The notes under the pieces: model-generated
What the model was told of the DNA's origin: nothing
Seen by the model: only the letters and a program-made list of their open reading frames with translations
Database searches by the model: none
Translations under genes and position numbers: made by a program
Part shown: one piece after another, positions 1 through 64,000 of the stretch
Layout of the letters: each line of letters begins with the position of its first letter
Position numbering within the stretch: position 1 is the stretch's first letter
NCBI GenBank assembly: GCA_026874595.1
Contig: CM049315.1
Location: forward strand, 12,586,664-12,650,663
Length of the DNA: 64,000 nt
Source of the DNA: Sipunculus nudus
Taxonomy: Eukaryota; Annelida; Sipuncula; Golfingiida; Sipunculidae
Direction: 5' to 3'

Positions 1-3000
1 TTCACTTTGACTTGCGTTGACTAACCGTCGGCTCCGTCACATGCAGGGAAATAAGGCTGTATTGTTGCGAATGAATACAATGTCCCGGAAATTAAGGCGT
101 ATACCAGGTTATGTATATTTATTGAAGTTAGGTAACCAATCAACCGTCGGCTTTCCAAGGGAATTTCCATTGGGTTTACCACTTGATAGCATCGTTCCCA
201 GCCTGCTTTGCGCTACGCTCACGCAGTCAGGGCTCAAACCCTTACATCATCGTCCCACAATACACCACGCGAAACAACACCAGAGCCACGTGTCAGGATG
301 TATACACGTGTTGGTCTGCTTGCTTCAAAACACTGTGATGGTGTTAAGTTTACAAGAAAAGGTTATCATTTTATGCAGTGCCTTAAAATATGTTATAATG
401 GGACTTTCTGATGGATTCTGAACAAAATAACCACAATAAATGCGATTTCTACATAAACAAAAACAACGTCAGGACGCGAGACATTGCATGGAACTGTGAA
501 TGACAAAATTACCCATGTTTGATGTTTGAATTTTAGAAGTTCTGTCTGTGGCATATTAACATGTCTTGGTACTAGCAATAAATAAAACTAAGAAGTCGGA
601 AGCCTTTGGATGTCGTAAGCCATTTTATTTTTTAGTAGTATTTTACAAAATCACGATCATACCAAAACATTTTCGTGTTAAAATGGAAGATAGAGACCCT
701 CTTTGCAAAACCAGTAAGTCTCACAAACATATATATTCCCATATATCAAAATTAATGCATATTTAATTCATCGGAAGCCTCTCCGAAGTTATCCGGAAGT
801 GACAGATGATTTTCAAAATGCATAAAACTCGGAAGTCAAGCCCAGAGCACCAACCAACAATGACACAGAAAAGGTCTTGCATTATTCCAAATTTTAATTT
901 AAGTAGTATTTATGAATTTGAATAAAATAATAATGTATATTACTAACATAATGATATATAATATAAAAAAAAAAAGATGACATGTACCCATGCTCATGCG
1001 TGTCGTAGATACAAGCAAGATGGCGTTCAAAGCAAATCACGTGGTTCAGACGACAACGTGTAGCACATCCTAGATGTCCTAAAACCCCGCCATTTTATTT
1101 TATTGATAACTAATCGGTTTCCCGGAGCTGAGCGTTTCTCAATGATATAATTGAAAAATTGAGTTTAAATCAAAATGGCACTATAAATAAATTATTTATA
1201 TATATCATCCTAAGTAGGTGCCAGTGCTTGCAGTATAATGCTCGATACAGCTAAGGTAAAGCAGATTAATTAAACGTTAAGCAATATGGAGCATTATGTT
1301 ATAACTTTCGATAAGAAAGTAACAGTTACCGCTGGGTCCTCGACAAGCGTCATTTATCTGATGAACGCCCGAGTGCCGATACCGGCTTAATGTGCTTAAC
1401 GTTTAGTATATATATATACTATTTTACTACAAGTGGGCTCCAAATGGGTCAAAAAATAATCCTTGTCGCACCGGACCTAATTTTTCTTATGTTAGCGTTT
1501 CTGTTGTTATAGTTAATTAAAGATTTGTAGTAAAATGGCAACCCCCACAGTGGGTTGGTGAACAGTGTAGAACTTGTATAAGGCCAAAAAAAAAATAATA
1601 AATAAATAAAAGTTATGGTTCTCTGCAGGTACCCCCGCGTCAATTTTATACCCCCCCCCTAAAAAAAACCCGCATCAAAATTTTTTTATGATTTTCATCT
1701 TTCGCGAAGATAAAATAATACAATTCTGATAAGATTTCTTTTGACATGTAGTGCTTTTATCTGTTTAGAAAAAATTCTGTTCATACTTTCATGCTTTTCC
1801 CTGATCATATGACTTTTTTATCAAAACACAAAAAGGTTAAAAATAAATTATCGCCCGCCCGCATTGATTTCTGAAAAAAGTGCCTGAGAACCATACATTT
1901 TTTTGCCTATTAACAACGTCTCTGGGAAGGTGCACGTGGCGCCCCCTTAAGCGCGTGTAATGAGCATGACAGCTTACTGCGTCATAATCTCAATATTCTC
2001 CGACAGAGTGCGTTTGTGAATAAACTGTTCGTATCCCTGTGCTCATTAGATGAGGGAAGAATAGGTTTATTTGAAAATTCAATGTTATCTGCCAACACAT
2101 AAAATAAATCATTAATTACTGTTCGTGGCTTTAAAAAAACCCTCTTCATACAGTACAGTAATTTATTTGTAAGCTGACGTCAGTTTCGCCTATGTCACGT
2201 CAAGTAGGCCGTATGTCTGGATTTTAATCATATTATGTCCTCTGTCTGCGGCCACATCTAGTCTGTGGTTTAATTGTTCTCAACTCAGTCTTATTTAAAA
2301 ACTCACATTAAGTGTCTCAGACGTTCGACTGCTACAAAACAACTAGAAATATGAAACTGTTAAAATAATATCCAAAGGACTCCACAATCTGACTCGAGCA
2401 GTTCAGAAACCCAATGAAACAATACAGAGTTAACAGGTGATTGGGTAAAGAAAGATTAATTTTATACTTTTCCGACAGGTTCGAAATCAAGACGGCCCTT
2501 ACAGACTCTTGATTTGAAGTTGGTGAAAATGTCGCTCTTCGTAATGCACTTATGACTCGGAACGAATTGAGGGACCTCTGCCCCACTCGTTGCTGCCCTG
2601 GTCCACAACTAGAAAAACTCCCTAAAGTGTGGTGCAGATCCAGATGTTTAATCACGAGAGCAGCAACTTTTATGTTGCTGCTCCCTCGTCCGTCCGTCTG
2701 TCCGCCCGTTCACGTTTATCTGGTGAGCAGGATGTCTCAATAAGAGTTGAACATAGACATGCAATCTGTATACGTTACTAAGCCCTACTCACTATAGCTC
2801 ATGAATGTAAAAGGTACCTTCCTTCCCTGTCAGCAGGATATCTCAACCAGTTCTCAATTGTTTTTATGAAACTTGAAAGGGACATTTTAAGGGTGATCGT
2901 ATTTGGGTCGAAAGAGATTATTTACTCAGATTTTGTAACGAAAAACACAGAAGAGAGCATGCAAAAAGAGGCGATAAAGATCGGTCTGGATCCAGATACG

Positions 3001-3784
3001 CATATTAATTGTTCAGATGCGTCCCAAAATATGTATTCTTCTTTCCATCCAGGACTATCGTAGACATGGCCGATTACATATAACCTTGTCATATTCGTTA
3101 GCAAAGGTAATAATTATAATATTAATAATAAAAATACTAATAATTATCATCATCATTTTCGTCATTATCATCATTGTCATAATCATAATCATCACCATAA
3201 TAATAATAATTATAAGGCTCCCACTTCTCACTTGTCACAGCCTCGAGTAAGTACATCACATATGGTAACAACATTTTAGGAATGGGGACAACTGAAATAC
3301 AAAGCTACATGCATCCACATACACACACAATGACCATCATACACATAATCACACAACCACACTGCAAAACTCTCCAGCGAAAGCTTTCCATAACATTTTC
3401 GTCAGCTTTGTGGGACAGTCAGTAAGCCCCGTAGAGGGATTAGGGTGACCAGAGAACCGTGTCGGCCGGGGAGCAGTGAAACAAGTCATGTGACACACCA
3501 ATCAATTCCACGATCAGACGGCAAAGCTGTGCATGCTCAGATGTATACGACAAGAACGAAGGATAATAGGAATGATTTGTAATTCCTTCATATCTGCACT
3601 GCTGGAGCCGGTAAGCTAAGTGCATGTTTTAGAATATAAGATATACGCTGCTCAGCAAAGGAAGTTGAAAAAGATGGATGTGTAGAACATTATTGCTACG
3701 GGAGGTTATGTAATCAGATTAAAGCTTTAGTGATTCCAAGAGAGACGAAAGACGCTAATACTTTAAAGGACTTGCATTTTCAAT
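1..3784. other. Left flank, no recognised gene
   Basis: AT-rich DNA with only short frames (up to 134 codons) that show no domain I recognise. It holds homopolymer runs near 1651-1670 and a T/C-rich unstable area near 1560-1680. Around 2660-2860 two short related phrases ('agcaggatgtctcaa' and 'agcaggatatctcaa') occur about 120 bp apart and look like dispersed-repeat sequence. The last few hundred bases before 3785 presumably hold the promoter of the first LIM-homeobox gene, but they do not resemble the promoter shared by the later copies. Confidence 0.6.
3108..3215. repeat. ATT/ATC-type trinucleotide microsatellite
   Basis: Imperfect run of TAA, ATC and ATA triplets. Open frames across it are low-complexity Ile-rich artefacts. 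Confidence 0.85.
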
Positions 3785-4804
3785 ATGCTAACCGCGCATT
3801 TAAATGATATGGCAGGGGAGGTGAAGATGAAGACGGAAATAGAGTCGCCATCTATCGGCAAGGCCGGGTATGAAATTTTCTCAGACGAACTTTCTCATTC
3901 TACGTTTGTTCAGGCGCATGGACTGATACAGAGGCTTGTCTCTGTAACACACGCCAATTACCAGGATCACCTTGCAAGTTTGTCAGACACACGAGAAAAT
4001 GAATTACATCGCCCTCTTGTGTCCGACAAGGTCGGCGACTGGCGCCCACTAACGCCAGAATCTGACGTTTCTTTGGAGACTGATCCAGGGCTGGTTTCCC
4101 CGGACTCCGAGACTCCTGGCTTCCTCGGTTGTGCGGGTTGCTGCATGCCTATCAGTGAGCGCTATATTTTACTCATGAACGGACTTCTATGGCATGAGAA
4201 TTGCTTAAGATGTTGCGAGTGCGGGGCTGAACTTGTATTACATGGCAAGTGCTACGTTAAAAACGGTCAAACTTACTGCACACATCATTACAATGAAATG
4301 TACGGTCCTCACTGTGCCAGATGTGACCGCGTGGTGGCGCCTTCAGACTGGGTGAGGCATGTCGGTGATCACGTATACCACGTGACGTGTTTCACGTGCT
4401 GTGTCTGCGCAAGGTTACTCAGCTCTGGTGACCATATTGTGCTGGTGAGTAGCGGGGTTAGTTGTGCTTCACACTGCATGATACAGTCAACAGGGATATC
4501 AGACATTGTTATGGCCAGTTCGCCGGACGAAACAGCAGATGAGGTTGAAACTAAAGTTACAAAAACTGTGCTGCATCAACGCGTCAGAATCCCAGGGATG
4601 GACATTCAAAAGTGCAACATAAGGAACAGACGATCACGCACTACTTTTACGCAGGAGCAGCTAGACGCACTGCAGGACGCGTTCAACCGTCACACCAACC
4701 CTGTCGGACGCGCCCTGCAGGCCATCGCTCAGTCGGTGGGGCTCAGCAGGCGTGTCACCCAAGTGTGGTTCCAGAACGCCAGGGCGCGCCACCGGAGGCG
4801 GTAA
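3785..4804 (+). CDS. Intronless LIM-homeodomain transcription factor, type A (Lhx6/8-like)
   Basis: A 339-residue nuclear DNA-binding protein in one uninterrupted frame. LIM1 (residues about 116-168) has the ordered zinc ligands C116, C119, H137, C140, C143, C146, C165 and H168. LIM2 (about 177-230) has C177, C180, H199, C202, C205, C208, C227 and H230. LIM domains bind cofactors such as the LDB/CLIM proteins. The homeodomain starts near residue 281 and keeps R5, W48, F49, Q50 and N51. The protein ends at about homeodomain position 59, so there is no C-terminal tail. The phrase SDWVR in LIM2 and LSRRVTQVWFQN in helix 3 match the Lhx6/8 (Arrowhead) group better than Lhx2/9 or Lmx; this comes from recalled family features, not a search. 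Residues 1-110 are acidic and Ser/Thr-rich. The start is the first Met of the frame; a second Met lies at residue 9. LIM-HD genes normally have several introns, so the open frame suggests a retrocopy origin. Decayed relatives of its homeodomain recur through the array. Confidence 0.9.
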   Translation: MLTAHLNDMAGEVKMKTEIESPSIGKAGYEIFSDELSHSTFVQAHGLIQRLVSVTHANYQDHLASLSDTRENELHRPLVSDKVGDWRPLTPESDVSLETDPGLVSPDSETPGFLGCAGCCMPISERYILLMNGLLWHENCLRCCECGAELVLHGKCYVKNGQTYCTHHYNEMYGPHCARCDRVVAPSDWVRHVGDHVYHVTCFTCCVCARLLSSGDHIVLVSSGVSCASHCMIQSTGISDIVMASSPDETADEVETKVTKTVLHQRVRIPGMDIQKCNIRNRRSRTTFTQEQLDALQDAFNRHTNPVGRALQAIAQSVGLSRRVTQVWFQNARARHRRR

Positions 4805-4904
4805 CGAACCGCCAAGAATAGTGGTACATTTGATATTTGAGTGTCGCTTATCATAATAACTCATTTGTTTATATGCTACATTTGTCATTTTAATTTATTT
4901 TCCA

Positions 4905-4956
4905 AATAAACATATTTAGATGCATTGAACCATTATTTTTTCATTGAGCCAATAAA
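4905..4956 (+). promoter_or_regulatory. Poly(A) signals of the type-A gene
   Basis: Two AATAAA hexamers, at 4905-4910 and 4951-4956, lie 100-150 bp after the stop codon and give a short 3' UTR. Confidence 0.6.
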
Positions 4957-5245
4957 CATTTTATATGAGAAGTATTTTTCTTAAACATTTTAGTATGCCA
5001 GAATGTTTGCATATCATTGGTGCTGGTATATTAAGCGGAAAGAAAGTCTTCATTCAAAATGCGACTAGTGTTTGTCTTACTGGTCGTGTGTGTGTGTACG
5101 TGTGTCGGGATATTAGGTAATAGCCTCTAGCTAAAAAAAAGGAACTTGCGAAGCCTATCTTTAACACAAGTCTGGCCTCGTCTTCCCCTTGAGATTATTG
5201 TTCTTATATTTCACCGATATTTCAGTTGGTTCACGAGCAGGATAG
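4957..5245. other. Spacer between type-A gene and long-TIR element
   Basis: No gene seen. A short GT-rich run lies near 5086-5104. The last six bases (5240-5245, GGATAG) are the left target-site duplication of the next element. Confidence 0.6.
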
Positions 5246-5292
5246 TACGGAAGCGTATTGCTGCCACCTGGTAAAAGAAAAATAAATTATTT

Positions 5293-5523
5293 ATCTCGTA
5301 CGTACGACATACTATCTCGTACGTACGACATAGTATCTCGTACGTACGACATAGTATCTCGTACGTACGACATAGTATCTCGTACGTACGACATAGTATC
5401 TCGTACGTACGACATATTATCTCGTACGTACGACATACTATCTCGTACGTACGACATATTATCTCGTACGTACGACATACTATCTCGTACGTACGACATA
5501 TTATCTCGTACGTACGACATAAT
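5293..5523. repeat. 21-bp tandem array in left arm (11 units)
   Basis: Eleven near-perfect 21-bp units, each centred on the self-complementary decamer CGTACGTACG. Because 21 is a multiple of three, the array reads open on both strands (SRTYDIL/V or MSYVRDx heptads), which makes false ORFs. Confidence 0.95.
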
Positions 5524-6496
5524 AAATCTCACGGATTTGATTCATAGACTAGATAACATGCCAACAGATATATGTATAAGCAATATGTATATGTTAGATA
5601 ATGTATGTTTTCACATTAACTATATATACAACATCTCCACTTCCTTGCAAACCGCTGGACCACCATTGAAAACAACACACACAATCACATATATCTATTT
5701 ATTTATTGTATATATTTAAATGCTATTCGATTCACATTTTTTGTGTGTGTCCAGGTTTCTGTTATATTTCAAGCAAGCGAAACATACATCAAATCGTTGT
5801 CTGACAATCATATAAAGAACTCATTTTACGACAGGTGAATAAATAATTTTAGCAGTATATGATGTTATAATAGTTAGCCTGTCATAATGTTAATAAGAAA
5901 AAATCTTGCCTTTGCCAAACTGAAACTACCTATTTTAGAAAGAAGGGTTCGGACAAGAGGTACAGCTCCCGAATAGCCTGATTTTAAGTAACTGAGAATG
6001 ATTATTTTTGGGGCAGGTTTCTAATATTCTAAACTGATCTTTCTAAGAACTAGATTAATACATAACACATCGTGTAGTTTGACCTTTTAAACTATTGAAT
6101 GCATATACAGCGATTGATATGATTGTTGGGTAGCTGAATAGAAAACGATCCATTTAATGGGGGTACGTATAATTTTTATTTTGAACTAAATTATAAAAAA
6201 AAATTATATTAAAAACTATCACTCATGGGCGTGTGATTAATCTGTGACCGAAGAATACGAAATTCAAAAATAGGTCTTAACCTCATATGTCAAGCTGAAG
6301 TGGTGGTAAAATCTACACCTCAGATTTGTCTCATTTGCGAATTGGTATAAGATCTTGTATGTGGTACATGTACGTGTAACTCGCCCTTTTGTAAACGGCA
6401 TGAAGTTCAACTTATGGGTTCAAGCACTTCGTTTCATTAAATATGAATCATGAACCTCCCCTAATGGGCATCTCTGTATTATAGAACCTCTATAAG

Positions 6497-7460
<964 letters not shown>

Positions 7461-10400
7461 GACAAAGGTGCACTCTGTTAACTCACACACAGAACCGTTA
7501 TAACGGATACAGGTAAACAGGAGATATTAATCCCGTTTATCGGCATGGATTTGCTAAACATTTTTCGTATTCAGCCTAAATGAGTTAATAACGTGAGACA
7601 AAACATATTATTACAAAAGAATATGAACCTTGAGTGTCAATATATAGTCAGGTGGCTTAACGGAATTATCGTTACACGCCGGATAAAAGCACCAAATTTG
7701 ATATGAAGTATCTACAGATCGATCCTGATCATTCTGGAGGGGGTGCCCACCGGAACTCAGTTTCTGGTTCTTTCAGCAGGCCCGAGTCCAAAATAACAGG
7801 ATTTTACGTAAAATTTCACAAGTTTACAACAATTAACGGAATGTTGTATACTTAGTTGACTCTAAAACTCATTTTAAATTAATCAATAAGCATAATAAGA
7901 ACACCATTAAGAAATATCATGAACAGTTGTCGTTGAAATTGTGACGAAAATCATATTTAAGTATAATTGTAAGTCGCAAGAGTAAATGCTTTGATGAAAA
8001 TGTGCCATAAAGCAATATAAGTTACACTTATCCAAAATAATATCTGTCTGGAGAGAAAAGGGCTACAAGCAAATCCATTGACTTAGCCAGTCTTATATAT
8101 GGACTTACATAATACGCTAATAGGTGGTTCTTGAACACCCATTGGGTTTTATATCTATTTGGAATAATAACATTTCAAAGAAATTAATAAATTGCAGAAT
8201 AATTATTGATAGTAGCAATTTAGATCAAGGTTCAATACGACGCAGCCTGCTGTTGTAATAATTATAGGTTGAGAGTGTAGTTAAAATATTGGAGCTCAGC
8301 TTTTAAGATATATATATATATATATGAATATAAATAAATTATAAATAAATAATGCATAATTGTTTGGGTGATAAAGATCATACTAGTATAGGTGCGATCT
8401 GGGCAACTCAGTGCATGATTGGTGTTTACATTGGCAGTCTACATGAATTGGACTAATATTTTTGCACTGCGCATTAACGCATCTCAATTACGATAAATGA
8501 TATACAGGCAAATGAGACAATTCTCAGAATTGAATCATTAAGCAGCATTTCTTTACACTTATCCTAAATAATATTTTACTGAAAAAGAAAAATTTGGTTT
8601 GTGGCTTTGTTCATATCTATGCAATGTGAGACTGACGATACCTTTAGAGTACAAGTCAATGAGGACTTATGAAGATTAGCTGGGTGTTTAATTCGTTTAG
8701 AATAAAGCGTCTCTATAAAAAAAAGTCAGAATATTAATGATTAACGTTGTTGAGACCAAGTTTTACATTCTAAATTGTTTAGACATGGAAATGTCCGACT
8801 GAGTTAACTTTAATTGTTTATGATTATAAAATATTGAATATAAATAAAGTATAAAATATGAATATGCTTAAGTTGTATTATAATGCTGAGACCGCCATTT
8901 TTTTGCAAGTCTAAAGTTCTGTCTAAAAGCAAACACGATATATCTATCAGGAAAAGGGGGCTTTGTCTTAAGTTTACCTATACATTTTGTTGTTCAAAGG
9001 TGTTTGTTATTGATGGATTCCTAAACCTAATAACCTTTAGAGTGAATTTAAGAGGGAGTTTGGAGATACAGATAACACATGATTTGGAATAAAATTGGTT
9101 GTTTTTGTTATTCAGACATATACTTTCAAACTTGTTGTCAAGTTCAAACTAGACATCTTGTTTGCGATTAAATCATTTTATAAAGGTATTTGTTGCATCA
9201 TACGGAAAATAGAAAGGCCTATGAAATTTGTTAAACCGCATGCTTGCATATAGTATAAAAAAATGAATCATGTATCTATGGTATTTATTTTTATATTCCC
9301 AAAATAAAAAAGAAAACAGGTATGAAGTTAAATAGTTATGGGATGCAGGAATAAGAAAGGAATAAGAAATTTAGGTTAATATTCTACAGGACATGGTCTC
9401 TAGATGAAATAATGAACAACTAAGTAACACCATATAAATTTAGCCATTGTAGAAAACTATATATAAACAAGACAGTTTGCTACATAACAAAAATGCAAGA
9501 TTTATTGTAAAAGTACTACAAATACCAAGAAGACTAAAAGACGGGATATATTTGTTCATCTGCAATTAAATCATTGAAAGTTAGAACGCATAATTTCCGG
9601 CTAATAAAGAACAGGACAGGATAAGTGTAGAATGAAAACGTTGATATTTTGCGATGGCATTTAAGCGTTTAACATGACTATATGCGAAGTCTTGATCACA
9701 AATTGAAGTCAGCTACAATGACCGCAAAGAAAATTATCAATAATTCCTAATGGACAATACTCTCCAACTCAGGCAAAATATATAAGGAATTATTAAACAA
9801 AAACTATGTTAATAATTGTACCTCTTCACTAAAACATTTGTGTCACATTTTCATCATGGCTGATGACCGCCTTTTTGAGATCTGTCATAAACACCTGACT
9901 TTTGCTGTTATGTTGGCTTCTTGTGCACATAAAAAAAAATAATAAATATATTGGACTGGAACATATTTTTCTTTGTCTTTAATTTAGCATATCATTTGCA
10001 ATATTCTATCCAAATAAAGCGGATCTAAAGTGATTTTCCTTTCCCTGACCTTTCATATTTTCAGGCTAAATATTGTTATTTCGGTGAGCAAGGGCCAAAT
10101 AGATTTCGGCGCTAAAAACGAAACTATTATGTACTTCACCTGGGGACCTCCTCTAAAATCAACCCCCTGGATGTAGTCTATCCACTTTCACAGTTTGGTG
10201 CTTATATCCGATTTTAAACTATATGGTCCAAATTTGACGCCAAGCTACATGACTAAAAGAAAATCTTGATTGTACACCCTTTTCCAAATGTAACTACCCA
10301 AGTTGTGTTCCAGAATGTGCCAGTACGACTAATATATCGCATTTTAACCTTTTGGCTTAAATAATATTGTCGGCTTATTTGATAATGCAGTCTGAACGAT

Positions 10401-11045
10401 TTAATTTCTATGTTATATTTTAATTTGTATTTAATTTGGAAACAGGTGATGTATCAGTGGTAATTTCTCAACATATTATTCGGAATGTGGTCGCAATCTT
10501 GTAACAAGGCGGTTATGATAGTTAATAATATAATTCTAATATAAATCCATTTTGCTGGCCCAGAAGTTTACATTTTGAATTGGGTACGATTTACAGAGAT
10601 CCGTTGCAATGAATAACAAGAAAAACAAAAATATTAATGTAAGGTTGATTTTTATCATAAATATGGGTAATCGGTCATATTATAAGTTCAAACACAAGGA
10701 GCTGCTAAGGGAACTATCCTTTATCATAAACATTTAATACTTTCCCAAAAACTGAATCACAAACTCAACAATAGTAAACAAGAAAAATATTTGCACATTT
10801 TTTCGTTTATACACTTAATATCTTCGTTTAATGTTTGCATGTAGCTTTCCCAGTCCCGAATTTGAGAAACTGTATTGTCACGTGACCATTCTACACTTTT
10901 TGGGCTACAGGTGTATAATATAACAATGTAAATGGTAATGATAGAAAGAACACTTCTTTGGCTTTCTTTTGGTATATAATTTACTATATTTCATTAAACC
11001 ACGAAAAGAGGGTACTGTGATACGCAAGGCGCAGATGGTTTTCAG
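7461..11045. other. Interior of the long-TIR element, no gene
   Basis: About 3.6 kb of AT-rich sequence with no frame above about 70 codons and no recognisable domain. A module at 7645-7740 recurs inverted at about 11060-11190 and again, more diverged, at about 10130-10270. Short related phrases around 8000-8060 and 8540-8580 (acttatcc followed by aaataatat) suggest an old internal duplication of roughly 550 bp. Confidence 0.5.
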
Positions 11046-11845
11046 GGTCTAAAACTTATCTCGTAGGTACTCCATCAGGGCACCCCATCTGAAATCATCT
11101 GTTTTGGTGTACTCTATCCATATACAAATTTTAGTGCTTTTATCCGGTCTGTAACGATATGGCCAAAATCTGACGCTAAGCCACCTGACTAATAGAGGTG
11201 TCTGTAATACAGAGATGCCCGTAAGGAGAGGTTCCTGATTCATATATTATGAAACGAAGTGCTTGATCCCATCAGTTGAACTTAGTGTTTACGGTAGAAC
11301 GAGTGACACTGTGCGTTATGTCATAAATCTAGTTCTTATACAGATCAATTAAGGAATATAAGAAACCTACCCTACATATATCAATTCTCAATTACTTACA
11401 ATCAGGCTATTTGTTAGCTGTACCTCTTGTCCGAACCCTTCCTTCTCCAAAAGGTAGTTTTAATTTGACAAAGGCAATAGTTTTTTCTTATTAATATTAC
11501 ACTGCTAACAGAATTAATTACCTATTTAAAAATGAAAGTTCTGTAAATGACTGGCAGACAACGATTTGATAAATTTCTTTTCCTTGCAATATTTCCGAAA
11601 CGTTAACACAAAGAAACAACAATAAATCAATAGCATTTTAATTTATAGTAAAAATAAATAAAAAGATAAATGCATTAATAAACATGTGTATTTTTTTTTC
11701 TTTTCAACGGTGTTCCGACGGTTTGCAAGGTGAAGATGTTGTGTAGTTAGGGTACGAACACGCATTATTTAACATATATATAATGCTTATACATATATCA
11801 GTTGGCCTGTTGTGTATTCTGTGATTCAGATGCGGAAGATTAATT

Positions 11846-12097
11846 ATGTCGTACGTACGAGATAATATGTCGTACGTACGAGATAGTATGTCCTACGTAC
11901 GAGATACTATGTCGTACGTACGAGATACTATGTCGTACGTACGAGATATTATGTCGTACGTACGAGATATTATGTCGTACGTACGAGATAATATGTCGTA
12001 CGTACGAGATACTATGTCGTACATACGGGATACTATGTCGTACGTACGAGATACTATGTCGTACGTACGAGATACTATGTCGTACGTACGAGATAAA
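11846..12097. repeat. 21-bp tandem array in right arm (12 units)
   Basis: Twelve 21-bp units, the reverse complement of the left-arm array. A few units carry substitutions, for example near 11893 and 12022. The arms differ by one unit, so copy number has changed since insertion. Confidence 0.95.
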
Positions 12098-12147
12098 TAA
12101 TTTATTTTTCTTTTACCAGGTGGCAGCAATACGCTTCCGTAGGATAG

Positions 12148-13571
12148 AATAACAATGCATCAAATAGATTTCTAGACGACAGTCACGGATCTCAACCTGT
12201 CCCCCCTTATTCTCCGTTGTTGGGTTTTACCACTTGTCTAACTTTCTTACCTATCTCAAAGGTTTTCTTTAGTTTCACAGATGAGATGAAATGTCAACGT
12301 GACATTTTCGTTATTTGCATATTATTAGAAAAGTGATACAGGTAACCAAAGTTCACGCTGTACTTCTATGTTGTAAGAAACGTCTTTTACCCAAAGCTGT
12401 AAAAGTTCTAGGTTATCAGCTAAGGAAAAGATGTGGGGGGGGGGGGGTGGAAGCGACAGAAAAGATACGGCAAAATTCTCCAATTATGCTTAAGGAGCGC
12501 ACAGGGCTGGAGTCTTGACTACAGCAACCTGTAGCTACTCGATAAAGCTAAAAATATCTTTAGTCAGTCAGTCAGAAGAGAGACCGGGGGGTGGGGGGGG
12601 GGGTTGGGTTGGGGACGTGTAGCATGAGTGCACAAAAAGGCAGATCAAACACACACATGAATGTAAGAAAAATATTCATATAAAATATTGATATATAGAA
12701 ATGTGAACCATAAACAGAGAGAAGTCAGTACTAAAAAAAACATATATAAAAGTATGACATTCTTTCACCCTTTAACTTCTCGCATATACGTACAATCCAC
12801 ATTAAATACATAACAGCCAAAATAATAATAATACAATAGCTAGAGTTCTTGTAACTGTCAAGGGACTTCTTGAAGCTGTCTTGGGACAGTTACAGATCCC
12901 TACCTATAACCCCCTGCCCACACCCACCCCAACCCTATACCCCCGAATCTCCCACTTATGTTTCATCCACGCACCTGTAATAGTTTGAGAGGAACTATAT
13001 TCCTGTAAAACAATTAAAATTCGTTTGTTACTTCTTGAGTTTTCACCGATCTGCTGATAATGCTGACGTCACATTTTCGTAATTTACATATTTTCAAAAA
13101 CTATTCAAGATATCGCTACCAAACTTGCCACTGCACTCCTACGTTGTAAATGTTTGTAAACGTTTGTATAAGATTCAAGTTTTAAGGCCGTATGGTTTAC
13201 CAGGAAACGTAGCCTGATTGAATTGTGCTGAGTCATCTATCTCATATGGATCAGCATGAGAGAAATCAAAGCGGTACGCAATGGAATGTTAAAAACTAGA
13301 TATTATAGGGGATTCTTTATCCATTTGACTATACCCCTTATAATTTAAAAGAAAATCGACGTTAAAAATCTGAAAAAATCGCACTTTTTGACCCTTATAC
13401 CTTGAAAAATAGGCCAAGGTACCTGAAACGGAGCAAATGAATTGGACCTTGGTAGGGTACATCCTGCGTGCATCTGAATGAAATCGGATGAAAAAAAAGT
13501 GGCGGAATAAAAATAATAATACGAAGAATAATAATGGCCAAAACAAATATCTCCACCTTTGGATAGTGGAG

Positions 13572-13619
<48 letters not shown>

Positions 13620-13893
13620 TTGTTGTTATACCATGTATATAGACCTTTCATACCTTACACAAGACACCTGCTTCGCCATTTTATCATGACGACATCGTCA
13701 ACTTCTAGGGCGAAACGTTCATGAACTGCACGGCTACCTGTTGGCCGTTACGGAGTGGCATTCCGAATACCCTCTTGGGAGATGCCAGATTGTTTGCACG
13801 TCTTCCCTGTAGACCAAACAAACATCCATTCAACTGCCAACAATTAGACACCGCCTTGACGCACATGATTGAAGCTCTGGAGTGGAATGCCAG
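12148..13893. other. Intergenic region with G-tracts, no gene
   Basis: No convincing gene. Long G-runs lie near 12433-12446 and 12585-12613, and a C-rich stretch near 12908-12945. Segments near 12290-12420 and 13062-13190 are diverged direct copies sharing CATTTTCGT and a 'tacgttgtaa'-type phrase. An AAT microsatellite sits at 13571-13618. Confidence 0.55.
13571..13618. repeat. (AAT)16 microsatellite
   Basis: Uninterrupted AAT/ATA triplets over 48 bp. Ile-rich frames on both strands are artefacts. Confidence 0.95.
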
Positions 13894-14049
13894 GCTTTAA
13901 TCACAGAAGAGCGCGTGTCTCAGTAGTACTCTAATCGTGCTACCATGAACACGTGACCAGTGTCAGATGATATCACATGTCATTAATTGAAAACCCGTCA
14001 ACATAACTCGATCAGTACCGGTAGGCGGTACTTAAACCTCATGCAACTG
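13894..14049 (+). promoter_or_regulatory. Decayed type-B promoter
   Basis: Aligns by eye to the promoter of the intact type-B genes (18200-18330). It retains an ACGTG core, a CCGTCAACAT-like phrase and the TTAAACCTCAT stretch. The 12-bp palindrome AGTACCGGTACT is broken by an insertion (near 14017-14031). It runs straight into mid-gene sequence, so the 5' half of the coding region was lost by deletion. Confidence 0.6.
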
Positions 14050-14696
14050 TCAGAATTTATGTTCAGGTTGTGATGGCTGTATAACAGACCGCAACAGTCT
14101 ACAGGTGAACGGACTCCTGAGGCATGAGACATGTCTGCGATGTTGTGAATGTCACTTACAGCTTGGTTACCATGGCAAGTGTTAGGTCGAGGACGGCAGG
14201 ATTTACTGTAAACAGCATTACCGGGAGATGTACGGTGTCCGTTGTACCAAGTGTGACCGCGTGGTGGCGCAGTCTGACTTAGTTCATCACGTAGGTCGTC
14301 ATGTCTATCACGTGACATATTTTTCTTGTAATACAAGTGGACTTTTATTATATACAGGCGCACAGTTTTCAGTACAGGGATCTGATCTGATATGTTGTGA
14401 TCACGCAGGCCATTCGTCAATCTCGGGACTGACGAGTTTAACACGGAGGAGAGCAACCAAGAGATCAGCTTTCGACGACCCAGGGAGCCCCAAGAAACCC
14501 AAGTCTAAGCGTCTGAGAACACAATTCATGCACAGACGAACAAGTCGAGCTTCTCAAAGAGGAATACAAACAAGAAACCAACCCTGTCGGAAGCGACCTT
14601 GAGCGGATCGCGCTGAAGGTCGGCCTCAATCGGCGCGTCACACAGATCTGGTTTCAGAACGTACGTGCACGGGACAGGAAACAACAGAGTAAATAA
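14050..14696 (+). pseudogene. Degenerate type-B LIM-homeobox pseudogene
   Basis: Homologous to residues about 175-387 of the intact type-B protein. The promoter remnant joins directly to LIM1, so the N-terminal acidic half is missing. A TAG replaces the Tyr codon after 'GGC AAG TGT' in LIM1 (near 14183). Several LIM2 residues have changed. A small insertion near 14527 shifts the frame at the start of the homeodomain, and the WFQN helix-3 sequence survives only in another frame. The 3' end and poly(A) region still match the other copies. It is the most diverged type-B copy and is clearly non-functional. Confidence 0.9.
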
Positions 14697-15153
14697 AATA
14701 GACTTTTTGAATTAACTCTGAAATACACGTATTTTGATTTAATACAAAGGGGACTGTGATTGATTCACAGATACTGACTGCCTAATGTGCTTTATATATC
14801 TACATGTTATTGTAACTTCATCTGTCGTTTCATTCTTGATATTTATAAAAATATCACAGGCCTATCGTTTGTACACAGCCCAGTTTCGTCTATTATTCGA
14901 CATATCATAATCACACTTATCATTCTTTAATTAATTGTCATTTCATTTTGCATACTACATTAATTGTATATATCTCGTTTTACTTACATATTCAATTATG
15001 TTATATTAATTTAATTCATCAATTATAAATATTTTAGATTTATACGTAAATTTGAATAAACTTTATTATCACGTATGAATGGTCTACTCTTTTTTTTTGT
15101 TTTAGAAAGAATTAGGATCCATTTTAGGATAACCGTCCATCACTTTTTAATTT
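14697..15153 (+). other. 3' flank of the degenerate type-B copy
   Basis: Matches the 3' flank of intact type-B genes, including an AATAAA at 15055-15060. About 0.97 kb present after the other copies (for example about 20070-21030) is absent here: the sequence jumps from TTTTTAATTTA to GGACCAATCACC. Confidence 0.65.
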
Positions 15154-15500
15154 AGGACCAATCACCTATTAAGCATGTTAAATGAACACAAAAATAGCTT
15201 CTTCCCTTTAAAATAAATGTTTACCTGCCAAAACATTGCCCCGAAGCCGTTTGCTTACTCCCGTAAACGAGTGTTAAAAACAGTCGACCGGGCGCGATCA
15301 AAGGTGTCAACATAAACATAGCACTGTGCATCGCTGAGCAACAACACCTGCCAATTACGTAAAACCCTGATTGACTTGGCTGCAAAATGTTTTACATGTT
15401 ACCGCCAGCTGAAAATTTGTGTGTTGCGGCTCACAATCGGACTTTCGGTCACGCGGACCTGTTATGGTAAACAGACACCCGTGGCCTGTGTTTAAAAAAC
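15154..15500. repeat. Dispersed repeat starting GGACCAATCACCTATT
   Basis: About 340 bp that recurs near 21030, 23700, 29290, 31965, 43380 and 55510. Its inner part (GGGCGCGATCAA to GGTCACGCGG and AAACAGACA) resembles the end of the nested fold-back insertion at 7268-7460, so it probably derives from a MITE-like family. Each copy sits at the same place after a type-B gene, so most spread came from array duplication and not from transposition. Confidence 0.6.
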
Positions 15501-15659
15501 ACAGAGCTATAACTGTGAGATGGGATGGTATTGCTTGGATACATTTGTATAAAGCAAAACTGAACTAATAGTGTGAAAGATGGACATAATATTGCTCCTG
15601 ATTATGTCCCTTATCTCCCATCATATTATTTTCAAATTAAATTTAAAATGTATGTTCTA

Positions 15660-15872
15660 TACCAATGGGGTAATTGCCCGGGATGATATTTGTCTGAGGG
15701 AAAATTGTCTTCGGGGTAATCGACGGGAGGAGGGGGGGGGGGGGGTTCAAATTGTTCGGGGGGGAGGGGGGGGGGGGTAATTGTCAGAGGGCTTATTTGT
15801 CTCGGGGGTAGTTCTCCAAGGGGGGGGGGGAGGTTTCTATGGGGTAATTGTCCGGGGGTCAGTTGTCCGAGA
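15660..15872 (+). repeat. G-rich degenerate minisatellite
   Basis: About ten units of 17-25 bp, roughly (G)4-14 followed by TAATTGTCC or a variant. Equivalent blocks lie near 21546-21750, 24216-24420, 29810-30015, 32483-32690, 45616-45820 and 58086-58290. G-run lengths differ between copies. The many adjacent G-runs could form G-quadruplexes. Confidence 0.8.
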
Positions 15873-16721
15873 TCCCTTTGGATCTGTGTTTAAAGAAAAA
15901 AAATGGTGCGAGTGTACGAAATTTTATAATTGATTTTTATTTGTATCGGCCAAGACACAATGCTTGGAACCCTGCAAGCCAACCAGGGAAAATAAAAAAA
16001 TTAAATGTATATAATGCGTGAAGGGTAGTCCATTTCCATAACTTCAAATTATCTCTTAATTACCTGAGGTATAGCAGCACAAGTTAGCATAATTACTGAA
16101 GACCTGGTTCTCTCTTGTAAAACAAATATATGCCAGTGGAAAGTCCAATCCCTAATAAACAAAAAAAAAATAAGTCAGACCAGTTTCACATCCATGGTTT
16201 AAAGGTGTTTTGTGTCAAGTTAATACAACCATGGAACATACTTTTGATCTGCGGGAAACATCGAAAGCACTCACCAGTCTGCATTTCACTGTTTTCTTTC
16301 AATTAGAATTTTAATTTCTTTATATCCTAAAATTTGAGTATATATTATATTTGTATCCGTATAATCATTTGTTTCCTTGGAGTACAAATCAATTTTAATC
16401 TCTGCAAGTTTTGGCTTGTATTATAGTTTGTATTATAGAATAATATTTCAAAATATATGTTAACTATTGCAAGCGTTTTGTATTGACGATGTGGAAACAG
16501 GTTATCATAGATGCACTTATTTGGAAAGTGAATCTCTCAAAACGTCCGATATGACCCAATTCTTGTGTTCGTCTTTAAATTTAACCTTCTGGGATTAAAA
16601 GAAATCTGATCGGGTGTGTTTGTGTTTAAATCTGTTTACGTTATACTTCCTGATGCAGGCGACAGGAATAACATATAACATTATCAGCAGCGTCTGAATC
16701 AACAATCGACGTACAAAGGAG
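15873..16721. other. Conserved array spacer
   Basis: AT-rich spacer shared with about 24420-25278, 32690-33544, 45820-47621 and 58290-60038. No gene. The distal units carry an extra 0.94 kb insertion within it. From about 16640 it may be the diverged remnant of the type-A gene upstream of the homeodomain (compare 4470-4560), but similarity is weak. Confidence 0.55.
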
Positions 16722-17003
16722 AGTTACAAAAACTGTGCTGCATCAACTAGTCTAAATCCGAGGGATGGACATTCAAAAAGGTAAAACGAGGAACAGACGA
16801 TATCCGATCACAACTTTTACGGAGTAGAGGAACAGCTGGGCGCGCTGCAGGACTCGTTTAACCGTCACATCAACCCAGTCGGACGAGCCCTGCAGGCCGT
16901 CGCTCAGTCCGTGGGGCTCAGCAGGCGTGTCACCAAGTGTGGTTTCTGACCGCCAGGGCGCGCCACCGGAGGCGGAAAGGAACCGCCAGAATAGTGGCAC
17001 ATG
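16722..17003 (+). pseudogene. Type-A homeodomain relic 1
   Basis: Aligns to the type-A gene at about 4553-4832: the linker, homeodomain and start of the 3' UTR. An insertion within helix 1 (ACGGAGTAGAGGAACAG) creates a stop. A one-base loss in the helix-3 GTCACCC run, together with CTGACC in place of CAGAAC, destroys WFQN. No LIM domain remains upstream. It lies about 1.45 kb before the next type-B gene. Confidence 0.9.
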
Positions 17004-17411
17004 TATACTTGATCAAACATTTATGTTGGTGATTCATAAGATTATACTGATGTGTTGATATATGCATTGACACAAATCAACGCGCAGCGTGTTTTTCCGG
17101 GCTATTTTATAACATTCGCTGGCCTTTTTATTACTAAACTAGAGAATGAATTGGATTTTAATTATTTGTAAACGTACAGGTGTCGTACGTTCATTTTTGT
17201 TTTATATCTACAAAGTGAAAACGAAAGGTTTGACATGAACATAATTATCAGAGATGACCTTTGTGTTTGAGTCTTACTGTATGCTTTTGGAAAATATTCA
17301 TATTTAATTTTAATATATAGATAAAAATTGATCATGAATACACAAAAAACAGCTCACCCCGAAATGCATTTAACCCCTGATACATGCTACACATATATTT
17401 ATGTATAAAGA

Positions 17412-17477
<66 letters not shown>

Positions 17478-18039
17478 AATTTAAAAAAAAATTGATATGC
17501 AATATTCTTTACCGTTTATATGTCTAATCTGAAAATATATTTCCGTCAATATGTCTAATCCTATATTGTATTTATGTTAATATGTCTAGTCCTATATAAT
17601 TTATTCCCCATAATATGTTTAATCCTATATTCTATTTCCGTTAAGATGACTCATTTTCAAGGACAGGGTGTGTCATACACCTATTATCTATTATTGAATC
17701 GTTCAAGACGGCATATTTTATTCCTGTACAGTGTTACGAAGACAAATTGTTAGGGGGAAAATTTTGGGCCGTTCCGGGATTCGAACCCATAACGGCTTTG
17801 GATTTGTATATTCAGTATGAGATGTGATCGCCTCCCATTTCATAAACGTATCCGGAAACAACATTGTTTTCTAAATCTGTTCTAGTAACAGACATCTGAC
17901 TCACCATCATATAATCAAGATATCCCTAAATTTAAGGCTGCAAGTTTATGAATGACACGTCTAAACCTAGGCCTCTGTACCCAGTCTAAACCCTGTCGTC
18001 CAATACTGAGCTGTCAGCAGAGTACCGAGCACACTGATT
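17004..18039. other. Spacer with (TA)n tract and 37-bp minisatellite
   Basis: No gene. It holds an (AT)n tract at about 17417-17476 and, at about 17515-17650, four degenerate units of roughly 37 bp containing ATGTCTAATCCTATATT. The segment about 17170-17490 is missing from the units at 25.7 and 33.99 kb, and parts of the rest recur at 47.9-48.3, 50.6-52.1 and 60.3-60.7 kb. Confidence 0.6.
17774..17790 (-). other. tRNA-like B-box motif (SINE or tRNA remnant)
   Basis: The minus strand reads ATGGGTTCGAATCCCGG, a textbook Pol III B-box with T-loop. Copies lie at 26024-26040 and 34289-34305. No convincing A-box, acceptor stem or anticodon arm pairs with it, so I do not call a tRNA gene. The equivalent site in the 52.2 kb unit has been replaced. 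Confidence 0.35.
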
Positions 18040-18455
18040 GTAGTACTTACTCCAGTCTCATTAGACTCACTATCTAACAACTGTTAGTTGTTTGCAGTAA
18101 ACACTTAAGTGAATGTGACAAACATCCAATTAGTTGTCCGCACCCACAGTGCTTTCATTCTCTGCAGTAAAACACTTGAGTAGAATAATTAACCCCCTGT
18201 AATCACTCAAGCGTCTCTGAGTGGTACTCGCGTTCACGCTGCCCTGACCACGTGAGCAGTGTCACAAGTGATTACGTGTCAATGAGTGAGCACCTGTCAA
18301 CATTACTCAGTACCGGTACTTAAACCTCATACATCTGCTCTCAGCATCATACCTACCACCGCCCACGGTCCACGGTTCTCACAGACTCGCTTCAATCCAG
18401 ATAAAAATACTACAGGGTTAACTATAAAAGTAAAATTTGAGAGAAATTTATCATA
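18040..18455 (+). promoter_or_regulatory. Promoter and 5' leader of type-B gene 1
   Basis: A block of about 415 bp kept almost unchanged before every full-length type-B copy. Visible elements are CACTTAAGTG (18102-18111), CACTTGAG (18173-18180) and CACTCAAG (18204-18211), all resembling NK2-class homeodomain sites; the E-box CACGTG (18249-18254); and the palindrome AGTACCGGTACT (18309-18320), followed by TTAAACC. No canonical TATA box is obvious. The start codon at 18456 has A at -3. The site assignments are inference from consensus matches. Confidence 0.6.
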
Positions 18456-19619
18456 ATGTTTGCCGGAGAGATAAGCTTGTCGCCCCAGAAGGCAAGGAAC
18501 GACGCTTCCTTTGTAGTAGATGAGCTTTCTGACTCGCTGGTGTTACAAGGATTTAATCACATCGAGGACCTTTTGAAGATGGAGTTTTCTAATGAGGAAC
18601 CACTGCCAGCTAAATGTGACGATCTTTTAGCGACCGCCATGTACCAGCACATTCTGACGGACGGAGCTACGGAACCAGACGAACCCGTCAACCAACTGCC
18701 GCCATGGTATCCACTCACACCCGAGTCGCAAACTGTCTCGGGAGTGACGTCAGAGGTAACACCAGAGCATCATGATGCCGTCCCCGTGGTGACGTCAGAG
18801 ATTCAAGATGACGGTATAACTCACATTCACGCTCATTTCCGGATGCAGCAGCTACAAGAAGCAGACGACCTTCCCTGTTCTCTGGATGACCTTGTACCAG
18901 AAACCCTCCACAAAGAAACATGTTCTGTCATAGAGCCAGTGACAGCGCCACCATCCCCGGTGGTCGTGATCCGTAGTCAGAATTTATGTTCAGGTTGTGA
19001 TGGCTGTATAACAGACCGCTACATTCTACAGGTGAACGGACTCCTGTGGCATGAGACATGTCTACGATGCTGTGAGTGTCACTTACAGCTTGGTTACCAT
19101 GGCAAGTGTTACGTCAAGGACGGCAGGATTTACTGTAAACAGCATTACCGGGAGATGTACGGTGTCCGTTGTACCAAGTGTGACCGCGTGGTGGCGCAGT
19201 CTGACTTAGTTCATTACGTAGGTCGTCATGTTTATCACGTGACATGTTTTTCGTGTACTACATGTGGACGTTTATTATCTACAGGAGAACAGTTTTCTGT
19301 AGAAGGATATGATGTGATATGTAGGGATCACGCAGGCCATTCGTCAATCTCGGGACTGACGAGTTTAACACGGAGGACAGCAACCAAGAGATCAGCTGTC
19401 GATGACCCAGGGAACCCATTGAAACCCAAGTCTAAGCGTCTGAGAACACAATTCACGGACGAACAAGTCGAGCTTCTCAAAGAGGAATACATACAAGAAA
19501 CCAACCCTGTCGGAAGTGACCTTGAGCGGATCGCGCTGAAGGTCGGGCTCAGTCGGCGCGTCACACAGATCTGGTTTCAGAACGTTCGTGCCCGGGACAG
19601 GAAACAACAGAGTAAATAA
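18456..19619 (+). CDS. Intronless LIM-homeodomain transcription factor, type B, copy 1 (Lhx6/8-like)
   Basis: 387-residue nuclear DNA-binding protein in one open frame. Residues 1-170 are acidic and contain short TSE(V/I)QD(D/E)-type repeats, plausibly a regulatory or activation region. LIM1 spans about 178-230 with ligands C178, C181, H199, C202, C205, C208, C227 and H230. LIM2 spans about 239-292 with C239, C242, H261, C264, C267, C270, C289 and H292. A basic linker precedes the homeodomain (about 326-385), which keeps R5, W48, F49, Q50, N51 and R53 and ends in a short QQSK tail. The LSRRV.Q.WFQN..RAR signature fits Lhx6/8. The start is the MFAG Met, the only candidate present in all full-length copies; the upstream ATG of later copies is ATC here. 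Compared with copies 3 and 6 it lacks a 7-residue VQDEVSE block. The stop is followed by a conserved 3' flank and a poly(A) signal at 19978. Confidence 0.92.
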   Translation: MFAGEISLSPQKARNDASFVVDELSDSLVLQGFNHIEDLLKMEFSNEEPLPAKCDDLLATAMYQHILTDGATEPDEPVNQLPPWYPLTPESQTVSGVTSEVTPEHHDAVPVVTSEIQDDGITHIHAHFRMQQLQEADDLPCSLDDLVPETLHKETCSVIEPVTAPPSPVVVIRSQNLCSGCDGCITDRYILQVNGLLWHETCLRCCECHLQLGYHGKCYVKDGRIYCKQHYREMYGVRCTKCDRVVAQSDLVHYVGRHVYHVTCFSCTTCGRLLSTGEQFSVEGYDVICRDHAGHSSISGLTSLTRRTATKRSAVDDPGNPLKPKSKRLRTQFTDEQVELLKEEYIQETNPVGSDLERIALKVGLSRRVTQIWFQNVRARDRKQQSK

Positions 19620-21818
19620 AATAGACTTTTTGAATTAACAATGAAATACCCGTACTTTGATGTAATACAAAGGGGACTGTGATTATTTCTTTGATACTGA
19701 CTACCTAATGTGCTTAATATATTTACATGTTTTTGTAACTTCATCTGCCGTTTCATTCTTGATATTTATAGAAATACCAAAAGCCTATCGTTTGTACCCA
19801 GCCCAGTTTCGTCTATTATCCGACATATCATAATCACACTTATCATTCTTTAATTAACTGTCATTTCATTTTGAATACTACATTAATTGTATATATCTCG
19901 TTTTTCTTACATATTCAATTTTGTTATATTAATTTAATTTATAAATTATAAATATTTTATGTTTATATGTAAAATTGAATAAACTTTATTATCACGTATG
20001 TATGGTCTTCTCCGTTCTTTGTTTTAGGAAGAATTAGGATCCAATTTTAAGATGACCGTTCATCACTTTTTAATTTAAGTGTGTCTCGTGCGTGTTTAAA
20101 CTTTCTAAACTGAACAACGGTGGTCATGGCATGATCGACTGTACGGATTCCTGGCTTCCATCCTAACCCACGTCACTAAAACCGTAGGGAAAAGCGAATG
20201 TATAAACAAACAATACTAAAACATGTTTTATGTAGTCACGTCAACTAATTATCCGTGCCGTTTCGTCACTCCGCATCAACGGCCTGTCGCAGCTCTACGA
20301 CTCGCTTTTCGAACCCGTAGCGCCATCCAGTGGTTATCGGTAGCGAGTCACGAAACTGTCGTCAGAAGATGACCGAAGTTACTGCGTATGACAAGTGTTC
20401 TTCTAAACTACTATTGTGCAACTATATGAAGACGCACAAGAACAAGCAGAAAAAAACTTCTTACTTGAATGTTAAATTACAGCCACATATCATCAAGGAT
20501 ATAGGATGTTGTAGAAGACATAGGGAATGTTATGATATCAGACAGATGTTGTAGGTGGGCAGCTTGATTATTAATTGACTCATTTAAATTTTAGAATTAA
20601 TTTGTTTTCTGACTCTCTCGTATTATAATAAATGAAAAAAAAATCCCATCAGAGCCTCTGGATGACTGTTATCCAAAAATGTATTAGTTACTTATAAATC
20701 GTAATAAGATTTTAAAATGGTCTTTGCGAATTTATCCAGATACCGGAATACAAACCTCTCAAGGCGCGCTCAGATCGCAAATTATTTCATTCATCATGAT
20801 TAATGCCAGGTTGGAAGCACGGTATTGGGTTAAAGAAAGCAATAAATAAATACAAGACGCTGGCGGAGATGTTCTCTCTAATTGTGTTCTGGATGAAATA
20901 AGGCGGAGGTGTTACCTCTCAGAGTGCGCTCGATAAATTCCAGGCTCTTTTTTTCTTACAAGTAGTATGCATGTATTTTTGATGAGAAAATATTGAAATA
21001 CACATTGGAAGTAACCCATTAACTTAAAGGGGACCAATCACCTATTTAGCATGTTGAATTAACACAAAAAAATAGCTTCTTCCCTTTCAAATAAATGTTT
21101 ACCTGCCAAAACATGGCCCCGAAACCGTTTGCTTACTCCCGTAAACGAGTGTTAAAAACAGTGGACCGGGCGCGATCAAAGGTGTCAACATAAACATAGC
21201 ACGTGGGACACTGTGCATCGCTGAACAACAACACCTGCCAATTACGTAAAACCCTGACTGACTTGGCTGCAAAATGTTTTACATGTTACCGCCAGCTGAA
21301 AATTTGTGTGTTGCGGCTCACAATCGGACTTTCGGTCACGCGGACCTGTTATGGTAAACAGACACCCGTGGCCTGTGTTTAAAAAAACACACAGAGCCAT
21401 AACTGTGAGATGGGATGGTATTGCTTGGATACATTTGTATAAAGCAAAACTGAACTGATAGTGTGAAAGATGGACATAATATTACTCCTGATTATGTCCC
21501 TTATCTCCCATCATATTATTTTCAAATTAAATTTAAAATGTATGTTCTATACCAATGGGGTAATTGCCCGGGATGATATTTGTCTGAGGGAAAATTGTCT
21601 TCGGGGTAATCGACGGGAGGGGGGGGGGGGTTCAAATTGTCCGGGGGGTGGGGGTAATTGTCAGGGGGCTAATTTGTGTCGGGGGTAGTTCTCCAAGGGG
21701 GGGGGGGGGGGGTTCTATGGGATAATTGTCCGGGGGTCAGTTGTCCGAGATCCCTTTGGATCTGTGTTTAAAGAAAAAAAAATGGTGCGAGTGTACGAAA
21801 TTTTATAATTGATTTTTA
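19620..21818 (+). other. 3' flank of copy 1
   Basis: Holds the poly(A) signal AATAAA (19978-19983), a 74-codon open frame at 20330-20554 of uncertain meaning, the dispersed GGACCAATCACC repeat (about 21030-21400) and the G-rich minisatellite (about 21546-21750). It ends at the duplication junction. Confidence 0.65.
20330..20554 (+). other. 74-codon open frame repeated after type-B copies
   Basis: The same frame is open at 28589-28813, 42683-42907 and 54811-55035, but stops early in the flanks of the truncated copies (near 23173 and 31441, where GGA reads TGA). The product is Lys- and Cys-rich with no motif I recognise. Its first 165 bases are identical between proximal and distal units while the 290 bases upstream differ at about 15 places. 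The few differences inside are amino-acid changing, which argues against a conserved peptide. It could be chance or a conserved non-coding stretch. Confidence 0.2.
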
Positions 21819-22290
21819 CCGGGAGATGTACGGTGTCCGTTGTACCAAGTGTGACCGCGTGGTGGCGCAGTCTGACTTAGTTCATTACGTAGGTCGTCAT
21901 GTTTATCACGTGACATGTTTTTCGTGTACTACATGTGGACGTTTATTATCTACAGGAGAACAGTTTTCAGTAGAAGGATATGATGTGATATGTAGGGATC
22001 ACGCAGGCCATTCGTCAATCTCGGGACTGACGAGTTTAACACGGAGGACAGCAACCAAGAGATCAGCTGTCGATGACCCAGGGAACCCATTGAAACCCAA
22101 GTCTAAGCGTCTGAGAACACAATTCACGGACGAACAAGTCGAGCTTCTCAAAGAGGAATACATACAAGAAACCAACCCTGTCGGAAGTGACCTTGAGCGG
22201 ATCGCGCTGAAGGTCGGGCTCAGTCGGCGCGTCACACAGATCTGGTTTCAGAACGTTCGTGCCCGGGACAGGAAACAACAGAGTAAATAA
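21819..22290 (+). pseudogene. Truncated type-B copy 2 (LIM2 plus homeodomain)
   Basis: Begins mid-gene at the microhomology junction. From the first Met (21826) it is open for 154 codons and matches residues 234-387 of copy 1, with an intact LIM2 and intact WFQN homeodomain. The promoter, acidic region and LIM1 are missing. Directly upstream is AT-rich and G-rich repeat sequence. Probably not expressed as a normal gene, although a LIM1-less protein could arise from read-through or chance transcription. Confidence 0.85.
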
Positions 22291-25278
22291 AATAGACTTT
22301 TTGAATTAACACTGAAATACCCGTACTTTGATGTAATACAAAGGGGACTGTGATTATTTCTTTGATACTGACTACCTAATGTGCTTAATATATTTACATG
22401 TTTTTGTAACTTCATCTGCCGTTTCATTCTTGATATTTATAGAAATACCAAAAGCCTATCGTTTGTACCCAGCCCAGTTTCGTCTATTATCCGACATATC
22501 ATAATCACACTTATCATTCTTTAATTAACTGTCATTTCATTTTGAATACTACATTAATTGTATATATCTCGTTTTTCTTACATATTCAATTTTGTTATAT
22601 TAATTTAATTTATAAATTATAAATATTTTATGTTTATATGTAAAATTGAATAAACTTTATTATCACGTATGTATGGTCTTCTCCGTTCTTTGTTTTAGGA
22701 AGAATTAGGATCCAATTTTAAGATGACCGTTCATCACTTTTTAATTTAAGTGTGTCTCGTGCGTGTTTAAACTTTCTAAACTGAACAACGGTGGTCATGG
22801 CATGATCGACTGTACGGATTCCTGGCTTCCATCCTAACCCACGTCACTAAAACCGTAGGGAAAAGCGAATGTATAAACAAACAATACTAAAACATGTTTT
22901 ATGTAGTCACGTCAACTAATTATCCGTGCCGTTTCGTCACTCCGCATCAACGGCCTGTCGCAGCTCTACGACTCGCTTTTCGAACCCGTAGCGCCATCCA
23001 GTGGTTATCGGTAGCGAGTCACGAAACTGTCGTCAGAAGATGACCGAAGTTACTGCGTATGACAAGTGTTCTTCTAAACTACTATTGTGCAACTATATGA
23101 AGACGCACAAGAACAAGCAGAAAAAAACTTCTTACTTGAATGTTAAATTACAGCCACATATCATCAAGGATATATGATGTTGTAGAAGACATAGGGAATG
23201 TTATGATATCAGACAGATGTTGTAGGTGGGCAGCTTGATTATTAATTGACTCATTTAAATTGTAGAATTAATTTGTTTTCTGACTCTCTCGTATTATAAT
23301 AAATGAAAAAAAAATCCCATCAGAGCCTCTGGATGACTGTTATCCAAAAATGTATTAGTTACCTATAAATCGTAATAAGATTTTAAAATGGTCTTTGCGA
23401 ATTTATCCAGATACCGGAATACAAACCTCTCAAGGCGCGCTCAGATCGCAAATTATTTCATTCATCATGATTAATGCCAGGTTGGAAGCACGGTATTGGG
23501 TTAAAGAAAGCAATAAATAAATACAAGACGCTGGCGGAGATGTTCTCTCTAATTGTGTTCTGGATGAAATAAGGCGGAGGTGTTACCTCTCAGAGTGCGC
23601 TCGATAAATTCCAGGCTCTTTTTTTCTTACAAGTAGTATGCATGTATTTTTGATGAGAAAATATTGAAATACACATTGGAAGTAACCCATTAACTTAAAG
23701 GGGACCAATCACCTATTTAGCATGTTGAATTAACACAAAAAAATAGCTTCTTCCCTTTCATATAAATGTTTACCTGCCAAAACATGGCCCCGAAACCGTT
23801 TCCTTACTCCCGTAAACGAGTGTTAAAAACAGTGGACCGGGCGCGATCAAAGGTGTCAACATAAACATAGCGCGTGGGACACTGTGCATCGCTGAGCAAC
23901 AACACCTGCCAATTACGTAAAACCCTGGCTGACTTGGCTGCAAAATGTTTTACATGTTACCGCCAGCTGAAAATTTGTGTGTTGCGGCTCACAATCGGAC
24001 TTTCGGTCACGCGGACCTGTTATGGTAAACAGACACCCGTGGCCTGTGTTTAAAAAACACACAGAGCCATAACTGTGAGATGGGATGGTATTGCTTGGAT
24101 ACATTTGTATAAAGCAAAACTGAACTGATAGTGTGAAAGATGGACATAATATTACTCCTGATTATGTCCCTTATCCCCCATCATATTATTTTCAAATTAA
24201 GTTTAAAATGTATGTTCTATACCAATGGGGTAATTGCCCGGGATGATATTTGTCTGAGGGAAAATTGTCTTCGGGGTAATCGATGGGAGGAGGGGGGGGG
24301 GGTTCAAATTGTCCGGGGGGAGGGGGGTAATTGTCAGGGGGCTAATTTGTGTCGGGGGTAGTTCTCCAAGGGGGGAGGGGGTTCTATGGGATAATTGTCC
24401 GTGGGTCAGTTGTCCGAGATCCCTTTGGATCTGTGTTTAAAGAAAAAAAAATGGTGCGAGTGTACGAAATTTTATAATTGATTTTTATTTGTATCGGCCA
24501 AGACAATGCTTGGAACCCTGCAAGCCAACCAGGGAAAATAGAAAAATTAAATGTTTGAAAAGGTGCAAATAATGCGTGAAGTTTAGTCCATTTCCATACC
24601 TTCAAGATATCTCTTAATTACCTGAGGTATAGCAGCACAAGTTAGCATAATTACTGAAGACCTGGTTCTCTCTTGTAAAACAAATATATGCCAGTGGAAA
24701 GTCCAGTCCCTAATTAACAAAAAAAAATAAGTCAGACCAATTTCACATCCATGGTTTAAAGGTGTTTTGTGTCAAGTTAATACAACCATGGAACATACTT
24801 TTGATCTGCGGGCAACATCGAAAGCACTCACCAGTCTGCATTTCACTGTTTTCTTTCAATTAGAATTTTAATTTCTTTATATCCTAAAATTTGAGTATAT
24901 ATTATATTTGTATCCGTATAATCATTTGTTTCCTTGGAGTACAAATCAATTTTAATCTCTGCAAGTCTTGGCTTGTATTATAGTTTGTATTATAGAATAA
25001 TATTTCAAAATATATGTTAACTATTGCAAGCGTTTTGTATTGACGATGTGGAAACAGGTTATCATAGATGCACTTATTTGGAAAGTGAATCTCTCAAAAC
25101 GTCCGATATGACCCAATTCTTGTGTTCGTCTTTAAATTTAACCTCCTGGGATTAAAAGAAATCTGATCGGGTGTGTTTGTGTTTAAATCTGTTTACGTTA
25201 TACTTCCTGATGCAGGCGACAGGAATAACATATAACATTATCAGCAGCGTCTGAATCAACAATAGACGCACAAAGGAG
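22291..25278. other. 3' flank of truncated copy 2 and unit spacer
   Basis: Repeats the copy-1 flank: poly(A) signal near 22650, a disrupted version of the 74-codon frame (stop near 23173), the GGACCAATCACC repeat (about 23698-24070) and the G-rich minisatellite (about 24216-24420), then the AT-rich spacer leading to the next type-A relic. Confidence 0.65.
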
Positions 25279-25560
25279 AGTTAAAAAAACTGTGCTGCAT
25301 CAACTAGTCTAAATCCGAGGGATGGACATTCAAAAAGGTAAAACGAGGAACAGACGATATCCGATCACAACTTTTACGGAGTAGAGGAACAGCTGGGCGC
25401 GCTGCAGGACTCGTTTAACCGTCACATCAACCCAGTCGGACGAGCCCTGCAGGCCGTCGCTCAGTCCGTGGGGCTCAGCAGGCGTGTCACAAAATGTGGT
25501 TTCTGACCGCCAGGGCGCGCCACCGGAGGCGGAAAGGAACCGCCAGAATAGTGGCACATG
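25279..25560 (+). pseudogene. Type-A homeodomain relic 2
   Basis: Same lesions as relic 1: the TAG-containing insertion in helix 1, the one-base helix-3 deletion and CTGACC in place of CAGAAC. It also has an extra change near 25489-25495 (GTCACAAAATG). It lies about 1.13 kb before type-B copy 3. Confidence 0.9.
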
Positions 25561-26269
25561 TATACTTGATCAAACATTTATGTCCGTGATTCATAAAAGT
25601 ATACTGATGTGTTGATATATGCATTGACACAAATCAACGCGCAGCGTGTTTACCGGGCTATTTTATAACATTCGCTGGTCTTTTTATTACTAAACTAGAG
25701 AATGAATTGGATATTAATTATTTGTATTTTTTTTTTAAAAATTGATATGCAATATTCTTTACCGTTTATATGTCTAATCTGAAAATATATTTTCGTCACT
25801 ATGTCTAATCCTATATTCTATTTATGTTAATATGTCTAGTCCTATATAATTTATTCCCCATAATATGTTTAATCCTATATTCTATTTCCGTTAAGATGAC
25901 TCTTTTTCAAGGACAGGGTTTGTCATACACCTATTATCTACTATTGAATCGTTCAAGACGGCATATTTTATTCCTGTACAGTGTTACGAAGACAAATTGT
26001 TAGGGGGAAAATTTTGGGCCGTTCCGGGATTCGAACCCATAACGGCTTTGGATTTGTATATTCAGTATGAGATGTGATCGCCTCCCATTTTATAAACGTA
26101 TCCGGAAACAACATTGTTTTCTAAATCTGTTCTAGTAACAGACATCTGACTAACCATCAAGATATCCCTAAATTTAAGGCTGCAAGTTTATGAATGACAC
26201 GTCTAAACCTAGGCGTCTGTACCCAGTCTAAACCCTGTCGTCCAATACTGAGCTGTCAGCAGAGTACCG
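25561..26269. other. Spacer before copy 3
   Basis: Shorter version of the 17004-18039 spacer without its (TA)n portion. It keeps the 37-bp minisatellite (about 25760-25890) and the tRNA-like B-box (26024-26040). No gene. Confidence 0.6.
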
Positions 26270-26690
26270 AGCACACTGATTGTAGTACTTACTCCAGTCT
26301 CATTAGACTCACTATCTAACAACTGTTAGTTGTTTGCAGTGAACACTTAAGTGAATGTGACAAACATCCAATTAGTTGTCCGCACCCACAGTGCTTTCAT
26401 TCTCTGCAGTAAAACTCTTGAGTAGAATAATTAACCCCCTGTAATCACTCAAGCGTCTCTGAGTAGTACTCGCGTTCACGCTGCCCTGACCACGTGAGCA
26501 GTGTCACAAGTGATTACGTGTCAATGAGTGAGCACCTGTCAACATTACTCAGTACCGGTACTTAAACCTCATACATCTGCTCTCAGCATCATACCTACCA
26601 CCGCCCACGGTCCACGGTTCTCACAGACTCGCTTCAATCCAGATAAAAATACTAGTGTAAACCATAAAAAGTAAACTTTGAGAGAAATTT
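26270..26690 (+). promoter_or_regulatory. Promoter and 5' leader of type-B copy 3
   Basis: Near-identical to the copy-1 promoter: the CACTTAAGTG site, the CACGTG E-box and the AGTACCGGTACT palindrome are retained. The second NK2-like site reads CTCTTGAG here, not CACTTGAG. Confidence 0.6.
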
Positions 26691-27878
26691 ATGACAATGT
26701 TTGCCGGAGAGATTAGCTTGTCACCCCAGAAGGCAAGGAACGACGCTTCCTTTGTAGATGAGCTATCTGACTCGTTGGTGTTACAAGGATTTAATCACAT
26801 CGAGGACCTGTTGAAGATGGAGTTTTCTAATGAGGAACCTCTGCCAGCTAAATGTGACGATCTTTTAGCGACCGCCATGTACCAACACATTCTGGCGGAC
26901 GGAGCTATGGAACCAGACGAACCCGTCAACCAACTGCCGCCATGGTCTCCAGTCACACCCGGGTCGCAAACTGTCTCGGAAGTGACGTCAGAGGTTCAAG
27001 ATGAGGTCTCCGAGGTAACACCATGGCATCATGATGCCGTCCCCTTGGTGACGTCAGAGATTCAAGATGACGGTATAACTCACATTCACGCTCATTTCCG
27101 GATGCAGCAGCTACAAGAAGCAGACGACCTCCCCTGTTCTCTGGATGACCTTTTACCAGAAACACTCCACAAAGAAACATGTTCTGTCATAGAGCCAGTG
27201 ACAGCGCCACCATCCCCGGTGGTCGTGATCCGTAGTCAGAATTTATGTTCAGGTTGTGATGGCTGTATAACAGACCGCTACATTCTACAGGTGAACGGAC
27301 TCCTGTGGCATGAGACATGTCTACGATGCTGTGAGTGTCACTTACAGCTTGGTTACCATGGCAAGTGTTACGTCAAGGACGGCAGGATTTACTGTAAACA
27401 GCATTACCGGGAGATGTACGGTGTCCGTTGTACCAAGTGTGACCGCGTGGTGGCGCAGTCTGACTTAGTTCATTACGTAGGTCGTCATGTTTATCACGTG
27501 ACATGTTTTTCGTGTACTACATGTGGACGTTTATTATCTACAGGAGAACAGTTTTCTGTAGAAGGATATGATGTGATATGTAGGGATCACGCAGGCCATT
27601 CGTCAATCTCGGGACTGACGAGTTTAACACGGAGGACAGCAACCAAGAGATCAGCTGTCGATGACCCAGGGAACCCATTGAAACCCAAGTCTAAGCGTCT
27701 GAGAACACAATTCACGGACGAACAAGTCGAGCTTCTCAAAGAGGAATACATACAAGAAACCAACCCTGTCGGAAGTGACCTTGAGCGGATCGCGCTGAAG
27801 GTCGGGCTCAGTCGGCGCGTCACACAGATCTGGTTTCAGAACGTTCGTGCCCGGGACAGGAAACAACAGAGTAAATAA
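26691..27878 (+). CDS. Intronless LIM-homeodomain transcription factor, type B, copy 3
   Basis: 395 residues from the first ATG; a second in-frame ATG at 26697 (ACAATGTTT, A at -3) matches the only start available in copy 1 and is the likelier start, giving 393 residues. Compared with copy 1 it lacks one Val near residue 21, has a 21-bp insertion encoding VQDEVSE in the acidic region, and reads TPWHHD where the others have TPEHHD. LIM1 (about 186-238), LIM2 (about 247-300) and the homeodomain (about 334-393) match copy 1 residue for residue as far as I can compare. All zinc ligands and WFQN are present. Presumably it binds the same DNA sites and cofactors as copy 1. Confidence 0.92.
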   Translation: MTMFAGEISLSPQKARNDASFVDELSDSLVLQGFNHIEDLLKMEFSNEEPLPAKCDDLLATAMYQHILADGAMEPDEPVNQLPPWSPVTPGSQTVSEVTSEVQDEVSEVTPWHHDAVPLVTSEIQDDGITHIHAHFRMQQLQEADDLPCSLDDLLPETLHKETCSVIEPVTAPPSPVVVIRSQNLCSGCDGCITDRYILQVNGLLWHETCLRCCECHLQLGYHGKCYVKDGRIYCKQHYREMYGVRCTKCDRVVAQSDLVHYVGRHVYHVTCFSCTTCGRLLSTGEQFSVEGYDVICRDHAGHSSISGLTSLTRRTATKRSAVDDPGNPLKPKSKRLRTQFTDEQVELLKEEYIQETNPVGSDLERIALKVGLSRRVTQIWFQNVRARDRKQQSK

Positions 27879-30083
27879 AATAGACTTTTTGAATTAACAA
27901 TGAAATACCCGTACTTTGATGTAATACAAAGGGGACTGTGATTATTTCTTTGATACTGACTACCTAATGTGCTTAATATATTTACATGTTTTTGTAACTT
28001 CATCTGCCGTTTCATTCTTGATATTTATAGAAATACCAAAAGCCTATCGTTTGTACCCAGCCCAGTTTCGTCTATTATCCGACATATCATAATCACACTT
28101 ATCATTCTTTAATTAACTGTCATTTCATTTTGAATACTACATTAATTGTATATATCTCGTTTTTCTTACATATTCAATTTTGTTATATTAATTTAATTTA
28201 TAAATTATAAATATTTTATGTTTATATGTAAAATTGAATAAACTTTATTATCACGTATGTATGGTCTTCTCCGTTCTTTGTTTTAGGAAGAATTAGGATC
28301 CAATTTTAAGATGACCGTTCATCACTTTTTAATTTAAGTGTGTCTCGTGCGTGTTTAAACTTTCTAAACTGAACAACGGTGGTCATGGCATGATCGACTG
28401 TACGGATTCCTGGCTTCCATCCTAACCCACGTCACTAAAACCGTAGGGAAAAGCGAATGTATAAACAAACAATACTAAAACATGTTTTATGTAGTCACGT
28501 CAACTAATTATCCGTGCCGTTTCGTCACTCCGCATCAACGGCCTGTCGCAGCTCTACGACTCGCTTTTCGAACCCGTAGCGCCATCCAGTGGTTATCGGT
28601 AGCGAGTCACGAAACTGTCGTCAGAAGATGACCGAAGTTACTGCGTATGACAAGTGTTCTTCTAAACTACTATTGTGCAACTATATGAAGACGCACAAGA
28701 ACAAGCAGAAAAAAACTTCTTACTTGAATGTTAAATTACAGCCACATATCATCAAGGATATAGGATGTTGTAGAAGACATAGGGAATGTTATGATATCAG
28801 ACAGATGTTGTAGGTGGGCAGCTTGATTATTAATTGACTCATTTAAATTTTAGAATTAATTTGTTTTCTGACTCTCTCGTATTATAATAAATGAAAAAAA
28901 AAATCCCATCAGAGCCTCTGGATGACTGTTATCCAAAAATGTATTAGTTACTTATAAATCGTAATAAGATTTTAAAATGGTCTTTGCGAATTTATCCAGA
29001 TACCGGAATACAAACCTCTCAAGGCGCGCTCAGATCGCAAATTATTTCATTCATCATGATTAATGCCAGGTTGGAAGCACGGTATTGGGTTAAAGAAAGC
29101 AATAAATAAATACAAGACGCTGGCGGAGATGTTCTCTCTAATTGTGTTCTGGATGAAATAAGGCGGAGGTGTTACCTCTCAGAGTGCGCTCGATAAATTC
29201 CAGGCTCTTTTTTTCTTACAAGTAGTATGCATGTATTTTTGATGAGAAAATATTGAAATACACATTGGAAGTAACCCATTAACTTAAAGGGGACCAATCA
29301 CCTATTTAGCATGTTGAATTAACACAAAAAAATAGCTTCTTCCCTTTCAAATAAATGTTTACCTGCCAAAACATGGCCCCGAAACCGTTTCCTTACTCCC
29401 GTAAACGAGTGTTAAAAACAGTGGACCGGGCACGATCAAAGGTGTCAACATAAACATAGCACGTGGGACACTGTGCATCGCTGAACAACAACACCTGCCA
29501 ATTACGTAAAACCCTGACTGACTTGGCTGCAAAATGTTTTACATGTTACCGCCAGCTGAAAATTTGTGTGTTGCGGCTCACAATCGGACTTTCGGTCACG
29601 CGGACCTGTTATGGTAAACAGACACCCGTGGCCTGTGTTTAAAAAACACACAGAGCCATAACTGTGAGATGGGATGGTATTGCTTGGATACATTTGTATA
29701 AAGCAAAACTGAACTGATAGTGTGAAAGATGGACATAATATTACTCCTGATTATGTCCCTTATCTCCCATCATATTATTTTCAAATTAAATTTAAAATGT
29801 ATGTTCTATACCAATGGGGTAATTGCCCGGGATGATATTTGTCTGAGGGAAAATTGTCTTCGGGGTAATCGACGGGAGGGGGGGGGGGGGGGTTCAAATT
29901 GTCCGGGGGGAGGGGGTAATTGTCAGGGGGCTAATTTGTGTCGGGGGTAGTTCTCCAAGGGGGGGGGGGGGGGGGGGTTCTATGGGATAATTGTCCGGGG
30001 GTCAGTTGTCCGAGATCCCTTTGGATCTGTTTTTAAAGAAAAAAAAATGGTGCGAGTGTACGAAATTTTATAATTGATTTTTA
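27879..30083 (+). other. 3' flank of copy 3
   Basis: Near-identical to the copy-1 flank: AATAAA at 28237-28242, the 74-codon frame at 28589-28813, the GGACCAATCACC repeat (about 29286-29660) and the G-rich minisatellite (about 29810-30015). It ends at the same TTTTTA/CCGGG junction. Confidence 0.65.
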
Positions 30084-30555
30084 CCGGGAGATGTACGGTG
30101 TCCGTTGTACCAAGTGTGACCGCGTGGTGGCGCAGTCTGACTTAGTTCATTACGTAGGTCGTCATGTTTATCACGTGACATGTTTTTCGTGTACTACATG
30201 TGGACGTTTATTATCTACAGGAGAACAGTTTTCAGTAGAAGGATATGATGTGATATGTAGGGATCACGCAGGCCATTCGTCAATCTCGGGACTGACGAGT
30301 TTAACACGGAGGACAGCAACCAAGAGATCAGCTGTCGATGACCCAGGGAACCCATTGAAACCCAAGTCTAAGCGTCTGAGAACACAATTCACGGACGAAC
30401 AAGTCGAGCTTCTCAAAGAGGAATACATACAAGAAACCAACCCTGTCGGAAGTGACCTTGAGCGGATCGCGCTGAAGGTCGGGCTCAGTCGGCGCGTCAC
30501 ACAGATCTTGTTTCAGAACTTTCGTGCCCGGGACAGGAAACAACAGAGTAAATAA
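30084..30555 (+). pseudogene. Truncated type-B copy 4 (LIM2 plus mutated homeodomain)
   Basis: Same breakpoint and same 154-codon frame (from 30091) as the copy at 21819, so it was copied as part of the 8.26 kb unit and not made independently. Helix 3 reads QILFQNFRAR: the invariant W48 has become Leu and V52 has become Phe. Loss of W48 should destabilise the homeodomain core. No promoter is present. A decaying fragment. Confidence 0.88.
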
Positions 30556-33544
30556 AATAGACTTTTTGAATTAACACTGAAATACCCGTACTTTGATGTA
30601 ATACAAAGGGGACTGTGATTATTTCTTTGATACTGACTACCTAATGTGCTTAATATATTTACATGTTTTTGTAACTTCATCTGCCGTTTCATTCTTGATA
30701 TTTATAGAAATACCAAAAGCCTATCGTTTGTACCCAGCCCAGTTTCGTCTATTATCCGACATATCATAATCACACTTATCATTCTTTAATTAACTGTCAT
30801 TTCATTTTGAATACTACATTAATTGTATATATCTCGTTTTTCTTACATATTCAATTTTGTTATATTAATTTAATTTATAAATTATAAATATTTTATGTTT
30901 ATATGTAAAATTGAATAAACTTTATTATCACGTATGTATGGTCTTCTCCGTTCTTTGTTTTAGGAAGAATTAGGATCCAATTTTAAGATGACCGTTCATC
31001 ACTTTTTAATTTAAGTGTGTCTCGTGCGTGTTTAAACTTTCTAAACTGAACAACGGTGGTCATGGCATGATCGACTGTACGGATTCCTGGCTTCCATCCT
31101 AACCCACGTCACTAAAACCGTAGGGAAAAGCGAATGTATAAACAAACAATACTAAAACATGTTTTATGTAGTCACGTCAACTAATTATCCGTGCCGTTTC
31201 GTCACTCCGCATCAACGGCCTGTCGCAGCTCTACGACTCGCTTTTCGAACCCGTAGCGCCATCCAGTGGTTATCGGTAGCGAGTCACGAAACTGTCGTCA
31301 GAAGATGACCGAAGTTACTGCGTATGACAAGTGTTCTTCTAAACTACTATTGTGCAACTATATGAAGACGCACAAGAACAAGCAGAAAAAAACTTCTTAC
31401 TTGAATGTTAAATTACAGCCACATATCATCAAGGATATATGATGTTGTAGAAGACATAGGGAATGTTATGATATCAGACAGATGTTGTAGGTGGGCAGCT
31501 TGATTATTAATTGACTCATTTAAATTGTAGAATTAATTTGTTTTCTGACTCTCTCGTATTATAATAAATGAAAAAAAAATCCCATCAGAGCCTCTGGATG
31601 ACTGTTATCCAAAAATGTATTAGTTACTTATAAATCGTAATAAGATTTTAAAATGGTCTTTGCGAATTTATCCAGATACCGGAATACAAACCTCTCAAGG
31701 CGCGCTCAGATCGCAAATTATTTCATTCATCATGATTAATGCCAGGTTGGAAGCACGGTATTGGGTTAAAGAAAGCAATAAATAAATACAAGACGCTGGC
31801 GGAGATGTTCTCTCTAATTGTGTTCTGGATGAAATAAGGCGGAGGTGTTACCTCTCAGAGTGCGCTCGATAAATTCCAGGCTCTTTTTTTCTTACAAGTA
31901 GTATGCATGTATTTTTGATGAGAAAATATTGAAATACACATTGGAAGTAACCCATTAACTTAAAGGGGACCAATCACCTATTTAGCATGTTGAATTAACA
32001 CAAAAAAATAGCTTCTTCCCTTTCATATAAATGTTTACCTGCCAAAACATGGCCCCGAAACCGTTTCCTTACTCCCGTAAACGAGTGTTAAAAACAGTGG
32101 ACCGGGCGCGATCAAAGGTGTCAACATAAACATAGCGCGTGGGACACTGTGCATCGCTGAGCAACAACACCTGCCAATTACGTAAAACCCTGGCTGACTT
32201 GGCTGCAAAATGTTTTACATGTTACCGCCAGCTGAAAATTTGTGTGTTGCGGCTCACAATCGGACTTTCGGTCACGCGGACCTGTTATGGTAAACAGACA
32301 CCCGTGGCCTGTGTTTAAAAAACACACAGAGCCATAACTGTGAGATGGGATGGTATTGCTTGGATACATTTGTATAAAGCAAAACTGAACTGATAGTGTG
32401 AAAGATGGACATAATATTACTCCTGATTATGTCCCTTATCCCCCATCATATTATTTTCAAATTAAGTTTAAAATGTATGTTCTATACCAATGGGGTAATT
32501 GCCCGGGATGATATTTGTCTGAGGGAAAATTGTCTTCGGGGTAATCGATGGGAGGAGGGGGGGGGGGTTCAAATTGTCCGGGGGGAGGGGGGTAATTGTC
32601 AGGGGGCTAATTTGTGTCGGGGGTAGTTCTCCAAGGGGGGAGGGGGTTCTATGGGATAATTGTCCGTGGGTCAGTTGTCCGAGATCCCTTTGGATCTGTG
32701 TTTAAAGAAAAAAAAAATGGTGCGAGTGTACGAAATTTTATAATTGATTTTTATTTGTATCGGCCAAGACAATGCTTGGAACCCTGCAAGCCAACCAGGG
32801 AAAATAGAAAAATTAAATGTTTGAAAAGGTGCAAATAATGCGTGAAGTTTAGTCCATTTCCATACCTTCAAGATATCTCTTAATTACCTGAGGTATAGCA
32901 GCACAAGTTAGCATAATTACTGAAGACCTGGTTCTCTCTTGTAAAACAAATATATGCCAGTGGAAAGTCCAGTCCCTAATTAACAAAAAAAAATAAGTCA
33001 GACCAATTTCACATCCATGGTTTAAAGGTGTTTTGTGTCAAGTTAATACAACCATGGAACATACTTTTGATCTGCGGGAAACATCGAAAGCACTCACCAG
33101 TCTGCATTTCACTGTTTTCTTTCAATTAGAATTTTAATTTCTTTATATCCTAAAATTTGAGTATATATTATATTTGTATCCGTATAATCATTTGTTTCCT
33201 TGGAGTACAAATCAATTTTAATCTCTGCAAGTCTTGGCTTGTATTATAGTTTGTATTATAGAATAATATTTCAAAATATATGTTAACTATTGCAAGCGTT
33301 TTGTATTGACGATGTGGAAACAGGTTATCATAGATGCACTTATTTGGAAAGTGAATCTCTCAAAACGTCCGATATGACCCAATTCTTGTGTTCGTCTTTA
33401 AATTTAACCTCCTGGGATTAAAAGAAATCTGATCGGGTGTGTTTGTGTTTAAATCTGTTTACGTTATACTTCCTGATGCAGGCGACAGGAATAACATATA
33501 ACATTATCAGCAGCGTCTGAATCAACAATAGACGCACAAAGGAG
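30556..33544. other. 3' flank of truncated copy 4 and unit spacer
   Basis: Near-identical to 22291-25278, including the broken 74-codon frame (TGA near 31441), the dispersed repeat (about 31962-32330) and the G-rich minisatellite (about 32483-32690). No gene. Confidence 0.65.
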
Positions 33545-33826
33545 AGTTAAAAAAACTGTGCTGCATCAACTAGTCTAAATCCGAGGGATGGACATTCAAA
33601 AAGGTAAAACGAGGAACAGACGATATCCGATCACAACTTTTACGGAGTAGAGGAACAGCTGGGCGCGCTGCAGGACTCGTTTAACCGTCACATCAACCCA
33701 GTCGGACGAGCCCTGCAGGCCGTCGCTCAGTCCGTGGGGCTCAGCAGGCGTGTCACCAAATGTGGTTTCTGACCGCCAGGGCGCGCCACCGGAGGCGGAA
33801 AGGAACCGCCAGAATAGTGGCACATG
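33545..33826 (+). pseudogene. Type-A homeodomain relic 3
   Basis: Near-identical to relic 2, lying 8,266 bp after it, with the shared helix-1 stop and broken helix 3. It reads GTCACCAAATG at the helix-3 deletion. Confidence 0.9.
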
Positions 33827-34515
33827 TATACTTGATCAAACATTTATGTCCGTGATTCATAAAAGTATACTGATGTGTTGATATATGCATTGACACAAAT
33901 CAACGCGCAGCGTGTTTACCGGGCTATTTTATAACATTCGCTGGTCTTTTTATTACTAAACTAGAGAATGAATTGGATATTAATTATTTGTATTTTTTTT
34001 TAAAAATTGATATGCAATATTCTTTACCGTTTATATGTCTAATCTGAAAATATATTTTCGTCACTATGTCTAATCCTATATTCTATTTATGTTAATATGT
34101 CTAGTCCTATATAATTTATTCCCCATAATATGTTTAATCCTATATTCTATTTCCGTTAAGATGACTCTTTTTCAAGGACAGGGTTTGTCATACACCTATT
34201 ATCTACTATTGAATCGTTCAAGACGGCATATTTTATTCCTGTACAGTGTTACGAAGACAAATTGTTAGGGGGAAAATTTTGGGCCGTTCCGGGATTCGAA
34301 CCCATAACGGCTTTGGATTTGTATATTCAGTATGAGATGTGATCGCCTCCCATTTTATAAACGTATCCGGAAACAATATTGTTTTCTAAATCTGTTCTAG
34401 TAACAGACATCTGACTAACCATCAAGATATCCCTAAATTTAAGGCTGCAAGTTTATGAATGACACGTCTAAACCTAGGCGTCTGTACCCAGTCTAAACCC
34501 TGTCGTCCAATACTG
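33827..34515. other. Spacer before split copy 5
   Basis: Matches 25561-26269, with the 37-bp minisatellite and the tRNA-like B-box (34289-34305). No gene. Confidence 0.6.
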
Positions 34516-34935
34516 AGCTGTCAGCAGAGTACCGAGCACACTGATTGTAGTACTTACTCCAGTAACAACTGTTAGTTGTTTGCAGTGAACACTTAAGTGA
34601 ATGTGACAAACATCCAATTAGTTGTCCGCACCCACAGTGCTTTCATTCTCTGCAGTAAAACTCTTGAGTAGAATAATTAACCCCCTGTAATCACTCAAGC
34701 GTCTCTGAGTAGTACTCGCGTTCACGCTGCCCTGACCACGTGAGCAGTGTCACAAGTGATTACGTGTCAATGAGTGAGCACCTGTCAACATTACTCAGTA
34801 CCGGTACTTAAACCTCATACATCTGCTCTCAGCATCATACCTACCACCGCCCACGGTCCACGGTTCTCACAGACTCGCTTCAATCCAGATAAAAATACTA
34901 GTGTAAACCATAAAAGTAAACTTTGAGAGAAATTT
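34516..34935 (+). promoter_or_regulatory. Promoter of LINE-split type-B copy 5
   Basis: The shared promoter with a small deletion (TCTCATTAGACTCACTATC missing after ACTCCAG, near 34563). The NK2-like sites, E-box and palindrome remain, so the promoter may still drive a transcript into the LINE. Confidence 0.6.
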
Positions 34936-35463
34936 ATGACAATGTTTGCCGGAGAGATTAGCTTGTCACCCCAGAAGGCAAGGAACGACGCTTCCTTTGT
35001 AGATGAGCTATCTGACTCGTTGGTGTTACAAGGATTTAATCACATCGAGGACCTGTTGAAGATGGAGTTTTCTAATGAGGAACCTCTGCCAGCTAAATGT
35101 GACGATCTTTTAGCGACCGCCATGTACCAACACATTCTGGCGGACGGAGCTATGGAACCAGACGAACCCGTCAACCAACTGCCGCCATGGTCTCCAGTCA
35201 CACCCGGGTCGCAAACTGTCTCGGAAGTGACGTCAGAGGTTCAAGATGAGGTCTCCGAGGTAACACCAGAGCATCATGATGCCGTCCCCTTGGTGACGTC
35301 AGAGATTCAAGATGACGGTATAACTCACATTCACGCTCATTTCCGGATGCAGCAGCTACAAGAAGCAGACGACCTCCCCTGTTCTCTGGATGACCTTTTA
35401 CCAGAAACACTCCACAAAGAAACATGTTCTGTCATAGAGCCAGTGTCAGCGCCAGCATCCCCG
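34936..35463 (+). pseudogene. Type-B copy 5, 5' part (acidic region only)
   Basis: Encodes residues 1 to about 176 of the type-B protein (MTMFAGEI start, VQDEVSE block present). It is cut at the LINE insertion just before LIM1. Translation would run 7 codons into the LINE and stop (35487), giving a 183-residue product with neither LIM nor homeodomain. The last bases form the 5' target-site duplication. Confidence 0.92.
35432..35463 (+). repeat. LINE target-site duplication (32 bp, left copy)
   Basis: The 32 bases starting TCATAGAGCCAGTGTCAGCG are repeated at 41328-41359 after the element, with one mismatch (G here, C in the right copy, within GCCA(G/C)CATC). The first three bases are ambiguous because the LINE tail ends in ATCA. 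Confidence 0.93.
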
Positions 35464-35851
35464 TTTATTACTTTATGTCACAAATGAAGAAATACCGGAT
35501 GTTTTAGTGATTATTCATGATTAACTGACAAACAAAGAGTCGTCATTTGTAAATTGCGTCACAAGATACTTCTCAGAATCAACCACCTGTGACAGGTATG
35601 TTATACTTTTAATGATTCCTGTACCTCGAATGTGTTATTACCTACACCTGGCTGTTAAAATAATGGACTTATGGTTGCAAACCCTGAGAGCAGGAACTTC
35701 AATATCAGTTTTGTTTTCGCAGTGTGTGCTGCTTATTGTAACCCGGGCCTTTATTTGAACGACCGAGACTTTCCAAAATTGCTGTGTATCAACTGTCAGC
35801 TAGTTGCATCTAGCAAATCAAACAGTAGCCCACAAGTATGTTTTCTGATTT

Positions 35852-37458
35852 ATGATTCGCTCGGAAGGAGTACTTCACATATTAACTTTACCAGCCTGTG
35901 AAGGCGCGTCGGCGAACCATTGTCTGGTCAAAAGCCCTGATCCTTGTACTCCTTTTGATCCCTTAAACCCGCGGATGGCTGCCCAACGTGTGAGTGGTGC
36001 TATTGCCGAGGCTTTGGCCGCTGTTAACAACGGGGACTATGACGATTGTGAAATGGAACAAACCTGCTCTATCACAGATATGTTGCTGGTTGAGCTGACT
36101 GGTCTCCCAAAAGACCAATTTATTAAGAAATTGATTAACCAGTCTGATGAAATGCAATTAACATTGAACACTTTCGTGACCACCTTTTTGATATGGCGAA
36201 ATTACAGCAAAACTTTCCTGGGGGTAAACTTATCAAACGACTAAAGTCTAGAAACAAACCTTGCAATGACTATGAAATAAAATTGGCCAGTGATTGTTAT
36301 ATTCTGTACCATTTTACGAAAGGTGGGACCCCAGACTCCGTTAAAGAAGTTCTCAGCGGTCACTCTAGTCGACAAAGAACGGTCAGTGTTTCAACGCCTC
36401 GAAATAAAGATTCAGTGAACTCCTCTGCTGGTCGTATTCTGCCGGATATAGACCTGAATGCTCACAATAGGTTGGAAATTATTCGTCTCAACAGTACTTG
36501 TGATCAGCTACAAAACACCTGTAATGTCAGATACGACTATCTATCAAAACACGTAGACAGTGTAAATGATCTGCTTAAAGAAACGAGGACTGCCCTAGAA
36601 GACTACAAATATTATATGCAAAATAAAATTGACAAAGTAAGCGCTGCCTTGAATGACCAAACAGAGGCCATTCTTACTCTAAACGGAAAACTTGACTCCG
36701 TAATCGTTCGCCAGGAGGAACTCCAGGGTAATAAGGAAAGGAGCCGGGCTGAAATGAATAGACATGCCTCCGAACGACGTCAGATTCAGGCGACAATTCG
36801 AGAAATTGAATACAACGTCAAAGAACTGTCTGAAAAGTCTGCCGCCTTTGCGCGTTCTCTTACGGATCTCAGATCTCGCATGACTCAAACTAATGGTGCT
36901 CAAATAATGTCTGCTTCATTTGCAAGAGTCGCATCTAAGCCACCATCTCCTACTGTAACAAGAAAGACAATAGGAACCAGTACGGGGGGATCTGATTCTC
37001 CATCAAGGCAAGGAGGTAACGTACGAGAGGACACAAATGAGGCTCCAGCTCCTGCATCTGTTGAACGTTGCGCGGAAAACGTTACCCCTGTTCGAACAGG
37101 AAATGCCGAAATCAGCTCTCAAAGGAATACATTCATCGGGCCGCAAGAGGAAGGTTCATCCTCATCCTCAGCAGGTGATGACATTCCCGTATTAACCTCA
37201 CGAAGACGTGATCATAACATAAACTCTGTGTTCTCTGAATATCATATCGGTAACATTGAAAAACATGTAAGTGTGAAAAGGGTGACAAACCATATTATAG
37301 CTAGAGGAGTCCATGTGTTCAGTGTAAAGCTTCTGAGGAGCAAAAACATGCGCTACAACGGATGTTACTTGAAAGTACATAATTCAAGCTGCAGGCTTGT
37401 AGAATCAGGTAGCATTTGGCCGCAAAATGTATACGCCAGACCCTGGGTTAATAGATAG
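35852..37458 (+). pseudogene. LINE ORF1 (coiled-coil nucleic-acid-binding protein), frameshifted
   Basis: Two overlapping frames: 35852-36244, then 36193-37458 (421 codons), offset by a shift near 36150-36190. An earlier frame (35671-35901) with a CAAYC and later Cys residues may be a further broken N-terminal part. In the 421-residue frame, residues about 95-232 are strongly heptad-like and charged (coiled coil, probably for oligomerisation). Residues about 237-340 are Ser/Thr-rich. The C-terminal 75 residues, ending in a WPQNVYARPW phrase, resemble the conserved end of many invertebrate LINE ORF1 proteins. Role: RNA-binding particle protein in retrotransposition. Confidence 0.8.
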
Positions 37459-37538
37459 TGAGCAAAGGAATTTTGTGGTATGTACCCTTTCACTGATTCA
37501 TTGTCTGAGTATTCTGTTGACTGCCTTTCACATCCATT

Positions 37539-40500
37539 ATGTACAATCATTCATATCTTGTAAACAATATAACAATTGCCTGTTATAATGCTCGTGGAAT
37601 TATGGCAAGTTTCGCATTTGTTGAAAATCTTTTAAACCGTTACAAACTTGACATTTGCTGTGTAACTGAACACTGGCTATTCCCCGATTCTTTGCAATTC
37701 TTGTCAACATTCCACGAGGATTACCAGGTACACGCTGTTGCTGATTCCTCTCTTGACCCATATGACATGTACAGGCGGGGTAAGGGAGGGGTAGCCCTTT
37801 TCTGGCACAAACACCTGTCAGGTATAATCTCCCCAGTAGATAACCTGCTTGACGATCGAATTGTTGGTATCTGTGTTCGCCCCGAGCATGGTCCATGTAT
37901 TTTCATATTTGCAGTCTATATGCCGAGCTCAAACCACGGAGTCCAATTATTTAAAGAATATACTGAAAAATTACACATCATTTATGAGGAATATTTGAGT
38001 AGCGATATTGTGGTGATGCTAGGCGACTTTAATAGTGAAGTGACGGGCACAAGATACGAAGTCCCAAATCACTTAGAACTAGTGTTATGCAATCTTTTCT
38101 ATGTGAACACGATCTTATTTCTCAGACTGCCGATTCTCTTTGCGGTGGTCCACTTTATACGTTTGATCCATACTCTGACGGTTCCAACCAATCGTTAATT
38201 GACCACGTTATTTTACCACGTGACCAGCTCCACTTGGTCGAACATTGTGAAGTGTTAGATTGTAGCCTTAATACTTCCGACCACCTGCCTGTGGTGACAA
38301 GATTAAAAATACCTCAAAGGCACAAATCCAAAAGTAGATTACACTCTCCTAATTGGTCAAAACTCGCGTCAGAGAAAGAACTGCAAAGACGTTATGCTGC
38401 GATTTGCTAGGTGAGCTTGATAAAATAGCTGAACCAAACCCAGAAGACTGTACTGTCTCTGCCATCAACCAATATTATTCAGATATTGTCAAGGCCCTTC
38501 AAAATGCGGCGTCTAATCTTCCTTTAAAACAGTTTAAATCTTTCCTACGACCTGGCTGGAAAAGTAAATTAAAGCCTTCTTATGATGAAATGAAAAGATT
38601 GAGGAGAGTCTGGATAGTAGATGGTAAGCCACGCGGTCACTCCTCTAAGTCTTATAGCGACTACAAAGAAGCGAAAGCCATTTTCGAAGGCACATGAGAC
38701 ACTACCACACCTCTAAAGATCGAATAGAATTTGAGAAATTGGATCAAGCCGCTGAACTCGATATAAATAAATTCTGGCAACTGCTCAACAAAAAAAGAAG
38801 AATTAAAGCGAATCTGAATAATGATATGTCTTTTAATGGTATTACAACAAACGATCCAATTATTATTTGTGAGAAGTGGGCAGACTATTTCGAGGAGTTG
38901 TACTCCTTTCAGACAAATTCCTTTTATGACGTAAATTTCAAAACTAAAGTAACTGAAAAATGTAAACGATTATATAAAGAGTCTAAAAGAAATAAAGCGG
39001 GAGTATTAGATGATAAATTCACGAAATTAGAAATAAAAAACAGTATTAAACAACTTAAAAACAGAAAGGCTCCTGGTCACGACAGTATTATGAATGAGGG
39101 GATATTTGGAATATAAAATTTGGCGGGGATATGATGATCAATCATCTTGAAAACTTATTCAATTCCATTAGAAAAACGGAAACTATGCCAGAGTGCATGA
39201 AGATAGGTATAATTGTAACAGTACCAAAGGATAAAACCAAAAGTCGTACCAATCCAGACAATTATAGAGGAATAACCTTGCTGCCGTGTATATATAAAAT
39301 TATTGAAAATGTTTTGCACTCTCGTTTTAATAAATATATTACCATGTCAGGAATAGCTTTTCCTGACCCCATGCAGTTTGCATTTCAAAAAGGTACAGGC
39401 GCACTTAACGCATCCCATTGCCTGCTGGAATGCATTTGTCACAATCTCGAGCGGCAGTCCCTAGTTTACTGCTGCTGTCTCGACAGTAGCAAAGCCTTTG
39501 ATCATATCTGGCACCACGGTTTATTCGTGAAATTATATAAAATGGGAATCGATGGGAAATTATGGAGGATTTTATTTAACGTGTACACAAAAATGACAGC
39601 GAAAATTTTATACCAGGACAAAACCAGCAGAAAGATTCCAATTACTCAGTCTGTCCGGCAGGGGGGGGAGTACTGTCGCCACTTTTATACTTAATTTTTA
39701 TTAATGATCTCTTGAGGGAACTTAGAATTCTTGGCGTTTGGGCCAAAATAGGTGATATATTTACAGGATGTCCCACTCAGGCAGATGACATTGCACTGCT
39801 GGCACTCACGCCTTCTGATCTCCAATTAATGATTGACACATGCGTTGCGTATTCTAATAAGTGGAGATTTGTATTTAATACTACAAAGACCGTTATTATT
39901 ACTTTTGGTGAAAGTGAAAGGATGTATAATCTGAGAAGCCCTCATCGCTTTTGGAGATTAAACAATGAGACGATAAAGCAAACCCGAAGTCATAAGCATC
40001 TCGGTATTTTATTAAATGCAAGCATGTCCTCCATTGATCGGACGAATGAAGCATGCAGAAAGGGCAAGGGATCATTCATGGCATTAGCAGAATCAGGTGT
40101 TCGGCCGTATGGTTTAAATCCCCTGACGGCTATAAAACTGTATAAGACAATGGTCCTCCCGAGGGCTCTGTACGGGGCAGAGTTATGGTGGTCATTGACC
40201 GTGCAAGAGTACTTAATTCTGGAACGAATGCACAGGCTTTGCATTAAAAATGCGCAGATGATGCACCCTCGAGTTCGGTCGGATTTAGCTCAGAGTCTGG
40301 TCGGCATGCCGAGACTGGAAGCGTTCATTGACCGCATGAAACTTTTATTCCTTGGAAGGATATGTAACAACAATAACATTTCAAAATCCATTCTATGGAT
40401 GCGCGTAATTAGTGGCAGCTTTTGTAATCTGCCAATATACGGGTTTGCAGCGGACATAATTTCAATTCTGAAAAAGTATAACCTCGAAAACTTTTTAATT

Positions 40501-41065
40501 AACTGGTTAGGCGACTTACAGTTTCCAAACAAATTGTCATGGAGCCGTATCGTAACTGAAAAGCTAGTTTCCATGGAAACTGACTTATTTCTCCAAAGAA
40601 CAAATCTTTTTAAGTTTAACATGTTACGTGAAGTAAAACCTTCCTTTCTTCAGCCATCCATCCTCTGGTTATATTCAAGGGATATCCCTGCATCATACAA
40701 TATATTTTCTTAAACTGCTATCATTCTATGGCTGTATAGACATTAGGAACGAATTATTTCTTTGTCATTTATGCGGCAAACTTTTCCACAATCCGGTCCA
40801 TCATGTAGTAATAGAATGTGATATGACAAAAACAGAAAGAGATTCCATGTGGGATTTCATTATTGATAACTTTAGTGTACACATAAGCACTTACCTCTTC
40901 AACTTAGATGACTTCTCGTTTATCGCTACTCTACTTGGAAAACCTCTCCCTGATATGTCGCGGGAGGACATGGTCTCACTTTCGTATAGGGCTGGTTTAA
41001 TGCTTAGGAATATGAAGCCAACCATTGAGTCGTTGTGGCCGAAAATTACATTCAGTAATGAGTAA
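37539..41065 (+). pseudogene. LINE ORF2 (AP-endonuclease and reverse transcriptase), multiply frameshifted
   Basis: Pieces in order: 37539-38198, an apurinic-type endonuclease with CYNARG, TEHW and LGDFN motifs; 38087-38410, continuing in another frame with LIDHV and SDHLPV, the C-terminal catalytic part; 38353-38697 and 38694-39116, the linker and start of the RT (APGHDSI); 39131-39694, RT with NYRGITLLP, LDSSKAFDHIW (motif A) and QSVRQGG (motif B); 39712-40713, after a slip in a G-run near 39661, with QADDIALLA (motif C); 40823-41065, the C-terminal end, preceded by a CxLC-like phrase near 40760. Each break is an ordinary one- or two-base shift. The enzyme would nick target DNA and copy the RNA in place; this copy cannot. 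Confidence 0.92.
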
Positions 41066-41327
41066 TTATTTTTGTGTTTTCCGCTTCAATTTACCTTGAT
41101 GTCAATTAATATCTTGGTTTAATGACACGAAATGTCTACATGAATATGCATATGAATTATACTATTTTTTTTATTAGATTTTATTGTATTTTAATTTCAT
41201 CTTAATGTTGTGTGTTACAATTTCATTCTGTATTGCCGTCTGATGGCGCATTCTCATTATAAGAAAATTGATTGTACTCTTCAATTCATTGGAGGCAATA
41301 AAGAAAATCAATCAATCAATCAATCAA
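41066..41327 (+). other. LINE 3' UTR and (AATC)n tail
   Basis: AT-rich 3' UTR ending in GGAGGCAATAAAGAAAATC repeated as AATC about five or six times. A simple-repeat tail replaces poly(A), as in several LINE clades. Confidence 0.85.
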
Positions 41328-41977
41328 TCATAGAGCCAGTGTCAGCGCCACCATCCCCGGTGGTCGTGATCCGTAGTCAGAATTTATGTTCAGGTTGTGA
41401 TGGCTGTTTAACAGACCGCTACATTCTACAGGTGAACGGACTCCTGTGGCATGAGACATGTCTGCGATGTTGTGAGTGTCACTTACAGCTTGGTTACCAT
41501 GGCAAGTGTTACGTCAAGAACGGCAGGATTTACTGTAAACAGCATTACCGGGAGATGTACGGTGTCCGTTGTTCCAAGTGTGACCGCGTGGTGGCGCAAT
41601 CTGACTTAGTTCATGATGTGGGTCGTCATGTCTATCACGTGACATGTTTTTCGTGTACTACATGTGGACGTTTATTATCTACAGGAGAACAGTTTTCAGT
41701 ACAAGGATATGGACTGACAAGTTTAACACGGAGGACAGCAACCAAGAGATCAGCTATCGATGACCCAGGGAACCCAATGAAACCCAAGTCTAAGCGTCTG
41801 AGAACACAATTCACGGACGAACAAGTCGAGCTTCTCAAAGAGGAATACATACAAGAAACCAACCCTGTCGGAAGTGACCTTGAGCGGATCGCGCTGAAGG
41901 TCGGGCTCAGTCGGCGCGTCACACAGATCTGGTTTCAGAACGTTCGTGCCCGGGACAGGAAACAACAGAGTAAATAA
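41328..41977 (+). pseudogene. Type-B copy 5, 3' part (LIM domains and homeodomain)
   Basis: Resumes at the right target-site duplication and encodes LIM1, LIM2 and homeodomain to the normal stop. An in-frame 14-codon deletion (near 41712) removes the end of LIM2, including its last two zinc ligands (the C-x-x-H of the CRDH phrase) and the GHSSIS linker. The homeodomain, including WFQN, is intact. It reads CSKC and CLTDRY like copy 6, not CTKC and CITDRY like copies 1 and 3. A frame is open from 41210 inside the LINE, so a LINE-initiated transcript could encode a fusion. Confidence 0.92.
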
Positions 41978-43904
41978 AATAGACTTTTTGAATTAACAAT
42001 GAAATACCCGTACTTTGATGTAATACAAAGGGGATTGTGATTGATTCACAGATACTGACTGCCTAATGTGCTTAATATATTTACATGTTATTGTAACTTC
42101 ATCTGTCGTTTCATTCTTGATATTTATACAAATACCAAAAGCCTGTCGTTTGTACCCAGCCCAGTTTCGTCTATTATCTGACATCATAATCACACTTATC
42201 ATTCTTTAATTAACTGTCATTTCATTTTGAATACTACATTAATTGTATATATCTCGTTTTTCTTACATATTTCATTATGTTATATTAATTTAATTTATAA
42301 ATTATAGATATTTTATGTTTATATGTAAAATTGAATAAACTTTATTATCACGTATGTATGGTCTTCTCCAGTCTTTATTTTAGAAAGAATTAGGATCCAA
42401 TTTTAAGATGACCGTTCATCACTTTTTAATTTAAGTGTGTCTCGTGCGTGTTTAAATTTTCTAAACTGAACAGCAGTAGTCATGGCATGATCGACTGTGA
42501 TTGCTGGCTTCCATCCTAACTCACGTCACTAAAACAGTGGGGAAAAGCGAATGTATAAACAAACAATACTAAAACATGTTTCATGTGGTCACGTCAACTA
42601 ATTATCCGTGCAGTTTCGTCACTCCGCATCAACGGCCTGTCGCAGCTCTACGACTCGCTTCTCGAACCGGTAGCGCCATCCAGTGGTTATCGGTAGCGAG
42701 TCACGAAACTGTCGTCAGAAGATGACCGAAGTTACTGCGTATGACAAGTGTTCTTCTAAACTACTATTGTGCAACTATATGAAGACGCACAAGAACAAGC
42801 AGAAAAAAACTTCTTACTTGAATGTTAAATTACAGCCACATATCATCAATGATATACGATGTTGTGGAAGACATAGGGAATGTTATGATATCAGACAGAT
42901 GTTGTAGGTGGGCAGCTTGATTATTAATTGACTCTTTTAAAATGTAGAATTAATTTGTTTTCTGACTCTCTCGTATTATAATAAATGAAAAAAAAATCCC
43001 ATCAGAGCCTCTGCATGACTGTTATCCAAAAATGTATTAGTTACTTATAAATCGTAATAAGATTTTTAAATGGTCTTTGCGAATTTATCCAGATACCGGA
43101 ATTCAAACCTCTCAAGGCGCGCTCAGATCGCAAATGATTTCATTCATCATGATTAATGCCAGGTTGGAAGCACGGTATTGGGTTTAAGAAAGCAATAAAT
43201 AAATACAGGCGCTGGCGGAGGTGTTCTCTCTAATTGTGTTCTGGATGAAATAAGGCGGAGGTGTTACCTCTCAGAGTGCGCTCGATAAATTCCAGGCTCT
43301 TTTTTTCTTACAAATAGTATGCATGTATTTTTGATGAGAAAATATTGAAATACACATTGGAAGTAACCCATTAACTTAAAGGGGACCAATCACCTATTTA
43401 GCATGTTGAATTAACACAAAAAATAGCTTCTTCCCTTTAAATAAATGTTTACCTGCCAAAACATTGCCCCGAAACCATTTGCTTACTCCCGTAAACGAGT
43501 GTTAAAAACAGTGGACCGGGCGCTATCAAAGGTGTCAACATAAACATAGCGCGTGGGACACTGTGCATCGCTGAGCAACAACACCTGCCAATCACGTAAA
43601 ACCCTGACTGACTTGGCTGCTAAATGTTTTACATGTTACCGCCAGCTGAAACTTTGTGTGTTGCGGCTCACAATGGGACCTTCGGTCACGCGGACTTGTT
43701 ATTGTTAACAGACACCCGTGGCCTGTGTTTAAAAAAACACACATAGCCATAACAATGCGTTAAACAGCCGTATGCGAGGTACTGAGACTGTAAGATGGGA
43801 TGGTATTGCTTGGATACATTTGTATAAAGCAAAACTGAACTGATAGTGTGAAAGATGGACATAATATTGCTCCTGATTATGTCCCTTATGTCCCATCATA
43901 TTAT
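41978..43904 (+). other. 3' flank of copy 5
   Basis: Same organisation as the copy-1 flank but a few percent diverged: AATAAA at 42334-42339, the 74-codon frame at 42683-42907 and the GGACCAATCACC repeat (about 43378-43740). It carries an extra stretch near 43752-43792 absent from the proximal units. Confidence 0.65.
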
Positions 43905-45586
43905 TGTATCCGCCAAAACAGAGTTTTGCGGATACTATGTTTTCAGCTGCACGCCGCCGCCGCCGCCGCCGCGGCGTAGGTGTCCGGATAACTCCTCCGT
44001 AACCGCTGGGCGGAATTTTACGAAACACGGGATTATGTTCGGGTCACATGTGAACTGCTGCGCCCCGATTTTGTTTTGACCTCTGACCTTTCCTCTGCGC
44101 TCCGCGTCCGTTTGTGCGTCTGTTTCCACACATAAACCCACATATCTCGGGAACCGTTTGACCGATCAGGAAATTTTTTTTTACACAAATGTAGCCCTTG
44201 GAGAGCTTTATAACATACACAAAAAATGGTGGCGCCACCTGCAACCATGTTTGCACAGTGTCCATCTGTTCGTCTGCCTTTGGTTAAAATCACTCATATC
44301 TCTGCAGTGACTAGACCAATTCACCTGAAATTCGGCATGCGTAAACATCCTGGATAGCTTTTCTGACTTTATGACAGGTGGCGCCACCTACATTCACGTT
44401 TACGCTGCAGACATCCAAGCTCATATCTCGGGAACCGTTTGACCGATCAGGAAAATTGTTTTGCACAAATGTAGCCCTTGGAGAGCTTTATAACATACAC
44501 AAACAATGGTGGCGCCACCTGCAACCATGTTTGCACAGTGTTCATCTGTTCGTCTGCCTTTGGTTAAAATCACTCATATCTCTGCAGTGACTAGACCAAT
44601 TCACCTGAAATTCGGCATGCGTAAACATCCTGGATAGCTTTTCTGACTTTATGACAGGTGGCGCCACCTACATTCACGTTTACGCTGCAGACATCCAAGC
44701 TCATATCTCGGGAACCGTTTGACCGATCAGGAAAATTGTTTTGCACAAATGTAGCCCTTGGAGAGCTTTATAACATACACAAACAATGGTGGCGCCACCT
44801 GCAACCATGTTTGCACAGTGTTCATCTGTTCGTCTGCCTTGGGTTAAAATCACTCATATCTCTGCAGTGACTAGACTAATTCACCTGAAATTCGGCATGC
44901 GTAAACATCCTGGATAGCTTTTCTGATTTTATAACAGGTGGCGCCACCTACATTCACGTTAACACTGCAGACATCCAAGCTCATATCTCGGGAACCGTTT
45001 GACCGATTGGGCCAAAATTTTGCATGTGTATAGATCTCACATAGCTCTTCATCATACGCAAAACTGGTGACGCCACCTGCAGCCATTTTTGCACAGCTCC
45101 TGTCTGTCTGCCATGGGATAAAATCACTCATATCTCGGCAGTGGTTTGACATATCTGCCTAAAATTTTGCAGGTTTATACATCCCCGACAGCTCTCTTGA
45201 TTTTATGACAGGTGGCGCCACCTGCATTCTAGTTTATGCAGCAGACATCCAAGCTCATATCTTGGGAACCGTTTGACCGATTGGTGGCGTCACCTGCAAC
45301 CATTTTTGCTCAGCGTTCATCTGTTTGTCTGCCACGGGCTAAAATCACTCATATACATGTAGTGCTTTGACTTATCTGCCTTAAATTTTGCATATGTATA
45401 CAACTTGGACGGCTTTCTGGATTTTGTGGTATGGGGGGAAACCTACATACACAATTTGGCTGCAGACATCCATGCTAATATGCAACACTCAATTTTCCCT
45501 TGCCACTCAATCCATGCCTCACTTCACCCGTTCCACTCTGATTTAGGCGGATACACGTAGTCGCTTGTCGACTACCCGTATTCTAG
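43905..45586 (+). mobile_element. Helentron/HINE ('pearl')-like element with 280-bp internal repeats
   Basis: Comparison with the empty sites in the proximal units (for example about 15629) gives exact ends: host CATATTAT, then element, then TTTCAAATT, with no target-site duplication and insertion between two T residues. The 5' end TGTATCCGCC recurs inverted as GGCGGATACA at 45546-45555, followed by a hairpin (GTAGTCG, five-base loop, CGACTAC, 45557-45575) and a CTAG end. Asymmetric inverted repeats, a 3' hairpin, T|T insertion and central tandem repeats are the known features of non-autonomous Helentrons, including bivalve pearl elements. No Rep/helicase is present. A (CCG)n tract lies near 43953-43975. 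Confidence 0.72.
44142..45320. repeat. 280-bp tandem monomers
   Basis: Five monomers with ATATCTCGGGAACCG near 44142, 44423, 44703, 44983 and (diverged) 45257. Each carries the 12-bp palindrome GGTGGCGCCACC or a variant. The first three are nearly identical and the last two more diverged. Confidence 0.92.
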
Positions 45587-46310
45587 TTTCAAATTAAATT
45601 TAAAATGTATGTTCTATACCAATGGGGTAATTGCCCGGGATGATATTTGTCTGAGGGAAAATTGTCTTCGGGGTAATTGACGGGAGGAGGAGGGGGGGGG
45701 GGGGTTCAAATTGTCCGGGGGGGGGGGGTAATTGTCACGGGGCTAATTTGTCTCGGGGGTAGTTCTCCAATGGGAAGGGGGAGGTTTCAATGGGATAATT
45801 GTCCGGGGGTCAGTTGTCCGAAATCCCTTTGGATCTCTGCTTAAAGAAAAAAATGTTGCAAGTGTACGAAATTTTATAATTGATTTTTATTTTTATATCG
45901 GCCAAGACACAATGCTTGGAACCCTGCAAGCCAACCAGGGAAAATAAAAACATTAAATGTTTGAAAAGGTGCATATAATGCGTGAAGTGTAGTTCATTTC
46001 CATACCTCAAGATATCCCTTAATTACCTGAGGTATAGCAGCACAAGTAAGCATAATTACTGAAGACCTGTTTCTCTCTTGTAAAACAAATATATGCCAGT
46101 GGAAAGTCCAGTCCTTAATTAACAAAAACAGTTAAGTCAGACCAATTTCACATCCATGGTTTAAAGGTGTTTTGTGTCAAGTTAATACATTCATGGCACA
46201 TACTTTTGATTTGCGGGAAACATCGAAAGCACTCACCAGTCTGCATTTCACTGTTTTCTTTCAATTAGAATTTAAATTCTTTATATCCTAAAATATGAGT
46301 ATATATTATA
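45587..46310. other. Spacer with G-rich minisatellite
   Basis: Continues the shared unit: G-rich minisatellite at about 45616-45820, then the AT-rich spacer, interrupted at 46311 by the next insertion. No gene. Confidence 0.6.
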
Positions 46311-47247
46311 CTAGCTGATAAACCCGGTATACCGGGCTTTTTACCGCGGTTTGGGAGATATATTTACTAAGATATTGAATGTTGGCTCAATAAATGGAAA
46401 ATATAGATTTTTAATGGGATACTCTCGGAATACGATATGTACAAATAATTTTTACTGTTATTTTGTGGCGTTGTGCTCGTGGCAAAAGTCATATCCCGGT
46501 TTGTTTACCTTGAAGATCTGCTCAGTGATGGTTTACATTGCAAACTGTAATGAGACGCGGAGGCATACAGTTTTTCGTTGATATTTGACTGGTTTCTATC
46601 GTTGGTCGTATAAAGAATAGAATGAGGTGAGGAACACAGGAAAGATTAATGAAATGTACGTTGCAAGGAAACTGTTCCTGAAGAAGGAAACAGAAATATA
46701 CATACATCGTAAGTAGTAGAAGCGGACCCAGCGTGCATTGGGTCCGTATCCCATTTTCAGCCACCGCAACCTTTTTTCATCGTATCAGACAAACTTTGAG
46801 GCCTGAAACCCCCGACACCACCCCAGGCCTGTTCCTGAAACTGGGACCTTGAATTAGGTTTTTACATTAATCCTCCTGGGTTTGAACTCTCCATTTCATA
46901 AAGCAAGAAACACGTGATTTTTATCTTTTACTGAGCACGCACGTGGGTCAAATCCCTCATTGAAAGCAAGCGTTATTCATATGAACAATAGTCCTTAGTG
47001 TTAGAGGTTAAGTGACCACGATGCACGCATTCCGATGATTGCCGAAGGCAGTTCGGCTGTGCTCGGTAAAAAAACGGGAAAATCACTCAAAATTATATGC
47101 ATATTAAAAATTATTTATTTTCATATCGCCTATGTCACTGCGGGGATAATAACCTTTAAAATGGTGTATGGCACAATATTGTACACAACGCGGTTATAGA
47201 GAACACTGCGAACAAACGTGAACCGAATTCCTTTTATAAGTATAAGA
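46311..47247. mobile_element. Unclassified 0.94 kb insertion starting CTAGCTGATAAACCCGG
   Basis: Absent from the equivalent spacer near 16345 and present again at 58776-59710, so its ends are defined by comparison. It begins with the hairpin ACCCGG-TATA-CCGGGC and ends near CCTTTTATAAGTATAAGA. An internal hairpin GGACCCA...TGGGTCC lies near 46721-46745. No coding domain is recognised. I could not identify a target-site duplication or class. Confidence 0.6.
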
Positions 47248-47621
47248 TTTGTATCCGTATAATCATTTGTTTCCTTGGAGTACAAATCAATTTTAATCTC
47301 TGCAAGTCTTGGCTTGTATTATAGTTTGTATTATAGAATAATATTTCAAAATATACGTTAACTATTGCAAGCGTTTTGTATTGACGATGTGGAAACACAG
47401 GTTATCATAGATGTACTTATTTGGAAAGCGAATCTCTCAAAACATCCGATATGACCCAATTCTTTTGTTTGTCTTGAAATTTAACCCTCTGGGATTAAAA
47501 GAAATCTGATCGGGTGTGTTTGTGTTTAAATCTGTTTACGTTATTCCTCCTAAAGCAGGCGTCAGGAATAACATATAACATTATCAGCAGCGTCTGAATC
47601 AACAATCGACGCACAAAGGAG
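47248..47621. other. Array spacer
   Basis: Matches 16348-16721 and its equivalents. No gene. Confidence 0.55.
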
Positions 47622-47900
47622 AGTTACAAAAACTGTGCTGCATCAACTAGTCTAAATCCGAGGGATGGACATTCAAAAAGGTAAAACGAGGAACAGACGA
47701 TCTCCGATCACAACTTTAACGGAGGAACAGCTGGGCGCGCTGCAGGACGCGTTTAACCGTCACACCAACCCAGTCGGACGAGCCCTGCATGCCGTCGGTC
47801 AGTCCGCAGGGCTCAGCAGGCGTGTCACCAAGTGTGGTTTCTGACCGCCAGGGCGCGCCACCGGAGGCGGAAAGGAACCGCCAGAATAGTGGCACATGTA
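47622..47900 (+). pseudogene. Type-A homeodomain relic 4
   Basis: The least damaged helix 1: it reads ACGGAGGAACAG without the stop-bearing insertion of relics 1-3. It shares the helix-3 base deletion and the CTGACC change, and has private changes (CATGCCGTCGGTCAG, TCCGCAGGG). The shared helix-3 lesions imply one ancestral inactivation. Confidence 0.9.
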
Positions 47901-48339
47901 TACTTGATCAAACATTTATGTCCGTGATTCATAAAATTATACTGATGTGTTGAGACATGCATTGACACAAATCAACGCGCAGCGTGTTTACCGGGCTATT
48001 TTATAACATTCGCTGGCCTTTTTTATTACTAAACTAGAGAATGAATTGGATTTTAATTATTTGTAAACGTACAGGTGTCGTAAGTTTATTTTTTTATATC
48101 TACAAAGTAAAAACGAAAGGTTTGACATGAACATAATTATCAGAAATGACCTTTTTGTTTGAGTCTTACTGTATGCTTTTGGAAAATATTCATATTTAAT
48201 TTTAATATATAGATAAAAATTGATCATGAATACACAAAAAACAAAAACAAAAAAACAGCTCACCCCGAAATGCATTTAACCCCTGATACATGCTACACAT
48301 ATATTTATGTATAAAGATGTATATCGCCCTACCTCCTGC
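47901..48339. other. Array spacer before Harbinger relic
   Basis: Equivalent to 17004-17415. No gene. It ends where unit 1 continues into its (TA)n tract. Confidence 0.55.
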
Positions 48340-48920
48340 TTCTTGGCGAATCCTTACTTTTAGCAGATGTTGCATTTATCTACATTACCAGACGTGAAGA
48401 GAAAAAGAAGAAGAATCCGGTTTAAAGACGCTTCTGCGCAAGGCCTTGGCTTTTTCGCAAGCCATAATATGGCCAGTACGAGAGGCTCATGGCAAAGCTG
48501 GCCAGGGAGGATTCGCCAGGTTTCAAAAACTTTCAGCGTGTGGATCCTTACCTTTTTCAGTAGCTACTTAATCGTGTGGGATCGAGGACCAAGAAGCAGG
48601 ACACCTTCATGCGCAAAGCCCTCGAACCAAGATTACGGCTTGCGTTGACGTTACGTTTCCTGGCAAAACGGGATCCTTACAAGAGTCTTGAGTACGGCTC
48701 CGCGTGTCGAACAACGCAGTTTTTCTACTATATTCCCAGAAACTTGCGAAGCCATCAGAGCGTAGTGAGCGGAGGACGTTTTCTTTGTCCAAATTCACCT
48801 GAAGAGTGGATGGTGGTGAGTCTGAACTTCTCCCGGAAGTGGAACTTTCACAATACTATTGGAGCCTTGGATATAACTCGACATACCCTCGGCACTACTC
48901 CTTGGGCAATCAGGACTGAA
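48340..48920 (+). mobile_element. PIF/Harbinger transposase relic (copy 1)
   Basis: Broken frames give a recognisable HARBI1-type nuclease N-terminal half: a KRKRRRIR phrase (about 48390), a FKNFQRVDPYLFQ-like phrase (about 48523), then in the frame 48576-48971 TKKQDTFMRKALEPRLRLAL, KSLEYG and EEWMVVSLNFSRKWNF, ending at IGALD where the first catalytic Asp would lie. The rest of the DDE domain is gone. In-frame stops interrupt the first third. The family is inferred from recalled motifs. Confidence 0.7.
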
Positions 48921-49559
48921 CCGCCGGAGCTCGGTTTAACTCTTGCTGAGCTCGGCTCAATAAGACGTTAACTTGCAGGAAACTCGTATTCATGTCGGCT
49001 TCAATTCATACGCAACTAGGAAATACTCAGTGTGACTCGAGAACCCACGGGCGTTACTCGGCCTGAGCTCGGGATAACTCGGCTTGTTATTCGAGACCGA
49101 GCGCAACGCCGATCTGTGCCGAGTGAGTTCCGAGTAACTCCGAGCTCCATCCGAGGGCCCCACGATTCACGTCGATCTCTTAACTCGGAATGATATTTTT
49201 GAACATGTTCAAAATTTTTTTTCCGGGCTCCACGAGTGACACCGACTTGTGCAGAGTTTTCCCGAGCATGAAGCCGAGTGTATCCCGATTTCTGACCGAG
49301 TAATCCCGAGTCCCAACTCGGAATTACTCGGCCTCAAACTCGTGAAAATATGAGAGCTGCTTTAATGTTCAAGTTACACATGAAAGTTATGCCACTGTTG
49401 AGTTGCCAACACGCTGAACGTCGTGATCGTTTCAGTCAGCCGGTACATGAATAACAGTTTGACTGCGTTCGTCGCGTGTGGACCTGAATATCTCACGCTG
49501 ATTGGCTGAGCTGGAGACACATTTTAAAACCGGCCTGCCGCGATATGCAATGGTCTGAT
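48921..49559. repeat. Region dense in ACTCGG/CCGAGT words
   Basis: At about 48925-49350 the words ACTCGG, GAGCTCGG, CCGAGT and CCGAG occur more than a dozen times in both orientations at irregular spacing. The same block follows the second Harbinger relic (about 61335-61755). It may be subterminal repeat sequence of that transposon or a decayed minisatellite. The rest (49350-49559) shows no gene. Confidence 0.5.
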
Positions 49560-50096
49560 TAGACTGGTACCCTGCTCTATTATGGCCCTCAGCCAAGCAT
49601 AGAGACAGGCGTACAACGCCATCTTAAGTACTCCTAGTTGCAACTCCTGACTAACCTGTAGACTGGTTCCAACTCCAGTATGCACGCTCATACCGGTTGC
49701 CATGGACGTTCACGCGATCCTGGTTGGTTATCCGTGAAGATTTCTTATAAAATAACTTTCTTTAGTTATATCTAGTTTTCAAATATTTAAAAATGAGTTG
49801 TTGCACAAAAAGTGAATAATGGATGTATAGATTATACGATATACTGCATCTTTGATATTCCACTGTATGTAGCAGTGATTTATTATTAATACCTATTAAT
49901 CTTATCATTATGTCACACGTTATGTACAGCCAACCTTTGGTAACTTCTCTGAACAAACGAAATGCTTATTTTTATCATATATAATACACACAGGAGATGG
50001 AACCAGTCTGCCAGGAGTACAAAAGATGGCGTTGTACGCCCGTCTCTATGACTGGACTAGAGCAGCGGTGCCATAATAGAGCGGGGTACCAGTCTA
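49560..50096. mobile_element. 537-bp MITE with 9-bp target-site duplication
   Basis: Begins TAGACTGGTACC and ends GGTACCAGTCTA. Imperfect terminal inverted repeats extend about 110 bp, including CGTACAACGCCATCTT and its complement. TGGTCTGAT flanks both sides (49551-49559 and 50097-50105). The matching distal unit has a single TGGTCTGAT at 61958-61966 with no element, which is the empty site. It is non-coding. The 9-bp duplication and long TIRs suggest a Mutator-like family, which is inference. Confidence 0.93.
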
Positions 50097-50510
50097 TGGT
50101 CTGATAAACGGTGACAAACTGACTCACTGAGGCTGAGGGTTATATATAATCAAATAGCCGAGGACATAAACGTATTAAAATTGATACAATGGGATTAGAT
50201 ATACTCTCTGACCCTCTTATTTCATCGACTGGTAAACTAGGGCCGTTCCGGACAGTCAGGGCCAAACATCACCGCCTAACTGAACTAAGGTCTTTCCCAG
50301 TGACGTAAGGATTTTATAGTGGTCTTTCCCAGAATCTTTTTTTCAAAACCAACATGGTTTAGTAACCGCCTATTGTGGGCTTCCAGCTTGCTATATATAG
50401 TAATTAGTTATGTAAGTTGCCGCGTGGTAGCAGTACCGGCACTAAATGGGACACAGTGAGAGCCGATTGATATCTCTGTCAGAGCCATTTCATTGACTGG
50501 GACAGTCTAC
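50097..50510. other. Remainder of the Harbinger-associated insert
   Basis: No gene. Shared with about 61967-62390 with small indels. Confidence 0.5.
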
Positions 50511-50590
50511 AGGCGTATCACCCAGTGTTGTTTCTGACCACCAGGGCGCGCCACCGGAGGCGGAAAGGAACCGCCAGAATAGTGGCACAT
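50511..50590 (+). pseudogene. Type-A homeodomain relic 5 (3' end only)
   Basis: About 80 bp matching the end of the type-A homeodomain and start of its 3' UTR (CAGGCGTATCACCCAGTG onward). It keeps three C residues where relics 1-4 have two, so it did not lose that base, but carries TTTCTGACCACC in place of WFQN-coding sequence. Confidence 0.8.
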
Positions 50591-52490
50591 GTATACTTAA
50601 TCAAACATTTATTTCTGTGATTCATAAAATTATACTGATGTGTTGAGATATGCATTGACACAAATCAACGTGCAGCGTGTTTACCGGGCTATTTTATAAC
50701 ATTCGCTGGCCTTTTTATTACTAAACTAGAGAATGAATTGGATTTAATTATTTGTAAACGTACAGGTGTCGTAAGTTTATTTTGTTTATATCTACACAGT
50801 GAAAATGAAAGGTTTGACATTAACATAATATTCAGAGATGACCTTTGTGCTTGAGTTTTACTGTATGCTTTTGGAAAATATTCATATTTAATTTTAATAA
50901 AAAGATAAAAATTGATCATGTGTTCTGTTCCTTGGGCATCCAGGGGAACGAGGGAATTAGCTCCACGTAGATTTATATATACATCCATGTTTTCTTGTAC
51001 ACATTTTCTCACTAATCATGATCAATCATGATAAAGTCCATCCATATGGTAATAATAAAGTTTATTCTCTTCTTAGTTCACAAATTAAAATATATATCCA
51101 AAATACTGAAGGTTGACATTTCTAACTACAAGAATGATCATAAGATTTTCCTTTAAAAAGTTTCTAATCTAATTAAATGAGGCTTTATGAATTTAAATAA
51201 AAACAGAAAAGAGTCCTGCTTTGACTAAAAGTGCCCAAAAGTGCTTGTCTGTCCGAGGCCTATAAAGCCCTTAAGTACATGTCCCTAAACCTGACTAAAC
51301 AACCAGATACTTGATTTAAGCTACTGAATATTATAATACTGACCTAAAACAAGCATTAGAAATACTGTCCATTTAGAACTAAGAAAAATCTTGACCATCC
51401 ATATCATCTAAATATATTAACATAATGAACTTACATAAAGTCTTATATAAAATGACAAATCTGGTTGATAAGTCAAGTTGACAATCTAAGGATCAACTTG
51501 CTCGATGGAGGAGCAATTTTAAACGATCCTAAACACAGACTATCACTCAAATGTAATCCAGGGTGACTAGCCGCTGTCCAGCAAAGGTTATCTGCATTGC
51601 AGGGGGTAGAGGATTCTACTTACATGCCTGTACTGGATGAACCTGTATAATAAGCTAAACTGAAGAGTAAAAAGAATTTATAGTTATTTGGCCCAATAAT
51701 CACCATAATCATAACACATGACTACACAGAAAATCAGTTCACTCCTAAATGCATTAAACCTCTGATACATACTACACATATATTTATGTATAAATATGTA
51801 CATATATATATATTTATTAAAAGAAAAATTGATATGCAATAATCTTTTCCGTTAAAATGTCTAATCCTAAAATATATTTCCGTCAATATGTCTAATCCTA
51901 TATTCTATTTATGTTATTATGTCTAGTCCTATAATCTATTTCCTAAAATATGTTTAATCCTATATGCTATTTTTGTTAAGATGTCTCATTTTTGAAGACA
52001 GGGTGTGTCATACACCTATTATCTCTAGGAATCGTTCAAGACGGCATACTTTATTCCTGTATAGCTATAAAGAAATACTGCATTTTAAACTTTTAATTTA
52101 TTTCACTTACTACGTAAATTAATCAGTTGTAATAATAATAACAGATGTAAAAACAATAAAGGTAAAAATTTCTTTGCTGAAATTATCACTTTACCATGTT
52201 AAAATGAATATATCTGATTTTTTTTATTCCGGGGTTGCAGACCAGCAAGAGAGCTTTTGATTTGTATATTCAGTATGAGATGTGATCGCTTCCATTTCAT
52301 AAACGTATCCGGAAACCACATTGTTTTCTAAATCTGTTCTAGTAACAGACATCTGACTAACCATCATATAATCAAGATATCCCTAAATTTTAAGGCTGCA
52401 AGTTTATGAATGGCACGTCTAAACCTAGGCGTCTGTACCCAGTCTAAACCCTGTCGTCCAATACTGAGCTGTCAGCAGAGTACCGAGCAC
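50591..52490. other. Spacer with an extra 0.8 kb insertion
   Basis: Begins as the usual spacer after a type-A relic. About 0.8 kb (near 50919-51725, starting GTTCCTTGGGCATCC) is inserted compared with 17330 and recurs at about 62796-63600; it is of unknown origin. The 37-bp minisatellite follows (about 51850-51990). Another change near 52070-52250 replaces the tRNA-like B-box. No gene. Confidence 0.55.
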
Positions 52491-52914
52491 ACTGATTGTA
52501 GTACTTACTCCAGTCTCCAGTCTCATTAGACTCACTATCTAACAACTGTTAGTTGTTTGCAGTAAACACTTAAGTGAATGTGACAAACATCCAATTAGTT
52601 GTCCGCACCCACAGTGCTTTCATTCTCTGCAGTAAAACTCTTGAGTAGAATAATTAACCCCCTGTAATCACTCAAGCGTCTCTGAGTAGTACTCGCGTTC
52701 ACGCTGCCCTGACCACGTGAGCAGTGTCACAAGTGATTACGTGTCAATGAGTGAGCACTTGTCAACATTTCTCAGTACCGGTACTTAAACCTCATACATC
52801 TGCTCTCAGCATCATACCTACCACCGCCCACGGTCCACGGTTCTCACAGACTCGCTTCAATCCAGATAAAAATACTACAGTGTAAACCATAAAAGTAAAC
52901 TTTGAGAGAAATTT
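52491..52914 (+). promoter_or_regulatory. Promoter of type-B copy 6
   Basis: Near-identical to the other type-B promoters: CACTTAAGTG, CACTCAAG, CACGTG and AGTACCGGTACT are all present. The duplicated phrase CTCCAGT near 52508 is a local slip. Confidence 0.6.
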
Positions 52915-54105
52915 ATGACAATGTTTGCCGGAGAGATAAGCTTGTCACCCCAGAAGGCAAGGAACGACGCTTCCTTTGTAGTAGATGAGCTTTCTGACTC
53001 GCTGGTGTTTCAAGGATTTAATCACATCGAGGACCTGTTGAAGATGGAGTTTTCTAATGAGGAACCACTGCCAGCTAAATGTGACGATCTTTTAGCGACC
53101 GCCATGTACCAACACATTCTGACGGACGGAGCAACGGAACCAGACGAACCCGTCAACCAACTGCCGCCATGGTCTCCAGTCACACCCGAGTCGCAAACTG
53201 TCTCGGAAGTGACGTCAGAGGTTCAAGATGAGGTCTCCGAGGTAACACCAGAGCATCATGATGCCGTCCCCTTGGTGACGTCAGAGATTCAAGATGACGG
53301 TATAACTCACATTCACGCTCCTTTCCGGATGCAGCAGCTACAAGAAGCAGACGAACTCCCCTGTTCTCTGGATGACCTTTTACCAGAAACACTCCACAAA
53401 GAAACATGTTCTGTCATAGAGCCAGTGTCAGCGCCACCATCCCCGGTGGTCGTGATCCGTAGTCAGAATTTATGTTCAGGTTGTGATGGCTGTTTAACAG
53501 ACCGCTACATTCTACAGGTGAACGGACTCCTGTGGCATGAGACATGTCTGCGATGTTGTGAGTGTCACTTACAGCTTGGTTACCATGGCAAGTGTTACGT
53601 CAAGGACGGCAGGATTTACTGTAAACAGCATTACCGGGAGATGTACGGTGTCCGTTGTTCCAAGTGTGACCGCGTGGTGGCGCAATATGACTTAGTTCAT
53701 CATGTGGGTCGTCATGTCTATCACGTGACATGTTTTTCGTGTACTACATGTGGACGTTTATTATCTACAGGAGAACAGTTTTCAGTAGAAGGATATGATT
53801 TGATATGTAGGGATCACGCAGGCCATTCGTCAATCTCGGGACTGACGAGTTTAACACGGAGGACAGAAACCAAGAGATCAGCTATCGATGACCCAGGGAA
53901 CCCAATGAAACCCAAGTCTAAGCGTCTGAGAACACAATTCATGGACGAACAAGTCGAGCTTCTCAAAGAGGAATACATACAAGAAACCAACCCTGTCGGA
54001 AGTGACCTTGAGCGGATCGCGCTGAAGGTCGGGCTCAGTCGGCGCGTCACACAGATCTGGTTTCAGAACGTTCGTGCCCGGGACAGGAAACAACAGCGTA
54101 AATAA
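52915..54105 (+). CDS. Intronless LIM-homeodomain transcription factor, type B, copy 6
   Basis: 396 residues from the first ATG; the conserved MFAG start is at 52921. LIM1 (about 187-239), LIM2 (about 248-301) and homeodomain (about 335-394) have all zinc ligands and WFQN. It differs from copies 1 and 3 at scattered sites: LVFQGF for LVLQGF, CLTDRY, CSKC, AQYDLVHHV, TETKRSA, AIDDPGNPMK, QFMDEQ and a C-terminal QQRK. None touches a zinc ligand or the helix-3 core. It is closest to the 3' half of copy 5. The poly(A) signal is at 54462-54467. This is the only full-length type-B gene of the distal array in the window. Confidence 0.92.
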   Translation: MTMFAGEISLSPQKARNDASFVVDELSDSLVFQGFNHIEDLLKMEFSNEEPLPAKCDDLLATAMYQHILTDGATEPDEPVNQLPPWSPVTPESQTVSEVTSEVQDEVSEVTPEHHDAVPLVTSEIQDDGITHIHAPFRMQQLQEADELPCSLDDLLPETLHKETCSVIEPVSAPPSPVVVIRSQNLCSGCDGCLTDRYILQVNGLLWHETCLRCCECHLQLGYHGKCYVKDGRIYCKQHYREMYGVRCSKCDRVVAQYDLVHHVGRHVYHVTCFSCTTCGRLLSTGEQFSVEGYDLICRDHAGHSSISGLTSLTRRTETKRSAIDDPGNPMKPKSKRLRTQFMDEQVELLKEEYIQETNPVGSDLERIALKVGLSRRVTQIWFQNVRARDRKQQRK

Positions 54106-56036
54106 AACAGACTTTTTGAATTAACACTGAAATACCCGTACTTTGATGTAATACAAAGGGGATTGTGATTGATTCACAGATACTGACTGCCTAATGTGCT
54201 TAATATATTTACATGTTATTGTAACTTCATCTGTCGTTTCATTCTTGATATTTATACAAATACCAAAAGCCTGTCGTTTGTACCCAGCCCAGTTTCGTCT
54301 ATTATCTGACATCATAATCACACTTATCATTCTTTAATTAACTGTCATTTCATTTTGAATACTACATTAATTGTATATATCTCGTTTTTCTTACATATTC
54401 AATTATGTTATATTAATTTAATTTATAAATTATAGATATTTTATGTTTATATGTAAAATTGAATAAACTTTATTATCACGTATGTATGGTCTTCTCCAGT
54501 CTTTATTTTAGAAAGAATTAGGATCCAATTTTAAGATGACCGTTCATCACTTTTTAATTTAAGTGTGTCTCGTGCGTGTTTAAATTTTCTAAACTGAACA
54601 GCAGTAGTCATGGCATGATCGACTGTGATTGCTGGCTTCCATCCTAACTCACGTCACTAAAACAGTAGGGAAAAGCGAATGTATAAACAAACAATACTAA
54701 AACATGTTTCATGTAGTCACGTCAACTAATTATCCGTGCAGTTTCGTCACTCCGCATCAACGGCCTGTCGCAGCTCTACGACTCGCTTCTCGAACCGGTA
54801 GCGCCATCCAGTGGTTATCGGTAGTGAGTCACGAAACTGTCGTCAGAAGATGACCGAAGTTACTGCGTATGACAAGTGTTCTTCTAAACTACTATTGTGC
54901 AACTATATGAAGACGCACAAGAACAAGCAGAAAAAAACTTCTTACTTGAATGTTAAATTACAGCCACATATCATCAATGATATACGATGTTGTGGAAGAC
55001 ATAGGGAATGTTATGATATCAGACAGATGTTGTAGGTGGGCAGCTTGATTATTAATTGACTCATTTAAAATGTAGAATTAATTTGTTTTCTGACTCTCTC
55101 GTATTATAATAAATGAAAAAAAAATCCCATCAGAGCCTCTGCATGACTGTTATCCAAAAATGTATTAGTTACTTATAAATCGTAATAAGATTTTAAAATG
55201 GTCTTTGCGAATTTATCCAGATACCGGAATTCAAACCTCTCAAGGCGCGCTCAGATCGCAAATTATTTCATTCATCATGATAAATGCCAGGTTGGAAGCA
55301 CGGTATTGGGTTTAAGAAAGCAATTAATAAATACAGGCGCTGGCGGAGTTGTTCTCTCTAATTGTGTTCTGGATGTAATAAGGCGGAGGTGTTACCTTTC
55401 AGAGTGCGCTCGATAAATTCCAGGCTCTTTTTTTCTTACAAATAGTATGCATGTATTTTTGATGAGAAAATATTGAAATACACATTGGAAGTAACCCATT
55501 AACTTAAAGGGGACCAATCACCTATTTAGCATGTTGAATTAACACAAAAAATAGCTTCTTCCCTTTAAATAAATGTTTACCTGCCAAAACATTGCCCCGA
55601 AACCGTTTGCTTACTCCCGTAAACGAGTGTTAAAAACAGTGGACCGGGCGCTATCAAAGGTGTCAACATAAACATAGCGCGTGGGACACTGTGCATCGCT
55701 GAGCAACAACACCTGCCAATCACGTAAAACCCTGACTGACTTGGCTGCTAAATGTTTTACATGTTACCGCCAGCTGAAACTTTGTGTGTTGCGGCTCACA
55801 ATGGGACCTTCGGTCACACGGACTTGTTATGGTTAACAGACACCCGTGGCCTGTGTTTAAAAAAAAAAACACACAGAGCCATAACAATGCGTTAAACAGC
55901 CGTATGCGAGGTACTGAGACTGTAAGTTGGGATGGTATTGCTTGGATACATTTGTATAAAGCAAAACTGAACTGATAGTGTGAAAGATGGACATAATATT
56001 GCTCCTGATTATGTCCCTTATCTCCCATCATATTAT
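54106..56036 (+). other. 3' flank of copy 6
   Basis: Matches 41978-43904 closely: AATAAA at 54462-54467, the 74-codon frame at 54811-55035 and the GGACCAATCACC repeat (about 55507-55870). No further gene. Confidence 0.65.
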
Positions 56037-58049
56037 TGTATCCGCCAAAACAGAGTTTTGCGGATACTATGTTTTCAGCTGCACGCCGCCGCCGCCGCCG
56101 CGTAGGTGTCCGGAGAACTCCTCCGTAACCGCTGGGCGGAATTTTACGAAACCCGGGATTATGTTCGGGTCACATGTGAACTGCTGCGCCCCGATTTTGT
56201 TTTGACCTCTGACCTTTCATCTGCGCTCTGCGTCCGTTTGTGCGTCTGTTTCCACACATAAACCATCATATCTCGGGAACCGTTTGACCGATCAGGAAAA
56301 TTTTTTTTTACACAAATGTAGCCCTTGGAGAGCTTTATAACATACACAAAAAAATGGTGGCGCCACCTGCAACCATGTTTGCACAGTGTCCATCTGGTCG
56401 TCTGCCTTGGGTTAAAATCACTCATATCTCTGCAGTGACTAGACAAATTCACCTGAAATTCGGCATGCGTAAACATCCTGGATAGCTTTTCTGATTTTAT
56501 GACAGGTGGCGCCACCTACATTCACGTTTACGCTGCAGACATCCAAGCTCATATCTCGGGAACCGTTTGACCGATCAGGAAATTTTTTTTTGCACAAATG
56601 TAGCCCTTGGAGAGCTTTATAACATACACAAACAATGGTGGCGCCACCTGCAACCATGTTTGCACAGTGTCCATCTGTTCGTCTGCCTTGGGTTAAAATC
56701 ACTCATATCTCTGCAGTGACTTGACTAATTCACCTGAAATTCGGCATGCGTACACATCCTGGATAGCTTTTCTGATTTTATGACAGGTGGCGCCACCTAC
56801 ATTCACGTTTACGCTGCAGACATCCAAGCTCATATCTCGGTAACCGTTTGACCGATCAGGAAATTTTTTTTGCACAAATGTAGCCCTTGGAGAGCTTTAT
56901 AACATACACAAAAAATGGTGGCACCACCTGCAACCATGTTTGCACAGTGTCCATTTGTTCGTCTGCCTTGGGTTTAAATCACTCATATCTCTGCAGTAAC
57001 TTGACTATTTCACCTGAAATTCGGCATGCGTACACATCCTGGATAGCTTTTCTGATTTTATGACAGGTGGCGCCACCTACATTCACGTTTACGCTGCAGA
57101 CATCCAAGCTCATATCTCGGGAACTGTTTGACCGATCAGGAAATTTTTTTTGCACAAATATAGCCCTTGGAGAGCTTTATAACATACACAAAAAATGGTG
57201 GCGCCACCTGCAACCATGTTTGCACAGTGTCCATCGAGTCTGCCTTGGGTTAAAATCACTCATATCTCTGCAGTGACTAGACTAATTCACCTGAAATTCG
57301 GCATGCGTAAACATCCTGGATAGCTTTTCTGATTTTATGACAGGTGGCGCCACCTACATTCACCTTAACACTGCAGACATCAAAGCTCATATCTCGGGAA
57401 CCGTTTGGCCGATTGGGCCAAAATTTTGCATGTGTATAGATCTCACATAGCTCTTCATCATACGCAAAACTGGTGGCGCCACCTGCAGCCATTTTTGCAC
57501 AGCTCCTGTCTGTCTGCCATGGGATAAAATCACTCATATCTCGGCAGTGGTTTGACATATCTGCCTAAAATTTTGCAGGTTTATACATCCCCGACAGCTC
57601 TCTTGATTTTATGACAGGTGGTGCCACCTGCATTCTAGTTTATGCAGCAGACATCCAAGCTCATATCTTGGGAACCGTTTGACCGATTGGGCCAAAGTTA
57701 TGCATGTGTATAGTTCTCACATAGCTCTTTATCATACGCAAAACTGGTGGCGTCACCTGGAACCATTTTTGCTCAGCGTCCATCTGTTTGTCTGCCACGG
57801 GCTAAACTCACTCATATACATGTAGTGCTTTGACTTATCTGCCTTAAATTTTGCATATGTATACAACTTGGACGGCTTTCTGGATTTTGTGGTATGGGGG
57901 GCAACCTACATACACAATTTGGCTGCAGACATCCATGCTAATATGCAACACTCAATTTTCCCTTTCCACTCAATCCATGCCTCACTTCACCCGTTCCACT
58001 CTGATTTAGGCGGATACACGTAATCGCTTGTCGACTACCCGTATTTTAG
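56037..58049 (+). mobile_element. Helentron/HINE-like element, second copy
   Basis: Same position and ends as 43905-45586 (TGTATCCGCC start; GGCGGATACA and a hairpin before the end), but 331 bp longer: six 280-bp monomers (near 56268, 56549, 56829, 57111, 57390 and 57660) against five, plus small indels. It was copied with the unit; monomer number changed afterwards. Confidence 0.72.
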
Positions 58050-58775
58050 TTTCAAATTAAATTTAAAATGTATGTTCTATACCAATGGGGTAATTGCCCG
58101 GGATGATATTTGTCTGAGGGAAAATTGTCTTCGGGGTAATTGACGGGAGGAAGAGGGGGGGGGGGGTTCAAATTGTCCGGGGGGGGGGGGGGGGGTAATT
58201 GTCAGGGGGCTAATTTGTCTCGGGGGTAGTTGTCCAAGGGGGAGGGGGAGGTTTCAATGGGATAATTGTCCGGGGGTCAGTTGTCCGAAATCCCTTTGGA
58301 TCTCTGTTTAAAGAAAAAAATGGTGCAAGTGTACGAAATTTTATAATTGATTTTTATTTGTATCGGCCAAGACACAATGCTTGGAACCCTGCAAGCCAAC
58401 CAGGGAAAATAAAAAAATTAAATGTTTGAAAAGGTGCATATAATGCGTGAAGTGTAGTTCATTTCCATACCTCAAGATATCTTTTAATTACCTGAGGTAT
58501 AGCAGCACAAGTAAGCATAATTACTGAAGACCTGGTTCTTTCTTGTAAAACAAATATATGCCAGTGGAAAGTCCAGTCCTTAATTAACAAAAACAGTTAA
58601 GTCAGACCAATTTCACATCCATGGTTTAAAGGTGTTTTGTGTCAAGTTAATACAACCATGGAACATACTTTTGATTTGCGGGAAACATCGAAAGCACTCA
58701 CCAGTCTGCATTTCACTGTTTTCTTTCAATTAGAATTTAAATTCTTTATATCCTAAAATTTGAGTATATATTATA
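58050..58775. other. Spacer with G-rich minisatellite
   Basis: G-rich block at about 58086-58290, then the AT-rich spacer up to the insertion. No gene. Confidence 0.6.
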
Positions 58776-59710
58776 CTAGCTGATAAACCCGGTATACCGG
58801 GCTTTTTACCGCGGTTTGGGACATATATTTACTAAGATATTGAATGTTGGCTCAATAAATCGAAAATATAGATTTTTAATGGGATACTCTCGGAATACGA
58901 TATGTACAAATAATTTTTACTGTTATTTTGTGGCGTTGTGCTCGTGGCAAAAGTCATATCCCGGTTTGTTTACCTTGAAGATCTGGTCAGTGATGGTTTA
59001 CATTGCAAACTGGAATGAGACGCGGAGGCATACAGTTTTTCGTTGATATTTGACTGGTTTCTATCGTTAGTCGTATAAAGAATAGGTTGAGGTGAGGAAC
59101 ACAGGAAAGATTAATGAAATGTACGTTGCAAGGAAACTGTTCCTGAAGAAGGAAACAGAAATATACATACATCGTAAGTAGCAGAAGCGGACCCAGCGTG
59201 CAGTGGGTCCGTATCCCATTTTCAGCCACCGCAACCTTTTTTTCATCCTATCAGACAAACTTTGAGGCCTGAAACCCCCGACACCACCCCAGCCCTTCCT
59301 GAAACTGGGACCTTGAATTAGGTTTTTACATTAATCCTCCTGGGTTGAACTCTCCATTTCATAAAGCAAGAAACACGTGTTTTTTATCTTTTACTGAGCA
59401 CGCACGTGGGTCAAATCCCTCATTGAGAGCAAGCGTTATTCATATGAACAATAGTCCTTAGTGTTAGAGGTTAAGTGACCACGATGCACGCATTCCGATG
59501 ATTGCCGAAGGCAGTTCGGCTGTGCTCGGTAAAAAAACGGGAAAATCACTCAAAATTATATGTATATTAAAAATTATTTATTTTCATATCGCCTATGTCA
59601 CTGCGGGGATAATAACCTTTTAAATGGTGTATGGCACAATATTGTACACAACGCGGTTATAGAGAACACTGCGAACAAACGTGAACAGAATTCCTTTTAT
59701 AAGTATTAGA
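58776..59710. mobile_element. Unclassified 0.94 kb insertion, second copy
   Basis: Near-identical to 46311-47247, at the same spacer position. No coding domain seen. Confidence 0.6.
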
Positions 59711-60038
59711 TTTGTATCCGTATAATCATTTGTTTCCTTGGAGTACAAATCAATTTTAATCTCTGCAAGTCTTGGCTTGTATTATAGTTTGTATTATAGA
59801 ATAATATTTCAAAATATACGTTAACTATTGCAAGCGTTTTGTATTGACGATGTGGAAACACAGGTTATCATAGATGTTCTTTTGTTCGTCTTGAAATTTA
59901 ACCCTCTGGGATTAAAAGAAATCTGATCGGGTGAGTTTGTGTTTAAATCTGTTTTCGTTATTATTCCTAAAGCAGGCGTCAGGAACAACATATAACATTA
60001 TCAGCAGCGTCTGAATCAACAATCGACGCACAAAGGAG
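59711..60038. other. Array spacer
   Basis: Matches 47248-47621, with a deletion of about 45 bp after ATCATAGATG (near 59876). No gene. Confidence 0.55.
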
Positions 60039-60315
60039 AGTTACAAAAACTGTGCTGCATCAACTAGTCTAAATCCGAGGGATGGACATTCAAAAAGATA
60101 AAACGAGGAACAGACGATCTCCGATCACAACTTTAACGGAGGAACAGCTGGGCGCGCTGCAGGACTCGTTTAACCGTCACACCAACCCAGTCGGACAAGC
60201 CCTGCAGGCCATCGCTCAGTCCGTGGGGCTCAGCAGGCGTGTCACCAAGTGTGGTTTCTGACCGCCAGGGCGCGCCACCGGAGGCGGAAAGGAACCGCCA
60301 GAATAGTGGCACATG
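60039..60315 (+). pseudogene. Type-A homeodomain relic 6
   Basis: Like relic 4, without the helix-1 stop insertion but with the shared helix-3 base deletion and CTGACC change. It reads GGACAAGCC where relic 4 has GGACGAGCC. Confidence 0.9.
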
Positions 60316-60745
60316 TATACTTGATCAAACATTTATGTCCGTGATTCATAAGATTATACTGATGTGTTGAGATATGCATTGACACAAATCAACGCGCAGC
60401 GTGTTTACCGGGCTATTTTATAACATTCGCTGGCCTTTTTTATTACTAAACTAGAGAATGAATTGGATTTTAATTATTTGTAAACGTACAGGTGTCGTAA
60501 ATTTATTTTTTTATATCTACAAAGTAAAAACGAAAGTTTTGACATGAACATAATTATCAGAAATGACCTTTTTGTTTGAGTCTTACTGTATGCTTTTGGA
60601 AAATATTCATATTTAATTTTAATATATAGATAAAAATTGATCATGAATACACAAAAAAAACCAGCTCACCCCGAAATGCATTTAACCCCTGATACATGCT
60701 ACACATATATTTATGTATAAAGATGTATATCGCCCTACCTCCTGC
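60316..60745. other. Array spacer before second Harbinger relic
   Basis: Matches 47901-48339. No gene. Confidence 0.55.
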
Positions 60746-61326
60746 TTCTTGGCGAATCCTTACTTTTAGCAGATGTTGCATTTATCTACATTACCAGACG
60801 TGAAGAGAAAAAGAAGAAGAATCCGGTTTAAAGACGCTTCTGAGCAAGGCCTTGGCTTATTCGCAAGCCATAATATGGCCAGTACGAGAGGCTCATGTCA
60901 AAGCTGGCCAGGGAGGATTCGCCAGGTTTCAAAAACTTTCAGCGTGTGGATCCTTACCTTTTTCAGTAGCTACTTAATCGTGTGGGATCGAGGACCAAGA
61001 AGCAGGACACCTTCATGCGCAAAGCCCTCGAACCAAGATTACGGCTTGCGTTGACGTTTCGTTACCTGGCAAAACGGGATCCTTACAAGAGTCTTGAGTA
61101 CGGCTTCCGCGGGTCGAACAACGGAGTTTTTCTACTATATTCCCATAAACTTGCGAAGCCTTCAGAGCGTAGTGAGCGGAGGACGTTTTCTTTGTCCAAA
61201 ATCACCTGAAGAGTGGATGGTGGTGAGTCTGAACTTCTCCCGGCAGTGGAACTTTCACAATACTATTGGGGCCTTGGATATAACTCGACATACCCTCGGC
61301 ACTACTCCTTGGGCAATCAGGACTGA
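60746..61326 (+). mobile_element. PIF/Harbinger transposase relic (copy 2)
   Basis: Same sequence as 48340-48920 with extra small indels: the KKQDTFMRKALEP part (frame 60982-61209) and the EEWMVVSLNFSRQWNF part (frame 61094-61378) are now in different frames, while the first copy reads through. Dead. Confidence 0.7.
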
Positions 61327-62390
61327 ACCGCCGGAGCTCGGTTTAACTCTTGCTGAGCTCGGCTCAATAAGACGTTAACTTGCAGGAAACTCGTATTCAT
61401 GTCGGCTTCAATTCATACGCAACTCGGAAATACTCAGTGTGACTCGAGACCACACGGGCGTTACTCGGCCTGAGCTCGGGATAACTCGGCTTGTTATTCG
61501 AGACCGAGCGCAACGCCGATCTGTGTTGAGTGAGTTCCGAGTAACTCCGAGCTCCAACCGAGGGCCCCACGATTCACGTCGATCTCTTAACTCGGAATAA
61601 AATTTTTAAACATGTTCAAAATTTTTTTTCCGGGCTCCACGAGTGACACCGACTTGTGCAGAGTTTTCCCGAGCATGAAGCCGAGTGTATCCCTATTTCT
61701 GACCGAGTAATCCCGAGTCCCAACTCGGAATTACTCGGCCTCAAACTCGTGAAAGTATGAGAGCTGCTTTAATGTTCAAGTTACACATGAAAGTTATGCC
61801 ACTGTTGAGTTGCCAACACGCTGAACGTCGTGATCGTTTCAGTCAGCCGGTACATGAAAAACAGTTTGACTGCGTTCGTCGCGTGTGGACCTGAATATCT
61901 CACGCTGATTGGCTGAGCTGGAGACACATTTTAAAACCGGCCTGCCGCGATATGCAATGGTCTGATAAACGGTGACACACTGACTCACTGAGGCTGAGGA
62001 TTATATATAGTGTTAAAAAGCTTGCCGTAATCATATAGCCGAGGACCTAAACGTATTAAGATTGATACAATGGGATTAGATTTACTCTCTGACCCTCTTA
62101 TTTCATCGACTGGTAAACTTGGGCCGTTCGGGACAGTCAGGGCCAAACATCACCACCTCGCTGAACTAAGGTCTTTCCCAGTGACGTAAGGATTTTATAG
62201 TGGTTTTTTCCCAGAATCTTTTTTTCAAAACCAACATGGTTTAGAAACCGCCTTTTGTCGGCTTCCAGCTCACTATATAGTAATTAGTTATGTAAGTTGC
62301 CGCGTGGTAGCAGTACCGACACTAAATGCGACAGAGTGAGAGCCGTTTGATATCTCTGTCAGAGCCATTTCATTGACTGGGACAGTCTAC
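61327..62390. other. ACTCGG-rich block and insert remainder, empty MITE site
   Basis: Equivalent to 48921-50510 but without the 537-bp MITE; the single TGGTCTGAT at 61958-61966 is the empty site. A short extra phrase (GTGTTAAAAAGCTTGCCG, near 62010) is specific to this copy. No gene. Confidence 0.55.
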
Positions 62391-62470
62391 AGGCGTATCA
62401 CCCAGTGTTGTTTCTGACCACCAGGGCGCGCCACTGGAGGCGGTAAGGAACCGCCAGAATAGTGGCACAT
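62391..62470 (+). pseudogene. Type-A homeodomain relic 7 (3' end only)
   Basis: Second copy of relic 5, 11,880 bp downstream of it. It reads GGCGGTAAGGAACC, keeping the original TAA stop found in the intact type-A gene (GGCGGTAACGAACC), whereas the other relics read GGCGGAAAGG. Confidence 0.8.
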
Positions 62471-64000
62471 GTATACTTAATCAAACATTTATTTCTGTGA
62501 TTCATAAAATTATACTGATGTGTTGAGATATGCATTGACACAAATCAACGTGCAGCGTGTTTACCGGGCTATTTTATAACATTCGCTGGCCTTTTTATTA
62601 CTAAACTAGAGAATGAATTGGATTTTAATTATTTGTAAACGTATAGGTGTCGTACGTTTATTTTTTTATATCTACACAGTGAAAACGAAAGCTTTGACAT
62701 TAACTAGTATTCAGAGATGACCTTTGTGCTTGAGTTATACTCTATGCTTTTGGAAAATATTCATATTTAAATTTAATATATAGATAAAAATTGATCATGT
62801 GTTACGTTCCTTGGGCATCCAGGGGAACGTGGGAATTAGCTCCACGTAGATTTATATATACATCCATGTTTTCTTGTACACATTTAGTCACCAATCATGA
62901 TCAATCATGATAAAGTTCATCCATATGGTAATAATAAAGTTTATTCTCTTCTTAGTTCACAAATTAAAATATATATCCAAGTATTGAAGGTTGACATTTC
63001 TAACTACAAAAATGATCATAAGATCTTCCTTTAAAAAGTTTCTAATCTAATAAAATGAGGCTTTATGAATTTAAATAAAAACAGAACAGAGTCCTGCTTT
63101 GACTAAAAATGCCCAAAAGTGCCTGTCTGTCCGAGGCCTATAAAGCCCTTAAGTACATGTCCCTAAACCTGACTAACCAACCAGATACTTGATTTAAGCT
63201 ACTGAATATTATAATACTGAGCTAAAACAAGCATTAGAAATACTGTCCATTTAGAACTAAGAAAAATCTTGACCATCCATATCATCTAAATATATTAACA
63301 TAATGAACTTACATAAAGTCTTATATGAAATGACAAATCTGGTTGATAAGTCAAGTTGACAATCTAAGGATCAAGTTGCTTGGTGGAGGCGCAATGTTAA
63401 ACGATCCTAAACACAGACTATCACTCAAATGTAATCAAGGGTGACTAGCCGCTGTCCAGCAAAGGTTATCTGCATTGCAGGGGGTAGAGGATTCTACTTA
63501 CATGCCTGTACTGGATGAACCTGTATAATAAGCTAAACTGAAGAGTAACAAGTATTTATAGTTATTTGGCCCAATAATCACCATAATCATAACACATGAC
63601 TACACAGAAAATCAGTTCACTCCTAAATGCATTAAACCCCTGATACATACTACACATATATTTATGTATAAATATGTACATATATATATATATATTTATT
63701 AAAAGAAAAATTGATATGCAATAATCTTTCCGTTTAAATGTCTAATCCTAAAATATATTTCCGTCAATATGTCTAATCCTATATTCTATTTATGTTATTA
63801 TGTCTAGTCCTATAATCTATTTCCTAAAATATGTTTAATCCTATATGCTATTTTTGTTAAGATGGCTCATTTTTGAAGACAGGGTGTGTCATACACCTAT
63901 TATCTCTAGGAATCGTTCAAGACGGCATACTTTATTCCTGTATAGCTATAAAGAAATACTGCATTTTAAACTTTTAATTTATTTCACTTACTACGTAAAT
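62471..64000. other. Spacer running off the right edge
   Basis: Matches 50591-52117, including the 0.8 kb insertion (about 62796-63600) and 37-bp minisatellite (about 63735-63870). By alignment with copy 6, another type-B promoter and gene should begin near position 64,800, outside the window. Confidence 0.6.

What the first reader, a model, noticed from the sequence alone, without database searches (positions are those of the whole stretch)
3785..54105. Expanding tandem array of intronless Lhx6/8-like LIM-homeobox genes
Four intact single-frame LIM-HD genes (one type A, three type B), one LINE-split copy, two truncated copies, one degenerate copy and seven type-A relics lie in 60 kb on one strand. 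LIM-HD genes are normally single-copy, multi-intron developmental regulators (established). Loss of introns followed by serial duplication with the promoter is unusual for this class and resembles other fast-evolving homeobox arrays. It may be an unrecognised lineage-specific homeobox cluster.
Basis: partly seen in the sequence, partly recalled or inferred. Interest (0 to 1): 0.88.

Follow-up and report, generated by a model that had tools for sequence, protein, structure and literature searches.

The report
Intronless LIM-homeobox gene array
In this animal, which also keeps the ordinary intron-containing Lhx6/8 gene on another chromosome, an intronless copy of that developmental regulator has spread along one chromosome and built up a row of tandem copies, some intact and some broken.

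Summary
The finding is real. The window holds four intact single-frame LIM-LIM-homeodomain genes (A1, B1, B2, B4), one split by a LINE (B3), two truncated and one degenerate. Two more intact genes (B5, B6) lie within 13.3 kb beyond the window; three further intact relatives lie elsewhere on chromosome C10. An intron-bearing Lhx6/8 gene sits on C5. In a LIM1+LIM2+HD tree the nine intact intronless proteins form one clade (100/99) that groups with it (99/96). All 16 zinc ligands and the main DNA-contact residues are invariant in the nine. dN/dS is 0.26-0.28 against a dispersed copy but 0.59 within the array, so selection was real but looks weaker now. Best reading: an old Lhx6/8 retrogene, shortened behind the homeodomain and kept as a transcription factor, amplified with its promoter by unequal exchange. 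No expression data were available; function is inferred. The genome is lophotrochozoan. Intronless amplifying homeobox arrays are known (DUX4); ten library searches listed none for the LIM class.

The parts
3785..4804 (+). A1: intact intronless type-A LIM-LIM-HD gene, 339 aa
   Evidence: open frame, Pfam LIM and HD, in the array clade of the tree
14051..14693 (+). degenerate type-B copy, stop inside and frame change before HD
   Evidence: tblastn
16675..16946 (+). type-A relic (linker and homeodomain, frame-shifted)
   Evidence: tblastn E 1.3e-22
17487..25736 (+). 8.25-kb tandem unit, first copy (B1 + truncated B + A relic)
   Evidence: self-blastn 17487-27218 vs 25737-35463 at 98.8%
18456..19619 (+). 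B1: intact intronless type-B LIM-HD gene
21772..22290 (+). truncated B copy (LIM2 + HD), by-product of a 2.67-kb inner tandem duplication
   Evidence: open frame; 19145-21818 vs 21816-24487 at 99.1%
25232..25503 (+). type-A relic
   Evidence: tblastn
25737..33987 (+). 8.25-kb tandem unit, second copy
26691..27878 (+). B2: intact intronless type-B LIM-HD gene
30037..30555 (+). truncated B copy (LIM2 + HD)
33498..33769 (+). type-A relic
   Evidence: tblastn
34936..35464 (+). B3, 5' part, cut by the LINE
35465..41327 (+). non-LTR retrotransposon (LINE: endonuclease and reverse transcriptase in broken frames; TCAA-type 3' tail) in B3, flanked by an about 30-bp near-identical target-site duplication
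   Evidence: junction; Pfam Exo_endo_phos and RVT_1
41328..41977 (+). B3, 3' part (LIM1 + LIM2 + HD)
44141..45481 (+). 280-bp satellite that recurs with the larger unit
   Evidence: TRF, self-blastn
47575..47870 (+). type-A relic
   Evidence: tblastn
52915..54105 (+). B4: intact intronless type-B LIM-HD gene
56266..57944 (+). 280-bp satellite, second array
   Evidence: TRF
59992..60287 (+). type-A relic
   Evidence: tblastn

Best explanation
An Lhx6/8 (Arrowhead) transcript was reverse-transcribed and inserted into chromosome C10 long ago. The intronless copy was retained as a LIM-homeodomain transcription factor without the part behind the homeodomain and with its own N-terminal region and promoter; it gave several old lineages (A1, B, D12, D39). 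An A+B pair was then amplified in tandem by unequal crossing-over and gene conversion, with promoter and 3' flank, while extra copies decay (truncation, LINE insertion, stops). Mechanism proposed: the proteins bind the same TAAT-type sites as Lhx6/8, contact LIM cofactors, and act where their own promoter is active, as divergent partners or competitors of Lhx6/8. Shown: ancestry, absence of introns from the coding frame, intact domains, past purifying selection, sequence exchange in tandem. Inferred: retroposition as the route, site preference, cofactor binding, time and place of expression.
For: Nine intact intronless proteins are one clade (100/99) grouping with the genome's own Lhx6/8 (99/96), apart from Isl, Lmx, Lhx1/5, Lhx2/9 and Lhx3/4; an HD-only tree agrees (96/94; reference HDs recalled). 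The parent on C5 has LIM1, LIM2 and HD on separate exons with GT at the LIM1 and LIM2 exon ends and AG before LIM2 and HD; array genes on C10 read straight through those places. 16 of 16 zinc ligands and HD residues R5, W48, F49, Q50, N51, R53, A54, R55 are invariant in 9 of 9 (numbering recalled). Pairwise dN/dS of the five intact B genes against D23 is 0.26-0.28 at dS 0.34-0.37; codon ML omega 0.369 over six genes (2 delta lnL 43.4 against omega 1) and 0.59 over B1, B4, B5, B6 (2 delta lnL 4.96). In CDS pairs 0 of 12 pairwise indels break the frame; in flanks 74 of 84 are not multiples of three (pairs not independent). B1 and B2 show 0 differences from +600 to +2600 of the ATG but 19 in the 576 sites compared in the first 600 columns. 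AlphaFold: ten-residue means 70-90 over the LIM part and 91-94 over the HD.
Against: No expression data. The founding insertion's poly(A) tail and target-site duplication were not searched for. Within the array omega is only weakly below 1; B4-B5 is 1.02 on 13 differences, and B4-B6 and B5-B6 are 0.67 and 0.62. In the tandem cluster 6 gene copies are intact and 10 are broken (4 B copies, 6 A relics). The order among A1, D12, D39 and B is unresolved (branches 64/0 and 70/54). The promoter block shared with D23 (79 of 100 columns) is only a little above what dS 0.37 would leave at unconstrained sites. The whole structure model is poor outside the domains (mean pLDDT 54.1, pTM 0.32).
Confidence: 0.77

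Rival explanations
1. Mostly neutral amplification: one or two copies matter and unequal crossing-over or transposable elements multiply the rest with little effect, as has been suggested for Hox-gene duplications in moths.
For: Many broken copies beside intact ones; omega near 1 in the youngest pair; LINE, 280-bp satellites and a dispersed ~480-bp repeat inside units; precedent described in PMC7618685 (passages).
Against: The three distinct indel events among intact B genes all keep the frame; omega 0.59 within the array is below 1, though only at 2 delta lnL 4.96; of nine B copies in the tandem cluster five are intact.
Confidence: 0.4
2. Assembly artefact: the most similar units are two haplotypes joined in one contig.
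For: The two 8.25-kb units differ by only 1.2%, within allelic range for many marine invertebrates (recalled).
Against: Larger units differ by about 3.5-6%, and A1, D39 and D12 share only 39-43% identity with B2, so an array remains without that pair.
Confidence: 0.08
3. These are the conventional Lhx6/8 orthologues that lost introns in place.
For: They belong to the Lhx6/8 branch.
Against: A conventional intron-bearing Lhx6/8 is present on another chromosome, with a homeodomain nearly identical to Drosophila Awh as recalled.
Confidence: 0.01
4. DNA-level duplication followed by stepwise loss of introns, not retroposition.
For: No insertion scar of a retrocopy has been shown.
Against: No intron is left between LIM1 and HD in 9 of 9 genes of the clade, and the clade sits on a different chromosome, while 7 of 7 conventional LIM-HD genes found kept theirs.
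Confidence: 0.08

Closest known systems
Lhx6/8 (Arrowhead) LIM-homeodomain genes
   Same: Two LIM domains and a homeodomain of Lhx6/8 type; the main DNA-contact residues of the own parent are kept.
   Different: No introns in the coding frame, ends 1-16 residues behind the Pfam homeodomain boundary, tandem and dispersed copies on C10. The parent's N-terminus was not found, so the N-termini were not compared.
DUX4/Dux arrays of mammals (PMC3004920, passages read)
   Same: Intronless homeobox gene, attributed to retroposition, amplified in tandem with the frame inside each unit.
   Different: Double-homeobox genes, not LIM class; units here are irregular, few and mixed with broken copies.
Spiralian SPILE/TALE duplicates (PMC8524836, passages read)
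   Same: Recent tandem duplication of near-identical homeobox genes in some molluscs.
   Different: TALE class; the word intron does not occur in that text; expression in embryos is known there, not here.
Oyster Awh1 and Awh2 (PMC5322547, passages and part of a table read)
   Same: A lophotrochozoan with two Lhx6/8-family genes; the second might be a relative of this clade.
   Different: Gene structure and relationship not given in what I read; no array seen there.
Earthworm LIM-class expansion (PMC4758240, one passage read)
   Same: Lineage-specific duplication of LIM-class genes (18 duplications in six of nine families).
   Different: The words tandem and Lhx6 do not occur in that text.

Membership tests
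LIM-homeodomain class | two LIM domains followed by a homeodomain | tested here: met
   Pfam in 5 of 5 proteins scanned; 16 of 16 zinc ligands invariant in 9 of 9
Lhx6/8 (Arrowhead) subfamily | groups with Lhx6/8 apart from the other five subfamilies | tested here: met
   99/96 with own-genome genes; HD tree with recalled human and fly sequences
Lhx6/8 (Arrowhead) subfamily | being the single conventional, intron-bearing Lhx6/8 gene of the genome (orthologue rather than extra paralogue) | tested here: not met
   nine intact intronless genes beside one multi-exon gene; they are filed as extra paralogues, not as the orthologue
processed retrogene | introns of the parent absent | tested here: met
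   coding frames against parent exons; UTRs not testable
processed retrogene | unlinked to the parent | tested here: met
   C10 against C5
processed retrogene | poly(A) tract and target-site duplication of the founding insertion | not tested
   the ends of the founding insertion were not defined
tandem fast-evolving homeobox array | head-to-tail units with exchange between copies | tested here: met
tandem fast-evolving homeobox array | expression in early embryo or germ line | not testable with these tools
   no transcript data

The most novel reading that the evidence does not exclude
The LIM class has its own DUX4-like system: a retroposed Lhx6/8 lineage that became a fast-turnover array of transcription factors which keep the parental DNA contacts and cofactor domains but lack the part behind the homeodomain, and act in the early embryo or another new setting, partly by competing with the parental gene.
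Probability: 0.2. Interest if true: 0.82.

Novelty: new variant of a known kind. Interest (0 to 1): 0.63.

Why it matters
LIM-HD genes are described as one gene per subfamily in fly and worm and two in mammals (PMC2828406, passages). A retroposed, amplifying LIM-HD lineage beside an intact parent shows that even this conserved class can give rise to unstable arrays, as other homeobox classes do. Copies of graded age, intact and broken, with parent and promoter in hand, make it possible to test whether such arrays are kept by selection or by mutation pressure.

Tried and rejected
Seven A relics: sensitive tblastn gave five in the window, two more at E 0.8-8, and outside the window one clear relic and one weak place. 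LIM frames on C127 and C119 looked like further single-frame LIM genes, but no homeodomain is visible in their translations and an HEXXH-type region follows in the same frame (C119) or a neighbouring one (C127) (not scanned with Pfam); they were dropped. A shared core promoter across A1, B, D12 and D39: TTAAA or TATAA occurs 110-150 bases before the ATG in 5 of 5 sequences read, but such short words are expected by chance at about that rate, so I make no claim. Naming the organism: Hox signatures give a lophotrochozoan (signatures recalled); no match to the mollusc haemocyanin beta-sandwich family (whose controls rang nowhere) and 24 C1q matches at E 1e-12 or better among 150 candidates scored of 203 do not decide between phyla, so 'bivalve' is a guess. 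The structure model adds only that LIM and HD parts fold; no fold search was run. In the HD-only tree the A1 row carried one stray residue at its start; the tree was aligned by MAFFT, but the identity table printed for A1 is out of register and was not used. An earlier count gave '0 of 13' and '52ish' for indels; recounted it is 0 of 12 in CDS and 74 of 84 in flanks (some upstream gaps are alignment ends).
Full report
What is in the window. Stop-to-stop reading shows single-frame LIM-homeodomain genes on the + strand: A1, B1, B2 and B4 intact, B3 in two pieces, and two 172-aa truncated copies. Pfam finds LIM and homeodomain matches in all five proteins scanned, each with two LIM stretches. A tblastn of A1 and B2 over 108.6 kb of chromosome C10 (window plus flanks) places a degenerate B copy at 14051-14693 and A-type relics at 16675, 25232, 33498, 47575 and 59992 in the window and one more beyond it. 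The split in B3 is an insertion between two near-identical copies of an about 30-bp target sequence, with a TCAA-type tail; its frames carry endonuclease and reverse transcriptase domains, in pieces, so it is a LINE.

Where the rest of the family lies. The window is C10:12586664-12650663 of a 1.43-Gb genome in 153 contigs. Whole-genome searches with B2 and A1 (30 and 35 matches; only the best candidates are scored, so these are lower bounds) add B5 and B6 directly to the right, a broken B-like copy at 12.548 Mb, a fragment at 12.451 Mb, and three intact dispersed genes: D12 (12.296 Mb, - strand, 374-aa frame), D23 (23.64 Mb, 376-aa frame) and D39 (39.35 Mb, 371-aa frame). All members of the intronless family that were listed are on C10; the other matches are exons of conventional LIM-HD genes or large zinc-finger homeobox genes on C5, C7, C11 and C12. 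That makes nine intact intronless genes: A1, B1, B2, B4, B5, B6, D12, D23, D39.

The parent. C5 carries LIM1, LIM2 and homeodomain at about 6.509, 6.507 and 6.503 Mb, - strand, 2.1 and 3.2 kb apart (288 bases in the second gap were not fetched), with GT at the ends of the LIM1 and LIM2 exons and AG before the LIM2 and homeodomain exons. Its homeodomain is nearly identical to Drosophila Awh as I recall it. The same genome has two Lhx2/9, one Lhx1/5, one Lhx3/4, one Lmx and one Isl among the matches read; in these seven conventional genes LIM1, LIM2 and homeodomain are always in separate places (7 of 7). The array genes read through the corresponding places without a break.

Phylogeny. A maximum-likelihood tree of LIM1+LIM2+HD from own-genome sequences only (16 rows, 180 columns) puts the nine intronless proteins in one clade (100/99), which groups with own Lhx6/8 (99/96). 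The order among A1, D12, D39 and the B group is not resolved, and the Lmx row is incomplete with a long branch. A homeodomain-only tree with eight recalled human and fly sequences agrees (96/94 for the clade, 97/98 with own Lhx6/8 and Awh), but the program warns of long branches.

Protein features. In the alignment of the nine, 16 of 16 LIM zinc ligands are invariant, as are R5, W48, F49, Q50, N51, R53, A54 and R55 of the homeodomain; residue 47 is V or I, and 52 varies (numbering and roles recalled). The proteins end 1 to 16 residues behind the Pfam homeodomain boundary, whereas the frame of the C5 gene runs on about 90 residues past its homeodomain to the first stop, part of which may be intron. 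AlphaFold gives ten-residue means of 70-90 over the LIM part and 91-94 over the homeodomain, and below 50 for residues 1-182 and 304-337 (mean 54.1, pTM 0.32).

Selection. Pairwise dN/dS (Nei-Gojobori) of the five intact B genes against D23 is 0.26-0.28 with dS 0.34-0.37; within the array it runs from 0.30 to 1.02. A codon model gives omega 0.369 for B1, B2, B4, B5, B6 and D23 (lnL -2556.74 against -2578.44 at omega 1) and 0.590 for B1, B4, B5, B6 (lnL -2039.62 against -2042.10). Among intact B coding sequences 0 of 12 pairwise indels break the frame, against 74 of 84 in flanking stretches that are not multiples of three (pairs are not independent, the distinct CDS events are three, and some upstream gaps are alignment ends). 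A substitution-only simulation leaves 28% of frames open after 31 changes, 5.8% after 70 and 0.65% after 146, the last being about the B-D23 difference. So the lineage was maintained by selection; for the youngest copies the evidence is weak.

Duplication process. Two 8.25-kb units are 98.8% identical; an inner 2.67-kb duplication (99%) made the truncated copies; larger units of about 11-12 kb differ by about 3.5-6%. B1 and B2 do not differ at all from +600 to +2600 but differ at 19 of 576 sites in the first 600 columns, and B6 is a mosaic, near the array upstream and divergent in the middle of its coding sequence. That is what unequal crossing-over or gene conversion leaves. Upstream sequence (about 640 bp) is shared by all five intact B units, and about 200 bp are recognisable at D23, with 79 of 100 columns identical in the two best 50-column blocks, which is only a little above what dS 0.37 leaves at unconstrained sites. 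A dispersed repeat of about 480 bp lies in the units and occurs on many chromosomes.

Organism. The Hox run on C12 includes a Lox5 with KLTGP, Lox4- and Lox2-like genes, Post2 and Post1 (10 homeodomains fetched; names from recall), so the animal is a lophotrochozoan. It may be a bivalve; that is not shown.

How it most likely works. Shown: intact DNA-binding and LIM domains, kept by past selection, in an array that exchanges sequence. Inferred: retroposition, because no parental intron is left in a clade on another chromosome; binding to Lhx6/8-type sites, because the main contact residues are unchanged; contact with LDB-type cofactors, because the LIM domains are intact; altered activity, because the part behind the homeodomain is gone. 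Timing is unknown. In the oyster, lophotrochozoan-specific homeobox genes peak early or late in development (PMC5322547, abstract and passages), which is what I would expect here.

Comparison with print. DUX4 is the nearest parallel in process (PMC3004920, passages), and SPILE genes in molluscs in taxon (PMC8524836, passages). A tandem Lhx cluster in Trichoplax joins different subfamilies and is read as a remnant of an ancient arrangement (PMC2828406, passages). The oyster has two Lhx6/8 genes, Awh1 and Awh2 (PMC5322547, table part). The Hong Kong oyster and Biomphalaria papers, seen in passages only, mention no LIM-class array in those passages. Ten answered searches of the held library listed no paper whose title or abstract start tells of an intronless or tandemly amplified Lhx6/8 array. 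Several of them showed only the top of a longer list (for example 25 of 112 and 15 of 210), and most subscription papers and all preprints were out of reach, so this is not proof of novelty.

Noticed in passing
G000:C11:62039473-62066858 and G000:C3:7088754-7112342: Two more clusters of homeodomain matches in long open frames: five on C11 (223-307 aa frames) within 27.4 kb on both strands, four on C3 (337-505 aa frames) within 23.6 kb; possibly other homeobox arrays.
   Followed up: no
G000:C5: Five of the seven conventional LIM-HD genes found (Lhx2/9 twice, Lhx3/4, Lhx6/8, Lmx) lie on one chromosome, recalling the ancient linkage described for Trichoplax.
   Followed up: partly
G000:C5:88.028-88.102 Mb: Two Lhx2/9 genes lie tail to tail on opposite strands, their first homeodomain exons about 41 kb apart.
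   Followed up: no
L073 and L074 (small contigs C127, C119): LIM-domain frames of 343 and 362 aa with an HEXXH-protease-like region in the same frame (C119) or a neighbouring one (C127), on contigs of 110,647 and 155,172 bases; perhaps from an associated bacterium.
   Followed up: no
window 5292-5521 and 11845-12095: Two 21-bp minisatellites whose units are reverse complements of each other, inside an inverted repeat (5246-6075 against 12141-11306, 78.7%) between A1 and the degenerate B copy.
   Followed up: no
G000:C12:56.36-58.77 Mb: Hox run from Hox1-like to Post1-like over 2.4 Mb; no Antp-like (Hox7) homeodomain among the ten fetched, but only 150 of 321 candidates were scored, so absence is not shown.
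   Followed up: partly
L071:894-4193 (window scale 79530-82829, beyond the window): Satellite with a period of about 335-345 bp to the right of B6.
   Followed up: no
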